This document shows, in pieces, positions 1 to 49,307 of a DNA stretch of 49,307 nt. Numbering within the stretch: the first letter of the stretch is position 1; every line of letters starts with the position of its first letter. Location of the stretch: assembly GCA_902798755.1 (NCBI GenBank), contig CADBYC010000009.1:58778-108084 (forward strand). The letters run 5' to 3'. Under the pieces are notes generated by a model. It ran no database searches. It was not told the DNA's origin and saw only the letters and a program-made list of their open reading frames with translations. Position numbers and translations under genes: made by a program. This stretch comes from an uncultured Ruminococcus sp. Lineage in GTDB: Bacteria > Bacillota > Clostridia > Oscillospirales > Acutalibacteraceae.

Positions 1-227
1 CCCTGATTTGCTTATACAGAAGAGTGACGGGACTTGAAAGCCCGTTAAGAAAACAGTCCGGTGGACTGTTTTTAGGGCGTGGAGATGATAACAGTTTCGA
101 CAGGAGCAGCGTACAGTTAACGAAAGCGGCTCTTTCCTCCATCTCCCGCGTAGTCACTCGCACCAAATGACGTCCATACGGACGTTCCCTGATTTACTTG
201 TACAAAAGAGTTACGGGACTTGAACCC
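1..227. repeat. Imperfect direct repeat with tRNA T-arm-like sequence
   Basis: Positions 1-43 and 187-227 are two imperfect copies of the same segment, both starting CCCTGATTT and both containing ACGGGACTTGAA. Read on the minus strand, the second copy contains GGGTTCAAGTCCC, which looks like a tRNA T-arm, but no anticodon arm or full cloverleaf can be drawn. A hairpin at about 50-73 (ACAGTCC-GGT-GGACTGT followed by T) resembles a terminator. This 266-base stretch has no credible protein gene. It reads as duplicated RNA-gene debris or a degraded insertion site. Confidence 0.5.
85..153 (+). other. tmRNA-like remnant (5' end joined to a 3' acceptor-like end)
   Basis: GGAGATG followed by ATAACAGTTTCGACAGG resembles the 5' end of tmRNA (acceptor strand plus the conserved TTCGAC). 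CATCTCC at about 145-151 could pair with it as the 3' acceptor strand. The roughly 300 nt expected between them (tag ORF, pseudoknots, T-arm) are missing and CCA does not follow directly, so this is at best a fragment. A chance resemblance cannot be excluded. Confidence 0.25.
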
Positions 228-266
228 ATTTTTAATACTTTATCAATTTATATATAGAGGTAATCT

Positions 267-1124
267 ATGTTCCATGTATCTTTTCCGGGGCTTGGTATCA
301 ACGACCTGCCCATCAACCGCGTTGCCTTTTCGATAGGCTCGTTCAATGTGTATTGGTACGGTATCCTGATCGCGACAGGTCTGCTGCTCGCTGTTTTGTA
401 CGCGTACCTTAACGCTCATCGTTATGACGTTGACCGCAATAAGCTGATCGACTGTGTGATCGTCGGTATCGTGACGTCCATCATCGGCGCGCGCGCGTAT
501 TATGTTATCTTTAAATGGGATTACTTCTCGGCGCATCCTTCTGAGATCATTGATATCCGTGACGGCGGCATCGCGATCTACGGCGCAATTATCGGCGCTC
601 TGATCGGCGGTCTGATCATGGCGAAGATCCGCAAGATGAAGTTTTTGCCTATCCTCGATATCACGTTGACGTCTTTCCTGATCGGTCAGGCGCTCGGTCG
701 CTGGGGCAACTTCTTCAATCAGGAGGCGTTTGGTACGCCTACCGATAACGTGTTCCGCATGGTGAGCGAGAACACCGGCGGGGTAGGGGTACACCCCTGC
801 TTCTTATATGAATCCGTCTGGTGCGCGCTGGGATTCTTGTTCCTGTTCATCTTCAATCGCAAATTCCAGAAGTATCACGGACAGGTTTTCTATCTGTATC
901 TCGTATGGTACGGCTTGGAGCGCACCGTTGTAGAGGGCTTGCGCACCGACAGCCTGTATCTGCCGTTCCAAGTATTCGGCTATGACATCCGCGTATCTCA
1001 GGTGTTGTCCGCGGTATTGGTGATCGTCGGCATCGTTCTTTTGATCGTCAACCGTAAGAAGGATGACGGCATGAAGGGCAGAGTATTTGAAAAAACTTTT
1101 AAGAAATCAGAAAAAAGGGGTTAA
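267..1124 (+). CDS. lgt: Prolipoprotein diacylglyceryl transferase
   Basis: Lgt transfers diacylglycerol from phosphatidylglycerol to the lipobox cysteine of prolipoproteins in the cytoplasmic membrane, the first step of lipoprotein maturation. The 285-aa length is normal. Several hydrophobic segments are visible, and the family signature GRWGNFFNQEAFG lies near residue 145. The N-terminal region (VYWYGILIATG) is also typical. The ATG at 267 follows an AGAGGTAA ribosome site. folD starts 3 nt after the stop, so the two genes are co-transcribed. A client is encoded in this window, the lipoprotein at 14640-15158. Confidence 0.95.
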   Translation: MFHVSFPGLGINDLPINRVAFSIGSFNVYWYGILIATGLLLAVLYAYLNAHRYDVDRNKLIDCVIVGIVTSIIGARAYYVIFKWDYFSAHPSEIIDIRDGGIAIYGAIIGALIGGLIMAKIRKMKFLPILDITLTSFLIGQALGRWGNFFNQEAFGTPTDNVFRMVSENTGGVGVHPCFLYESVWCALGFLFLFIFNRKFQKYHGQVFYLYLVWYGLERTVVEGLRTDSLYLPFQVFGYDIRVSQVLSAVLVIVGIVLLIVNRKKDDGMKGRVFEKTFKKSEKRG

Positions 1125-1127
1125 ATC

Positions 1128-1976
1128 ATGTTTCAGTTGATCGATGGTAAATTAGTATCTCAAAGCGTCAAAGACAGGATCAAGGATGAGGTCGCCGTAT
1201 TGAAGGAGCAGGGGAAAGAGATCACCCTTGCGGTCATCATCGTCGGCGACGATCCCGCGTCCCGCGTCTATGTCAATAATAAGAAGAAAGCCTGCGAGTA
1301 CGTCGGCTTCCGTTCGCTCGAGTACGCGCTTCCCGCAGAGACGACTCAGGAGGAGCTGATCGCTCTGATCAAGGAGCTCAACGACAGGGACGACGTCAAC
1401 GGTATCCTCTGTCAGCTGCCTGTGCCGAAGCACATTGACGATAAGGCGGTCATCGCCGCGATCTCTGTCGAAAAGGACGTGGACGCGTTCTCTTCCTATA
1501 ACGTCGGCAAGATCATGATCGGCGACTATGATTTCCTGCCCTGCACTCCCGCGGGCGTGATGGAAATGCTCCATTACTACGATATCGCTGTAGAGGGCAA
1601 GAACTGCGTCGTTATCGGCAGAAGCAATATCGTCGGCAAGCCGATGTCCATGCTCTTGCTGCATGAGAACGGTACCGTGACCATCACTCACAGCCGCACC
1701 AAGAACCTCGCTGATATCACCAAACAGGCGGATATCCTCGTCGCCGCTGTCGGCAGAGCAAAGTTTGTCACTGCCGATATGGTCAAGGACGGCGCTGTGG
1801 TGATCGACGTCGGTATGAACCGTGACGAGAACGGAAAGCTCTGCGGTGATGTGGATTTTGATTCTGTAAAAGAAAAATGCTCTTATATCACTCCCGTGCC
1901 CGGCGGCGTAGGTCCCATGACGATCGCCATGCTGATGCAGAATACGTTAAAGGCGTATCATATCCAGAATAAATAA
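1128..1976 (+). CDS. folD: Bifunctional methylenetetrahydrofolate dehydrogenase/cyclohydrolase
   Basis: FolD interconverts 5,10-methylene-THF and 10-formyl-THF using NADP+, feeding purine and formyl-Met synthesis in the cytosol. The protein has 282 aa, the usual length. Visible signatures are YVNNKKKACEYVGF with the catalytic lysine, GILCQLPVPKH, the nucleotide-binding GRSNIVGKP and the C-terminal PVPGGVGPMTIAML. It sits directly behind lgt with 3 nt between them. The downstream region is a MITE-like repeat, which could fold into a terminator-like structure but lacks a clear U-run. Confidence 0.97.
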   Translation: MFQLIDGKLVSQSVKDRIKDEVAVLKEQGKEITLAVIIVGDDPASRVYVNNKKKACEYVGFRSLEYALPAETTQEELIALIKELNDRDDVNGILCQLPVPKHIDDKAVIAAISVEKDVDAFSSYNVGKIMIGDYDFLPCTPAGVMEMLHYYDIAVEGKNCVVIGRSNIVGKPMSMLLLHENGTVTITHSRTKNLADITKQADILVAAVGRAKFVTADMVKDGAVVIDVGMNRDENGKLCGDVDFDSVKEKCSYITPVPGGVGPMTIAMLMQNTLKAYHIQNK

Positions 1977-2139
1977 GGCTCCCTTTGGGAAAGGGAGCTG
2001 TCGCCGCAAGGCGACTGAGGGATTGTATCAATAGAGCGGAGCGACCAACTGATTAAATAGTTTCTCGCTTACGCTCGGTCAATTCTACAATCCCTCCGCT
2101 TCGTAAACTCAGCACCTCCCTTTACCAAAGGGAGGCTGA
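1976..2139. repeat. MITE-like inverted-repeat element (family A, complete copy)
   Basis: The left end GGCTCCCTTTGGGAAAGGGAG and right end CTCCCTTTACCAAAGGGAGG are self-complementary arms that also pair with each other. A second inner inverted pair (GAGGGATTGTA / TACAATCCCTC) brackets a 50-bp core. No coding capacity is seen. Partial relatives occur at about 5066-5160, 6070-6115 and 24005-24047. It fills most of the gap between folD and the rplU promoter. Confidence 0.75.
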
Positions 2140-2148
2140 AACTTTTTC

Positions 2149-2177
2149 TTGACAAGCTAGAGCCTTTATGATATAGT
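2149..2177 (+). promoter_or_regulatory. Sigma-A promoter of the rplU operon
   Basis: A perfect -35 TTGACA (2149-2154) is followed by a 17-bp spacer and -10 TATAGT (2172-2177). Transcription should begin near 2184, giving a leader of about 108 nt before rplU. Confidence 0.85.
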
Positions 2178-2183
2178 ATATAA

Positions 2184-2290
2184 GCCGCATACTGTGGGTC
2201 TGTTAAGTGCGCGTAAAATTGCTTATACTATTTATATAAGCGAGTTCGCCGCCACCCAAGAGTAGCGAGTCTAAGTAAAAGGAATGATAA
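2184..2290 (+). promoter_or_regulatory. L21 ribosomal-protein leader (autoregulatory RNA)
   Basis: The leader contains a 7-bp hairpin (GCTTATA / TATAAGC, 2221-2241) followed by TCGCCGCCACCCAAGAGTAG, which resembles the 3' part of the L21 leader motif found upstream of rplU in Firmicutes. The position between promoter and rplU fits feedback control by L21. The assignment rests on memory of the motif and on context. Confidence 0.65.
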
Positions 2291-2291
2291 A

Positions 2292-2600
2292 ATGTTCGCA
2301 GTAATCGAGACCGGCGGTAAGCAGTACAAGGTTTCTCAGGGCGACGTCATCTATGTCGAGAAGCTCGACGCAGAGAACGGCGCTACCGTAGAATTTGACG
2401 TAGTCGCTGTTTCTACCGACGACGGTATCAAGGCCGGCACACCTTATGTTGACGGCGCAAAGGTTTCCGCTGAGGTCATCAAGACCGATAAGGCGAAGAA
2501 GATCTATGTATCCACCTACAAGCCTAAGAAGGGTGAGAAGAGAAAGATGGGTCACCGTCAGCCTTACACTAAGGTTGAAATCAAGGCGATCAACGCCTGA
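2292..2600 (+). CDS. rplU: 50S ribosomal protein L21
   Basis: L21 binds 23S rRNA in the large subunit. The protein has 102 aa and starts [20 protein letters not shown], the canonical L21 N-terminus; the C-terminal [17 protein letters not shown] matches the family signature. It is first in the classic Firmicute order rplU-prp-rpmA, and its stop overlaps the prp start by 1 nt. A strong promoter and an L21-type leader precede it. Confidence 0.98.
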
Positions 2601-2917
2601 TGATCAAGGTCGAATTTTTCGGTACTGAGCTTATTTACGGCTTTCACATCATGGGCCATTCGGAAATGAATCCCGAGGGACCGGAAATATTATGCGCCGC
2701 TGTTTCAAGCGCCGCGTATATGACAGCTAACGCTATCACCGAGGTAATCGGTCTGAAGCCTGTTCTTTTGAATAGGGACGGCAATATGTACCTGAAAGTT
2801 AAGACTGAACAGGAAGCTGAACAATGCCGTGTTCTTTTTGACGGCTTAAAGCTTCATCTTCGCGAAATAGCGAAGGACTATCCAAAGTACTTGAAAATTA
2901 GAAATTCGGAGGTGTAA
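2600..2917 (+). CDS. prp: Ribosomal-processing cysteine protease Prp
   Basis: Prp (YsxB/DUF464 family) removes the N-terminal extension of L27 in Firmicutes. The 105-aa protein shows the catalytic His in FHIMGHSEM and the catalytic Cys in [13 protein letters not shown], with the usual spacing. It overlaps rplU by 1 nt and sits directly before rpmA, whose product carries the matching cleavage site. Translational coupling is likely. Confidence 0.95.
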
Positions 2918-2921
2918 GGTA

Positions 2922-3206
2922 ATGCTTAAAATAAATCTGCAGTTGTTCGCTCATAAAAAAGGTATGGGTTCAACTAAGAACGGTCGTGACAGCGAGTCTA
3001 AGCGTCTTGGCGTTAAGCGCGCTGACGGTCAGTTCGTATTAGCCGGCAATATCCTCGTTAAGCAGAGAGGTACACACATCCACCCCGGTAACAATGTTGG
3101 CCGCGGTTCCGATGATTCTCTCTTCGCTAAGGTTGACGGCGTAGTACGCTTTGAGCGTATGGGCAAAGACAGAAAGCGCGCCAGCGTTTATCCTGTTGAG
3201 CAGTAA
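2922..3206 (+). CDS. rpmA: 50S ribosomal protein L27 with cleavable N-terminal extension
   Basis: L27 reaches the peptidyl-transferase centre. The 94-aa protein starts [20 protein letters not shown], which has the extra N-terminal peptide typical of Firmicutes with Prp; by analogy to Staphylococcus, cleavage should fall after LQLF and expose AHKKG. The rest ([30 protein letters not shown]) is standard L27. It is last gene of the rplU operon and is followed by a terminator. Confidence 0.98.
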
Positions 3207-3213
3207 TTGACTT

Positions 3214-3245
3214 TTGGGGCGGTTTGAAACCGCCCTTTTCTTTTA
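3214..3245 (+). terminator. Rho-independent terminator of rplU-prp-rpmA
   Basis: A GC-rich stem GGGCGG-TTTGAAA-CCGCCC is followed by TTTTCTTTT, 10 nt after the rpmA stop. Confidence 0.85.
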
Positions 3246-5065
<1,820 letters not shown>

Positions 5066-5080
<15 letters not shown>

Positions 5081-5160
5081 GGTGAGATTCTGTCCAAATC
5101 TTTGATTTGGGGAACAGAATCCATACACCGGAGGAGCTCCCGCGAATAGCGGGTGAGGGT
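5066..5160. repeat. Degenerate MITE-like element containing the mrnC stop
   Basis: GGCTTCCTTTTCCTAAGG resembles the family A left end and GGAGGAGCTCCCGCGAATAGCGGGTGAGGG its other end. The middle (TCTGTCCAAATC-TTTGATTTGGGGAACAGA) is another inverted repeat, also seen in variant form at about 31980-32010. It spans most of the gap before the YitT-family gene. Confidence 0.5.
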
Positions 5161-5211
5161 TGCGAAACAGATCCTATTTGTTTTGTAACAGCGATATGAA
5201 AGCGTGATCAT

Positions 5212-6084
5212 ATGAAATTAACCGACAGAGTGAAACGAAACGCCGTGGACTATCTCTTGATGTTCCTCGGAGCTGTTTTGTACGCTCTGTCGGTTTCCTA
5301 TTTTACCGCGCCGAATGAGATCGCGCCAGGCGGCGTGACGGGTATCTCGACGATGCTCAATCACCTGTTCGCGACTCCCATCGGCATTACATCCTTACTG
5401 CTGAATATCCCGCTGTTCATCTGGGGCGCGGTGGAGAGCGGCAGGCGTTTTATCCTGCGCACGATCATTGCCACGGCAATGGTATCGCTGTTGATCGACC
5501 TCTTTCAACTGCCCGCAATCACCTATCATGGTGAGCGGATCATCGCCGCTGTGTTTGGCGGTATTTTGTCGGGCACAGGTCTGGGTTTGATCCTGCTGCG
5601 CGGCGGCAGTACAGGCGGCACGGATATCATCGCCCGCAATCTGAATCGCCGATTTCCGTATCTTAGCGTCGGCAGGATCGTCCTGATCTCCGACGCGGTC
5701 GTTGTGGCGCTGTCCGCGCTCGTCTACGGCAACATCGAGAACGCGCTCTATGCCGTGATCGCGATCTTTACGTCCTCCAAGCTGATCGACGCGGTCGTGT
5801 TTGGCTTGTCGCGCGACAACGGCAAGCTGATGATCATTATTACAACTATGCCCGATGAAGTGACTGAGGTACTGACAACGAAGGTGAATAGGGGAGTGAC
5901 CGTTCTCTCCGCGCGGGGCGGCTACAGCCATACCGCCCGCGGGGTTATCCTATGCGCCGTCCGACCGCATGACGCTTACCGTGTCAAGACTGCAGTGACG
6001 GAGACCGACGAACAGGCGTTCATGATCACCGTACCCGCTACCGCCATAGCGGGATTGGGGTTTTCACAAGGCTCCCTTTCCTAA
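5212..6084 (+). CDS. YitT family membrane protein
   Basis: This 290-aa protein belongs to the YitT/YpjC family (DUF161 membrane part plus a C-terminal DUF2179 cytosolic domain), whose role is unknown although transport has been suggested. About five or six hydrophobic segments are visible, with the family motifs APGGVTGISTML and LRGGSTGGTDIIA. The last residues (FSQGSLS) and the stop lie inside a family A repeat end (GGCTCCCTTTCCTAAGGGAG), so the C-terminus is partly repeat-derived. No sequence evidence ties it to its neighbours. Confidence 0.9.
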   Translation: MKLTDRVKRNAVDYLLMFLGAVLYALSVSYFTAPNEIAPGGVTGISTMLNHLFATPIGITSLLLNIPLFIWGAVESGRRFILRTIIATAMVSLLIDLFQLPAITYHGERIIAAVFGGILSGTGLGLILLRGGSTGGTDIIARNLNRRFPYLSVGRIVLISDAVVVALSALVYGNIENALYAVIAIFTSSKLIDAVVFGLSRDNGKLMIIITTMPDEVTEVLTTKVNRGVTVLSARGGYSHTARGVILCAVRPHDAYRVKTAVTETDEQAFMITVPATAIAGLGFSQGSLS

Positions 6085-6115
6085 GGGAGCTGTCAGCGAA
6101 GCTGACTGAGGGTTC
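6070..6115. repeat. Partial family A repeat overlapping the YitT-family stop
   Basis: GGCTCCCTTTCCTAAGGGAG followed by CTGTCAGCGAAGCTGACTGAGGG matches the left half of the element at 1976-2139, with base changes in the small inner hairpin. The TAA inside its first arm ends the upstream gene. Confidence 0.65.
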
Positions 6116-6151
6116 CTGTAAAGCAGAAGTATAAAAAACTCCCTTTAAACC

Positions 6152-6180
6152 TTGACAAATCCGATTTTATCCACTATAAT
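6152..6180 (+). promoter_or_regulatory. Consensus sigma-A promoter of rpsF-ssb-rpsR
   Basis: TTGACA (6152-6157), a 17-bp spacer, and TATAAT (6175-6180) form a full consensus. The leader of about 90 nt holds a perfect 8-bp hairpin (GCGCTATA / TATAGCGC, 6227-6250) and a weaker GTTATG/CATAAC pair. This may be an S6:S18 autoregulatory leader, but I cannot confirm the motif. Confidence 0.85.
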
Positions 6181-6275
6181 AACTCATGTTATGCGTGTTA
6201 GTATGCCCATAACGAAAATAAACCTTGCGCTATATAGATCTGTATAGCGCCAATAGTCCATAAGGAGGTGTAAAC

Positions 6276-6671
6276 ATGGCATTGAAGGCTAATTACGAGA
6301 CCGTAATGGTTATTTCAATGAAGCAGGGCGAGGAAGGCATTCAGGCTCTCATCGAGAAGTTCAAGGCTCTCATCGAGAAGCACGCTACTCTGCAGAGTGT
6401 TGACGAATGGGGCAAGCGTAAGCTGGCTTATCTCATCAACAAGGAATCTGAGGGTTACTATGTGCTGATGAACTTCGAGAGCGAAGCTGAGTTCCCCGCA
6501 GAGCTCGATCGTATCTACAAGATCACCGACGGCGTTATCCGCTCATTGATCATCCGTAAGCCCGAGGGCGCTGAGGCTCCCGCCGATAAGGCTGAGGAGA
6601 CCAAGGCTGAGGAAGCTCCCGCTGAGGAGACTCCTGCTGCAGAAGCTCCCGCTGAGGAAGCTGCTGAATAA
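6276..6671 (+). CDS. rpsF: 30S ribosomal protein S6 with acidic Ala/Glu tail
   Basis: S6 pairs with S18 on the 30S platform. The first 95 or so residues (NYETVMVISMKQ, VDEWGKRKLAYLINKESEGYYV) are a standard S6. A further 35 residues form a low-complexity tail of Ala, Glu and Pro (EEAPAEETPAAEAPAEEAAE), making the protein 131 aa. The start follows a strong AAGGAGGTG ribosome site. It is the first gene of rpsF-ssb-rpsR. Confidence 0.97.
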   Translation: MALKANYETVMVISMKQGEEGIQALIEKFKALIEKHATLQSVDEWGKRKLAYLINKESEGYYVLMNFESEAEFPAELDRIYKITDGVIRSLIIRKPEGAEAPADKAEETKAEEAPAEETPAAEAPAEEAAE

Positions 6672-6733
6672 TCAGACTAAGACGAATAAGATTTGACACA
6701 CGACTTTTTTAAGTCGGAACGAAAGGATTAATT

Positions 6734-7246
6734 ATGCTTAACAGAGTAGTATTGATGGGTCGCTTAGTCGCTGACCCTGAGTTAAAGACAACCAACACCG
6801 GCATTTCCGTTACCTCTTTCCGTATCGCGGTCGACCGCAGCTATGTGAAAGCAGGCGAACAGCGTCAGGCAGATTTCTTTGATATCGTCGCGTGGCGCAG
6901 CTCGGCGGAATTCGTATGCCGCAATTTCTCCAAAGGCTCTCTGATCGCAATCGACGGCCAGCTCCAGTCCCGTCAGTATCAGACGAAGGACGGTCAGAAC
7001 CGTACCGCGATCGAGGTGGTCGCTGATAACGTCAGCTTCACCGGCGAGCGCCGCGATACTTCCGGCACTTACGGCAACAGCTACGGCGGCGGCTACAATC
7101 AGGCTTCGCCCAACACGCGTGCTGCGAATACCTACGGCGGCTCTCAGGCAGCTCCCGAAGCTCCCGCACAGCAGCCTCCCGCATATTCCGCAGGCGCTCC
7201 TGATGATTTCCAGGCAATGCCTTTGGACGACGACTTACCGTTCTAA
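6734..7246 (+). CDS. ssb: Single-stranded DNA-binding protein
   Basis: SSB coats ssDNA and recruits replication and repair proteins. The 170-aa protein has an OB fold (MLNRVVLMGRLVADPELK, SFRIAVDR, FFDIVAWRSSAEFV), a Gly/Asn/Gln/Pro-rich linker from about residue 110, and the acidic docking tip DDDLPF. Its place between rpsF and rpsR is the common bacterial arrangement. A 40-bp interspersed repeat lies between it and rpsR. Confidence 0.97.
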   Translation: MLNRVVLMGRLVADPELKTTNTGISVTSFRIAVDRSYVKAGEQRQADFFDIVAWRSSAEFVCRNFSKGSLIAIDGQLQSRQYQTKDGQNRTAIEVVADNVSFTGERRDTSGTYGNSYGGGYNQASPNTRAANTYGGSQAAPEAPAQQPPAYSAGAPDDFQAMPLDDDLPF

Positions 7247-7255
7247 ATACTCTAT

Positions 7256-7293
7256 GTCATTGCGAGGCTCCGAAGGAGCCGTGGCAATCCCAC
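7256..7293. repeat. 40-bp interspersed repeat, copy 1
   Basis: GTCATTGCGAGGCTCCGAAG followed by GAGCCGTGGCAATCCCA. A central hairpin (GGCTCC-GAA-GGAGCC) is flanked by ATTGCGA and TGGCAAT. This copy lies within the rpsF operon between ssb and rpsR. Other copies occur at 25928, 28415, 29725, 29812, 31898, 32066, 35989, 36041, 37739 and 39189. Confidence 0.75.
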
Positions 7294-7360
7294 AAAGAAG
7301 AGCTGAGCTTTTCTGAAAGCATGACATAATAACTTCTAATTTACGAAAGGAGAACCCAAC

Positions 7361-7594
7361 ATGGCTGATAGACCTATGGGTAACAGACGCCGCCGTAAGG
7401 TTTGCGGTTTCTGTGTAGATAAGGTTGAGCATATCGACTATAAGGATATCGCTCGTCTGCGCCGCTATATGTCCGAGCGCGCTAAGATCCTGCCCCGCCG
7501 CGTAACCGGTACCTGCGCCGCGCATCAGCGCGACCTGACCACCGCCATCAAACGCGCGCGCCAGCTGGCTCTTTTACCTTATACTTCAGACTGA
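7361..7594 (+). CDS. rpsR: 30S ribosomal protein S18
   Basis: S18 binds next to S6 on the 30S platform. The 77-aa protein is basic and carries the typical [20 protein letters not shown] and [20 protein letters not shown] blocks. An AAAGGAG ribosome site precedes the ATG. It ends the rpsF-ssb-rpsR operon and is followed by a terminator. Confidence 0.98.
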
Positions 7595-7612
7595 TAACTG
7601 AAATGTACTTCT

Positions 7613-7640
7613 AAAGGCTCCTTTTCGGGAGCCTTTTTAC
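7613..7640 (+). terminator. Terminator of the rpsF operon
   Basis: The stem AAGGCTCC-TTTTC-GGGAGCCTT is followed by TTTTACTTT, 19 nt after the rpsR stop. Confidence 0.85.
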
Positions 7641-7769
7641 TTTATCTGATAAATAGGGGTCAGAATAGGGGAGACCACTACATTTTGTGTTTCTGCACGA
7701 ACGGACGAGTAAAGATATGTACGATTTTCACAAAAACTCAAAAAAATTTTAAAATCCTGTAACAATTCA

Positions 7770-7798
7770 TTGACTATTTGACCCTGATTTGCTATAAT
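7770..7798 (+). promoter_or_regulatory. Promoter of giant-protein operon 1
   Basis: TTGACT (7770-7775), a 17-bp spacer, and TATAAT (7793-7798). It would give a long leader of about 330 nt before the start at 8134. The rest of the 540-bp gap holds the elements shared with operon 2 (7903-7914, 7979-8006, 8071-8110); I see no gene in it. Confidence 0.65.
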
Positions 7799-7978
7799 GC
7801 TAATATAAATAACAGGATGATAAGGGTTACTCTGCCCTTTTGCAGCAAAAATGCATCAAAATGAACAATTTTATAACGCTGAGATCGCGTACATAAAATT
7901 GCCATTTTGTGCATGTTGCACAAAAGCAAAAACCTGAATTTGTCCGATAGTAATGAGAATTTCAGCAATTTCTCAAAA

Positions 7979-8006
7979 TGCATATATGCAGCATATATGC
8001 AGCATA
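7979..8006. promoter_or_regulatory. Double palindrome operator-like site, copy 1
   Basis: Two 10-bp palindromes GCATATATGC (7980-7989 and 7991-8000) sit 11 bp apart, about one helical turn, followed by the half-site GCAT. The same arrangement with the same spacing lies upstream of the second giant gene (24139-24169). Just upstream, CATTTTGTGCAT (7903-7914) is also shared. A binding site for a dimeric regulator is the simplest reading; the regulator is unknown. Confidence 0.6.
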
Positions 8007-8070
8007 ACAGCGCATATTTACACCGAATTGTCCTTGGAACTTCGATGATCTCATTCGTAATAAAGGCATC

Positions 8071-8110
8071 AATTCTGTACTCTTTACAGATTTATTATAG
8101 ATCGCAAAAA
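8071..8110 (+). promoter_or_regulatory. Conserved leader block upstream of giant gene 1
   Basis: AATTCTGTACTCTTTACAGA followed by TTTATTATAGATCGCAAAAA is nearly identical to the minus-strand block at 24085-24125. It lies 24 nt before the start codon and could hold a second, activator-dependent -10 (TATTAT here, TATAAT in the other copy) or an RNA element. The RBS and start context GGAGGAAACCTTATGAAATC are shared too. Confidence 0.55.
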
Positions 8111-8133
8111 ATCTTTTATAGGGAGGAAACCTT

Positions 8134-11100
8134 ATGAAATCAAAATGTACGACTATTGTTAAGGTCACAACAGCTCTGGTTCTGGCTGTTCTGATGATGG
8201 TCGGCAGCGTTGCGAACGTTGTCGGCGCCGTCGTCGAGCAGGCTCAGTTCAGCGCCGACGCGATCGTCGCTTCGGCTCAAAAGGGTCTGGAGATCGCCGA
8301 CGCGGCGAACGTGACCGATACGGACGAAGCTCCGGCGGCAGTGGACGAAGCACCTGCCGAGGATGAAGCTGCGCCCGATCTCTCCGACTTCGAAGAGAAC
8401 GAGATCGTCACCCGTATGAAGGAAGATTTAGCTGATACCGGCGCGAATGTTGATGTCGCCGATACCGGCGCGGCTGACGTTTACGGTGTAAAAGGCAGCT
8501 GGGATGGTTGGACTAATGTTACTTATTTCAACGCTTCTACAAAAAAATGTACGGTAACTCTGCCTGACGCCAATTCTGATTATACATTTAAGATCTATTC
8601 TTCTTATGGCCAAACTTATTACGGAGCTAACCATACCTTTACTGATTCCGGCGATTATTATTTCAAAACTACTGAAGGCGATGCTAAGCTCACTACTAAC
8701 AGTTATACCAACGCTACCTATACCTTTGAGCTCAAGCGCGAGGATGCAAGTGACGGAGCTGTAAATATTGGTATCACTTATCCGACCAGCGGTGGCGGCG
8801 GCAGCAGTACGCATCCCGGACTCTGGATTTACGGAACTATCAACGGTGCAACTGGTGATAATCCTGCTACTGATGGTAAAGCTTTGACTTGGGTTGCTAA
8901 TAGCGGCGGTTACGATTATTATTATTACAAATTTGATGCTAGTAAGAATAATTATTTTAAGTTTACTGATGATCAAGGATCACAATATAATCCGCAAAAT
9001 AACTCTGACAATGTGACTGTTTCCAACAATGCCACCAGCATGTCCGGCTCATGGAAGAACGGTACTAGCGGATCACAGAATCATCATTTTACATTACCAA
9101 ATAATGCGTTTAGAAAGACCTTATGGGTGAAATACAGTGAACACAGCAGTGTCAGTTGCTGGTATTCCGTCGAGTACTATGCCCTTACCGGTTACCTTGA
9201 CGGTGATGATGTTACTTCTGAAGTGACTGCAAATAGGTTCTCCACTACTGACGGTATCACTTATACGTTAACAAAAGCTTTCACAACCTCAACTCAGTAT
9301 GTTACTATCAGAGACGGTAACGGCAACGCTTTCCATCCCTCTACTCATCCTTCCGGCAACGGTGCGGCTGCTGATCCGACTAAGTCTGACCGCTCGCCCG
9401 GTAATGACAACAAGTGGCTCGTCACAGGCACCGCCGGCAAGAACGTCGAATTCACGTTTAACGTCGGAACAGGTGTTCTGTCATGGGTAGTTAAGGGTAA
9501 CAACGTTACCGTTTACGCTAAAGACGGCGCTGCGCCCATCAACTGGAATGACACTGAAGGTAATCATACCGCGCAGAAAGAAGGTCCCGGTGCGACCGGC
9601 CTCGACGGATGTTATTTCAATAATAAGACCAATTATTTGTACAACTTTGCCGCTATAGCTAAGACCACGATGTCGTATGCTGACGGAACAGCTATCGCAG
9701 GTAAGACCACTACCAATTGCGATATCAATCAAGCCCCTTCTTACAATTACGAAAGTGATTTTGAAACTGGTACGATAGAAGCGGGCAAATCTATCAAGAT
9801 CACCACAACAATAACAGATGCAAAAAGCTGGCGCTCGACTTACTACGTCAAGGGCTGGAACATCAACGGCTATACCTATAAAGTCGGCTCCAACGTCAAG
9901 GGCGTCAACAGCTCTACCGATGGCAGCAGCGGTGCGTATACCATGTACTACACCATCCCCATCAACTCTGCTGCCGGTGCAAAGATCGAGATCACGCCGA
10001 TCTATTACTTCCAGAGCAACTCCAACTGCATCACCTTCTACCTCGAAGGCTTTGATCCTACACTGCAGACTACCGGCGGTTGGGGCAATACTCCATATGC
10101 TTTCCCTTTCTACGGTAATATAGACGGTTATCAGGACAGCTTCGGCGTATATCCCGGTCAGCCTATGGTATATGTGGACGGTAAGTACTCTATGGAAGTA
10201 CCGATCACCAGTAAGGCGATCGACCCTGCCAAGAATGATAACGATGGTACTGTTATCAAGGGCATTACCGTATCTAACGGCTACGCCGACCATGTACACC
10301 GTAATTTGGTTTACGATTGGAACACAGCGTCCGGAGACATCAACAACGACGAGACACATATGCAGACCTACGACTTTGACGACTTCTACAAGATCTATAA
10401 CGAGAAGCGCGACAGTCAGGGCAACAAACCTAACGCTATCATCCTGCGTATCAAGAAGGAAGATACAAACTATAACCGTAATACTTACGGCAGCGCTAAT
10501 AACGGTATCAACTGGGGATTTACTAAAAATGATCCAAGCAGCAGTTTGTCTGCTAACGAAGTAAATACGATCGCCGGCAGCACTCGCAATGGCTGGGAGC
10601 TGTTGACAGACCGTTACGGCAGACCTGTTGACCTGTTCGGCAACGTTATTGGTACATCTTACGACGCTGCGCTCGAGCAGTCTAAACCTGCTATTCGCGT
10701 GATCTCCACGGGCTATAATGAAAATATTGCCGGTGACTATGGTACAGGCTGGCTTATCTATACGCCGAATCAGACTGCTTCAAATTACTCGACTCAAACT
10801 ACAAATAACGGCAGTTCGATCACCGGAGATGCCGGTTACAGAGGCGGCACTTATGAACTGATGACAGCATCCGATACCAGAAAGGCTGCTCCTCCTTCAG
10901 TATTCCTTCTCTCGTCAGCTTCGAGTTTTAATACAACTACTTATCCTGATGCGAACAGACCGAATTACGACGGAGCCAACTATACAGATTCTATAAACAA
11001 TTACAAACCTCTGTATAACACTTTAAAGACATCCGGTGATGACGGATATAACGCTATCGGTCGTTATGTTTACATCACATATGAAAAGAACGCACAGCGT

Positions 11101-13299
11101 ATCGGTAAAACCAATTCAAGCTCTGATACAAACAATTACGGAGCTAAAAGACTTGACGCCAGATGGTACTATTCTTACGCAACCGATATGGTCAAGTCCA
11201 AGATAAAAGTACAGGTACTCAACGAAAGCACCGGAAAATATGTTGACGTTGGATTTGTAACCGATGGCAGCGGCTATAACCGTAAGAACAATGTTACGAC
11301 TGCTACAACTGTCAACAGTAAGGCAGCCGGCGGCTTAAAGGCTTACTTTACAAATGCCGGCTTTGACGGTGATGTTGTTTCGCCCGATGTGCTGATCAAC
11401 TCCGGTGATTTTGAGATGACTGCAAAGGCTACCACCGGCTGGATGTTTGACAGCTGGCAGATCGAGTACGATGGCGGCGTATATACCGAACTGAGCGATA
11501 AAGCGAGTGCTTCTACGCCGATGTCTGCTTCCGATACGCTCGTAGCGCGCTTCAAGCCCATCAACGAAGGTAACCTCAGCCTTTCGCACCATCTTAGCTC
11601 TGATTCCACAGGTTCCGGTACGACTGAAATGAATGTAGAGGTTTATTCCGACGATACTAAGAGCGATCTTTTGTGGCAGAGCGGTTTAACAACCGATGAC
11701 GTTACGCTTGACGGCAGCTATATCTCAAATGCGCTCGGTAATGTATATATTCAGGTTACTCTGAAGACGACGCCGGCCGGAGATGATAAGATCAATCAGA
11801 TGAGCGGTCCGTCAAGTACGTTCTTTGGCGGTACGACGTCTAAGGATATAACAGAACAAAATGCAGCTTATACATATACTTTCGGCTTTAAAGTAAGCGC
11901 CTTGTACGGCAATAATAATACTCAGACTACTCTCTCACTGCCGTACTACTCGCGCGTGATTATCCAAGATCATACATATAAAATCACTTATCAGTATCCG
12001 AAGCGCGGCAGTACTAACAATGCTACCGACGGCAGCTATACTGTTAGCGGCACATTTACTGCTAAAGAATATGAGACATATGTCACCGGTACCGGAGCAG
12101 GACGAACCGTTGACTTGAAATTCATCAGCGATAAGGCGCCTCATGAGAGCAATTTCAATAAAGATTTGACGCTTACTGCAGGTGGAATCTCACAGAGTTA
12201 TAATACGTCATCTTACGCTCATACTATCACAGCGACGTTTACACAGACTGATTCGCTTGACTCGTATGCTATCTTTGACCTGCCGTACGACTATTATACT
12301 ACGACTGGCACGGGTTACAAAATGTATACTGCGAAGCCTAATGAGCAGGGTAAAATACTTGAGAATCACGATATACCTCATGTAGAGATAGATACACTTT
12401 ACGGTAGATACTTCACTACTACAGCCACCTACAATGAAGACAGAGCACATAAGGTAACTGATCCTACAGATGTAAATCATACCGGTAACGACTTCATTAC
12501 CGCTCCCGATGAGATTTACACCTCTGATGGTACTACTCAGCAATTCTTTAAATATTGGTCTGTCAAGACTGTTGATGCGTCTGAAGAACTGTTTAAGCTC
12601 TATTATCCCGACTTTCACTACCGTTCCTGCGGTAACTACTACGTCGAACCGATCTACAGTACGGAACCCGCTGATAGTTGGAAGATGAAATATTCCGATA
12701 GTGGATTAGCTGCGTCGATCCTCTATCTTGATAGCTCTCGTAACCAGTGGAACTCTTCAACGGAAACTAACAATTCTTCCTCAGCTACTGCAGCAGACTT
12801 GATTTACAACGATTTCATGCTCTCGTTCAATTATAATAGTGCTGAGATCAACGGCAATAATGATATTGATGACTGCGGATTGATTATCGAACGTGTTAAA
12901 GACGGTAACAACCAATACGTATTAGGTGATCCTACGACCGAATCCACGACCGGTTACAAGACTGCTTATTCCGGAACTATACTTAGCAAAGCAAATTTGA
13001 ATGAAGTAGTTAACGGTACCAATAATCACGGCTGCATGAAGATTAATGCAAAATCAGACGGTACTCTTATCAAGAACTGCTTAGACAATAAGAATAGAAT
13101 GGAATACTACTATTCGTTCTACAGTCAGTACGGTCAGGCTAATGCTGTAGGCGGCAATGGTACCGGTTATGCATTCAAAACTGACTCGGTAGTAGATAAC
13201 TATGTTTACAGAGCTTATGCGTATATTAAGGATAAGAATGACAATATCGCTACCAGTGATCCCACATATTTCAGCATGAAGTATGAAGCCAGTAAGTAA
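8134..13299 (+). CDS. Giant secreted modular protein with starch-binding-like modules
   Basis: This 1721-aa protein has a Sec signal peptide (MKSKCTTIVKVTTALVLAVL, hydrophobic to about residue 33), then an acidic, Ala-rich stretch and many beta-rich modules heavy in Tyr, Trp, Thr, Asn and Gly. Around residues 110-480 repeated units of the type 'G..ngW...Y.FK' resemble carbohydrate-binding beta-sandwiches. Around residue 672, GVYPGQPMVYVDGKYSMEVP and a following SNGYADHVHR resemble a CBM26-type starch-binding module. A bacterial-repeat segment (GWMFDSWQ) lies near 1102. I see no dockerin, LPXTG motif or C-terminal anchor. The signal peptide, leader, RBS and PGQPM module are shared with the 2511-aa protein, so the two are paralogues. 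Glycan binding is inferred. Confidence 0.85.
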   Translation: MKSKCTTIVKVTTALVLAVLMMVGSVANVVGAVVEQAQFSADAIVASAQKGLEIADAANVTDTDEAPAAVDEAPAEDEAAPDLSDFEENEIVTRMKEDLADTGANVDVADTGAADVYGVKGSWDGWTNVTYFNASTKKCTVTLPDANSDYTFKIYSSYGQTYYGANHTFTDSGDYYFKTTEGDAKLTTNSYTNATYTFELKREDASDGAVNIGITYPTSGGGGSSTHPGLWIYGTINGATGDNPATDGKALTWVANSGGYDYYYYKFDASKNNYFKFTDDQGSQYNPQNNSDNVTVSNNATSMSGSWKNGTSGSQNHHFTLPNNAFRKTLWVKYSEHSSVSCWYSVEYYALTGYLDGDDVTSEVTANRFSTTDGITYTLTKAFTTSTQYVTIRDGNGNAFHPSTHPSGNGAAADPTKSDRSPGNDNKWLVTGTAGKNVEFTFNVGTGVLSWVVKGNNVTVYAKDGAAPINWNDTEGNHTAQKEGPGATGLDGCYFNNKTNYLYNFAAIAKTTMSYADGTAIAGKTTTNCDINQAPSYNYESDFETGTIEAGKSIKITTTITDAKSWRSTYYVKGWNINGYTYKVGSNVKGVNSSTDGSSGAYTMYYTIPINSAAGAKIEITPIYYFQSNSNCITFYLEGFDPTLQTTGGWGNTPYAFPFYGNIDGYQDSFGVYPGQPMVYVDGKYSMEVPITSKAIDPAKNDNDGTVIKGITVSNGYADHVHRNLVYDWNTASGDINNDETHMQTYDFDDFYKIYNEKRDSQGNKPNAIILRIKKEDTNYNRNTYGSANNGINWGFTKNDPSSSLSANEVNTIAGSTRNGWELLTDRYGRPVDLFGNVIGTSYDAALEQSKPAIRVISTGYNENIAGDYGTGWLIYTPNQTASNYSTQTTNNGSSITGDAGYRGGTYELMTASDTRKAAPPSVFLLSSASSFNTTTYPDANRPNYDGANYTDSINNYKPLYNTLKTSGDDGYNAIGRYVYITYEKNAQRIGKTNSSSDTNNYGAKRLDARWYYSYATDMVKSKIKVQVLNESTGKYVDVGFVTDGSGYNRKNNVTTATTVNSKAAGGLKAYFTNAGFDGDVVSPDVLINSGDFEMTAKATTGWMFDSWQIEYDGGVYTELSDKASASTPMSASDTLVARFKPINEGNLSLSHHLSSDSTGSGTTEMNVEVYSDDTKSDLLWQSGLTTDDVTLDGSYISNALGNVYIQVTLKTTPAGDDKINQMSGPSSTFFGGTTSKDITEQNAAYTYTFGFKVSALYGNNNTQTTLSLPYYSRVIIQDHTYKITYQYPKRGSTNNATDGSYTVSGTFTAKEYETYVTGTGAGRTVDLKFISDKAPHESNFNKDLTLTAGGISQSYNTSSYAHTITATFTQTDSLDSYAIFDLPYDYYTTTGTGYKMYTAKPNEQGKILENHDIPHVEIDTLYGRYFTTTATYNEDRAHKVTDPTDVNHTGNDFITAPDEIYTSDGTTQQFFKYWSVKTVDASEELFKLYYPDFHYRSCGNYYVEPIYSTEPADSWKMKYSDSGLAASILYLDSSRNQWNSSTETNNSSSATAADLIYNDFMLSFNYNSAEINGNNDIDDCGLIIERVKDGNNQYVLGDPTTESTTGYKTAYSGTILSKANLNEVVNGTNNHGCMKINAKSDGTLIKNCLDNKNRMEYYYSFYSQYGQANAVGGNGTGYAFKTDSVVDNYVYRAYAYIKDKNDNIATSDPTYFSMKYEASK

Positions 13300-13317
13300 T
13301 AGAAAGGGTTGATAAAG

Positions 13318-13470
13318 ATGAAAAGAGAATACTCCTCACCGGATTTCGAATTCGTTAAGTTAACGATCACCAAGGACGTTCTTACTATAAGCGACCCTGA
13401 ATCCTCTATTCCTGAGGGCGGCGGCGGCGCAAGTGCCGTAGATGATCCTTTTGCCGGATTAGGTGGTTGA
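13318..13470 (+). CDS. Small Gly-rich peptide A (candidate secreted or modified peptide)
   Basis: A 50-aa reading frame starts 18 nt after the giant gene, with GAAAGGG as ribosome site. It begins MKREYSSPDFEF, continues with TKDVLTISDPESS, and ends with GGGGASAVDDPFAGLGG. Peptide B after the second giant gene shares the plan: MK-basic-x-Y-x-x-P-acidic-hydrophobic-E, then D-V-I/L-x-x-S, a Gly run, and acidic-PF near the end. The same plan at the same operon position argues for a real gene. A leader-plus-core structure processed by the PqqD/peptidase/ABC operon at 24507-27669 is an inference. It contains no Cys, and no family assignment is offered. Confidence 0.75.
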   Translation: MKREYSSPDFEFVKLTITKDVLTISDPESSIPEGGGGASAVDDPFAGLGG

Positions 13471-13486
13471 TAAAATTATTTGATTT

Positions 13487-13512
13487 GCAGGCGGTAGATA
13501 GCTACCGCCTGC
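13487..13512 (+). other. Intercistronic hairpin, operon 1
   Basis: A perfect 11-bp stem (GCAGGCGGTAG / CTACCGCCTGC, loop ATAG) lies between peptide A and the LRR-dockerin gene without a U-run. Operon 2 has a perfect 11-bp-stem hairpin in the same place (16152-16185) with unrelated sequence. It may be an mRNA-stabilising or processing element, or a weak attenuator. Confidence 0.6.
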
Positions 13513-13534
13513 TCTGCAATAAGGGTGTTCCTCT

Positions 13535-14557
13535 ATGAAAAAAAAGATTACTATTATTATTTCGATTCTTTTAGCCGTCTCAGTGGCTGCTTTATCTGTG
13601 ATAAGCGCTTTTGCTGCCACGATTTTTGTATCAGACGGTTATTCATACACGTTTTTAAATGATGATTACATTTCGATTTGCGACTGGGATGACAGCAGTG
13701 ATTATCTGAATATTCCTGCGCAGATTGATAATAAATATGTGAAAGAGATCGCTGACAGAGGATTATATGCCGATACGTTCATAACTTCGGTGAGTTTTAA
13801 TCGTGCGATTTATATGAACCGCATAGGCATCATGGCGTTTAAGGGATGTACCGGTCTATCCGGAAAGTTATCGCTCCCTTACTGGATCAATGATATCGGC
13901 TACAGCGCGTTCCAGGATTGCGGATCGATCACATCTGTCGAATACTACGCGAGCACCTCGGCGGTACCGGATCAGTGCTTTTATAACTGCGCCGGTCTGA
14001 ACAGCGTCATTATCGGCGACGCGGTAACCTCGATTTCAAAATTGGCTTTTGCAGCTTGCCCTCAGCTAACATATGTCCGTATCCCGCAAAATGTGACTTA
14101 TATCGCGCCGTCGGCATTTAACGGCGACAATGATTTGGTCATCTACTGTTATACTGACAGCTATGCTCATCAGTATGCCGAGGACAAAGGCATCGAATAT
14201 GTGCTGATCGACGCGCCCGATCCTACCGAGCCTCCGACTGAGCCGGAGCCTACGGAACCGTCACCTACTGACGCTCCTACAGAGCCGGCGCCTACCGAGC
14301 CTCCGACTAATCCGGAGCCGACGCAAGCAGCGGGCTACTACCTTGGTGACTTTGACAACGATAGAAAGGTTGATTCCATCGACGTAACCTATCTCCAGCG
14401 CTATCTCGTGGGTATTTCTGATCCCGAAACAAGCGTATTAGAACAAGGCGATGTCGACGGCGACGGGGTCATTACGATCATCGACGCTACCTTTATCCAG
14501 AGATATCTGGCGGGAATAGATACTCCGTATCCGATCGGCGAATGGATTTCAGAATAA
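13535..14557 (+). CDS. Secreted BspA-type leucine-rich-repeat protein with type I dockerin
   Basis: The protein has 340 aa: a signal peptide (residues 1-28, ending SAFAA), LRR_5/BspA-like repeats at about 85-200 (IGIMAFKGCTGL, IGYSAFQDCGSI, ISKLAFAACPQL, IAPSAFNGDNDL), a Pro/Thr/Glu linker (about 229-268), and a type I dockerin from about 270. Both calcium-binding repeats are intact: GDFDNDRKVDSIDVTYLQRY and GDVDGDGVITIIDATFIQRY. The dockerin should attach it to a cohesin scaffold on the cell surface. It is third in the giant-peptide-LRR operon. Its 309-aa relative is the third gene of operon 2. Confidence 0.92.
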   Translation: MKKKITIIISILLAVSVAALSVISAFAATIFVSDGYSYTFLNDDYISICDWDDSSDYLNIPAQIDNKYVKEIADRGLYADTFITSVSFNRAIYMNRIGIMAFKGCTGLSGKLSLPYWINDIGYSAFQDCGSITSVEYYASTSAVPDQCFYNCAGLNSVIIGDAVTSISKLAFAACPQLTYVRIPQNVTYIAPSAFNGDNDLVIYCYTDSYAHQYAEDKGIEYVLIDAPDPTEPPTEPEPTEPSPTDAPTEPAPTEPPTNPEPTQAAGYYLGDFDNDRKVDSIDVTYLQRYLVGISDPETSVLEQGDVDGDGVITIIDATFIQRYLAGIDTPYPIGEWISE

Positions 14558-14592
14558 CACCATAATCTCAGAATAATACCATAAAATGATGA

Positions 14593-14638
14593 AAACTCCA
14601 CCCTGTTACCGATAATAGGTATCAGGGCGGAGTTTTTT
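14593..14638. terminator. Bidirectional terminator between the two convergent operons
   Basis: AAAACTCCACCCTG and CAGGGCGGAGTTTTTT form a stem with A/T runs on both sides. It serves the plus-strand LRR-dockerin gene (stop 14557) and the minus-strand lipoprotein gene (stop 14640). Confidence 0.85.
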
Positions 14639-14639
14639 A

Positions 14640-15158
14640 TCAGATATCAGGAAATGCCTGCTCATCATCCAATTCACTTGGATCGGGAGCGGAAGCAACT
14701 AAGACGGGGATCTCGTCTTCTACACCATTTTGTGCGTCTTCGGAAGACACGGACGATTCGGATTTAGCCGAAGACGAGGCGGAAGTCTTTCCGTTTTCAC
14801 TGTCTTTTACGGCTCCGGATCCGCTGCCTTTTGCGGATGAAGAGCTTTCAGCGTTTGTCAAAGACGTCGTGATCCAGCTATGCGTTCTGATATACTCGGT
14901 AATATCAACCTCGTTGCCGTTTTTATCAACGACCTTGGTGATCTCGCCGTCTTTATCTTTGCTGATCTTGTTTCCTTCGGAGTCCTTTTCTACCGTACTT
15001 CCGTCTGAATTTTCTACCAAGACAACTGTGGTTTCCTGTACAGCGGACGAATCCGGCGTTGCCTGACCGGCTGTCGAGCTGTCGTTGCCACAGGCGGATA
15101 AAACGCATGTTACAGCCAAGATCACAGCTGTTATCATGATAAACAGTCTAAGTTTCAT
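14640..15158 (-). CDS. Small lipoprotein, Ser/Asp/Glu-rich
   Basis: The 172-aa protein has a lipoprotein signal peptide (MKLRLFIMITAVILAV, lipobox LSAC at about residues 19-22). It then has a low-complexity acidic segment, a short beta-like repeat region (SDGSTVEKDSEGNKISKDKD, GEITKVVDKNGNEVDITEYI), and a Ser/Ala/Glu-rich tail ending ELDDEQAFPDI. It should be lipid-anchored on the outer face of the membrane. It is the last gene of operon 2, 21 nt after the LRR-dockerin gene. I recognise no family; a surface tether or sensor is possible but unproven. Confidence 0.85.
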   Translation of the reverse strand: MKLRLFIMITAVILAVTCVLSACGNDSSTAGQATPDSSAVQETTVVLVENSDGSTVEKDSEGNKISKDKDGEITKVVDKNGNEVDITEYIRTHSWITTSLTNAESSSSAKGSGSGAVKDSENGKTSASSSAKSESSVSSEDAQNGVEDEIPVLVASAPDPSELDDEQAFPDI

Positions 15159-15179
15159 TCTTTCACCTCAAAAGAGAAA

Positions 15180-16109
15180 TCAAAGATAACGAGTGACTTG
15201 TGTTCCGATCGGTACATCACTGTCATACTCAAGATTCGCGAGATGCCGCTGGATCATGGTAACATGAGTAATATCCAGCTTATCACCCGTGATGGTACCG
15301 CGAAGCGCTATCATACCGTCCGGATCATCTGTCATACCGGCGAGAACGCGCTGAAGCACCGTCACATCAGAAACAGTGACTTCGCCGTCTCCGTCCGCGT
15401 CGCCGAGGATGAACGTATATGCGTCAAGCAGCACATAGTCGATACCTTTTGCCTCTGCGAAATGATGAGCTGCAGAGTTGCTGTAGCAGTAGATCACTAC
15501 ATTATTGCTGCCTTTAAAAGCGTCCTCGTGGATTGTTGTAACGCTTTTGGGAATCGTAACCTTGCTTAATTGAGTACACTGACCGAAAGAATACGCACCT
15601 AATGTGGTACAGGTCTTAGGCAAAGCTACTTCCTCAATAGCGGAGTTCAGGAAAGTGTACGGCTTGATCTCGGTAACAATGCTGTCCTGAAGATTGATAT
15701 CCTTCAGTGACGACGTTCCGGAAAAAGCGCCGACGCCGATCGTATCGATCATATTGTTTAATTCAATCTTCTCCAGTGTCATACAGTCGATAAAGCAGTA
15801 TTCTCCGATTCTCCATGGAGGAGAAGTCGTAACGACGCTTGTTACGTTCGTATTATTAGCAAAACAATGATCACCTAAAGAAACTACCATGATATCACTG
15901 ACTTGCCAAGGTACAACAACTTCGCCGCCGGGTCCGACATATTCATCCATTTCCCAATGGGTGCCTTTATCAATTTTTTCCATCACCCAATCGCCGATGG
16001 TAACAATGTTTTTTCCGGTATCGGAAAGGTCTGCGTCAGCTGCGGTTACGCAAACAGCACATCCGAAAACCAATAACAAAGCCAAAAACAAAGTAAATAA
16101 ACGTTTCAT
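15180..16109 (-). CDS. Secreted BspA-type leucine-rich-repeat protein with dockerin (degenerate second repeat)
   Basis: The protein has 309 aa: a signal peptide (MKRLFTLFLALLLVFGCAVC), then DADLSDTG, BspA-like LRRs (LGDHCFANNTNV, IGEYCFIDCMTL, IGVGAFSGTSSL, LGAYSFGQCTQL, IHEDAFKGSNNV), and a C-terminal dockerin from about residue 232. The first calcium loop is canonical (GDADGDGEVTVSDVTVLQRV). The second (TGDKLDITHVTMIQRHLAN) has lost the DxNxDG pattern, so cohesin binding may be one-sided. An AAGGAG ribosome site precedes the ATG. It is the operon 2 counterpart of the 340-aa protein but lacks the Pro/Thr linker. Confidence 0.9.
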   Translation of the reverse strand: MKRLFTLFLALLLVFGCAVCVTAADADLSDTGKNIVTIGDWVMEKIDKGTHWEMDEYVGPGGEVVVPWQVSDIMVVSLGDHCFANNTNVTSVVTTSPPWRIGEYCFIDCMTLEKIELNNMIDTIGVGAFSGTSSLKDINLQDSIVTEIKPYTFLNSAIEEVALPKTCTTLGAYSFGQCTQLSKVTIPKSVTTIHEDAFKGSNNVVIYCYSNSAAHHFAEAKGIDYVLLDAYTFILGDADGDGEVTVSDVTVLQRVLAGMTDDPDGMIALRGTITGDKLDITHVTMIQRHLANLEYDSDVPIGTQVTRYL

Positions 16110-16151
16110 AATGATCTCCTTTCAACAAAGGAAAATATGCGGCTGATACGG

Positions 16152-16185
16152 CTTATGCCGCAACAGTTGCCCGCTGCGGCATAAG
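16152..16185 (-). other. Intercistronic hairpin, operon 2
   Basis: A perfect 11-bp stem (CTTATGCCGCA / TGCGGCATAAG) with a 12-nt loop lies between peptide B and the LRR-dockerin gene. It matches the position, but not the sequence, of the hairpin in operon 1. Confidence 0.6.
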
Positions 16186-16205
16186 AAACATTGGATTATT
16201 GATTA

Positions 16206-16352
16206 TTAAATATCATCAAACGGGTTTTCGCCGCCTCCGCCGCCTCCGCCGTTGATCTCTGAGTTGATGGTTCCCTCAGTGCTGACAAGAATCACATCAG
16301 GGAGCTTGAACGATTTCAGTTCCAACTCAGGAGCCTCATATATTTTTTTCAT
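16206..16352 (-). CDS. Small Gly-rich peptide B (candidate secreted or modified peptide)
   Basis: A 48-aa frame starts 29 nt after the 2511-aa gene, with a good TGGAGG ribosome site. It begins MKKIYEAPELELKSF, continues LPDVILVSTEGTINS, and ends NGGGGGGGENPFDDI. It shares the Y-x-x-P-acidic-hydrophobic-E block, the D-V-I/L...S block, the Gly run and the PF ending with peptide A. It has no Cys and no signal peptide, so export would need the ABC transporter or another route. The function is unknown; a leader/core precursor is the favoured hypothesis. Confidence 0.78.
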   Translation of the reverse strand: MKKIYEAPELELKSFKLPDVILVSTEGTINSEINGGGGGGGENPFDDI

Positions 16353-16381
16353 AATTCTACCTCCAATCGTTACAACTGTGA

Positions 16382-19300
16382 TCATTCATATGTGCCGGAA
16401 GCAACTTGTGTCCAATAGTAGGTACCGTCGATTTTTGCGAATGCATATACAGTATAGTTGGAACCAAGAACTGCGGTGTAGTCACTTCTCAGAGCGAAAT
16501 CAAAGCGGTTGTAGTAAGTGAGCGGAGTACCGTTCGCATCAGTTACAATCTTGCTGATCTTAGTGACAGTCTTTCCTTCGGTACCGATCTTACGTGTATC
16601 GCCGCTCGACATATTACTTGCAAAATTTGTCAAATTCGAAGTACCGGTTTGGATATTCTTGTTTGTCTTACCGCCATTGAGGACCAGCACGCCGAACTCG
16701 GAGCCCTGCGGAACATGGGCCGCGGCGTTCTGTCCCTTGCGGAAGCGAACGATCGTATCATTATAATACTTACCGGTAGTCGCGCTGTTCATCTGAGTCG
16801 TGATCTGATTATCGTCGATATACGCACTCCATAAGCCGTCATCAGCGGGAGCAGTCGTATCGTACTTCGCGGCGATCGTCTGATTCTTTGTCATAACGAA
16901 GCCATAGTTAGGCTGCGTTGTCAGAAGGTTGCCGTATTCACCGGTGGTGGCATTATATTCATACCAACCAATAAACTGCTTACCGTCCGGGGCGTTGCCG
17001 GTAACGGTACTGCCGATGCTCTGCAGATCGACCGTCGTGTTATAAGCGGCTGTTCGCGTATGTACCGCAAGTTTACCGTTCTTGGAATCCGGATAATAAT
17101 ATGTCAGCGTATAATTTGAAACAGTACTAGTAACGGTGCCTATATTCAGGAAGTACGGCGTTGTATTGTCGTAAGTCGTCTGATTACTGAAGTCGAGCGT
17201 CGTCTTAAAGACGCTGACCTTTGAAGCGTCAGGAGCAAGAGCGGAGACATCATATTGACCCTTTCCGCCGGGAGTACGAATCGCCTCTGAAGTTCTGACC
17301 AGATTATCGGTAAGCTCCGTTTCAGTAAGGTCACCGCCGCTGGTAGTATAGTAATCGACGCCCTCACGGCCTTGATACGCGTATTTATAAATCGCAGCCG
17401 CGCGATACATCGCGTAGTACTTGATATCCTTCGAGTAGTTCGGACGGAAATTATCCGGCTCGGTATACGAAGCCTTCGTAAACTCGCCCGTACCGGGATC
17501 ATAGTAATACCAGCCCTGGAAATTATCAGCGCTCGCGTCAAGACGGATCGGGGTATTCACTGCGTCCTTCTGCGCTGCGGTAACATAATCGTGAGGCTGA
17601 CCCAAAGGAGTAGGACTTGCATATTGCGAATACGTTCCCTTTGTGGTATCATAGCGAGCCCACGCTTCGCCGTAGCCGCCGTTATTTGTAGCGGCAAGCA
17701 CCTCGCCGGAGTCGGTCATCATACCGACGCCTACGCTGACGGTAGCCGTCTGGAACGCTTCGTTCTTGTACCACTGACCGGTCGCGCGGAAAGAGTCGAA
17801 GTTATTGCCGGAGTTGATATACTTGACATTATCCGATGTATCATCGCCGTACATATATCTGGGCTTATCGTAGCAGATCGCGACAGATTTACCGTCTACG
17901 GCATAGCCGAGTTCCTTCAGACGAGCGCCGAGAACACTATCATCGTTAATGGCGCCGGCAGTAAGGCTCTCATAATCCGCATATCCTGCAGAAAGGATAT
18001 TGGTGATATAGTTGCCGGAAGCGTCATAAACATACCACTCGACGCCGTAATTCATCGAAACACCGGTATAAGTCTCGTTCACAGCGCCGGCGCCGGTAGG
18101 AACAGAGTTGTTAGTTCCGTAATACGAAAGAGCAGATTTAGATTCATTTCGCTTACCGGACCAGAATACCTGTTCCAGATTACCGTTCTTATAGATAACC
18201 TCGCCCTTGGCAATAACATAATAGGTAGCGGAAGGCTTATTATCTGCGCCGAGCGGATCACCGTTGAGGTCGGTGTACTGGTCGCCCTTGGCGTTGGTCA
18301 GATACTGGAAGTTCTTCGCAGTAAACTTACCTTCATGTGCTACTAAAGTGCCGTTAGAGTGCGTGTGATCAATTCCCTCAAATATATTACCCTGCTTTAG
18401 CTCGGAATGTTTCAGCGACATTACATGATCGGAATTGCCCATCTTGATTGCAAAGGTCAGAGTAATATCATCCGAACCAATAGCCAGATGATTCTTGTAA
18501 TAAGAGATCGGCTCGCGGTAATCGTAGGTCTGTACCTTACAGTTGATACGTCTGTATGTGGTTGTACCGTCATCTGCGGTACCCATATCGTTGTACTTGA
18601 ACTTGCAGACGCTGGAAGAATTATCGTATGTTCCGGCTGTATGATCGGTGACATTAGGCAGAACACCAGGTTCAGCCAGCCATGAGTGACCGTGATCGAC
18701 ATTGTCACGTTTACCGCCGTCAATATAGTTCGAGAACGTAATATCTGCTACCTCGGAACCGTTTGCGGCGCCGCCCTTCTTTGACGGGAATTTCGCCACC
18801 CATGACGTACCGTCGTCGGAGGGGATCATCGGCTGACCGGGGAATTCACCGAGAGTAGGAGAATCATTCTCCTGATACCATGTATAACAGGATACGATCT
18901 TACCCCAGCGGTTCGAGTTGAGCTGCGTCGCGTCGAAGTAAACGGTCATATCTGCGCTCTTTTCTTCGATGATCGGGCAGATATACAGATCGTGACCGGT
19001 CTGCATCTTGATGTCTGCATAATAGGTATTACCGCTTGACTCTACGTCTCTGATCGCATAGACCTTATTATCAGAAAGATCATAGACAAAGAACGCGCTG
19101 ATCTTATCGTTGGCATGGGTCGTCTTCTTGACGCGGACCGTAGCGTCCTTAGTGGTTACCTTATAGTGGTTGACCTTACCCTCGTGGTTCGGCAGCCATC
19201 CGGAGCCTTGCTTAGAAATGTTCGTGCTACTCTCAGAACCGTTGTTCATCCACTTCAGCTCGGATTGATACGAGCCGCTGTCATCCGTCTGTTTGCTTGT

Positions 19301-22300
19301 TGATCCAACACCGTAGCCGTGAGAGAGATAGATGTTCGGATAGATGTATGAAGGTTCAACAGTGAATTTACCCTTTGCGTCTACACCGGGTTCATAATAG
19401 ATCGTAATTGGCGCATCATAGCCGGGATAATCAGACGGTTTAAACTTGATAGCGCCCATCTGAATCTTCCAGTTATCAACGCTATCAGTTTGTCCGTTTT
19501 CGGCTTTTCTGATACGACCGTATTTAATCTTACCACTTACTTCGGTAACAAAGTCGTTTTGCAAAGCGTCACTATTTGTCCAAAGTGCGCCTTGGCTGTT
19601 ACCGGTCGCTTCATCATAGAACTGGAAGTAAGAATTGCCCATTTTACTGTAATCGCTCCAGTAATAATGTTCGCCGGCTTTATAAGTGCCTCCCATCGTG
19701 AAACCGTCGGTGGAAACGCGAGAATACATATCAGGAGTGATTGTCCAGTAATACTTACCGTTGGTACCGAGGCTGGGATCAAAGCTCATCTTGAAGTTAT
19801 CATAATTATTGGCAGAGTTCCAATCGGTAGTCGCACCGGTAATATACTTAGAACCGTTGATGAACAAGTCGCGGGTACCGACCGCATAGATATATGTATT
19901 TTTTCTGGGAGTATAGTTCAGGGTCTGTTTATCGGTGATATAACCGTTCGCATAGTCGGGACCGGTTGAATCACCGGTGTACCAGCCGTTGAAGGTGTAA
20001 TAGCTACCTAAGCCATCCTTGAATGTATAAGTATAGTTGATGGTGTCGCCCTTATTGACGGAATTAGGACCTACTCTATTAGGAGCTGAATCCCAGTTCT
20101 TTGTCTGCTTTTGGAAAGCAGAACCGCTCTTAGTGGCCACAACATCAGCAACCTGACCGAATTTGCTCCTGCTCGCAACGCCGTCGGCGACGATCTTCGA
20201 GTCAAGATACATACTGTACTTGACAGTCGGATTGACCTCGATCACAATGTTAGTGTTCGGCATATTTCCGGTGACCTTGATATATCTTGTGCTGTCGGTC
20301 GTGCCGGAATTTTCGATCGCCGTACTATCTGAGCTGTAAGCAAAGGTAATACCGGGTACTACTACGTCACTGGCCTTATTGCCGTGCTCGTCAGCGGGAT
20401 AAGCCTTGATATCAGCTATGGCGATAGAATTGGTCTGGTCGGCGTCGCCCTCAGCCTTGATGTAGAGATACTCATCCTCAGTCGTACCGGACAGTGCCTC
20501 GCCGATGCTGTAGTAGTCGTCAAGGTTCTTGGAATGGATCACAGCGCCATCACTATTAGCGAAGAATACATAGAACTTGGAACCGAGCTCGATATCGATG
20601 TTGCGGTAGTTCTGTGCCGCGTTAAATTTGACGACATGCGTATCCTGATCGATTTCCGCCGTATAGCTCTCATCCTCAGCATCAATTGCCGTAGGCTTCG
20701 ACTGACCGGAATGGGAACCGTTTTCTACCGTTTCGGAATTTGTATACAAGTTTTTATCCGCGAAGAGAGTAGTCGTCGCTTCGTAGGTATACTTCCAGTC
20801 GTCGTCGGTACCGGTACCCTGAGTGACAGGCGCGCCGTTCGTATACTTCCTGTCAGGCTCGCCTTCCAAGGTGTAGCGGATGCCGTTGTTGAAGAAGATA
20901 CCTCTGATCGCCTCGGAGGAACCGAGCGCGGAATAATAGAGCTTGACTTCATTGCCCGCCAGGATCTGGATCTTGTTACCTTCATGGAACGTGCCGGATG
21001 CAGAGATAGGCGTAGCGTCTTCACCTGTATTGGTGGGGAAGGTCTGATGCGAGAAGGTATAGGTCAGGGTGCGGTCATCGCTCTTGACCTCGATCTTGGA
21101 AGGCGGAGCAGCGATCTTGGAGAAGTCGTTGCCGACCGGTACCCAAGAGCTGTACGCGGTGAGGTAATAGACCTTTCTGAACTCCGCGCGGAACTTATAG
21201 GTAGTGGAAGTCATCTGCTGCAGTACAAAGGTATTGTTCTGCATCGAAGTTGTGGCAGGAGTCGCCTGAGCCGCGGTAGTATCAGTCGCTACGGTCTCCC
21301 AGGTAGTACCGCCGTCATAAGACATCTCGATCTTACTGACCGCATAGCCGGAAGCAGCGGTTGCGGAAATGGTGACACTATCATTATAGTCAGCTGTTCC
21401 GCCGTTGCTGTCGGTGAATGTGATGGTACCGCCGGTGCAGGTGGCGCTCGTTGTGCCGTTAGTGTCGTTAAACGCGCCGCCGTCGGTATAAGACGCGCGG
21501 GTGCTGATGGTGTAATGGACCGGATTAAACAGAGCGTGGATCTCAGTGTTCTCGGTGGTCATTCCGGATGTACCGTCGGTCTTTGCGTAGACCGTTGTAG
21601 GCAGAGGACTCTCGTTGCCGGTATAAGCTGTTGTACATTCTAAGTCAGTATATAGTGTAATATGAGAACCATTTGTACCACCGGTTTCCCAACCGTCGAA
21701 GGTATATCCGTCTTCAGTTGTCGCTCGAATGATTGCAGGACTTGCCGTGGTAATACCAAAAGTATTGTCATCTATCGTTGCGGTTGCCCCAGGTGTACCG
21801 GTACCAACCTTGACCTTTCCGCCGGTGCCGGAAGCGGAACCGTTGGTGTAAGCCTTAACGGTAGCGCCCGCTTTGATTTCAGTGTAGCGCGCAGTATAAG
21901 TAGCTGCAGCAGTGATATCGGTAGCGCCGACAGTTGTTTTCTTCGTACCGCTTGAATTATACCAACCGTCAAATTGATAACCGGTAGGCGGTATCACTTC
22001 ATAATACTTATTAGCTATAGTATCAGCCACGCCATAGGTATGGGTAAAAGTAGCGGTGTTCGAAGCAGCACTTCCGGAGGTTGCCATGATTTTACCGCCA
22101 TTCTTATTAGCATCAAGTGTAACCGTGTAGGTGTTTGCCGTCATGGGAGTGTAATAGGTCACGGAAACAACATTACCCGTTATAGCAGTTCCGGTATATT
22201 CAGTGCTGAAAGCATTGGTAGTATACCATTTAATAGGAGTAACTTGAGTGTATCCTGTGGCGGTGATAGCCTTACTGCTCGATCCGAAACCGCCGTAGGC

Positions 22301-23917
22301 AACCACCTCAGTTGCAGCAGTGCCGACATTCTTGCTTTGCGCCGTGCAGTAACCCTGATATGAAATCTTTATAGGTAAATCGGCATAGAACTTACCGTCT
22401 ACAACGTCATAATAAACTTTAGTATTAGCCGAACCAATATCGTGGAGATCAATATCGCCAGCATTTCCGGATGACCAAGCTCCGGCAGAGACGCCCGTTC
22501 CGGAAAGTCTGGATGCATTAGTGGTAATAGCAGTCGTATAAACGCGATTAGCGCTTCTGCTGCTGTCATAGATAACCCAGTAATGATGATCCTTTGCCCA
22601 ATTGTTTATTGTAGTACTGTATACGACATGGCTCGCCTTACCGCCTGATAAAGCGGCAGAAGCGTCTGAGTCGTAAGCCAAGGTGATCTGACCTTTTGTA
22701 ACGCCCGAAGTAGAGGGAGTAGCGCCGCCGCTGACATCAGACTTTGTCGTACTGTGCTTAAAGTAGATATTACCCGGGTCGGTAACGGTGACGGTAAGAT
22801 CAGCATCTTCTGCATTAGTGCTGTCGCAGTGAGCTTTAATCTTATATGTACCTGCACCGTTAGGTGTAAAGGTTATCTCACTTGTGCCAGAATAAGCAGA
22901 GAGATAATTGTCACCATAAGAACCGCTGTCTTTTTTTACCTGATAGGTGATCGTACCTGTGCCGGTGCTGTGTGCTCCGGTAAACTTCAAAAGCTGATTC
23001 GTATAGATAGACTTGGAAGTTACGGTAGAACCGCCCACAGTAAATGTCGGCGTGCACAGATTTCTGGCTTCAAAGTAAATTTTATTAGCTGTTACGGTTG
23101 ACGCAGAAGCGCCCTCAGAACTATCGTAACCCTGCGCTTCAGCTTCGAGAGTATAAGTAGTACCGGCGGTCAGGTTTGAAGAAGAAGTATAACTCAGCGT
23201 ATTGCTTGAGGTAGTTGTATATGAGCCCCAAGAGCCGCCGTTCCACTTGAAACGTACTCGCGTTCTATCATCAGAAGCACTGTTAGCTTTAGTTACAGTA
23301 GCTGTAGCGGTCGCCTTAGTTCCGGCCTTCACTATATACGGATCAGCTTGAGTACCGGAACCGGAATAAGTACCGGCAAGAGTGACCTTAGAAGGAGGAG
23401 GTGTCGATACATCCAGATCTTCAGTCCTCCAACTAGTAGTATTATTATAGTACCAGCCCATAATACCTTCGGAATCCATTACATTCGACCATCCGGAAAA
23501 GCTCTTTTCACCAGTACCATAAGCAAAATTCGTATTACTTGTGCCCGAATAGAACTGAATGTGAGAAACATTAGTATGACCTTTTGCACCATCACTATAG
23601 AACAAATTTGGGTTGTTAGAATCTTTAGTCATTGTATATGTATTATATGAACTAGTATCATTATTATAATATACTCGCATATAAACATTTCGTGAAGATA
23701 ACTGCCAAGTAGAATAGACTTTAGAGGCATCAAAATAAATCGGATAGTCACTGGAAATTGTAAACCATCCGGTTTCAGCCAAATCTGCCTCAGCGCCGGT
23801 GTCGGCATAATCATCTACAACAGCCGCGACTGAACTCGCCACTGTGCCGAAGAGCATCAGCAGCGCCAGTACGAGAGCCGTAGAGGCCTTGAGGATAAAC
23901 GAACATTTTGATTTCAT
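16382..23917 (-). CDS. Giant secreted modular protein with starch-binding-like and InlB-like repeats
   Basis: The start is the ATG at 23917 (MKSKCSFILKASTALVLALL), because it follows GGAGG and aligns with the 1721-aa paralogue; the longer upstream frame is repeat sequence. The 2511-aa protein has a signal peptide, a DDYADTGAEADLAETG segment, Ig-like and beta-rich modules, InlB/Flg_new-type repeats (GYQFDGWY near residue 647, GYTFDGWE after it, KQFIGWYEY near 2315), and a PGQPM module near 1690 resembling a CBM26 unit. I see no dockerin, sortase motif or membrane anchor. It heads operon 2. A surface glycan- or starch-binding role is inferred. Confidence 0.85.
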   Translation of the reverse strand: MKSKCSFILKASTALVLALLMLFGTVASSVAAVVDDYADTGAEADLAETGWFTISSDYPIYFDASKVYSTWQLSSRNVYMRVYYNNDTSSYNTYTMTKDSNNPNLFYSDGAKGHTNVSHIQFYSGTSNTNFAYGTGEKSFSGWSNVMDSEGIMGWYYNNTTSWRTEDLDVSTPPPSKVTLAGTYSGSGTQADPYIVKAGTKATATATVTKANSASDDRTRVRFKWNGGSWGSYTTTSSNTLSYTSSSNLTAGTTYTLEAEAQGYDSSEGASASTVTANKIYFEARNLCTPTFTVGGSTVTSKSIYTNQLLKFTGAHSTGTGTITYQVKKDSGSYGDNYLSAYSGTSEITFTPNGAGTYKIKAHCDSTNAEDADLTVTVTDPGNIYFKHSTTKSDVSGGATPSTSGVTKGQITLAYDSDASAALSGGKASHVVYSTTINNWAKDHHYWVIYDSSRSANRVYTTAITTNASRLSGTGVSAGAWSSGNAGDIDLHDIGSANTKVYYDVVDGKFYADLPIKISYQGYCTAQSKNVGTAATEVVAYGGFGSSSKAITATGYTQVTPIKWYTTNAFSTEYTGTAITGNVVSVTYYTPMTANTYTVTLDANKNGGKIMATSGSAASNTATFTHTYGVADTIANKYYEVIPPTGYQFDGWYNSSGTKKTTVGATDITAAATYTARYTEIKAGATVKAYTNGSASGTGGKVKVGTGTPGATATIDDNTFGITTASPAIIRATTEDGYTFDGWETGGTNGSHITLYTDLECTTAYTGNESPLPTTVYAKTDGTSGMTTENTEIHALFNPVHYTISTRASYTDGGAFNDTNGTTSATCTGGTITFTDSNGGTADYNDSVTISATAASGYAVSKIEMSYDGGTTWETVATDTTAAQATPATTSMQNNTFVLQQMTSTTYKFRAEFRKVYYLTAYSSWVPVGNDFSKIAAPPSKIEVKSDDRTLTYTFSHQTFPTNTGEDATPISASGTFHEGNKIQILAGNEVKLYYSALGSSEAIRGIFFNNGIRYTLEGEPDRKYTNGAPVTQGTGTDDDWKYTYEATTTLFADKNLYTNSETVENGSHSGQSKPTAIDAEDESYTAEIDQDTHVVKFNAAQNYRNIDIELGSKFYVFFANSDGAVIHSKNLDDYYSIGEALSGTTEDEYLYIKAEGDADQTNSIAIADIKAYPADEHGNKASDVVVPGITFAYSSDSTAIENSGTTDSTRYIKVTGNMPNTNIVIEVNPTVKYSMYLDSKIVADGVASRSKFGQVADVVATKSGSAFQKQTKNWDSAPNRVGPNSVNKGDTINYTYTFKDGLGSYYTFNGWYTGDSTGPDYANGYITDKQTLNYTPRKNTYIYAVGTRDLFINGSKYITGATTDWNSANNYDNFKMSFDPSLGTNGKYYWTITPDMYSRVSTDGFTMGGTYKAGEHYYWSDYSKMGNSYFQFYDEATGNSQGALWTNSDALQNDFVTEVSGKIKYGRIRKAENGQTDSVDNWKIQMGAIKFKPSDYPGYDAPITIYYEPGVDAKGKFTVEPSYIYPNIYLSHGYGVGSTSKQTDDSGSYQSELKWMNNGSESSTNISKQGSGWLPNHEGKVNHYKVTTKDATVRVKKTTHANDKISAFFVYDLSDNKVYAIRDVESSGNTYYADIKMQTGHDLYICPIIEEKSADMTVYFDATQLNSNRWGKIVSCYTWYQENDSPTLGEFPGQPMIPSDDGTSWVAKFPSKKGGAANGSEVADITFSNYIDGGKRDNVDHGHSWLAEPGVLPNVTDHTAGTYDNSSSVCKFKYNDMGTADDGTTTYRRINCKVQTYDYREPISYYKNHLAIGSDDITLTFAIKMGNSDHVMSLKHSELKQGNIFEGIDHTHSNGTLVAHEGKFTAKNFQYLTNAKGDQYTDLNGDPLGADNKPSATYYVIAKGEVIYKNGNLEQVFWSGKRNESKSALSYYGTNNSVPTGAGAVNETYTGVSMNYGVEWYVYDASGNYITNILSAGYADYESLTAGAINDDSVLGARLKELGYAVDGKSVAICYDKPRYMYGDDTSDNVKYINSGNNFDSFRATGQWYKNEAFQTATVSVGVGMMTDSGEVLAATNNGGYGEAWARYDTTKGTYSQYASPTPLGQPHDYVTAAQKDAVNTPIRLDASADNFQGWYYYDPGTGEFTKASYTEPDNFRPNYSKDIKYYAMYRAAAIYKYAYQGREGVDYYTTSGGDLTETELTDNLVRTSEAIRTPGGKGQYDVSALAPDASKVSVFKTTLDFSNQTTYDNTTPYFLNIGTVTSTVSNYTLTYYYPDSKNGKLAVHTRTAAYNTTVDLQSIGSTVTGNAPDGKQFIGWYEYNATTGEYGNLLTTQPNYGFVMTKNQTIAAKYDTTAPADDGLWSAYIDDNQITTQMNSATTGKYYNDTIVRFRKGQNAAAHVPQGSEFGVLVLNGGKTNKNIQTGTSNLTNFASNMSSGDTRKIGTEGKTVTKISKIVTDANGTPLTYYNRFDFALRSDYTAVLGSNYTVYAFAKIDGTYYWTQVASGTYE

Positions 23918-24004
23918 AAGGTTTCCTCCTTTTTGGGTGAAGAATGAGATTTGGTGAAGAGTGAAGGGTGAAGGGTGAAAGGTCGCTGCGCGACATTTGT
24001 AAAA

Positions 24005-24047
24005 CCCTCCGGCACTTCGTGCCACCTCCCTTAGAAAAGGGAGGCTT
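24005..24047. repeat. Partial family A repeat in the 5' UTR of giant gene 2
   Basis: CCCTCCGGCACTTCGTGCCA followed by CCTCCCTTAGAAAAGGGAGG matches the right end of the element at 1976-2139. Flanking GTGAAGGGTGAAGGGTGAAAG and TTTTTCATTCTTGA are low-complexity. The whole 23930-24080 stretch is missing from the otherwise similar leader of giant gene 1. Confidence 0.65.
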
Positions 24048-24084
24048 TTCACTCGATCATTTTTCATTCTTGACTCAATTTGAT

Positions 24085-24125
24085 TTTTTTGCGATCTATT
24101 ATAATCTGTAAAGAGATACAGAATT
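24085..24125 (-). promoter_or_regulatory. Conserved leader block upstream of giant gene 2
   Basis: Read on the minus strand, AATTCTGTATCTCTTTACAG followed by ATTATAATAGATCGCAAAAA corresponds to the plus-strand block at 8071-8110. Here it lies about 170 nt before the start because of the repeat insertion, versus 24 nt in operon 1. Confidence 0.55.
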
Positions 24126-24138
24126 AGTGCCGAACTTT

Positions 24139-24169
24139 ATGCAGCATATATGCGGCATATATGCTGCAT
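24139..24169. promoter_or_regulatory. 31-bp palindromic operator-like site, copy 2
   Basis: Two GCATATATGC palindromes (24144-24153, 24155-24164) flanked by ATGCA and TGCAT form a perfect 31-bp palindrome around position 24154. It lies in the 590-bp region between the divergent giant gene 2 and PqqD-like operon, so it may control either or both. ATGCACAAAATG (24242-24253), the reverse of the CATTTTGTGCAT seen in operon 1, is nearby. The rest of the gap is AT-rich with no gene. Confidence 0.65.
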
Positions 24170-24461
24170 ACTTTTCAAAGCATTTCGGTTTTGTTGAAAA
24201 TAGTCAAAATTTACAATTACAAGAAATCCGCTTTGCACACGATGCACAAAATGACGATTTTGTGTAACTGTTTTGTAATAATTTCAACTAAGAATTAAAC
24301 AATTTTGCAATTTTCTATATTGGAAAAATATTGATTTGTATAAATATGGATGACTGAAATAATATTTGTGTATTTATTCATTTTGATATGTTTCTGTTTT
24401 TTGTCGGTTTGCATTTGTTGAAAAAGAATTTGTTTACAGTTCTCAAATAGACATTTGATAC

Positions 24462-24490
24462 TTGCAAAAAGCGTCACGATAGGATATAAT
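24462..24490 (+). promoter_or_regulatory. Promoter of the PqqD-peptidase-HprK-ABC operon
   Basis: TTGCAA (24462-24467), a 17-bp spacer, and TATAAT (24485-24490). Transcription would start about 10 nt before the ATG at 24507, leaving an almost leaderless mRNA with only GGGTG as a weak ribosome site. Confidence 0.7.
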
Positions 24491-24506
24491 TTTCACGGGT
24501 GTTATT

Positions 24507-24770
24507 ATGAAAGTAAAAGACAACTTTATTTTGAAAAAGATCGCGGGTTCCTATATGGTCGTTCCCGTTCGCACGAGAGCGGTCGATTTCTCGGGTATCA
24601 TCAAATTATCCGAGAGCGGTGCGTTCCTTTGGGGCATCCTCGAGAAGGGCGCGGATAGGGAAGAGCTGATCGCAAAAATGCTCGATGAATACGACGTTGA
24701 CGAGGCGAGAGCCGCCGCCGATATCGATAGATTTATCACAAAGCTCAGAGAGGCTGATCTGCTTGAGTGA
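24507..24770 (+). CDS. PqqD family peptide-recognition protein (RRE-like)
   Basis: This 87-aa protein matches the PqqD fold: an N-terminal beta pair (FILKKIAGSYMVVPV), then FSGIIKLSESGAFLWGILEKGADREELIAKML, then DIDRFITKLREADLLE. PqqD-like domains (RiPP recognition elements) bind leader peptides and hand them to modifying enzymes or peptidases. It is the first gene of an operon with a peptidase, an HprK-fold protein and an ABC exporter, divergent from giant gene 2. No radical SAM or cyclase gene is seen here. Peptides A and B are the nearest candidate clients. Confidence 0.88.
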   Translation: MKVKDNFILKKIAGSYMVVPVRTRAVDFSGIIKLSESGAFLWGILEKGADREELIAKMLDEYDVDEARAAADIDRFITKLREADLLE

Positions 24771-25221
24771 GATCATCGCGCCCGCGGATTTTATCGCCGT
24801 CATGCAGGAGAGCTTCTCGCGTGGACAGCTGATTACCTTTACGCCGTCGGGGTCAAGCATGCTCCCGATGCTGGACGGAAAGAATGATAAGGTGACCTTT
24901 TCACCGAAGCTCGAGCGACTGCAAAAATATGACGTTGCGTTCTATATACGCCGCAGGACAGGTCAGCTCGTACTGCACCGCATGATCGGCTTCACAAAAG
25001 ACGGCGGATACATCTTCTGCGGCGATAATCAATATTCCTATGAGTACGGAGTAGGGGACGACGATATCCTCGCGCTGATGACTTCCTTTACCCATAACGG
25101 AAAAGAGCGCAAGGTCACGGATTTATCCTACCGCTTTTATGTTCAGCGGCTCATGCTCAAAAAACGTTTCAGACGTTTTGCGAGCAGGGTCTATCACAAG
25201 TTATTTGACAGATCAAAATAA
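24763..25221 (+). CDS. S24/S26-like serine peptidase (signal peptidase fold)
   Basis: The start is probably the TTG at 24763, overlapping the PqqD stop with GAGG upstream; the ATG at 24802 is an alternative. The protein of about 152 aa shows TPSGSSMLPML (nucleophile serine in the SM pair, about residue 32), YDVAFYIRR, QLVLHRMIG (His about residue 72) and YIFCGDNQ. This is the Ser-His pattern of Sec11-type signal peptidases rather than the Ser-Lys pair of LepB. No clear membrane anchor is visible, though the C-terminus is basic. Within this operon it may cut a leader peptide. The substrate is unknown. Confidence 0.8.
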   Translation: MSEIIAPADFIAVMQESFSRGQLITFTPSGSSMLPMLDGKNDKVTFSPKLERLQKYDVAFYIRRRTGQLVLHRMIGFTKDGGYIFCGDNQYSYEYGVGDDDILALMTSFTHNGKERKVTDLSYRFYVQRLMLKKRFRRFASRVYHKLFDRSK

Positions 25222-25252
25222 ATACATTTGATTTTTCTGACGGAGTTACAAC

Positions 25253-25924
25253 ATGGCTTTATATCGCATTTCTGATTTGAATGTTGACATCAAAACAAAT
25301 TCCCCGACGCTTGCCGAGAACATCAAGCGCTATGAGGTGACCTACAAGGCGACCCCGAATATCACGCTTGAAATGAGCGACGACCGCCTTCTCGAAATGA
25401 TGGAGGAATATGAGGGCATGACCGCCGACGCGGTGGAATCCCTCTATATGGCGACCCTGTACTCATGGGCGATTTTCGATTTCAACGGCTTTCCGATCCG
25501 CGCGATCGGTGTCGAGAACGACGGCGAATGTACCTTGTTTGCCGCTCCGAACGATAATACGACTGCGCTGAATCTGCTGATCCCGCGCGATAAGGTTTTC
25601 GTATATGATTACCCCGGTATCCGTATGCAGGACGACGACTACTTTGTCTTTGATACGCCGTTCGGCGATTACGGCAAATTGTCCGTAACCGGCAAGAAGC
25701 TCAAGCTCAAGTCGATCGTCTTTGTCGACAGAGATCGTTTTGATTCGCTACGTGAGATAGAGGCAAAGGATTTTGTGCCGCTGTTCATGCGCGCCGTATC
25801 GCAGAACGTCCGTCAGGAGCGCACAAAGCATACGCTGTTTATTCTCGAGCGCGTCATGCACCGTGTAAAATTCTTCGGCGTCGGCGACGTCAATGATTTT
25901 GACTTCATTATAGAGAGAGTATAA
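25253..25924 (+). CDS. HPr kinase/PEPCK-fold protein with degenerate P-loop
   Basis: The 223-aa protein fits the HprK-related family often found beside PqqD proteins: an N-terminal region (about 1-70), then a segment reading GVENDGECTLFAAPNDNTTALNLL where kinases have a G-x-x-L-F-x-x-PSGTGKST P-loop, then YDYPGIRMQDDDYFVFDTPFGDYG where they have an SDD...GTPW motif. The P-loop Gly-Lys-Ser/Thr core is replaced by NDNTTA (about residues 100-105), so ATP-dependent kinase activity is doubtful. A scaffold, pseudokinase or divergent nucleotide site is possible. It lies between the peptidase and ABC genes. Confidence 0.65.
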   Translation: MALYRISDLNVDIKTNSPTLAENIKRYEVTYKATPNITLEMSDDRLLEMMEEYEGMTADAVESLYMATLYSWAIFDFNGFPIRAIGVENDGECTLFAAPNDNTTALNLLIPRDKVFVYDYPGIRMQDDDYFVFDTPFGDYGKLSVTGKKLKLKSIVFVDRDRFDSLREIEAKDFVPLFMRAVSQNVRQERTKHTLFILERVMHRVKFFGVGDVNDFDFIIERV

Positions 25925-25927
25925 AGT

Positions 25928-25970
25928 GTCATTGCGGGGAGCTTTTGCTCCGTAGCAATCTCAACCGATC
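25928..25970. repeat. 40-bp interspersed repeat, copy 2
   Basis: GTCATTGCGGGGAGCTTTTG followed by CTCCGTAGCAATCTCAACCG; central hairpin GGAGC-TTTT-GCTCC. It separates the HprK-like gene from the ABC gene without breaking the operon. TTG codons within it extend the ABC frame artificially. Confidence 0.75.
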
Positions 25971-25992
25971 AAATAGTTTTTCGGAGGATCAA

Positions 25993-27669
25993 GTGTCCAA
26001 AAAGCAAAAAAGCGCCTTGAGCTGGATGATCAACAGCTCAAGGCCTCAGTTTATCAATATTATTATTTTGGCTGTCGTCTACGGCGTGAACGCGTTCATC
26101 GGCGTGTATAATACCGAATTCGCGCGCGATCTGGTAGACGCCGCGGTCAAGGGCGTAAAGGGCGGAGCGTTTGATGACGTTATCCGCTACGGACTGCTGT
26201 ATTTCGGCATTACGGTCATACAGATCGTGACGCTGATCATGGCGCGTAATTACGGCTTCAAGGTCAGCGCCAAGCTCGATATGAGCATCAAGTCAAAGCT
26301 GTTCCGTTCAATGATGATGAAGGACTACGGCGATATCTCCGCCTATCATTCGGGCGAGCTGATGAACCGCCTGACAAACGACGTCAATGTCGTGACCTCT
26401 GCGATTGTGTCGATCATTCCGAGTCTGGTATTTTTCATCGTCAAGATCATCGGTATCTTTTACATCTTAGTGCGCATCAATGTGTGGTTTGCGTTGGCAT
26501 TTGTTGCAGGCGGTGCGATCGTCTTTGCAATATCGACCTTGTTCAAGCCTGTATCCAAGCGCCTGCATAAGGACGTACAGACGAAGGAGGGCAAGGTCCG
26601 CTCTTTCATGCAGGAGGGCTTAGGTTCGTTGTTGATGATCAAGACCTTCGGCGCTCAGGAAAAGATGCAGGAATCTGCCTATTCCTTACAGCAGGACAGC
26701 TATCGCTCTCAGCGCAAGAGGAACATCTACTCCATTATAACCGGCACAGGTATGTCCGCTGTTTTCTCTTTTGCCTTTGTCTTTGCCTTCGGTTGGGGCG
26801 CTTACATGCTGTATTACGGCGCGATCTCATACGGCGTACTGATGCAGATCACTTCGCTGATCGGTCAGATCCGCACGCCCATACAGGGCATGGCGAGCAT
26901 CTTCCCGACTTATTTCACCGCGCTTGCTTCTGTTGAAAGGATCATGGAGATCGAGAACATTCCCGATGAGCAGGAGCTTCACAGCAACGTCGATACACAG
27001 AAGCTGTATGACGAAATGGAAGCGATCTGCTTTGATGGTATCAGCTTTGCGTTTGATCGAGATATTGTCCTCGATTCCACTTCCCTGACGATCAAAAAGG
27101 GCGAGTTCGTCGCCATAGAGGGTATCTCAGGTATCGGCAAGAGCACGCTGATGAAGCTGTTACTCAGCGTATATCAGCCCAAACAAGGCGAGATATACAT
27201 TCGTACACATGATGAAAAATACATCGTCGACAAGAGCCTGAGAAAGCTGTTCTCCTATGTGCCGCAGGGCAATTTCCTGCTGTCGGGTACGCTCAGAGAG
27301 AACATCGCCTTTGTCGCTCCCGACGCGACGGACGACGATATCATGCATGCCGCCCGTATTGCCTGTGCGGAGGAATTCATCAAAGAATTGCCGCAGGGCT
27401 TAGATACCGTGATCGCGGAGCATGGGGGAGGGCTAAGCGAAGGACAGGTACAGCGCGTCGCGATCGCGAGAGCGATCCTGACGAGAGCCCCTGTCATCCT
27501 GCTTGATGAAGCGACCTCCGCTCTCGATGAAGCGACTGAGATCCAGCTCCTGCACAATCTCAGAGAACTGCAGAACAAGACTTGTATCATCATTTCCCAC
27601 AAAAAAGCCGCCGAGGAGATCTGTGACAAGACGGTCACGATCGCGGATAAGAAAATCAGGATCAACTGA
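25993..27669 (+). CDS. ABC transporter, fused permease and ATPase (peptide exporter type)
   Basis: The start is the GTG at 25993, with GGAGG 5 nt upstream. The 558-aa half-transporter has an N-terminal six-helix exporter domain (ABC_membrane type, about 20-310) and an ATPase domain with Walker A GISGIGKST, Q-loop VPQGNFLLSG, signature LSEGQVQR, and Walker B/D-loop VILLDEATSALDEA. It has no C39 peptidase domain, so any leader cleavage must come from elsewhere, such as the S24/S26-like protein. It probably works as a homodimer and exports a product of this operon or its neighbours. Confidence 0.9.
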   Translation: MSKKQKSALSWMINSSRPQFINIIILAVVYGVNAFIGVYNTEFARDLVDAAVKGVKGGAFDDVIRYGLLYFGITVIQIVTLIMARNYGFKVSAKLDMSIKSKLFRSMMMKDYGDISAYHSGELMNRLTNDVNVVTSAIVSIIPSLVFFIVKIIGIFYILVRINVWFALAFVAGGAIVFAISTLFKPVSKRLHKDVQTKEGKVRSFMQEGLGSLLMIKTFGAQEKMQESAYSLQQDSYRSQRKRNIYSIITGTGMSAVFSFAFVFAFGWGAYMLYYGAISYGVLMQITSLIGQIRTPIQGMASIFPTYFTALASVERIMEIENIPDEQELHSNVDTQKLYDEMEAICFDGISFAFDRDIVLDSTSLTIKKGEFVAIEGISGIGKSTLMKLLLSVYQPKQGEIYIRTHDEKYIVDKSLRKLFSYVPQGNFLLSGTLRENIAFVAPDATDDDIMHAARIACAEEFIKELPQGLDTVIAEHGGGLSEGQVQRVAIARAILTRAPVILLDEATSALDEATEIQLLHNLRELQNKTCIIISHKKAAEEICDKTVTIADKKIRIN

Positions 27670-27690
27670 TTACAGTTGAATATGACACGT

Positions 27691-27725
27691 AAAAAGCCGG
27701 TTCCCGAGGGAGCCGGCTTTACTTC
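27691..27725 (+). terminator. Terminator after the ABC exporter gene (possibly bidirectional)
   Basis: AAAGCCGG-TTCCCGAGGGAG-CCGGCTTT with flanking A and T runs, between the plus-strand ABC gene and the minus-strand rex gene. Confidence 0.8.
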
Positions 27726-27751
27726 TGTGTGTTTTGCAATCAATTTGATCG

Positions 27752-28381
27752 TTATGGCTGATTCATCATATAGCGCAAGGTCATCAGGCTGTCGCTGAGG
27801 TGTACGTTCTCCACGACGACGTCCTCGTATTTTTTGGCGATATCATAGTGGCTGAAGTTCCAGTAAGAGCGGATCCCGCAATGATAGAGCTTGTCGATCA
27901 GGTTCTCGACCGCTTCTTTCGGCATCGTCAGGATCGCGGTGTCGATCTTGTTTTCCTTGATATACTGCTCGATCTCTTCATCGGGCAGTACCGTGATACC
28001 TCTCAGTGTAGTGCCGATCAGCCTTTCGTCCTTCTCAAAGATCGCGGTCAGCTTGAAGCCGAGTTTCTCGAAATTCAGGTGAGTCGCGATCGCTCGTCCG
28101 AGGTTGCCCGCGCCGATCAGGATCGTGTTATGCGGACGGTCAAGCCCGAGGATCTTGCCGATCTCCTCGCGCAGACCCGCTACGCTGTAGCCGTAGCCTT
28201 GCTGACCGAACCCGCCGAAGCAGTTCAGATCCTGTCTGATCTGCGAAGCGGTCGAGCTCATGACGGAAGCGAGCTTGGTGGACGATATCTTTTCCACGCC
28301 CTGCGCTTCTAATTCGCTGAGATAGCGGTAATAGCGGGGAAGTCTTCTGATGACCTGTATTGAAACGCCTTCTTTTGGCAT
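27752..28381 (-). CDS. rex: Redox-sensing transcriptional repressor Rex
   Basis: Rex represses fermentation and respiration genes and is released from DNA when NADH rises. The 209-aa protein has a winged-helix domain (SIQVIRRLPRYYRYLSELEA, SSTASQIRQDLNCFGGFG) and a Rossmann domain (ILIGAGNLGRAIATHL) with the C-terminal swapped helix. The length is normal. It follows the icd-acn genes on the same strand, with a 40-bp repeat between it and icd. Confidence 0.96.
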   Translation of the reverse strand: MPKEGVSIQVIRRLPRYYRYLSELEAQGVEKISSTKLASVMSSTASQIRQDLNCFGGFGQQGYGYSVAGLREEIGKILGLDRPHNTILIGAGNLGRAIATHLNFEKLGFKLTAIFEKDERLIGTTLRGITVLPDEEIEQYIKENKIDTAILTMPKEAVENLIDKLYHCGIRSYWNFSHYDIAKKYEDVVVENVHLSDSLMTLRYMMNQP

Positions 28382-28414
28382 ATGAGATTACTCCTTACGC
28401 AGATTTTTTCAGTC

Positions 28415-28457
28415 GTCATTGCGAAGTCCTTTAGGACTGTGGCAATCTCAACCGATT
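28415..28457. repeat. 40-bp interspersed repeat, copy 3
   Basis: GTCATTGCGAAGTCCTTTAG followed by GACTGTGGCAATCTCAACCG, with the hairpin AGTCC-TTTA-GGACT. It lies between rex and icd. Confidence 0.75.
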
Positions 28458-28483
28458 AATGAAGGAAATATTGATGCAAAGCG

Positions 28484-29695
28484 TTACACGATCGCGGCAA
28501 GCCTATCGTGGATAGCGTCGAGGAACTCCTCGGTGTTGACCTTCTTTTTGTTTTCGAGCGTGCTCAGCAGGTAAAGGTCGCCTGTCATGATACCGCTCTC
28601 GATGGTGTCGATAGTAGCTTTCTCGAGCTTATCGGCAAAGTCGACCAGCTCAGGCAGCTCGTCGAGCTCGCCGCGCTTCCTCAGTGCGCCCGACCACGCG
28701 AAGATGGTAGCGACGGAGTTCGTCGAGGTCTCTTCGCCCTTGAGGTGCTTGTAATAATGGCGCTGAACGGTACCGTGAGCCGCTTCGTATTCATATACGC
28801 CCGTGGGAGAGACCAGTACGGAGGTCATCATCGCCAGAGAGCCGAACGCGGTCGCGATCATGTCGCTCATGACGTCGCCGTCGTAGTTCTTACAAGCCCA
28901 GATGTAGCCGCCGCTGCTGCGAATGACGCGCGCGACAGCGTCGTCGATCAGGGTGTAGAAATATTCGATGCCCGCGGCTTCGAACTTCTCTTTATATTCA
29001 TTCTCAAAAATTTCCGCGAAAATATCCTTGAAGGTATGATCGTATTTCTTGCTGATGGTGTCCTTGGTCGCGAACCAGATATCCAGCTTCTGATCGAGCG
29101 CGTAGTTGAAGCAGGCGCGTGCGAAGGAGCTGATAGAGCTGTCGAGGTTGTGCATACCCTGAATGATACCGTCGCTGTTGTCAAAGCTGTGGATCAGCTG
29201 GCGGCTCTCGTTGCCGTTTTGATCTGTCACACACAGCTCAGCCTTGGAGCCTTTTTTGACGATCATTTCGGTGTTCTTGTATACGTCGCCGTAAGCGTGA
29301 CGGGCGATGCAGATGGGCTTTGTCCATGTAGGAATGTAGGGAGTGATGCCTTTGACGAGGATCGGCTGACGGAATACCGTACCGTCGAGGATCGCTCTGA
29401 TCGTACCGTTCGGGCTTTTCCACATCTCTTTGAGGTTGTACTCGTCCATACGCGCCGCGTTCGGGGTGATGGTCGCGCACTTGACCGCTACGCCGTACTT
29501 TTTCGTCGCTTCAGCGGAGTCGACAGTGATCTGATCGTCGGTCTCATTGCGCTTTTCAAGACCGAGGTCATAGTACTCGCTCTTGAGATCGACAAAGGGG
29601 AGGATCAGTTTATCCTTCAACATTTGCCAGATAACTCTGGTCATCTCGTCGCCGTCCATTTCGACGAGCGGTGTTTTCATCTGAATCTTTGCCAT
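28484..29695 (-). CDS. icd: NADP-dependent isocitrate dehydrogenase
   Basis: This enzyme oxidises isocitrate to 2-oxoglutarate, giving NADPH and the carbon skeleton for glutamate. The 403-aa protein belongs to the eukaryote-like homodimeric subfamily ([49 protein letters not shown]). It is preceded by acn on the same strand, forming the oxidative branch of a partial TCA cycle; citrate synthase is not in the window. A pair of repeats separates it from acn. Confidence 0.95.
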
Positions 29696-29724
29696 ATATT
29701 TATACCTCCGTTAACAATGATTAT

Positions 29725-29847
29725 GTCATTCCGAGGAGGGCGCAGACCGACGTGGGAATCCCCTTGTCATTAATACTGTTTGCAGTATCGGAAAAGTTGC
29801 TGTTGATCTTTGTGGGATTGCCGCGGGCTAAAGCCCTCGCAATGACA
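29725..29847. repeat. Composite inverted pair of interspersed repeats
   Basis: The left unit GTCATTCCGAGGAGGGCGCA...GTGGGAATCC and the right unit GGGATTGCCGCGGGCTAAAG...CTCGCAATGACA face each other, so the outer ends (TGTCATT / AATGACA) form an inverted repeat. A similar, longer pair occurs at 31898-32101. Confidence 0.65.
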
Positions 29848-29854
29848 GTAATAT

Positions 29855-31783
29855 TTATTTGGACATTGTGTAGTTGAGCAGACCGCCCGCGAGAATGATA
29901 TCCTTCTGGCGCTCTGTCAGTGCACAATTGGTTTTGATTTCGATATTCTTGCTCTTGTTGATGATGGTGATACCGTTGCCCGCGGCGATCTGCTCACGGA
30001 TATTCTCGATAAAGAGATTGTCGCCGAGGTCGATATTGTTGTAGTCGTTCTCGTTTACGAACTCCAGCGGAATGATACCCGCGTTGATCAGGTTCGCTCT
30101 GTGGATACGCGCAAAGCTCTTGACCAGTACCGCCTTAACGCCGAGATAAAGGGGTGCGAGAGCCGCGTGCTCACGGGACGAGCCCTGACCGTAGTTAGAA
30201 CCGCCGACGATGATGGAGCTGCCTAATTCCTTAGCGCGCTTCGGAAACTCTGTATCGCATACGGTGAAGCAGTATTCGGAGATTGCGGGAATATTAGAGC
30301 GCAGGGGCAGGATCTTTGCGCCCGCGGGCATGATGTGGTCGGTGGTGATGTTGTCCTCGACCTTCAAGGAGCAGGACGCGCTGATGTCCTCAGCCAGAGC
30401 GGTTGTTTTCGGGAATTCCTTGATGTTCGGACCTCTCAGTACCTCTACCTTGTCCATCTCGTCAACGGACGCGGGTTCGATGACCATGTTGTCGTTGATC
30501 AGGAAATGCTTCGGCATGTCTACCTTGTAGCCGTCAGCGAACTTTCTCGGGTCGGTCATTACGCCTGTCAGGGCAGATACTGCAGCTACTTCGGGAGATA
30601 CCAGATAGATCTCAGCGTCCTTGGTTCCGCTTCTGCCTAAGAAGTTGCGGTTGAAGGTTCTCAGGGAGATACCCTTGGAGTTCGGGGACTGACCCATACC
30701 GATACACGGACCGCATGCGCTCTCGAGGATCCTCGCGCCTGCGTCGATCAGGTCGGACAGCGCGCCGTTTTGCGCGAGCATGTTCAGTACCTGCTTGGAG
30801 CCGGGAGCGATCGCCAGCGATACGCCGTCCGATACGGTCTTGCCCTTTAAGATATGTGCGACCTTCATCAAGTCGGTGTAGCTCGAGTTAGTGCAGGAGC
30901 CGATACATACCTGATTGACGACCATGCCCTCGAGTTCTTCTACGCTCTTAACAGCGTCGGGGGAGTGGGGGCAAGCGGCAAGAGGAGCCAGCTCTGAAAG
31001 GTTGATGACGATATGCTCGTCGTATTCCGCGTCGTCGTCGGCCTTCAGCTCGGTATATGCGTCCGCTCTGTCCTGAGCCTTCAGGAATTCGAGCGTGTTT
31101 TCATCGGACGGGAAGATAGAGGTAGTTGCGCCCAACTCCGCGCCCATGTTAGTGATGGTCGCTCTCTGCGGTACACTGAGTGTCTTTATTCCTTCACCTG
31201 TATATTCGATGATTTTTCCGACGCCGCCCTTAACGGACATGATGCGCAGTACTTCAAGAATGATATCCTTCGCGGAGACGTTTTCCTGTAATTCGCCCTG
31301 TAATTCAACGTTGACGATCTTCGGCATGGTGATATAATACTCGCCGCCGCCCATCGCGACCGCTACGTCAAGACCGCCCGCGCCGATCGCCAGCATACCG
31401 ATGCCGCCGCCCGTGGGGGTGTGAGAGTCAGAGCCGATCAGGGTCTTGCCGGGGATGCCGAAGCGCTCCAAATGTACCTGGTGGCAGATACCGTTGCCGG
31501 GACGGGAGAACCAAATACCGTGCTTTTTGCATACGGTCTGGATAAAGCGATGGTCGTCGGCATTCTCAAAGCCGGTCTGTAAGGTGTTATGATCGATATA
31601 GGCTACCGAGCGCTCGGTGCGAACGCGGTCGATACCCATTGCTTCAAATTCCAGATACGCCATCGTACCGGTAGCGTCCTGCGTCAGAGTTTGGTCGATA
31701 CGGATACCGATATCGGTGCCCTTCACCATTTCACCGGTGACCAGATGATTCTTGATGATTTTCTCTGCTAAAGTTAATCCCAT
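29855..31783 (-). CDS. acn: Aconitate hydratase
   Basis: Aconitase converts citrate to isocitrate through a [4Fe-4S] cluster. The 642-aa protein is the shorter mitochondrial/AcnA-like form seen in Clostridia. It has the cysteine motifs GSCTNSSYTDL and ACGPCIGMGQSPNS, the catalytic-domain FSRPGNGICHQVHLERFG and the swivel-domain GGSNYGQGSSREHAAL. It lies upstream of icd on the same strand, giving citrate to 2-oxoglutarate in two steps. Confidence 0.95.
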   Translation of the reverse strand: MGLTLAEKIIKNHLVTGEMVKGTDIGIRIDQTLTQDATGTMAYLEFEAMGIDRVRTERSVAYIDHNTLQTGFENADDHRFIQTVCKKHGIWFSRPGNGICHQVHLERFGIPGKTLIGSDSHTPTGGGIGMLAIGAGGLDVAVAMGGGEYYITMPKIVNVELQGELQENVSAKDIILEVLRIMSVKGGVGKIIEYTGEGIKTLSVPQRATITNMGAELGATTSIFPSDENTLEFLKAQDRADAYTELKADDDAEYDEHIVINLSELAPLAACPHSPDAVKSVEELEGMVVNQVCIGSCTNSSYTDLMKVAHILKGKTVSDGVSLAIAPGSKQVLNMLAQNGALSDLIDAGARILESACGPCIGMGQSPNSKGISLRTFNRNFLGRSGTKDAEIYLVSPEVAAVSALTGVMTDPRKFADGYKVDMPKHFLINDNMVIEPASVDEMDKVEVLRGPNIKEFPKTTALAEDISASCSLKVEDNITTDHIMPAGAKILPLRSNIPAISEYCFTVCDTEFPKRAKELGSSIIVGGSNYGQGSSREHAALAPLYLGVKAVLVKSFARIHRANLINAGIIPLEFVNENDYNNIDLGDNLFIENIREQIAAGNGITIINKSKNIEIKTNCALTERQKDIILAGGLLNYTMSK

Positions 31784-31897
31784 AATTAACCTCCTGTAAA
31801 TAGTGATTGTTTATGTGGAAAGGCAGGCTGTAGGTTGCGACCTACCGTCCGCCGAAAGTTAAGGTAAACAATGATTCATGCTGTTTTCATACCTACT

Positions 31898-32101
31898 GTC
31901 ATTCCGAGGGAGCGACTAAGCGACCGTGGGAATCCCACAAATAGGGACAGAAACGTCGGTTTTCCTCTTTGTTGAGGAGTTGTCCAAATCTTCGATTTGG
32001 ATAACAACTCCCATGCAACAGCGCTCCAAGAGCAGATCTATCTGCGATTGGCTTAGCGCCACTGCTGGGATTGCCACGGGCTAAAGCCCTCGCAATGACA
32101 T
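31898..32101. repeat. Composite interspersed-repeat element between acn and typA
   Basis: It starts GTCATTCCGAGGGAGCGACT and ends GGGCTAAAGCCCTCGCAATG-ACA, with an inner inverted repeat (GAGTTGTCCAAATC-TTCG-ATTTGGATAACAACTC). It occupies a third of the 600-bp gap; the remainder holds only the typA promoter and AT-rich sequence. Confidence 0.65.
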
Positions 32102-32306
32102 TGTAATTTATCAGTGATTATGTAGTTGATAATAATTTCACATATACAGACATTATACAACCTTTTCCTTGCAAAGTAAAGAACGAGAGCGCCTTTTTTT
32201 CACAGAATCATATTATTATAGATATATAAGTACAGTAACTCACATAATCTGCGGTTAAGTGATGGCTTTTTCGGTGAATTTTGACATAGCAATTACTAAA
32301 TGAGAA

Positions 32307-32315
32307 TGATATAAT
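32307..32315 (+). promoter_or_regulatory. Extended -10 promoter of typA
   Basis: TGATATAAT matches an extended -10 (TGnTATAAT). A TTGACA at 32281-32286 lies 23 bp upstream, too far for an ordinary -35. Confidence 0.55.
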
Positions 32316-32390
32316 ATAAAAGTAAAATAAGGAAGTATGCGCTTATGCAAATTCGGTGTAAGTGATAATGAAAAAACTAAGGTGATAATT

Positions 32391-34211
32391 ATGGCTAAAA
32401 GAGAAAATCTGCGTAACATCGCGATCATCGCGCACGTCGACCACGGCAAGACTACGCTGGTCGATCAGCTGCTCCGTCAGTCGGGCATCTTCCGCTCGAA
32501 CGAGGTCGTCAATGAACGCGTTATGGACAGCAACGACCTCGAGCGTGAGCGCGGTATTACCATTCTGTCAAAGAACACCTCCGTCATGTACGGAGATACC
32601 CGCATCAATATCGTCGATACTCCCGGACATGCTGATTTCGGCGGCGAGGTCGAGCGTATTTTGATGATGGTCGACGGCGTTTTGTTGCTCGTCGACGCGT
32701 TCGAGGGCTGTATGCCGCAGACAAGGTTCGTTTTGAAAAAGGCATTGGGACTCGGCAAAAAGCCGCTGGTCGTCGTTAATAAGATTGACCGTGACGGCGC
32801 CCGTCCCGAAGAAGTCATCGACGAGGTGCTCGATCTTTTTATCGAGCTCGGCGCCGACGATGATCAGCTCGAATTCCCTGTTGTCTACGCTTCAGCGCGC
32901 GAGGGCGTTTCCTCCCTCGATCCTTACGAAATGACTCCCGATATGAAGCCGCTGTTTGAAGCGATCATTCGTGAGATCCCCGCTCCCGACGGCGAGATCG
33001 ACGCGCCGCTGCAGCTGCTCGTGTCCAATATCGAAGCGGACGAGTATGTCGGTCGTATCGGTATCGGCAGAGTCGAGCGCGGCAGAGTGAAGTCAGGCCA
33101 GCAGGCGGTACTGTGCCATCAGGACGGCAGCACTTCCAACGTCAAGGTCAGCAAGCTCTATGAGTTCGATGGCTTGAAGCGCGTCGAGTGCGAAGAAGCC
33201 GAGATGGGCGACATCGTATGCGTGTCGGGTATCGCTGACATCAACATCGGCGAGACCCTCTGCGCTCCCGATCAGGTCGAACCGCTCCCGTTCGTCAAGA
33301 TTGACGAGCCGACCGTATCCATGAACTTTATCGTCAATAACTCTCCCTTTGCGGGCAGAGAGGGCAAGTATGTCACCTCGCGCAATATCCGCGACAGACT
33401 CTTCAAGGAAGTCGAGACCAACGTCGCGCTCCGCGTCGAAGAGACCGATTCCGCCGATACCTTCAAGGTCAGCGGCAGAGGCGAATTACATCTGTCCATT
33501 CTGATCGAAACCATGCGCAGAGAGGGCTACGAATTTCAGGTCAGCCGTCCTCAGGTCATCACCAAGATGATCGACGGCGTTCTGCATGAGCCGATCGAGT
33601 ACCTGATGATCGAGGTGCCCGAGAACTACGTCGGCGCTGTCATGGAGAAGCTCGGTTCGCGTAAAGCGGAGCTGATCAATATGGGCGCGCGTGAGGGCGG
33701 CTCGACCCACATCGAGTTCCGTATCCCGTCCCGCGGTCTGATGGGCTATCGTCCCGAATTCCTGACCGACACCAACGGCAACGGCATCATGAACCACGTT
33801 TTCGATTCCTACGAGCCGTACAAGGGCGATATCGTGACCCGCCATCAGGGCTCGCTGATCGCGTTTGAGACAGGCGAGACCGTCACCTACGGTCTGTACG
33901 CCGCGCAGGAGCGAGGCAGACTCTTTGTCGGTCCGGGTGTAGAAGTCTACGAGGGAATGATCGTCGGCGCATGCCCGAAGAACGAGGACATCACCGTCAA
34001 CGTCTGTAAAAAGAAGCATATCACCAATACCCGCGCGTCAGGCTCTGACGACGCGCTGAAGCTCACTCCTCCGTCCGTGCTCTCTCTCGAACAGTGCCTC
34101 GAGTTCATCGCGGACGACGAACTCGTTGAGGTCACTCCCGTCAGCATTCGTATGCGCAAGGAGATACTCAGCAAAGAACTGCGCATGAAGCACCAGTTCC
34201 GCAATAAGTGA
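32391..34211 (+). CDS. typA: Ribosome-associated GTPase TypA/BipA
   Basis: BipA is an EF-G-like GTPase needed for ribosome assembly and stress or cold adaptation. The start is the ATG at 32391 ([20 protein letters not shown]). The 606-aa length is normal. Motifs include [34 protein letters not shown] and, at the C-terminus, [20 protein letters not shown]. The frame upstream of 32391 has no ribosome site and is not used. A small palindrome (AGACACG/CGTGTCT, then TTTATT) straddles and follows the stop at 34203-34229 and may terminate. Confidence 0.97.
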
Positions 34212-34323
34212 GACACGCGTGTCTTTATTCCGCCTATTGAAGATTCGATTTATCATAATGATTCTTCAACGGCGGGTCTGATGTTTGCTATCGATATTAG
34301 TTAATAAAAGAACGAATACTGCT

Positions 34324-35223
34324 ATGGAATACATCATTTTGGATTTGGAATTTAACGGCACCTACTCAAAGCATCGTCACAAATTCGTGAACGAGATCAT
34401 TGAGTTCGGCGCTGTTAAATGCGATGAACAACTGAATATTATCGACACCTTTTCCGAATTGGTGACGCCCCAGATCTCAAAGAAGCTCAATTCTCACGTG
34501 AGCGCGCTGACCCATATCACGATCGACGAGCTCAAAGAGAGCAATAACACCTTCTCCCACGTGATCTCGCATTTCCGCAAGTTCCTCGGCAACGGCGTGT
34601 TGATGACATGGAGCAACAGTGATATTTTAGTTCTCATGGAGAATTATCAATACTTCTTCGGCAATGATAAGCTGTCATTCCTCAAATACTATGTCAATCT
34701 GCAAAAGTACTGTGAGCGAGCGATCGGCTACAACGACAAAGCCCGCCAGCTCGGACTGTCCACCTGTGCCGAGATGCTCGGTATCACCTTTGAGGACGAG
34801 CACCTGCACCGCGCTTATACCGACGCAAAGCTCACCGCTCTATGCTTCAAGGCGCTGTACGACCCCGAGCTGTTGAAGCAGTATCTCTATACCTGTGACG
34901 ATGACTTTTACCGCCGCGTGACCTTCAAGAACTACAACATCTGCGACCTGAAAGACCCTAACGTCAATCGCCGTGAGATGTATTTCAACTGCGAGACCTG
35001 CGGCAGAAGGGCGCTGCGCCGCACTAAATGGCGTTTGAAGAATCGCTCCTTCCGCGCGAACTTTCGTTGTCTGAGATGTCATAAGGATTTTGAGGGCAGG
35101 ATCACCTTCAAGCAGTGCTATGATCATGTGAATATCACCAAAAAGGCGGTCGATCTTCCGCCGAAGGAGAAGCCGAAAAAGGCTAAATCGGCGTCGAATG
35201 ACACACAGAACAATAATGAATAA
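34324..35223 (+). CDS. DEDDh 3'-5' exonuclease with C-terminal zinc-ribbon-like tail
   Basis: The ATG at 34324 is chosen (MEYIILDLEFNGT), as the exonuclease fold starts there; the ribosome site is weak. The 299-aa protein shows the DEDDh residues (LDLEFNGT, WSNSDILVLMENY, HRAYTDAKLTAL). A C-terminal extension holds two Cys pairs (FNCETCGRR and FRCLRCHKD) that could bind zinc or nucleic acid, then a Lys/Asn-rich tail. The nuclease class is clear; whether it trims DNA or RNA is not. Confidence 0.85.
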   Translation: MEYIILDLEFNGTYSKHRHKFVNEIIEFGAVKCDEQLNIIDTFSELVTPQISKKLNSHVSALTHITIDELKESNNTFSHVISHFRKFLGNGVLMTWSNSDILVLMENYQYFFGNDKLSFLKYYVNLQKYCERAIGYNDKARQLGLSTCAEMLGITFEDEHLHRAYTDAKLTALCFKALYDPELLKQYLYTCDDDFYRRVTFKNYNICDLKDPNVNRREMYFNCETCGRRALRRTKWRLKNRSFRANFRCLRCHKDFEGRITFKQCYDHVNITKKAVDLPPKEKPKKAKSASNDTQNNNE

Positions 35224-35287
35224 GCAGACGGCAGTACTCCTGCCGTTTTCTTTTGATAAAAAAATAGAACAAATATTCGAAAATCTA

Positions 35288-35357
35288 TTGATTTATCAAG
35301 CGTTATCTGGTATAATGAAAGTATGAAAGCGGTGATGCTACGCTTCCATACTTTCGA
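35288..35357 (+). promoter_or_regulatory. Promoter and leader hairpin of the small sigma-like operon
   Basis: TTGATT (35288-35293), 17 bp, and TATAAT (35311-35316) are followed directly by a long hairpin, GAAAGTATG-AAAGCG ... CGCTTC-CATACTTTC (about 35317-35357), at the very 5' end of the transcript. The hairpin may stabilise the mRNA or mark an operator overlapping the start site. Confidence 0.65.
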
Positions 35358-35427
35358 GTAGCCCCATACTCAGAATGAATACGACTATCGTTTAAGACAA
35401 GATGATGTGAATCGAAAGGACAATTGA

Positions 35428-35646
35428 ATGAACTATTGTGAATGGGCGGACGAGTATCTGTGCGATGCTCGCCGCGTAAGGAATGTTATTGAGAAGAAAA
35501 AGGCTCTTTTGAATGACAAAAAACTGACGGCGGATGACAGGAAAAGCCTGAGCGACTCGATCAACGCGTACCGCAAGATCTATCGCGAGCTGTTAAAGAC
35601 TGCCGAGCATCTGCGTCAGCGCGGGGAGAATCATCGTGAGGCGTGA
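35428..35646 (+). CDS. Small charged helical protein
   Basis: This 72-aa protein is rich in Lys, Arg, Glu and Asp and looks fully alpha-helical, probably a coiled coil (VIEKKKALLNDKKLTADDRK, SINAYRKIYRELLKTAEHLR). A GAAAGGA ribosome site precedes its ATG. Its end overlaps the following sigma-region-4-like gene by 11 nt, so the two are translationally coupled. It may be a partner or anti-sigma-like modulator of that protein. No family recognised. Confidence 0.7.
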   Translation: MNYCEWADEYLCDARRVRNVIEKKKALLNDKKLTADDRKSLSDSINAYRKIYRELLKTAEHLRQRGENHREA

Positions 35647-35932
35647 GCGTACGTTTATCAATGAGGAGAACGCTGACCTCATTGCGTATTCGTTAAGCCT
35701 CAGCCGCGGCGATAATCGTCCCGAACGCGCCAGAATGAAGAAGATCATGCTGCGCGCGATCAAGCATGAGTTGACCGACCGACAGCGAGAATGCGTCATG
35801 ATGTATTATTTGGAAGGTAAGAAAATGAAAGATATCGCAGCCCTGCTGGATCTTTCAAAGTCTACAGTCACCCGACATATCCAGTCGGCAATGCGCAAGC
35901 TCAGGAAGGTCGCCTCGTACTATCAAAAATGA
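35636..35932 (+). CDS. Sigma-70 region-4-like DNA-binding protein
   Basis: The 98-aa protein starts with GTG 35636 inside the upstream gene. Its C-terminal half (ELTDRQRECVMMYYLEGKKM, KDIAALLDLSKSTVTRHIQS) is a sigma-70 region 4 helix-turn-helix; the N-terminal 45 residues are basic and contain no sigma region 2. Such short proteins occur in Clostridia and mobile elements, but nothing mobile is seen here. It may be a transcription regulator rather than a full sigma factor. Confidence 0.75.
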   Translation: MRRERTFINEENADLIAYSLSLSRGDNRPERARMKKIMLRAIKHELTDRQRECVMMYYLEGKKMKDIAALLDLSKSTVTRHIQSAMRKLRKVASYYQK

Positions 35933-35940
35933 ATATAAAA

Positions 35941-35972
35941 GGAAAGCGCCGCAGGAATGCGACGCTTTTTCT
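35941..35972 (+). terminator. Terminator of the small sigma-like operon
   Basis: AAGCGCCGCA-GGAA-TGCGACGCTT followed by TTTCT, 9 nt after the stop. Confidence 0.8.
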
Positions 35973-35988
35973 CTGTCATTTATTCAAT

Positions 35989-36080
35989 AGTCATTGTGAA
36001 GCCCCTTTAGGGGCTGTGGCAATCTCAACCGATTCAATATAGTCATTGCGAGGGTATAACCCGTGGCAATCTCAACCGAT
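35989..36080. repeat. Two tandem 40-bp interspersed repeats
   Basis: GTCATTGTGAAGCCCCTTTA...TGGCAATCTCAACCGATT at 35989-36034 and GTCATTGCGAGGGTATAACC...TGGCAATCTCAACCGATT at 36041-36080 lie in the same orientation, separated by 6 bp. Confidence 0.75.
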
Positions 36081-36131
36081 TAAAAAGGATAAAGTGTTCG
36101 GCGGACACTTTAACGCTTGCACCGGGGAAGT

Positions 36132-37715
36132 TTATTTGAACAGGATAGCGCTCTTTTTGTGTAAGGCTCTCATGCTTTCGATAAAGCCGTAAGCCGCAAA
36201 TGGTATGAGCATGAGGAAGTAGGGGAGGAGATATTGGCTTTTTCCCTCAAAGATCATGTGATACAGCACGCCGCCCAGCACCGCGACAGGCAGGATCACG
36301 CTTGCCGTGTTCAGCTTTTTGCGAATGATTATCCAGATCATGCCCGCCGTAAAGAAGATGTAGATCATCATGACGGTGTAGTTGAACCAGTTATCCAGCA
36401 CCTTCTGCAAACCGCCCGAATACACGGAGTCGACGATCTTCGGCAGCGGCTCACCCTGCGGGTAATTGTGGCTTCTTACCTGACTGAGCCAAATGGATTC
36501 ATAGCTCGGTTCGTTGAGCTGACTGAGGAACTTTTGCTTGTAGAATTCAGCAAGCTGATGATTGGTGCTCAGATACGTTAGGCGGTCGCTGATACCCTTT
36601 TTCGCGACCTCGTTCGCCTTATCAACGTCCATTTGGCTGTCGCGCAGGGTCTCCATCGCGTGACCGTTGTACCACCCCGGAGCCATGCCAGAGTCGCTGA
36701 TACCGAGGTAAGCGTATAACGTTTGCGATACCTGTGTGTTCAGCGTCGCGCCGCTTCTTGCCGAATAGCTTGCGATCACCGCTTTTTGCAGACCGACTGA
36801 GCACAGCACCATCACGGCGGCTACCGCTAAGGCAAGGAACTTCTTTTTGTCGATGACGTGCAGGATAAGCGCGATGCAGATTGCCGCCAACACGATCATA
36901 TTGTTGTATTTGAGCAGTACTGATATCGCGATCAGGATCACGGCGAATACCGCGTTTTTGATCTTGTTATCTTGGATATATCGGATCGTATGATACACGC
37001 TCCAGGTCGAGAACGCCAGACCTAAGATGATACCGTAGGTGAAGGTGGTCATGAACATCGGCTGGAAGCATATTGTCAGAATGATCGCCGTAAAGTTTGT
37101 GACCGAGCTTCTGTTGAATAAGCGCTTCGCGATCATCACCATACCGACATAGACGAAATCGAGCGCGATCACGTTCGGTATCTGGAATAATATATCGGAA
37201 CAGCCCGTGCCGAAAATACGGAACAGGATCTCCGCAAACAGCACATAACCGAGCTGGAACGGATAGTACAGATAGTAGCTGTAGTTGCCGTAATAGTCGT
37301 ATGAGCTGTGGAAGCTCTGATATTGATTCCGAGCCGCGTCACGGGCGGTATTCAGGAGTATCATCGCGTCGCCGCTTGCGATCGACTGTACCAGATTGAT
37401 CCACGCGAGGGACACGATCGTGGTGACCAGCAGCATCACGCCGACGATGAATTTTGTATTGATTTTGCTGATCGAAACATTTTTTCTCAGCATAAAAAGC
37501 GCGATCAATATGCTCAGTCCGATCAGCGCGATATTGCTCAGCACCAGATCATTGTCAAAGTTGACGATCTCAGAGTACGGATTCGCCTGATCGATTCGGC
37601 AGGTCTGCAAAACAGCGGCGATCGACAGCAAGCCGAACACCAGCGCTATCAGACATACCGCGATATTCGAGCATATCTGTACGAGCTTATTTCTTCCTCT
37701 TAACGTATTATCCAC
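36132..37715 (-). CDS. Multi-pass membrane protein, GT-C glycosyltransferase-like
   Basis: The 527-aa protein has about ten or more hydrophobic segments and a large extracytoplasmic loop near residues 110-160 (ASGDAMILLNTARDAARNQY, SFHSSYDYYGNYSYYLYYPF) of the kind found in lipid-linked-sugar GT-C enzymes (PMT/ArnT-like, GT39/83). A second soluble part (about 340-430) precedes the last helices. The role in cell-surface glycan assembly is inferred from topology; no acidic catalytic motif can be assigned with certainty. It appears to be a single-gene unit. Confidence 0.6.
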   Translation of the reverse strand: MDNTLRGRNKLVQICSNIAVCLIALVFGLLSIAAVLQTCRIDQANPYSEIVNFDNDLVLSNIALIGLSILIALFMLRKNVSISKINTKFIVGVMLLVTTIVSLAWINLVQSIASGDAMILLNTARDAARNQYQSFHSSYDYYGNYSYYLYYPFQLGYVLFAEILFRIFGTGCSDILFQIPNVIALDFVYVGMVMIAKRLFNRSSVTNFTAIILTICFQPMFMTTFTYGIILGLAFSTWSVYHTIRYIQDNKIKNAVFAVILIAISVLLKYNNMIVLAAICIALILHVIDKKKFLALAVAAVMVLCSVGLQKAVIASYSARSGATLNTQVSQTLYAYLGISDSGMAPGWYNGHAMETLRDSQMDVDKANEVAKKGISDRLTYLSTNHQLAEFYKQKFLSQLNEPSYESIWLSQVRSHNYPQGEPLPKIVDSVYSGGLQKVLDNWFNYTVMMIYIFFTAGMIWIIIRKKLNTASVILPVAVLGGVLYHMIFEGKSQYLLPYFLMLIPFAAYGFIESMRALHKKSAILFK

Positions 37716-37738
37716 ACTAATCTCCTTGTTTAAAATAA

Positions 37739-37784
37739 GTCATTGCGAAGCCCCTTTAGGGGCTGTGGCAATCTCAACCGATTA
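37739..37784. repeat. 40-bp interspersed repeat upstream of the GT-C-like gene
   Basis: GTCATTGCGAAGCCCCTTTA followed by GGGGCTGTGGCAATCTCAAC, nearly identical to the copy at 35989-36034. The two therefore flank the GT-C-like gene as direct repeats. Confidence 0.75.
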
Positions 37785-37850
37785 AAGGGTTCAAATCCCC
37801 CGCTGCATACAGTAAAATACCCGAAGGGCAGAGTTTATCCTCTCAGGCAG
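37785..37850 (+). other. tRNA T-arm-like and glycine-riboswitch-like fragments
   Basis: GGGTTCAAATCCC (about 37788-37800) looks like a tRNA T-arm without the rest of a tRNA. It is followed by ACCCGAAGGGCAGAGT...CCTCTCAGGCAGAAGA, which resembles the 3' half of a glycine riboswitch aptamer (CCGAAGG...CTCTCAGGCA). The next plus-strand gene is 470 bp away and unrelated to glycine. It is probably RNA-gene debris. Confidence 0.35.
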
Positions 37851-37858
37851 AAGATTAT

Positions 37859-38065
37859 TTACAGCGCGAAATCCTCTTTGCTATAGTTTTTCAGCGGCGC
37901 CATGCCCTTCGGCTCACGCATGATGGGATTATATTTGAATTTTTTGCATTTTCCGTTCTTCAGCGTCTTGTGGACCGTGCAAAATTGAGAGTTGCCCTCA
38001 GTCTTTGAGTGTTCACAGTAGACGCATGAAGGAGAAATGCTGTTGCCGAATAGCTGTTTTTTCAT
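37859..38065 (-). CDS. Small Cys-rich protein (metal-binding candidate)
   Basis: The start is the ATG at 38065 (MKKQLFGNSISPSCVYCEHS) with GGTGA upstream; an ATG at 38077 is possible. The protein of about 68 aa has CVYC...C...C spacing (Cys at about 14, 17, 29, 39) consistent with a four-cysteine zinc site, and a basic Lys-rich middle. I recognise only the general look of small clostridial zinc-binding proteins; the function is unknown. Confidence 0.65.
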   Translation of the reverse strand: MKKQLFGNSISPSCVYCEHSKTEGNSQFCTVHKTLKNGKCKKFKYNPIMREPKGMAPLKNYSKEDFAL

Positions 38066-38123
38066 AATATTCACCATTCTATCATAAAATATTCCATTTC
38101 AGTATAGCATTATATTTTGACTA

Positions 38124-38152
38124 TTGCAAGTCAAAGCGAACCGTAGTATAAT
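38124..38152 (+). promoter_or_regulatory. Promoter upstream of pgeF
   Basis: TTGCAA (38124-38129), 17 bp, and TATAAT (38147-38152) give a leader of about 165 nt that includes the hairpin GACAGGC-GCCA-GCCTGTC (about 38244-38261). No gene is seen in this gap. Confidence 0.6.
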
Positions 38153-38324
38153 AAATTCCGTTAAATTTTCATACTAATACTAATCCTTAATAAAAACCTT
38201 TATCATCTATTGCGCTATATTTCGTATAGCTTTGTTGGGCTCCTTGACAGGCGCCAGCCTGTCTGCGTCATCTGATTAAATCTTTTTATCAAGGATTAGC
38301 ATAAATAAAATTTTTGGTGATACA

Positions 38325-39161
38325 ATGGATTTTCAATCAAATGTTTTTACGTTAAATACCGTGAACGGCGTCAAGTTCCTGACCTATGATAAACTCTCAC
38401 AGATCCCCTTTATCCGTCACGCTTTTTCGACCAAGATCGGCGAGGGCACTCGTACTATCCATCCGATGGACATGAGCTTTGACCATGACGATACCGAAGC
38501 GGTCACAGAGAATTATAAGCTCTTCTGCAAGGCGGCGGGCTTTGACTACAGTTCTCTGGTCGCTTCCTCTCAGGATCATCACACCTTTGTCCGTGTCTGT
38601 ACCTCTGCGGAGAAAGGCATCGGCATCTATCGCGCGAAGGATATCGAGAGCGTCGACGGACTGGTGACCATCGAGCCCGGCGTGACCCTGTGCACCTATT
38701 ACGCCGACTGCACGCCGCTGTTCTTTGTCGATACCGTGACCCACGCGATCGGTCTCGCTCATGGCGGATGGCGCGGAACGGTAGGCAGGATCGCCGAAAA
38801 GGTCGTCCGCACGATGGAAGACAGCTACGGAACCGATCCCGCCGATCTGATCTGCGCGATCGGTCCTAATATCTCCGTTTGCTGTTATGAGGTCGATCAG
38901 CCCTGCGCCGATGAATTCTATGCCTTAGGGCTTGACAGCGACCGTTTTGTTTTCCCGAAGGACGGCGGCAAATACATGGTCGATATGCTCGAGTGCAACC
39001 GTCAGATCTTAGTATCCTGCGGCGTAAAGCCTGAGAACATCGCCGTCAGCGATATCTGCACGCAGCACCACAGCGATCTTTTATGGAGCCACCGCGCGAC
39101 CAAGGGCGACCGCGGCACGATGTGCGCCATGCTCCGCATCAATCCCGCGACAAATAAATAA
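38325..39161 (+). CDS. pgeF: Peptidoglycan editing factor PgeF / YfiH-YlmD laccase-domain protein
   Basis: The 278-aa protein belongs to the multicopper-oxidase-like DUF152 family, whose bacterial members act on purine nucleosides in vitro and, in E. coli, correct peptidoglycan stem-peptide composition. Visible metal/active-site motifs are SSQDHHTFV, TYYADCTPLFFVD, LAHGGWRGTVG and, near the C-terminus, DICTQHHSDLLWSHR. The length is normal. It is a single gene between a leader region and an interspersed repeat. Confidence 0.9.
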   Translation: MDFQSNVFTLNTVNGVKFLTYDKLSQIPFIRHAFSTKIGEGTRTIHPMDMSFDHDDTEAVTENYKLFCKAAGFDYSSLVASSQDHHTFVRVCTSAEKGIGIYRAKDIESVDGLVTIEPGVTLCTYYADCTPLFFVDTVTHAIGLAHGGWRGTVGRIAEKVVRTMEDSYGTDPADLICAIGPNISVCCYEVDQPCADEFYALGLDSDRFVFPKDGGKYMVDMLECNRQILVSCGVKPENIAVSDICTQHHSDLLWSHRATKGDRGTMCAMLRINPATNK

Positions 39162-39188
39162 GCATCAAAAAAGCTGTGAAAAAGCGCA

Positions 39189-39234
39189 GTCATTGCGAGG
39201 GCTTTAGCCCGTGGCAATCTCTCCTCACAATGAC
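39189..39234. repeat. 40-bp interspersed repeat between pgeF and the pseudouridine synthase
   Basis: GTCATTGCGAGGGCTTTAGC followed by CCGTGGCAATCTCTCC, then CACAATGACAA, so this copy carries a short inverted end as well. AAAAAAGCTGTGAAAAA and TTTTTCACAGCTTCTTTT around it form a long hairpin that probably terminates both convergent genes. Confidence 0.7.
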
Positions 39235-39259
39235 AACGGCTTGTTTTTCACAGCTTCTT

Positions 39260-40204
39260 TTATATTTTATCGAGAAACGGCACTTCTTTTACTTCAAAGG
39301 TTTGACCGTTGAGATTGTTTAGACACCCTGCGGGCGTAGTGAAAGCAAACCTCAATTTATACGAGTACAGCGCCTGCCGCTTCATATGGTATTTCAGATT
39401 CAGCTTTCTGTCGCCGTATTTTTCATCGCCTAAGAGGGGGTGACCGATATACGCCATATGCGCGCGTATCTGGTGGGTTCTGCCCGTATGGAGCAGTACT
39501 TCGCATACGGATAACGCTGACGACGGCTTGATCACCGTATATTCCGTGATGATCTTCTTGTATCCTTCTTGCGGTTTGTCGGAGATCGTCACCGTATTGG
39601 TGCTTTCATCTTTAAAATGATACGCCGTCAAGACGGCATGCTTCGGCTTCGGACAGCCCTTGACGATGCACAGGTAGTACTTTTGCAGTTCGTTATCGCG
39701 GATCTTCTGATTCATCACGCGCAGCGCTTCCGCGTTCTTAGCGGCGATCACGATCCCGCCCGTATTGCGGTCGATCCTGTTACATAAAGCAGGGGTGAAG
39801 CTCTTATCCGCCTCGGGATCATACTCGTGCTTTTCATACAGATAACGCAGTACCCGCAGATTCAGCGCGTCCGCGTCGTAGCGGTTATCCTGATGACAGA
39901 TCACCCCGACCTTTTTATCGATCAGGATGATATTCTCGTCTTCATATACGATACTCAGCTCTTTGCCCGCTTTGAGAAAGTCATAGTCTTTCTTTATATC
40001 AAAAAACTCGTCCCTGATATACAGCGTCAGCACGTCGCCCTCGTTCAAAAATACGTCGGGCTGTACCTTTTTGCCGTTGAGCTTGATATATTTCGTACGC
40101 AGGTATTTATACATCAGCGATTTGGGCATAGTTTTAAAACGCTTGGATAAGTACTTGTCCAAGCGCTGACCCGCGTCATTTTTGTTGATCCTGATCTCTC
40201 TCAT
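39260..40204 (-). CDS. RluA family pseudouridine synthase
   Basis: The start is the ATG at 40204 (MREIRINKNDAGQRLDKYLS). The 314-aa protein has an N-terminal S4 RNA-binding domain (RLDKYLSKRFKTMPKSLMYK) and a synthase domain with LCNRIDRNTGGIVIAAKN (the catalytic Asp motif), YLCIVKGCPK and LLHTGRTHQIRAHMAYIGHP. It modifies uridines in rRNA or tRNA; RluC- or RluD-like specificity cannot be settled from sequence alone. Confidence 0.92.
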   Translation of the reverse strand: MREIRINKNDAGQRLDKYLSKRFKTMPKSLMYKYLRTKYIKLNGKKVQPDVFLNEGDVLTLYIRDEFFDIKKDYDFLKAGKELSIVYEDENIILIDKKVGVICHQDNRYDADALNLRVLRYLYEKHEYDPEADKSFTPALCNRIDRNTGGIVIAAKNAEALRVMNQKIRDNELQKYYLCIVKGCPKPKHAVLTAYHFKDESTNTVTISDKPQEGYKKIITEYTVIKPSSALSVCEVLLHTGRTHQIRAHMAYIGHPLLGDEKYGDRKLNLKYHMKRQALYSYKLRFAFTTPAGCLNNLNGQTFEVKEVPFLDKI

Positions 40205-40319
40205 ATCGTTCGTTCCTGTAATAGTATCGTTGACCTTTGCTAAGTATACCAAATCACTGCCGATATTTCAACTGTAACATTTCTTTGATATCTGCGTAAG
40301 ATAGAGTGAGGTGAGGATC

Positions 40320-40457
40320 ATGAGACGATGCAAAAGCTGTTCGGTACCGATCGCGTTTTCGGCGGGACTGTTGGTCGCGTCACTGCTGCCGACCAAGGCG
40401 GTGTGTGTGATCGCGGCGCTCGTTCTGATCTTCACCTGTATCGCAAGGCGCAAATGA
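40320..40457 (+). CDS. Small single-pass membrane protein upstream of spoVM
   Basis: A 45-aa frame starts with ATG 40320 after GAGGTGAGGA. It begins MRRCKSCSVPIAFSAGLLVA, contains one hydrophobic stretch of about 30 residues (to LVLIFTCIA) and ends RRK, so it is probably a membrane peptide with positive ends. It lies 21 nt before spoVM and is likely co-transcribed. No family recognised; a sporulation-linked role is suggested only by position. Confidence 0.6.
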   Translation: MRRCKSCSVPIAFSAGLLVASLLPTKAVCVIAALVLIFTCIARRK

Positions 40458-40478
40458 TCGCCTAAAAGGGGGACAGCA

Positions 40479-40568
40479 ATGAAAGTAGTAGTGCTTGACC
40501 ATCCGAAGATACTGGGCTTCATACTCAGAAGGATCTACGGTATCAAAAAGGTGAAGGATATACAGTAA
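40479..40568 (+). CDS. spoVM: Stage V sporulation protein M (SpoVM)
   Basis: This 29-aa peptide, MKVVVLDHPKILGFILRRIY followed by GIKKVKDIQ, fits SpoVM: Lys2, Pro9-Lys10, then an amphipathic helix with Leu12-Gly13, Ile15, Arg17 and Gly21. In Bacillus SpoVM sits on the convex forespore membrane and anchors the SpoIVA coat basement layer. A ribosome site AAAGGGGGA precedes it. It is too short for routine gene calling. It implies the host can sporulate. Confidence 0.85.
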   Translation: MKVVVLDHPKILGFILRRIYGIKKVKDIQ

Positions 40569-40581
40569 CAGGGAAGTACAT

Positions 40582-40612
40582 AAGGCGGCAGGGGACTGTC
40601 GCCTTTATTATA
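40582..40612 (+). terminator. Terminator after spoVM
   Basis: AAGGCGGCAG-GGGA-CTGTCGCCTT followed by TATTATATTT. Confidence 0.75.
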
Positions 40613-40625
40613 TTTCTATATAAGT

Positions 40626-40651
40626 AAGCCGCTGCCTTTGTGACAGCGGCT
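40626..40651 (-). terminator. Terminator of the LysM gene
   Basis: AGCCGCTG and CAGCGGCT form an 8-bp stem just downstream of the minus-strand LysM gene. Confidence 0.6.
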
Positions 40652-40655
40652 ATCG

Positions 40656-40961
40656 TCATGGGGTCAGTCTGATGATCTGACCGGGATAAATGACGTTCGG
40701 ATCGTCAAAATTATTCAGCGCCAGCAGGTTGTTGATCTCCAAGCCGTAGCGGTCAGCGATGCTCGCCAGCGTATCACCCGGTCTTACAACGTAGTACCGC
40801 GGCGACTTGATATCGTCGATCGGCAGGATCAACTCCTGACCGGGGTAGATGGTGTAGGGGCATCTCAGCCCGTTTGTTTCGGCGATCTCCTTGACGGATG
40901 TGCCGAAGAAATTCGCGATGGCGTACAGGGTGTTGCCTGGACGTACCGTATATGTGATCAT
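40656..40961 (-). CDS. Two-LysM-domain protein
   Basis: The start is the ATG at 40961 (MITYTVRPGNTLYAIANFFG), with AAGGAGA upstream. The 101-aa protein consists of just two LysM domains: YTVRPGNTLYAIANFFGTSV...IYPGQELILP and YVVRPGDTLASIADRYGLEI...IYPGQIIRLTP. LysM binds peptidoglycan or chitin-like glycans. There is no signal peptide, so a spore-coat or cortex protein made in the mother cell is plausible (SafA-like), in line with the neighbouring spoVM. Confidence 0.88.
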   Translation of the reverse strand: MITYTVRPGNTLYAIANFFGTSVKEIAETNGLRCPYTIYPGQELILPIDDIKSPRYYVVRPGDTLASIADRYGLEINNLLALNNFDDPNVIYPGQIIRLTP

Positions 40962-41140
40962 ATCCGTTCTCCTTTCATAATTCGGTATTATATTGTATGC
41001 GCGCAAATCTTGATGGTTCGCGAAACCACAGGTAAAAATTTATCCGATATAAATTATTTATTATTCCGAAATCGAATTAATACGATATATGAATTTGATA
41101 TGATACGAATGTATACTACTGCCAAATTGGGGTTGTTGAA

Positions 41141-44077
41141 TTGATTTTAAAACGTATAATTTCACTATTATTAGTATTCATTCTGATTTCCTCTTTGACC
41201 GCCGTGTGTATCTTCGCGGATGAGGAGGATTCAGCGGGCGAGGAGGGCGCTGTCGTGGAAGAAACCGAAGAAGAGGAGACCGAAGCTCCTACCGTAGCTC
41301 CGACCCAGCCGCCGACTGAGCCGCCTAAGCCTAATCCGAAGAAGCTCGGCTATGCCGCTTACGCGAAAAAGCTCGACGAGACTGTCTATACCGATACCGA
41401 TCTGGGCGCGACCTATACCGAGGATTACACCACCTTCAAGGTTTGGTCGCCTGCCGCTGACGACGTCAAGGTCTGTATCTACAAGACAGGCTCCGACGAG
41501 GAAGAGGGTTTCAATACCATTGCCGTCAAACCGATGAAGTACTCCAAAAGCGTCGGTACATGGTACATCTCGCTCGAGGGCGACTATAAGAATATGTATT
41601 ACACCTATAAGGTGACTGTCGGCGATCAGTCCTATGAGGTCGTCGATCCTTACGCTAAGGCTGTCGGCGTGAACGGCAACCGCGGCATGATCGTCGATCT
41701 GCGCGATACCGACCCCGAGGGCTGGTCTGACGACAGCTTTACCCGAGTCAGCAACGCCGCCGACGCCATTGTCTGGGAGGTCAGCGTGCGTGACTTCTCC
41801 GCCGCCGCTTCTTCGGGCGTATCCGAAAAGAATCGCGGCAAGTTCCTTGCGTTCACCGAGACGGACACCAAGCTCAACGGCGCTGAGGACGGCGTGTCTA
41901 CCTGCGTCAGCTATTTAAAAGAGCTTGGCGTGAACTATGTACAGATCAATCCGTTCTATGATTTCGCGTCGATCGATGAAGCGCAGCCCCTTGACGAGCA
42001 GTACAACTGGGGCTATGATCCTAAGAACTACAACGTCCCCGAGGGCTCCTATTCCTCCAATCCCTACGACGGGAGAGTGCGCATCGAGGAATGTAAAAAG
42101 ATGATCCAGGCGCTCCACAGTGCGGGCATCGGCGTCATCATGGACGTCGTCTATAATCATACCTATTATTCCGAGGATTCCTTCTTCAATCAGCTTGTCC
42201 CCGGTTACTATCACCGTATCAAAGAGGACGGCACCTGGTCGAACGGCTCAGGCTGCGGAAACGACGTCGCCACCGAGCGCAAGATGGTCAGCAAATTTAT
42301 TCGTGAATCCGTCGCGTATTGGGCAAAAGAATATCATATCGACGGCTTCCGTTTTGACCTGATGGGCTTGATGGACGTCGATACGATGAACGGTATCCGT
42401 ACCGACCTCGACGCTCTGCCCGACGGCGATAAGATCATCATGTACGGCGAAGCGTGGAACATGTCCACACATGTCGGCTCAGGCACGCTCCTTGCTACGC
42501 AGGATAACCTCTATCAGCTCAGCACCCGTATCGGCGCGTTCAATGATTCAGGTCGTGACGCGATCAAAGGCTCTAACTTCAACGCGGTTGAAAAAGGCTT
42601 TGTACAGGACGGTTCTTCTAAAGGCGGTGTACGCGACGCGATCGAGGGCAGCGGCTCAGGCTGGGCAAAGATCCCCGCACAGTGCGTGAACTACGCTTCC
42701 TGTCACGATAATCTCACCTTATACGATAAGCTGACCGCTTCCGTCCATAACGACGAGAAATACACCACCCGCCGTGAAGATTTAGTCGCGATGAACCGAC
42801 TTTCCGCCGCGACGGTCCTCATGTCCCACGGCATGCCGTTCATGCTTGCGGGCGAAGAACTCGGCAGAACCAAGCAGGGTGACGAGAACTCCTACAAATC
42901 CTCTGTCGAGATCAATCAGATCGACTGGAAATCCCGCTATCGCTTCACTTCTCTGACCGACTATTATCAAGGCTTGATCAAGATCCGCAAGGCGATTCCC
43001 GCTTTGCGTGACGCGACAGGCAAAAACTCCACGATCGAATACCTCGATGCTTCCGAAAAGAACACCATCGCGTATTCCGTCACAGGCGAAGGTTCACCTT
43101 CCCTTGTCGTCGCCCTCAACGGCGATCCCGACAAAAGCGCCAAGGTCACATTACCTGACGGCGACTGGGTGATCCTTGCCGACGACCACCGCGCGGGATT
43201 ATCCTCTTTAGGTACTGCGAGCGGTTCTGTCAACATTGATTCCACTTCCGCGCTGATTTTAGTCGACGCGGAGAGCTTTGCACAGATCGAGCAGACCGCC
43301 GACGAATGTCTTTTGTATATCCGCTATAAGGATAAGAAGAACGATAACGCGATCGTATGCGAAGAGCGTCTGACGGGCGCGATGAAAGCGAGCTACGTTG
43401 CGAATACCCCCTCAGCGATCCTGTTCAACTATAATATCCTTTCACAGAAAGCGTTGTCAGGTACTTTCTCGAAACCGTTTGATATCATCGACGTCAGCTG
43501 CGAATCCTACGAGGGCGATTACTCCACCGTCACGATCAAGTATCTTGACGAAGAGGACAAGCCGATCACCAACACCGTCGTGATGTCCAACCGCGTCGGT
43601 CAGCAGTATTTCACCCCGACTATCCCCGGCGTGAAAGGCTTTGCGCTCGATCTCGATAACCTGCCCGAAAACGGCGCGGGCAAATATACCGAAGACCCTA
43701 TCGAGGTCGTCTACCGTTTCCATAAAGCGGACTCCCCGAAAGAAGAGGACGGCGAATTTACCTGCGCCGCCAATGTGATCTATTTAGCGGAGGACGGCAG
43801 TATCCTTGAGCTGAAATCCTACAAAGGCGTAGAGGGCGACAAGCTTGAGATCGATAATATGGAATTCGACGGCTACGAATACTATGATATCTCTAACGAA
43901 AACGCCCTTTTCGACAAAACCGAGCTGAACGTGCTTCTCTATTACCAGAAGCCGAAAGCGAACTATCTGATCTATCTGCTCATCGCGGGCGGTGTGATCC
44001 TGCTGCTCGGCGGTATCGCTGTTTTCATCGGCGCTTCGAAAAAGCGCAAGATGAACGCGATCGATATCGAAGAATAA
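41141..44077 (+). CDS. Membrane-anchored secreted pullulanase (GH13)
   Basis: The start is TTG 41141 (LILKRIISLLLVFILISSLT, signal peptide). The 978-aa protein has an acidic Pro/Thr linker, an N-terminal CBM48-like domain (about 80-185), the type I pullulanase motif YNWGYDP (about 287), the GH13 regions DVVYNHTY (334), GFRFDLMG (nucleophile Asp about 404), YGEAWN (general acid about 436) and SCHDN (about 522), MucBP-like domains (VTIKYLDEEDKPI, about 796) and a C-terminal membrane helix (YLIYLLIAGGVILLLGGIAV, about 941) followed by KKRK. It should debranch alpha-1,6 links at the outer membrane face. It has no dockerin. Confidence 0.92.
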   Translation: MILKRIISLLLVFILISSLTAVCIFADEEDSAGEEGAVVEETEEEETEAPTVAPTQPPTEPPKPNPKKLGYAAYAKKLDETVYTDTDLGATYTEDYTTFKVWSPAADDVKVCIYKTGSDEEEGFNTIAVKPMKYSKSVGTWYISLEGDYKNMYYTYKVTVGDQSYEVVDPYAKAVGVNGNRGMIVDLRDTDPEGWSDDSFTRVSNAADAIVWEVSVRDFSAAASSGVSEKNRGKFLAFTETDTKLNGAEDGVSTCVSYLKELGVNYVQINPFYDFASIDEAQPLDEQYNWGYDPKNYNVPEGSYSSNPYDGRVRIEECKKMIQALHSAGIGVIMDVVYNHTYYSEDSFFNQLVPGYYHRIKEDGTWSNGSGCGNDVATERKMVSKFIRESVAYWAKEYHIDGFRFDLMGLMDVDTMNGIRTDLDALPDGDKIIMYGEAWNMSTHVGSGTLLATQDNLYQLSTRIGAFNDSGRDAIKGSNFNAVEKGFVQDGSSKGGVRDAIEGSGSGWAKIPAQCVNYASCHDNLTLYDKLTASVHNDEKYTTRREDLVAMNRLSAATVLMSHGMPFMLAGEELGRTKQGDENSYKSSVEINQIDWKSRYRFTSLTDYYQGLIKIRKAIPALRDATGKNSTIEYLDASEKNTIAYSVTGEGSPSLVVALNGDPDKSAKVTLPDGDWVILADDHRAGLSSLGTASGSVNIDSTSALILVDAESFAQIEQTADECLLYIRYKDKKNDNAIVCEERLTGAMKASYVANTPSAILFNYNILSQKALSGTFSKPFDIIDVSCESYEGDYSTVTIKYLDEEDKPITNTVVMSNRVGQQYFTPTIPGVKGFALDLDNLPENGAGKYTEDPIEVVYRFHKADSPKEEDGEFTCAANVIYLAEDGSILELKSYKGVEGDKLEIDNMEFDGYEYYDISNENALFDKTELNVLLYYQKPKANYLIYLLIAGGVILLLGGIAVFIGASKKRKMNAIDIEE

Positions 44078-44105
44078 ACCCAATCAAGTGAATAGTTGAA
44101 GTTTG

Positions 44106-44152
44106 ATCGCTTCTGAGATGATGTTTTGATCTGATCTCAGAAGCGATTTTCT
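44106..44152 (+). terminator. Terminator of the membrane-anchored pullulanase gene
   Basis: A perfect 14-bp stem ATCGCTTCTGAGAT / ATCTCAGAAGCGAT followed by TTTTCTTA. Confidence 0.85.
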
Positions 44153-44243
44153 TATACGCAACAGAGAGATGAGGTGATAATTTCGGTCGATGTCCTCTTT
44201 GGAACAACAGAACGGATAGATTAATGCAAAACTTAGAATAAAT

Positions 44244-44260
44244 ATTACGAATATCGTAAT
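44244..44260. promoter_or_regulatory. Palindromic operator-like site upstream of the XRE regulator
   Basis: ATTACGA-ATA-TCGTAAT is a perfect inverted repeat, 60 bp before the regulator gene. ACGATATATG (44287-44296) follows, and the same 10-mer occurs upstream of the first pullulanase (41082-41091). Autoregulation by the XRE protein is plausible. Confidence 0.55.
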
Positions 44261-44319
44261 AATATTACAATTATAAGAAAATGCTAACGATATATGTTAT
44301 ATTCGAATGGGGCGATGTA

Positions 44320-44547
44320 ATGATTAGAGTGAAACTGTCGACATTGTTGGGAGAAAAAAGAATGACACAGGCGGAGCTTGCTCGCAAGACCGGTATTCGT
44401 CCTGCAACAATCAATGAAATGTACCACGAGCTCTGCGAGCGCGTGAATCTGGAACATCTTGATTTGATTTGCGAGGCGCTGCAATGCGACATCTCCGACT
44501 TGCTGAAATATGAACCCAATCTCATCAAAATCGTAAAAAAGCAGTGA
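44320..44547 (+). CDS. XRE/Cro family transcriptional regulator
   Basis: The start is the ATG at 44320 (MIRVKLSTLLGEKRMTQAEL) behind GGGGCGATG; the longer frame from 44281 is less likely. The 75-aa protein is a single helix-turn-helix of the short YozG/Cro type (MTQAELARKTGIRPATINEM, LDLICEALQCDISDLLKYEP). It sits between the two pullulanase genes and behind a palindrome, so local control of starch genes or autoregulation is a reasonable inference. Confidence 0.88.
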   Translation: MIRVKLSTLLGEKRMTQAELARKTGIRPATINEMYHELCERVNLEHLDLICEALQCDISDLLKYEPNLIKIVKKQ

Positions 44548-44644
44548 TGCAGTCACATGCTGTTTTTACGTTGATTATTTTGTGTTAAATTGCTTTATAT
44601 AAGCAACTTAGAATGATCCAATATAATCTTAAGGAGGAAAACGC

Positions 44645-47600
44645 ATGAAAAAAACAAGAAGAATCATATCCCTGCTTCTGTGCGTAGCGCTTGTTGTTTC
44701 GATGATGTCCGTAGCGGTATTCTCCGCTTCCGCGGCAACCAATCCCTACAGCGATGCGGCTATGGCGCTGGACGCGGAATATGCCTATGACGGCGAGCTG
44801 GGCGCGATCTACAGCCCCGACGCCACCACCTTCAAGGTGTGGGCGCCGCTGGCGACAGAGGTCAAGCTCAACCGCTATGCGACCGGCTCCGATGACGAAG
44901 AAGGCGCACAGGATCTCGGCACTGTCGAGATGGAAAAGCTGATGGACGGTGAAAAGTGGACAGGCGTATGGACAGCCACCGTTGACGGCGACATCGTCAA
45001 CACCTACTACACCTACTCCATCACCAACCCCAACCACATCTACAATTCAACCGCCACCAAAACAGTCGAAACTCAGGACGTCTATTCCTACGCTGTCGGC
45101 GTGAACGGCAACCGCTCCATGGTCGTCGATCTGAAGAACACCGACCCCGAAGGCTGGGATAACGACACCCACGTCTTTACCGACGAGCAGACCGATGCGA
45201 TCATCTGGGAAGTTCATGTCAAGGACTTTTCCTATGCGGAGAACTCCGGCGTCAGCGACGCGAACCGCGGTAAGTTCCTCGGCTTCACCGAGACCGGCAC
45301 TACCCTCGACAATGAGGGCGTGATCTCCACGGGTATCGACTACTTAAAGAGCCTCGGCGTTACCCACGTCCAGATCAACCCGATGTATGACTTTGCGACC
45401 ATCGACGAGTCCGGTGATCCCACTCAGTTCAACTGGGGCTACGATCCCAAGAACTACGGCGTTCCCGAGGGTTCTTATTCTACGAACCCCTACGACGGTA
45501 ACGTTCGTATCAACGAGTGCAAGCAGATGATCAAGGCGCTCCATGAAGCCGGTATCGGCGTCATCATGGACGTTGTTTACAACCACACCTATTCCGTGGA
45601 CTCCTGCTTTACCGCGGCAGTCCCCGAGTACTATTACAGAATGACTGCCGACGGCGGCTACAGCCAGCAGTCCGGCTGCGGCAACGACACTGCCTCCGAG
45701 CGTGCCATGTACCGCAAGTATATGCGCGAAATGCTCAAGTACTGGACCGAAGAGTACCACATCGACGGCTATCGTTTCGACCTGATGGGCGTACACGACG
45801 GCGAAACCATGAACATGATCCGCGACGATATGGACGAGATCGATCCCCGAATCGTGATGTACGGCGAAGGCTGGGCAGGCGACACCGTATACGATCCCAC
45901 TACCTGCAGCGGTACTGCTACCTTCATGACCACTCAGGGCAACTCTGCTCTGCTCTCTACCCGTATCGGTTTCTTCAATGACCAGATCCGTGACGCGATC
46001 AAGGGTAACGTATTCCATAAGGAAGAGGGCGGTTTTGTACAGAACGTCAAGACCTCCGCACCCGGCGTCAACTTCGGTATCCGCGCGAATACCGTCGGTA
46101 AGTCAAGATGGCACGCGGTCACTCCCGAACAGTGCCTGACCTATGCTTCCTGCCACGATAACTACACGCTGTACGATAAGCTCGCTTATGTTGATCAGGG
46201 CGGTACGATCTCCAATTATCGCCAGCGCTTTGCTGACGTTGTCAAGCAGAACAAGCTTACCGGCGCGATCATCAGCACCTGCCAGGGTATGGACTTCCTG
46301 CTCGCAGGTGAAGAGATGGGTCGATCTAAGGACGGCGACGAGAACTCCTACAAGAGTGCCGCTACTCTGAATATGATCGACTGGTCGCTCTTAAAGACCA
46401 ACGCTGATATCGTATCCTACTACAGAGGTATGTTCGAGCTGAGGGAGGCGTTCTCTCCCTTTACCGCCAGCGTCACAGAGGCTGACGGCGGCAACTACAA
46501 GTATAATTTCGATACTTCCGCTACCGGTTCCGTGAACCCGATCGCTTATACTTCCGTGAACCCGATCGCTTATACCATTGATAATAAGACCGAGGGCGAA
46601 TGGAGCAAGGTCGTCGTTATCTACAACGGCACTAATATTGAGAAGAATTACAGATTCACCAAGGCTACCTCCGGCGTTACCGATAATTCCGAGTGGGTCA
46701 TCGTCGCCAACGATCAGGTCGCGGGCGTTCAGAGCCTCGGCGAAGTAAAGGGCAAGACCTTTACCGTACCCGCGTACTCCGCTTTGGTCGCTGTTGACAA
46801 GAGCTCCTTTGAGGAAGTCGCTCTCCAGTCTGATTTCTCTACGCTGACGATCAACAGCATTCACGAGAAGACCGGTGAGATCCTCTCCACCAATACCCTA
46901 ATCGGCAAGCCCGGCGAGGGTTATTCCGTAGAGCCCGACGGTTCTATCCCGATGGAATATGAGCTCAACTCCGTAGAGGGCAACACCACCGGTACCTTTA
47001 CCGCTGAGCCTCAGACCGTTACCTTCAAGTATGTCGATTATATTCCCGAGAGATTCCGTGCTCCTCAGGGCGACGTCAACGGCGACGGCGTTGTAGACCT
47101 TCTCGACGCGACAATGCTCCAGAGATATGACGCACATATGGTCAAGCTCTCTGACGAACAGGTCGCTTGCGGCGATTATGATCAGAACGGTATTACCGAT
47201 ATTGCCGACGTCGTTCTGCTCCAGCGTTATCTCGCCGGCATGATCGACTCTACCTACACTGTCACCGCCCGTTATCTCGGCAGACAGGACGACGGTTCTG
47301 TCAAATCGATCAGCACCGCTACTGTTACTAAGTATCGCTACGGTCAGGAGTACACCACTGCTCCGCAGACCATCGCTTACTATAAGCTCGACGAAATGCC
47401 CGCTAACGCTTCCGGTATCGTCAACAAGAAGATCGTAGTTAACTACTGGTATTCCTACAGCGTAGCAAGCCCGAAGATGCACGTCAAGCACAGCGGCGAT
47501 CAGACTTGGGCGCCTAACCTCTGGGCATGGGCATATGACGGCTCAGGACAGGCGATCAACTGCTACGACGGTTGGCCGGGTCTCCAGCTTTCCAATCCCG

Positions 47601-47839
47601 ATGAGGACGGCTGGTACAATGTGACCTTCCCGATCCCGGGCGGTTTGAACTACTACTTCATCATCAGCAATAACGGCAACCCACAGACTAAGGACTACGG
47701 CGTAGTAGGTGGCGAGAATGTCGGTATCTCCTATGACGATTATCCCGAGATCTGGGTCGTTATCCAGGATGATCTGGTAGGCAAGAACAACGGCGACTGG
47801 TGTAAGTATTACAACTACAACCCCGATCTTGAAAACTAA
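44645..47839 (+). CDS. Secreted pullulanase (GH13) with internal dockerin and CBM26-like module
   Basis: The 1064-aa protein has a signal peptide (MKKTRRIISLLLCVALVVSM), a CBM48-like domain (about 50-150), FNWGYDP, the GH13 motifs DVVYNHTY (308), GYRFDLMG (about 372), YGEGWA (about 405) and SCHDN (about 503), a type I dockerin (about 808-862: GDVNGDGVVDLLDATMLQRY and GDYDQNGITDIADVVLLQRY), and a C-terminal CBM26-like module (about 955-1064: YDGWPGLQLSN, DGWYNVTFPIPG, YYFIISNNGNPQTKDYG). The dockerin should place it in a cell-surface amylosome. An AAGGAGG ribosome site and -10 TATAAT (44622-44627) precede it. Confidence 0.94.
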   Translation: MKKTRRIISLLLCVALVVSMMSVAVFSASAATNPYSDAAMALDAEYAYDGELGAIYSPDATTFKVWAPLATEVKLNRYATGSDDEEGAQDLGTVEMEKLMDGEKWTGVWTATVDGDIVNTYYTYSITNPNHIYNSTATKTVETQDVYSYAVGVNGNRSMVVDLKNTDPEGWDNDTHVFTDEQTDAIIWEVHVKDFSYAENSGVSDANRGKFLGFTETGTTLDNEGVISTGIDYLKSLGVTHVQINPMYDFATIDESGDPTQFNWGYDPKNYGVPEGSYSTNPYDGNVRINECKQMIKALHEAGIGVIMDVVYNHTYSVDSCFTAAVPEYYYRMTADGGYSQQSGCGNDTASERAMYRKYMREMLKYWTEEYHIDGYRFDLMGVHDGETMNMIRDDMDEIDPRIVMYGEGWAGDTVYDPTTCSGTATFMTTQGNSALLSTRIGFFNDQIRDAIKGNVFHKEEGGFVQNVKTSAPGVNFGIRANTVGKSRWHAVTPEQCLTYASCHDNYTLYDKLAYVDQGGTISNYRQRFADVVKQNKLTGAIISTCQGMDFLLAGEEMGRSKDGDENSYKSAATLNMIDWSLLKTNADIVSYYRGMFELREAFSPFTASVTEADGGNYKYNFDTSATGSVNPIAYTSVNPIAYTIDNKTEGEWSKVVVIYNGTNIEKNYRFTKATSGVTDNSEWVIVANDQVAGVQSLGEVKGKTFTVPAYSALVAVDKSSFEEVALQSDFSTLTINSIHEKTGEILSTNTLIGKPGEGYSVEPDGSIPMEYELNSVEGNTTGTFTAEPQTVTFKYVDYIPERFRAPQGDVNGDGVVDLLDATMLQRYDAHMVKLSDEQVACGDYDQNGITDIADVVLLQRYLAGMIDSTYTVTARYLGRQDDGSVKSISTATVTKYRYGQEYTTAPQTIAYYKLDEMPANASGIVNKKIVVNYWYSYSVASPKMHVKHSGDQTWAPNLWAWAYDGSGQAINCYDGWPGLQLSNPDEDGWYNVTFPIPGGLNYYFIISNNGNPQTKDYGVVGGENVGISYDDYPEIWVVIQDDLVGKNNGDWCKYYNYNPDLEN
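46528..46575 (+). repeat. In-frame 24-bp tandem duplication inside the dockerin pullulanase
   Basis: The 24-nt unit beginning TTCCGTGAACCCGATCGCTT is repeated exactly once (46528-46551 and 46552-46575), giving the protein segment SVNPIAYTSVNPIAYT. The identity suggests a recent duplication, in the region after the catalytic barrel. Confidence 0.9.
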
Positions 47840-47852
47840 GTTTCATTTATTT

Positions 47853-47883
47853 GAGCCCATTCGCAAGAATGGGCTCTTTTTCT
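47853..47883 (+). terminator. Terminator of the dockerin pullulanase gene
   Basis: GAGCCCATTC-GCAA-GAATGGGCTC followed by TTTTTCT. Confidence 0.9.
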
Positions 47884-47893
47884 GCCTGACAAC

Positions 47894-47922
47894 TTGACAA
47901 AAGGCGCTGTCTGTAGTTTAAT
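47894..47922 (+). promoter_or_regulatory. Promoter of thrH
   Basis: TTGACA (47894-47899), 17 bp, TTTAAT (47917-47922). Confidence 0.7.
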
Positions 47923-47982
47923 GATATTGTAATCATTTCGAGAGATTTCTTGAACAATTCTTTTTAAAGGAAGGTAAACACC

Positions 47983-48582
47983 ATGAATGTTGTATGTTTG
48001 GATTTAGAAGGCGTATTGGTACCCGAGATATGGATCGCGTTCGCCGAGGCTTCGGGTATTCCCGAGCTCAAGCGCACCACTCGCGACGAGCCTGATTATG
48101 ACAAGTTGATGAAATATCGTCTTGATATCCTTGAACAGCACGGCTTAGGTCTGAAAGAGATCCAGGAGACCATCGCTAAGATCGATCCCATGCCCGGCGC
48201 AAAGGAGTTTTTGGATGAGCTTCGCGCTACTACGCAGGCGATCATTCTCAGTGATACATTCTCTCAGTTCGCAAAGCCCCTGATGGAGAAGCTCGGCTGG
48301 CCCACTATCTTCTGCAATGAGCTGATTGTTGACGAGAACGGCAAGATCACCGATTACAAGCTCCGCTGCGAAAAGACCAAGCTGACTACCGTCCGCGCGC
48401 TCCAGTCCTGCGGCTTTGATACCATCGCATCGGGCGACAGCTTCAATGACCTTGCCATGATCCAAGCGAGCAAGGCGGGCTTCCTGTTCCGCGCTCCTGA
48501 CAGTATCAAAGCGGATTATCCCGAGATCCCTGCCTGCGATACTTACGACGAGCTCTTGTCCCTGATCAAAGCGGCTCTGTAA
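47983..48582 (+). CDS. thrH: Phosphoserine phosphatase / homoserine phosphotransferase ThrH
   Basis: ThrH is a HAD enzyme that dephosphorylates phosphoserine and can transfer the phosphate to homoserine, linking serine and threonine synthesis. The 199-aa protein matches the family closely at the N-terminus (VVCLDLEGVLVPEIWIAFAE; catalytic Asp/Glu pair in CLDLEG). It also has ILSDTFSQFAKPLM and ASGDSFNDLAMI. The AAAGGAAGG ribosome site is strong. It is a monocistronic gene flanked by terminators. Confidence 0.93.
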   Translation: MNVVCLDLEGVLVPEIWIAFAEASGIPELKRTTRDEPDYDKLMKYRLDILEQHGLGLKEIQETIAKIDPMPGAKEFLDELRATTQAIILSDTFSQFAKPLMEKLGWPTIFCNELIVDENGKITDYKLRCEKTKLTTVRALQSCGFDTIASGDSFNDLAMIQASKAGFLFRAPDSIKADYPEIPACDTYDELLSLIKAAL

Positions 48583-48623
48583 TCTACTGAATATAAGGGA
48601 GGGACTTGATCCTCTCTATAAAG

Positions 48624-48652
48624 AAAAAGCACCTCGCTTGAGGTGCTTTTTG
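48624..48652. terminator. Bidirectional terminator between thrH and the ECF gene
   Basis: AAAAAGCACCTC-GCTT-GAGGTGCTTTTT, with an A-run on one side and a T-run on the other, between two convergent genes. Confidence 0.88.
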
Positions 48653-49207
48653 TTATGTCTTGATGACTTTGATGCGTTTTAACAGCGGCTTGATCAGTCT
48701 AGTTATCAGCACTTCGATCACGCCGAACGGTATCAGTACCGCCGCGCGGTATAACAGCAGAGTAGGGTAGGGGATGTTCATCATGCCGCTCAGCACCAGC
48801 GTAATCAGCGGCAAAGCGCATAGCACCAGTACCGCCGCCTTTGCAATGATGATATCCTTTAGGTTGAATTCGCTTTGATATAGGATAACGCCGTAGATGA
48901 TACCCTCCCATACATAGCAGGCAGTAAGCGCGGGATTCATCGAGAACGCGGTCGGATTTGCCAAGATGATCGACAGGATATCTCCCGCTCCCGATACGAT
49001 CGCCGCGCATACGGGACCGTAGAGATACGCCGTGATGACGATAGGGATAAAGGAGAATCCGATCTTGACGAACGGCATGATCGCCAATGTGAAGTTGGTG
49101 AAGATACCGAGGATCACTCTCAGCGCCAGCATCATCGCGCAGATCGCGAGCGTCTGCACGTGGGTCAGCTCCTTTGACGAAGCCGCGAATTTTCTTAAAT
49201 AAGACAT
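48653..49207 (-). CDS. folT: Folate-type ECF transporter S component
   Basis: The start is the ATG at 49207 (MSYLRKFAASSKELTHVQTL), 8 nt after AAGGAGG. The 184-aa protein has five or six membrane helices and the ECF S-component pattern (ALRVILGIFTNFTLAIMPFV, KIGFSFIPIVITAYLYGPVC, GAGDILSI), closest in appearance to the FolT group. It would bind folates and dock on a shared EcfAAT module encoded elsewhere. The leader carries an SD-sequestering design and a THF-riboswitch-like end, in line with folate. Confidence 0.82.
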   Translation of the reverse strand: MSYLRKFAASSKELTHVQTLAICAMMLALRVILGIFTNFTLAIMPFVKIGFSFIPIVITAYLYGPVCAAIVSGAGDILSIILANPTAFSMNPALTACYVWEGIIYGVILYQSEFNLKDIIIAKAAVLVLCALPLITLVLSGMMNIPYPTLLLYRAAVLIPFGVIEVLITRLIKPLLKRIKVIKT

Positions 49208-49215
49208 AAAAATAA

Positions 49216-49307
49216 CCTCCTTGTGCATCTCTTCGGCACACATCGTGTGTCCTATCGCATAAGGAGGATTCCGTATGCAACAGCGGGATGCAAAGAATAC
49301 ACCGCAG
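49216..49307 (-). promoter_or_regulatory. 3' end of a probable THF riboswitch with SD-sequestering platform
   Basis: On the minus strand the window begins CTGCGGTGTATTCTTTGCAT followed by CCCGCTG, which resembles the 3' end of the THF (folate) riboswitch (GCGGTGAATC...TTGCATCCGCTC). Downstream, CCTCCTT (complement of 49261-49267) can pair exactly with the Shine-Dalgarno AAGGAGG (complement of 49216-49222), closing a hairpin with the inner stem GGACACAC / GTGTGCC. The 5' part of the aptamer lies outside the window. Confidence 0.6.

What the first reader, a model, noticed from the sequence alone, without database searches (positions are those of the whole stretch)
7770..27669. Two paralogous giant-protein/small-peptide/LRR-dockerin operons next to a PqqD-peptidase-HprK-ABC operon
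Seen: two convergent operons with the same gene order (giant secreted protein, about 50-aa Gly-rich peptide, LRR-dockerin protein) and shared leaders, plus a divergent operon with a PqqD-like protein, S24/S26-like peptidase, HprK-fold protein and peptide-type ABC exporter. Known: PqqD-like domains bind leader peptides, and HprK relatives and ABC exporters accompany some lasso-peptide loci. Inference: this is a peptide maturation/export system that serves or labels cell-surface starch-binding proteins. It lacks radical SAM, B2-type protease and cyclase genes, so it is not a standard RiPP locus.
Basis: partly seen in the sequence, partly recalled or inferred. Interest (0 to 1): 0.88.

Follow-up and report, generated by a model that had tools for sequence, protein, structure and literature searches.

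The report
Lasso-type machinery serving giant surface proteins
A gut Ruminococcus relative pairs huge secreted proteins with tiny peptides whose front end looks like a lasso-antibiotic leader, next to a matching leader-binding protein and a kinase relative that has lost its active site, which suggests that antibiotic-making parts were reused for cell-surface proteins.

Summary
In detail: two convergent giant / ~50-aa peptide / LRR-dockerin operons with a shared leader element, and a divergent PqqD / S26-like peptidase / HprK-fold / ABC operon. It is not chance. Of 40 regions picked only by a peptide-profile hit, 33 have a giant gene ending just upstream, against 1 of 101 control short ORFs. 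The peptides carry the lasso leader motif YxxPx(L/F/I). PqqD's nearest solved structure is the lasso protein TbiB1, and 83 of 84 peptide-bearing genomes have a PqqD match.

Two points are new. The HprK-fold protein has lost the Walker lysine in 36 of 36 loci of its clade, yet is under purifying selection. The peptidase gene was lost at least three times by parsimony, and no exporter orthologue was found in ten sister-group genomes. No lasso protease was found in this genome and no cyclase on this contig, so this is not a lasso cluster. Starch binding found no support.

Best reading: an adaptor-peptide system derived from lasso tailoring parts. The final step is inferred.

The parts
7980..8111 (+). 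leader of operon A: tandem GCATATATGC repeats (7980-8000) and the block shared with operon B (8065-8111)
   Evidence: pattern found only here and at 24144-24164; none in 100 shuffles
8134..13299 (+). giant A, 1721-aa protein with a signal-peptide-like N-terminus (MKSKC...) and the common C-terminal signature
   Evidence: no Pfam family at E <= 0.1
13318..13470 (+). peptide A, 50 aa, YSSPDF leader and Gly/Pro/acidic tail
   Evidence: pattern hit in own genome
13535..14557 (+). LRR-dockerin protein A
   Evidence: LRR_5 E 1.6e-23, Dockerin_1 E 2e-12
14640..15158 (-). lipoprotein-like ORF at the end of operon B
   Evidence: lipobox-like N-terminus read directly; no Pfam match over the cut-off
15180..16109 (-). 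LRR protein B with a degenerate dockerin
   Evidence: LRR_5 E 7.4e-29; Dockerin_1 E 0.015 (below cut-off)
16206..16352 (-). peptide B, 48 aa, YEAPEL leader
   Evidence: pattern hit in own genome
16382..23917 (-). giant B, 2511-aa protein with a signal-peptide-like N-terminus
   Evidence: ATG at 23917 follows GGAGGAAACCTT; no Pfam match over the cut-off
24085..24164 (-). leader element of operon B shared with operon A (block 24085-24131, tandem repeats 24144-24164)
24507..24770 (+). PqqD-family protein, lasso-B1-like RRE
   Evidence: PqqD E 8.3e-17; nearest PDB chains TbiB1 (5v1u/5v1v) and a lasso PqqD chaperone
24763..25221 (+). S24/S26-like peptidase without a membrane segment (Ser and His boxes conserved)
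   Evidence: no Pfam match itself but homologous (E 6.2e-17) to an own-genome paralogue with a just sub-threshold Peptidase_S24 match
25253..25924 (+). HprK-fold pseudokinase
25945..27669 (+). ABC exporter (fused membrane and ATPase domains; no C39 peptidase among the 14 Pfam families listed)
   Evidence: ABC_membrane E 2.4e-31, ABC_tran E 2.8e-29

Best explanation
An RRE-guided adaptor-peptide system for giant surface proteins, built from lasso-peptide tailoring parts. Each giant gene is followed by a gene for a ~50-aa peptide. The first ~24 residues are a leader common to these peptides; the PqqD protein binds it through the YxxPx(L/F/I) motif (motif and family shown, binding inferred). The rest is an acidic Pro/Gly-rich tail that differs between giant types. 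A pseudokinase of the HprK fold works with PqqD as a non-catalytic partner (loss of the active site shown, partnership inferred). Where present, the soluble Ser/His peptidase removes the leader and the ABC protein exports the tail (inferred). The tail then acts at the surface, or during secretion, as the small partner of its own giant and LRR-dockerin protein (inferred). PqqD/HprK-type cassettes can serve several triads in one genome in trans (inferred from gene counts).
For: Recurrence: of 40 regions picked by a peptide-profile hit alone, 33 have an ORF of 700 aa or more ending within about 75 bp upstream (15 of 20, 18 of 20), against 1 of 101 control short ORFs. Leader conserved, with M, Y and P invariant in 29 sequences. 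The motif needed for B1 binding is Tyr(-17)/Pro(-14)/Leu(-12) according to PMC10368454 (passages). The PqqD protein is closest to lasso B1 structures. PqqD-family matches are in 83 of 84 peptide-positive genomes; outside the genus in 10 of 10, against 12 of 48 peptide-negative. The pseudokinase rows form one fully supported group with dN/dS 0.06-0.13 in six comparisons, a seventh being saturated. A kinase-intact version (L158) lies in the same rpsR...rex interval.
Against: No direct binding, cleavage or export evidence. One genome (L091) keeps the pseudokinase with no PqqD, peptide, peptidase or exporter orthologue found; in four more MAGs of the clade (L069, L070, L079, L080) no peptide was found. 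Three complete 4-gene operons (L081, L083, L085) have no triad beside them, although two of those genomes (L083, L085) carry giant/peptide pairs elsewhere. Tail and giant C-end co-segregate (97 of 114 quartets), but in the subset with LRR genes the LRR protein and the giant do so even more (79 of 82 against 65 of 75 for the tail), so linkage alone can explain it. Nine sampled triads with an intact-kinase HprK show no PqqD nearby (L147, L149-L155, L165). Seven of the 40 regions lack the giant just upstream.
Confidence: 0.45

Rival explanations
1. A true but unrecognised RiPP pathway: the tail is modified (phosphorylated in the kinase-intact forms, otherwise altered by the nucleotidyltransferase) and released as a signal or antimicrobial; giants are only co-regulated neighbours.
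For: The kinase-intact cassettes L145 and L156, and the PqqD-S26 operon L187 (no HprK on its 9.4-kb contig), carry an NTP_transf_5 nucleotidyltransferase, a gene type also present in the lasso cluster bsf of PMC10368454 (passages). L156 has a Cys-bearing peptide with the same leader and no giant. L157 has peptide + HprK + PqqD + S26 + ABC, there too behind a 1080-aa ORF.
Against: Giant adjacency is frequent: 33 of 40 profile-chosen regions. In the window's clade the kinase is dead and no nucleotidyltransferase is seen in the window's operon. Tails of the 30 peptides used have no Cys and no acceptor residue that I could see conserved.
Confidence: 0.2
2. A cytosolic secretion aid or sensor: the peptide stays inside, its tail contacts the giant before export and its leader recruits PqqD and the HprK-fold protein; cleavage and export are additions.
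For: PqqD + pseudokinase + peptide + giant persist in loci without the peptidase gene (PqqD-HprK gap 15-43 bp against 457-575 bp) and without an ABC orthologue found. The peptide gene mostly follows the giant directly.
Against: Peptidase and exporter are under purifying selection in the window's own group and present in several kinase-intact cassettes. No precedent in the papers searched.
Confidence: 0.22
3. An exported peptide pheromone or bacteriocin; the giants are effectors or adhesins of unrelated function.
For: An ABC exporter with fused membrane and ATPase domains in the operon; no NCBIfam exporter model among the 25 shown reaches its cut-off.
Against: No orthologue of the exporter was found in 10 of 10 sister-group genomes; no regulator or immunity-like gene recognised in the interval.
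Confidence: 0.08
4. A decaying remnant of a lasso or kinase RiPP cluster.
For: Active site lost, peptidase lost repeatedly, exporter not found in a sister group.
Against: dN/dS 0.03-0.13 for PqqD, HprK, S26 and ABC in the comparisons that are not saturated; residues R190 and K192-L195 (RxKHTL, mostly ERTKHTL) invariant in 35 of 35 aligned HprK-fold sequences.
Confidence: 0.05

Closest known systems
Lasso-peptide clusters with split B protein, HprK-like kinase and nucleotidyltransferase (bsf of Bradymonas in PMC10368454; paeninodin with kinase in PMC5067487; passages of both)
   Same: discrete PqqD-type RRE, YxxPxL leader, HprK-like protein, ABC exporter; nucleotidyltransferase in some cousins of this system
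   Different: no PF13471 protease found in the genome, no cyclase on the contig, S26-like peptidase instead, dead kinase, giant and LRR-dockerin partners
HPr-rel-A system (NCBIfam TIGR04353)
   Same: PqqD-family protein with an HprK relative (the meaning of the model is recalled apart from its title)
   Different: PqqD scores 21.1 bits against a cut-off of 35
Ruminococcal dockerin / cellulosome-type surface complexes
   Same: LRR-dockerin proteins are known in R. flavefaciens (PMC2930009, passages); this genome has two cohesin matches
   Different: no link of LRR-dockerin genes to RRE-bound peptides in the papers searched

Membership tests
Lasso peptide cluster | RRE (B1/PqqD) protein | tested here: met
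   the NCBIfam lasso PqqD models match below their cut-offs (35.4 of 70 and 31.4 of 80 bits)
Lasso peptide cluster | precursor with YxxPxL leader motif | tested here: met
   motif from PMC10368454. The L position is mostly L, F, I or V
Lasso peptide cluster | B2 leader protease (PF13471) | tested here: not met
   none in own genome; 9 of 90 same-genus genomes have a match, 1 over the cut-off
Lasso peptide cluster | cyclase of the asparagine-synthetase type at the locus | tested here: not met
   three Asn_synthase matches, all on other contigs (C15, C42, C46)
Lasso peptide cluster | core with ring-closing Asp/Glu at residue 7-9 and a conserved start (recalled) | tested here: inconclusive
   tails are acidic but no conserved start or spacing is seen by eye
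Lasso-type HprK kinase | His, GxGKS and DD catalytic residues (list in PMC10368454) | tested here: not met
   two Gly, Lys, Ser and first Asp lost in 36 of 36; His in 35 of 36; the second Asp column holds Asp in 15 of 36. Of 31 other rows 29 keep all seven, two keep six
PEPCK/HprK fold | three-dimensional fold | tested here: met
   pLDDT 92.8; 14 matches at E <= 0.001, all PEP carboxykinases; HprK/P structures at E 5.7e-3 and above
HPr-rel-A system | TIGR04353 over its cut-off | tested here: not met
Radical-SAM RiPP | radical SAM enzyme in the operon | tested here: not met
   none shown for the ten proteins scanned; a PqqD match in a 493-aa frame lies on another contig, beside a small Cys-rich peptide
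Amylosome / cellulosome component | dockerin, with cohesin in the genome | tested here: met
   (dockerin of LRR protein B is below the cut-off; second cohesin match only just over it)
Amylosome / cellulosome component | starch-binding modules in the giants | tested here: not met
   (sequence searches only; remote modules could be missed)

The most novel reading that the evidence does not exclude
A new class of system: lasso-type leader recognition and a repurposed pseudokinase run a library of adaptor peptides, one per giant, in which a universal leader addresses a shared machinery and a private tail addresses one giant surface protein, so that RRE chemistry assembles a cell surface instead of making a natural product.
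Probability: 0.35. Interest if true: 0.9.

Novelty: new variant of a known kind. Interest (0 to 1): 0.74.

Why it matters
It would show leader-guided peptide machinery working outside natural-product synthesis, and give a natural HprK-family pseudokinase with kinase-intact cousins for comparison, at least one of them in the same chromosomal interval. It also defines a common, unnamed surface-protein unit in Ruminococcus relatives of ruminant guts. The key prediction (PqqD binds the YxxP peptides A and B) is cheap to test.

Tried and rejected
Lasso cluster: rejected. Starch binding: no support. Giant C-terminal domain by structure: model weak (pLDDT 68.6), no fold match at E <= 0.001, no PDB sequence match of note. 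PDB sequence search for HprK: nothing. Tail-giant co-evolution: a real signal, but the LRR control shows that linkage can explain it; the all-pairs rank correlation was weak (0.126). HprK alone as a marker: rejected, because some HprK relatives sit in other contexts. Literature: (24, 91, 92 and 93 returned no paper); I saw no description of this arrangement in those listings. Four papers were seen in passages only (PMC10368454, PMC5067487, PMC2930009, PMC7533575), no whole text.

Dropped or biased rows. The genome-contig scan was seeded by motifs of the pseudokinase clade, so '36 of 36' describes that clade only. One search's figure of 47 of 64 peptides beside a giant is inflated: 29 of the 64 had been used to build the profile and were mostly chosen for lying beside a giant (28 of 29); without them it is 19 of 35, or 27 of 35 with ORFs of 300 aa or more within 200 bp. 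One search removed duplicates by peptide sequence (66 distinct, 2 at an edge); its control (1 of 127) did not; de-duplicated it is 1 of 101. I therefore lead with the 40 regions chosen by profile hits alone; two of these (L204, L206) hold the same peptide. Their misses: L168 and L178 (a large ORF 213 and 237 bp away), L175, L179, L184, L208 (giant cut by the contig end) and L220 (reverse order). Regions were partly picked because a peptide hit and an HprK hit were near each other. The line 'L204-L223: 22/20/19' includes the window's two peptides by a script slip; the true figures are 20, 18 and 17. One search scored 36 clade rows and 31 others, not every HprK hit. dS is near saturation. PqqD counts are PF05402 matches of any kind, long frames included; peptide counts use E <= 0.01 per genome, so one or two of 148 could be chance; the Fisher test over all genomes is not corrected for kinship.
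Full report
WHAT IS THERE. The window lies on contig C9 of a 2.44-Mb, 74-contig genome, 90% complete. The named records nearest to this locus are Ruminococcus-like or uncultured Clostridia genomes, many from ruminant guts by their titles (goat, sheep, roe deer, reindeer, cattle). Between rpsR (7361-7594) and rex (27752-28381; both named by me from the sequence) lie two convergent operons, each giant / peptide / LRR(-dockerin), and a divergent operon PqqD / S26-like / HprK-like / ABC. Operon B has a fourth, lipoprotein-like ORF. The leaders of both giants share a 48-column block with 43 identical bases and tandem GCATATATGC repeats; the 21-base tandem pattern occurs twice in the window and in none of 100 shuffles.

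IT RECURS. A search with the HprK-like protein found a homologue in 75 of 148 genomes, 20 of them (own included) at 49% identity or more. Neighbourhoods of these and of 35 loci from a genome-contig scan show the same layout. Of 26 loci with at least 4 kb upstream of HprK, 22 hold a peptide; the exceptions are L081, L083, L085 and L091. The peptide profile matches 84 of 148 genomes.

THE GIANT-PEPTIDE PAIR. To avoid circular choice I counted 40 regions picked only by a profile hit: 33 have an ORF of 700 aa or more ending within about 75 bp upstream of the peptide match (15 of 20 and 18 of 20), against 1 of 101 control short ORFs with a ribosome site. The earlier count, 47 of 64, contains 29 peptides used to build the profile; without them it is 19 of 35 by the strict and 27 of 35 by a looser rule. 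In one search the gap is 8-29 bp in 46 of the 47, and 48 of 61 peptides have an LRR gene within 900 bp downstream; in the regions it is 17 of 20. Many of the giants end in a signature of the type LDNKNR...YVYRAYAYI...S.PxYFxMYD, though several types exist.

THE PEPTIDES. Consensus MKKxYxxPExExVxxxLxxDVLxxS followed by a tail rich in Asp, Glu, Gly and Pro, with no Cys in the tails of the 30 used. YxxPxL is the motif required for binding by lasso B1 (PqqD-type) proteins according to PMC10368454 (passages); PadeB1 binds its leader and delivers it to the protease (PMC5067487, passages). The window's PqqD is nearest in the PDB to TbiB1 (5v1u/5v1v, E 7.8e-4) and to a lasso PqqD chaperone. Of 84 peptide-positive genomes 83 have a PqqD-family match, of 64 peptide-negative 26 do (Fisher 6e-17, not corrected for kinship). 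Outside the genus it is 10 of 10 against 12 of 48 (1.2e-5). Within the genus the test has little power, since 87 of 90 have a match.

A PSEUDOKINASE. No Pfam family matches the HprK-like protein, but its model (pLDDT 92.8) matches PEP carboxykinase, whose fold HprK is known to share (recalled), and HprK/P structures more weakly. PMC10368454 lists the conserved lasso-kinase residues as H, G, G, G, K, S, D, D. I scored seven positions: two Gly, the Walker Lys, the Ser and the first Asp are lost in 36 of 36 rows of the clade, the His in 35 of 36; the column of the second Asp holds an Asp in 15 of 36. Of 31 other HprK rows, 29 keep all seven and two keep six. The clade is one side of a branch with 100/100 support. 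dN/dS against relatives is 0.06-0.13 in six comparisons, a seventh being saturated (dS is high throughout). So it is a maintained protein, not a wreck. Kinase-intact relatives lie beside triads: 14 of the 31 rows have a peptide within 6 kb, partly by my choice of regions. In L158 the kinase-intact cassette lies in the same rpsR...rex interval.

PEPTIDASE AND EXPORTER ARE OPTIONAL. The PqqD-to-HprK gap is 457-575 bp with the peptidase and 15-43 bp in L063, L086, L088, L094 and L096, where it is gone. On the tree these are, by parsimony, at least three separate losses. One such genome (G039, 100% complete) has no match to the window's peptidase at E <= 0.01. In the ten sister-group genomes (L086-L090, L092-L096) the best-scoring ABC match of each is 24-32% identical, against 81-86% for orthologues; one genome also has a 176-aa match at 43%. 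Where present, the peptidase keeps the Ser in 27 of 28 and the His in 29 of 29 rows that are not gapped (30 rows), and the window's protein shows no membrane segment.

HOW IT MOST LIKELY WORKS. Shown: a common leader, a lasso-type RRE that co-occurs with it, a dead kinase under selection, a frequent order of giant, peptide and LRR gene. Inferred: PqqD binds the leader; the HprK-fold protein is a non-catalytic partner; the peptidase and exporter, when present, release and export the tail; the tail is the small partner of its own giant. Tails group with giant C-end types (97 of 114 quartets; within-genome shuffles mean 50%, largest 71%; leaders 73 of 103). In the 65 triads with an LRR gene, tails agree in 65 of 75 and LRR proteins in 79 of 82, so co-inheritance as a unit is enough to explain this. 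Because PqqD + pseudokinase + peptide + giant survive without peptidase and exporter, a cytosolic role is a serious rival.

AGAINST. L091 keeps the pseudokinase with nothing else of the system found in its 1.4-Mb genome. Nine sampled kinase-intact triads have no PqqD near. Seven of the 40 profile-chosen regions lack the giant just upstream. No contact, cut or export was tested.

COMPARISON AND NOVELTY. It works like the front end of lasso biosynthesis (RRE and leader) but is not a lasso cluster: no PF13471 match in the genome and no cyclase on the contig. Cousins L145, L156 and L187 carry the NTP_transf_5 nucleotidyltransferase; the lasso cluster in PMC10368454 has a predicted nucleotidyltransferase too. 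LRR-dockerin proteins are known from R. flavefaciens (PMC2930009, passages). The paper searches listed under Tried and rejected showed no description of this arrangement. I rate it a new variant of a known kind, with a fair chance of being a new kind.

Noticed in passing
L059:9578-11865 (own genome C9, outside the window): A second, diverged PqqD + S24/S26-like pair stands upstream of a CotH-kinase-dockerin gene (CotH E 3.1e-28; dockerin E 5.7e-4, below its cut-off).
   Followed up: partly
L156:7280-11700: A cluster HprK (intact) + PqqD + S26 + nucleotidyltransferase with two peptides bearing the same leader type, one with several Cys, and no giant in the 18 kb seen: looks like an undescribed RiPP-like locus.
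   Followed up: no
L178 and L220: In a genome of another family (G147) the peptide gene precedes, rather than follows, the large ORF.
   Followed up: no
L091:9601-10666: An orphan pseudokinase gene directly follows rpsR, where giant A stands in the window.
   Followed up: partly
L146, L160, L161: Another kinase-intact HprK subfamily stands next to a gene that looks like thiamine pyrophosphokinase, and in two of the three a YbaK-type gene (names recalled), in what looks like a housekeeping context.
   Followed up: no
L187, L190, L192: A variant operon: giant, small lipoprotein-like protein, short dockerin protein, PqqD, S26, NTP_transf_5 (Pfam-tested in L187 only), without a YxxP peptide recognised; L192 is cut at the dockerin gene.
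   Followed up: no
L153:2125-8457: One giant has Pfam domains DUF7601 (five stretches), InlB B-repeat and DUF5979, usual in surface adhesins (recalled), a hint to what the 'no family' giants are.
   Followed up: no
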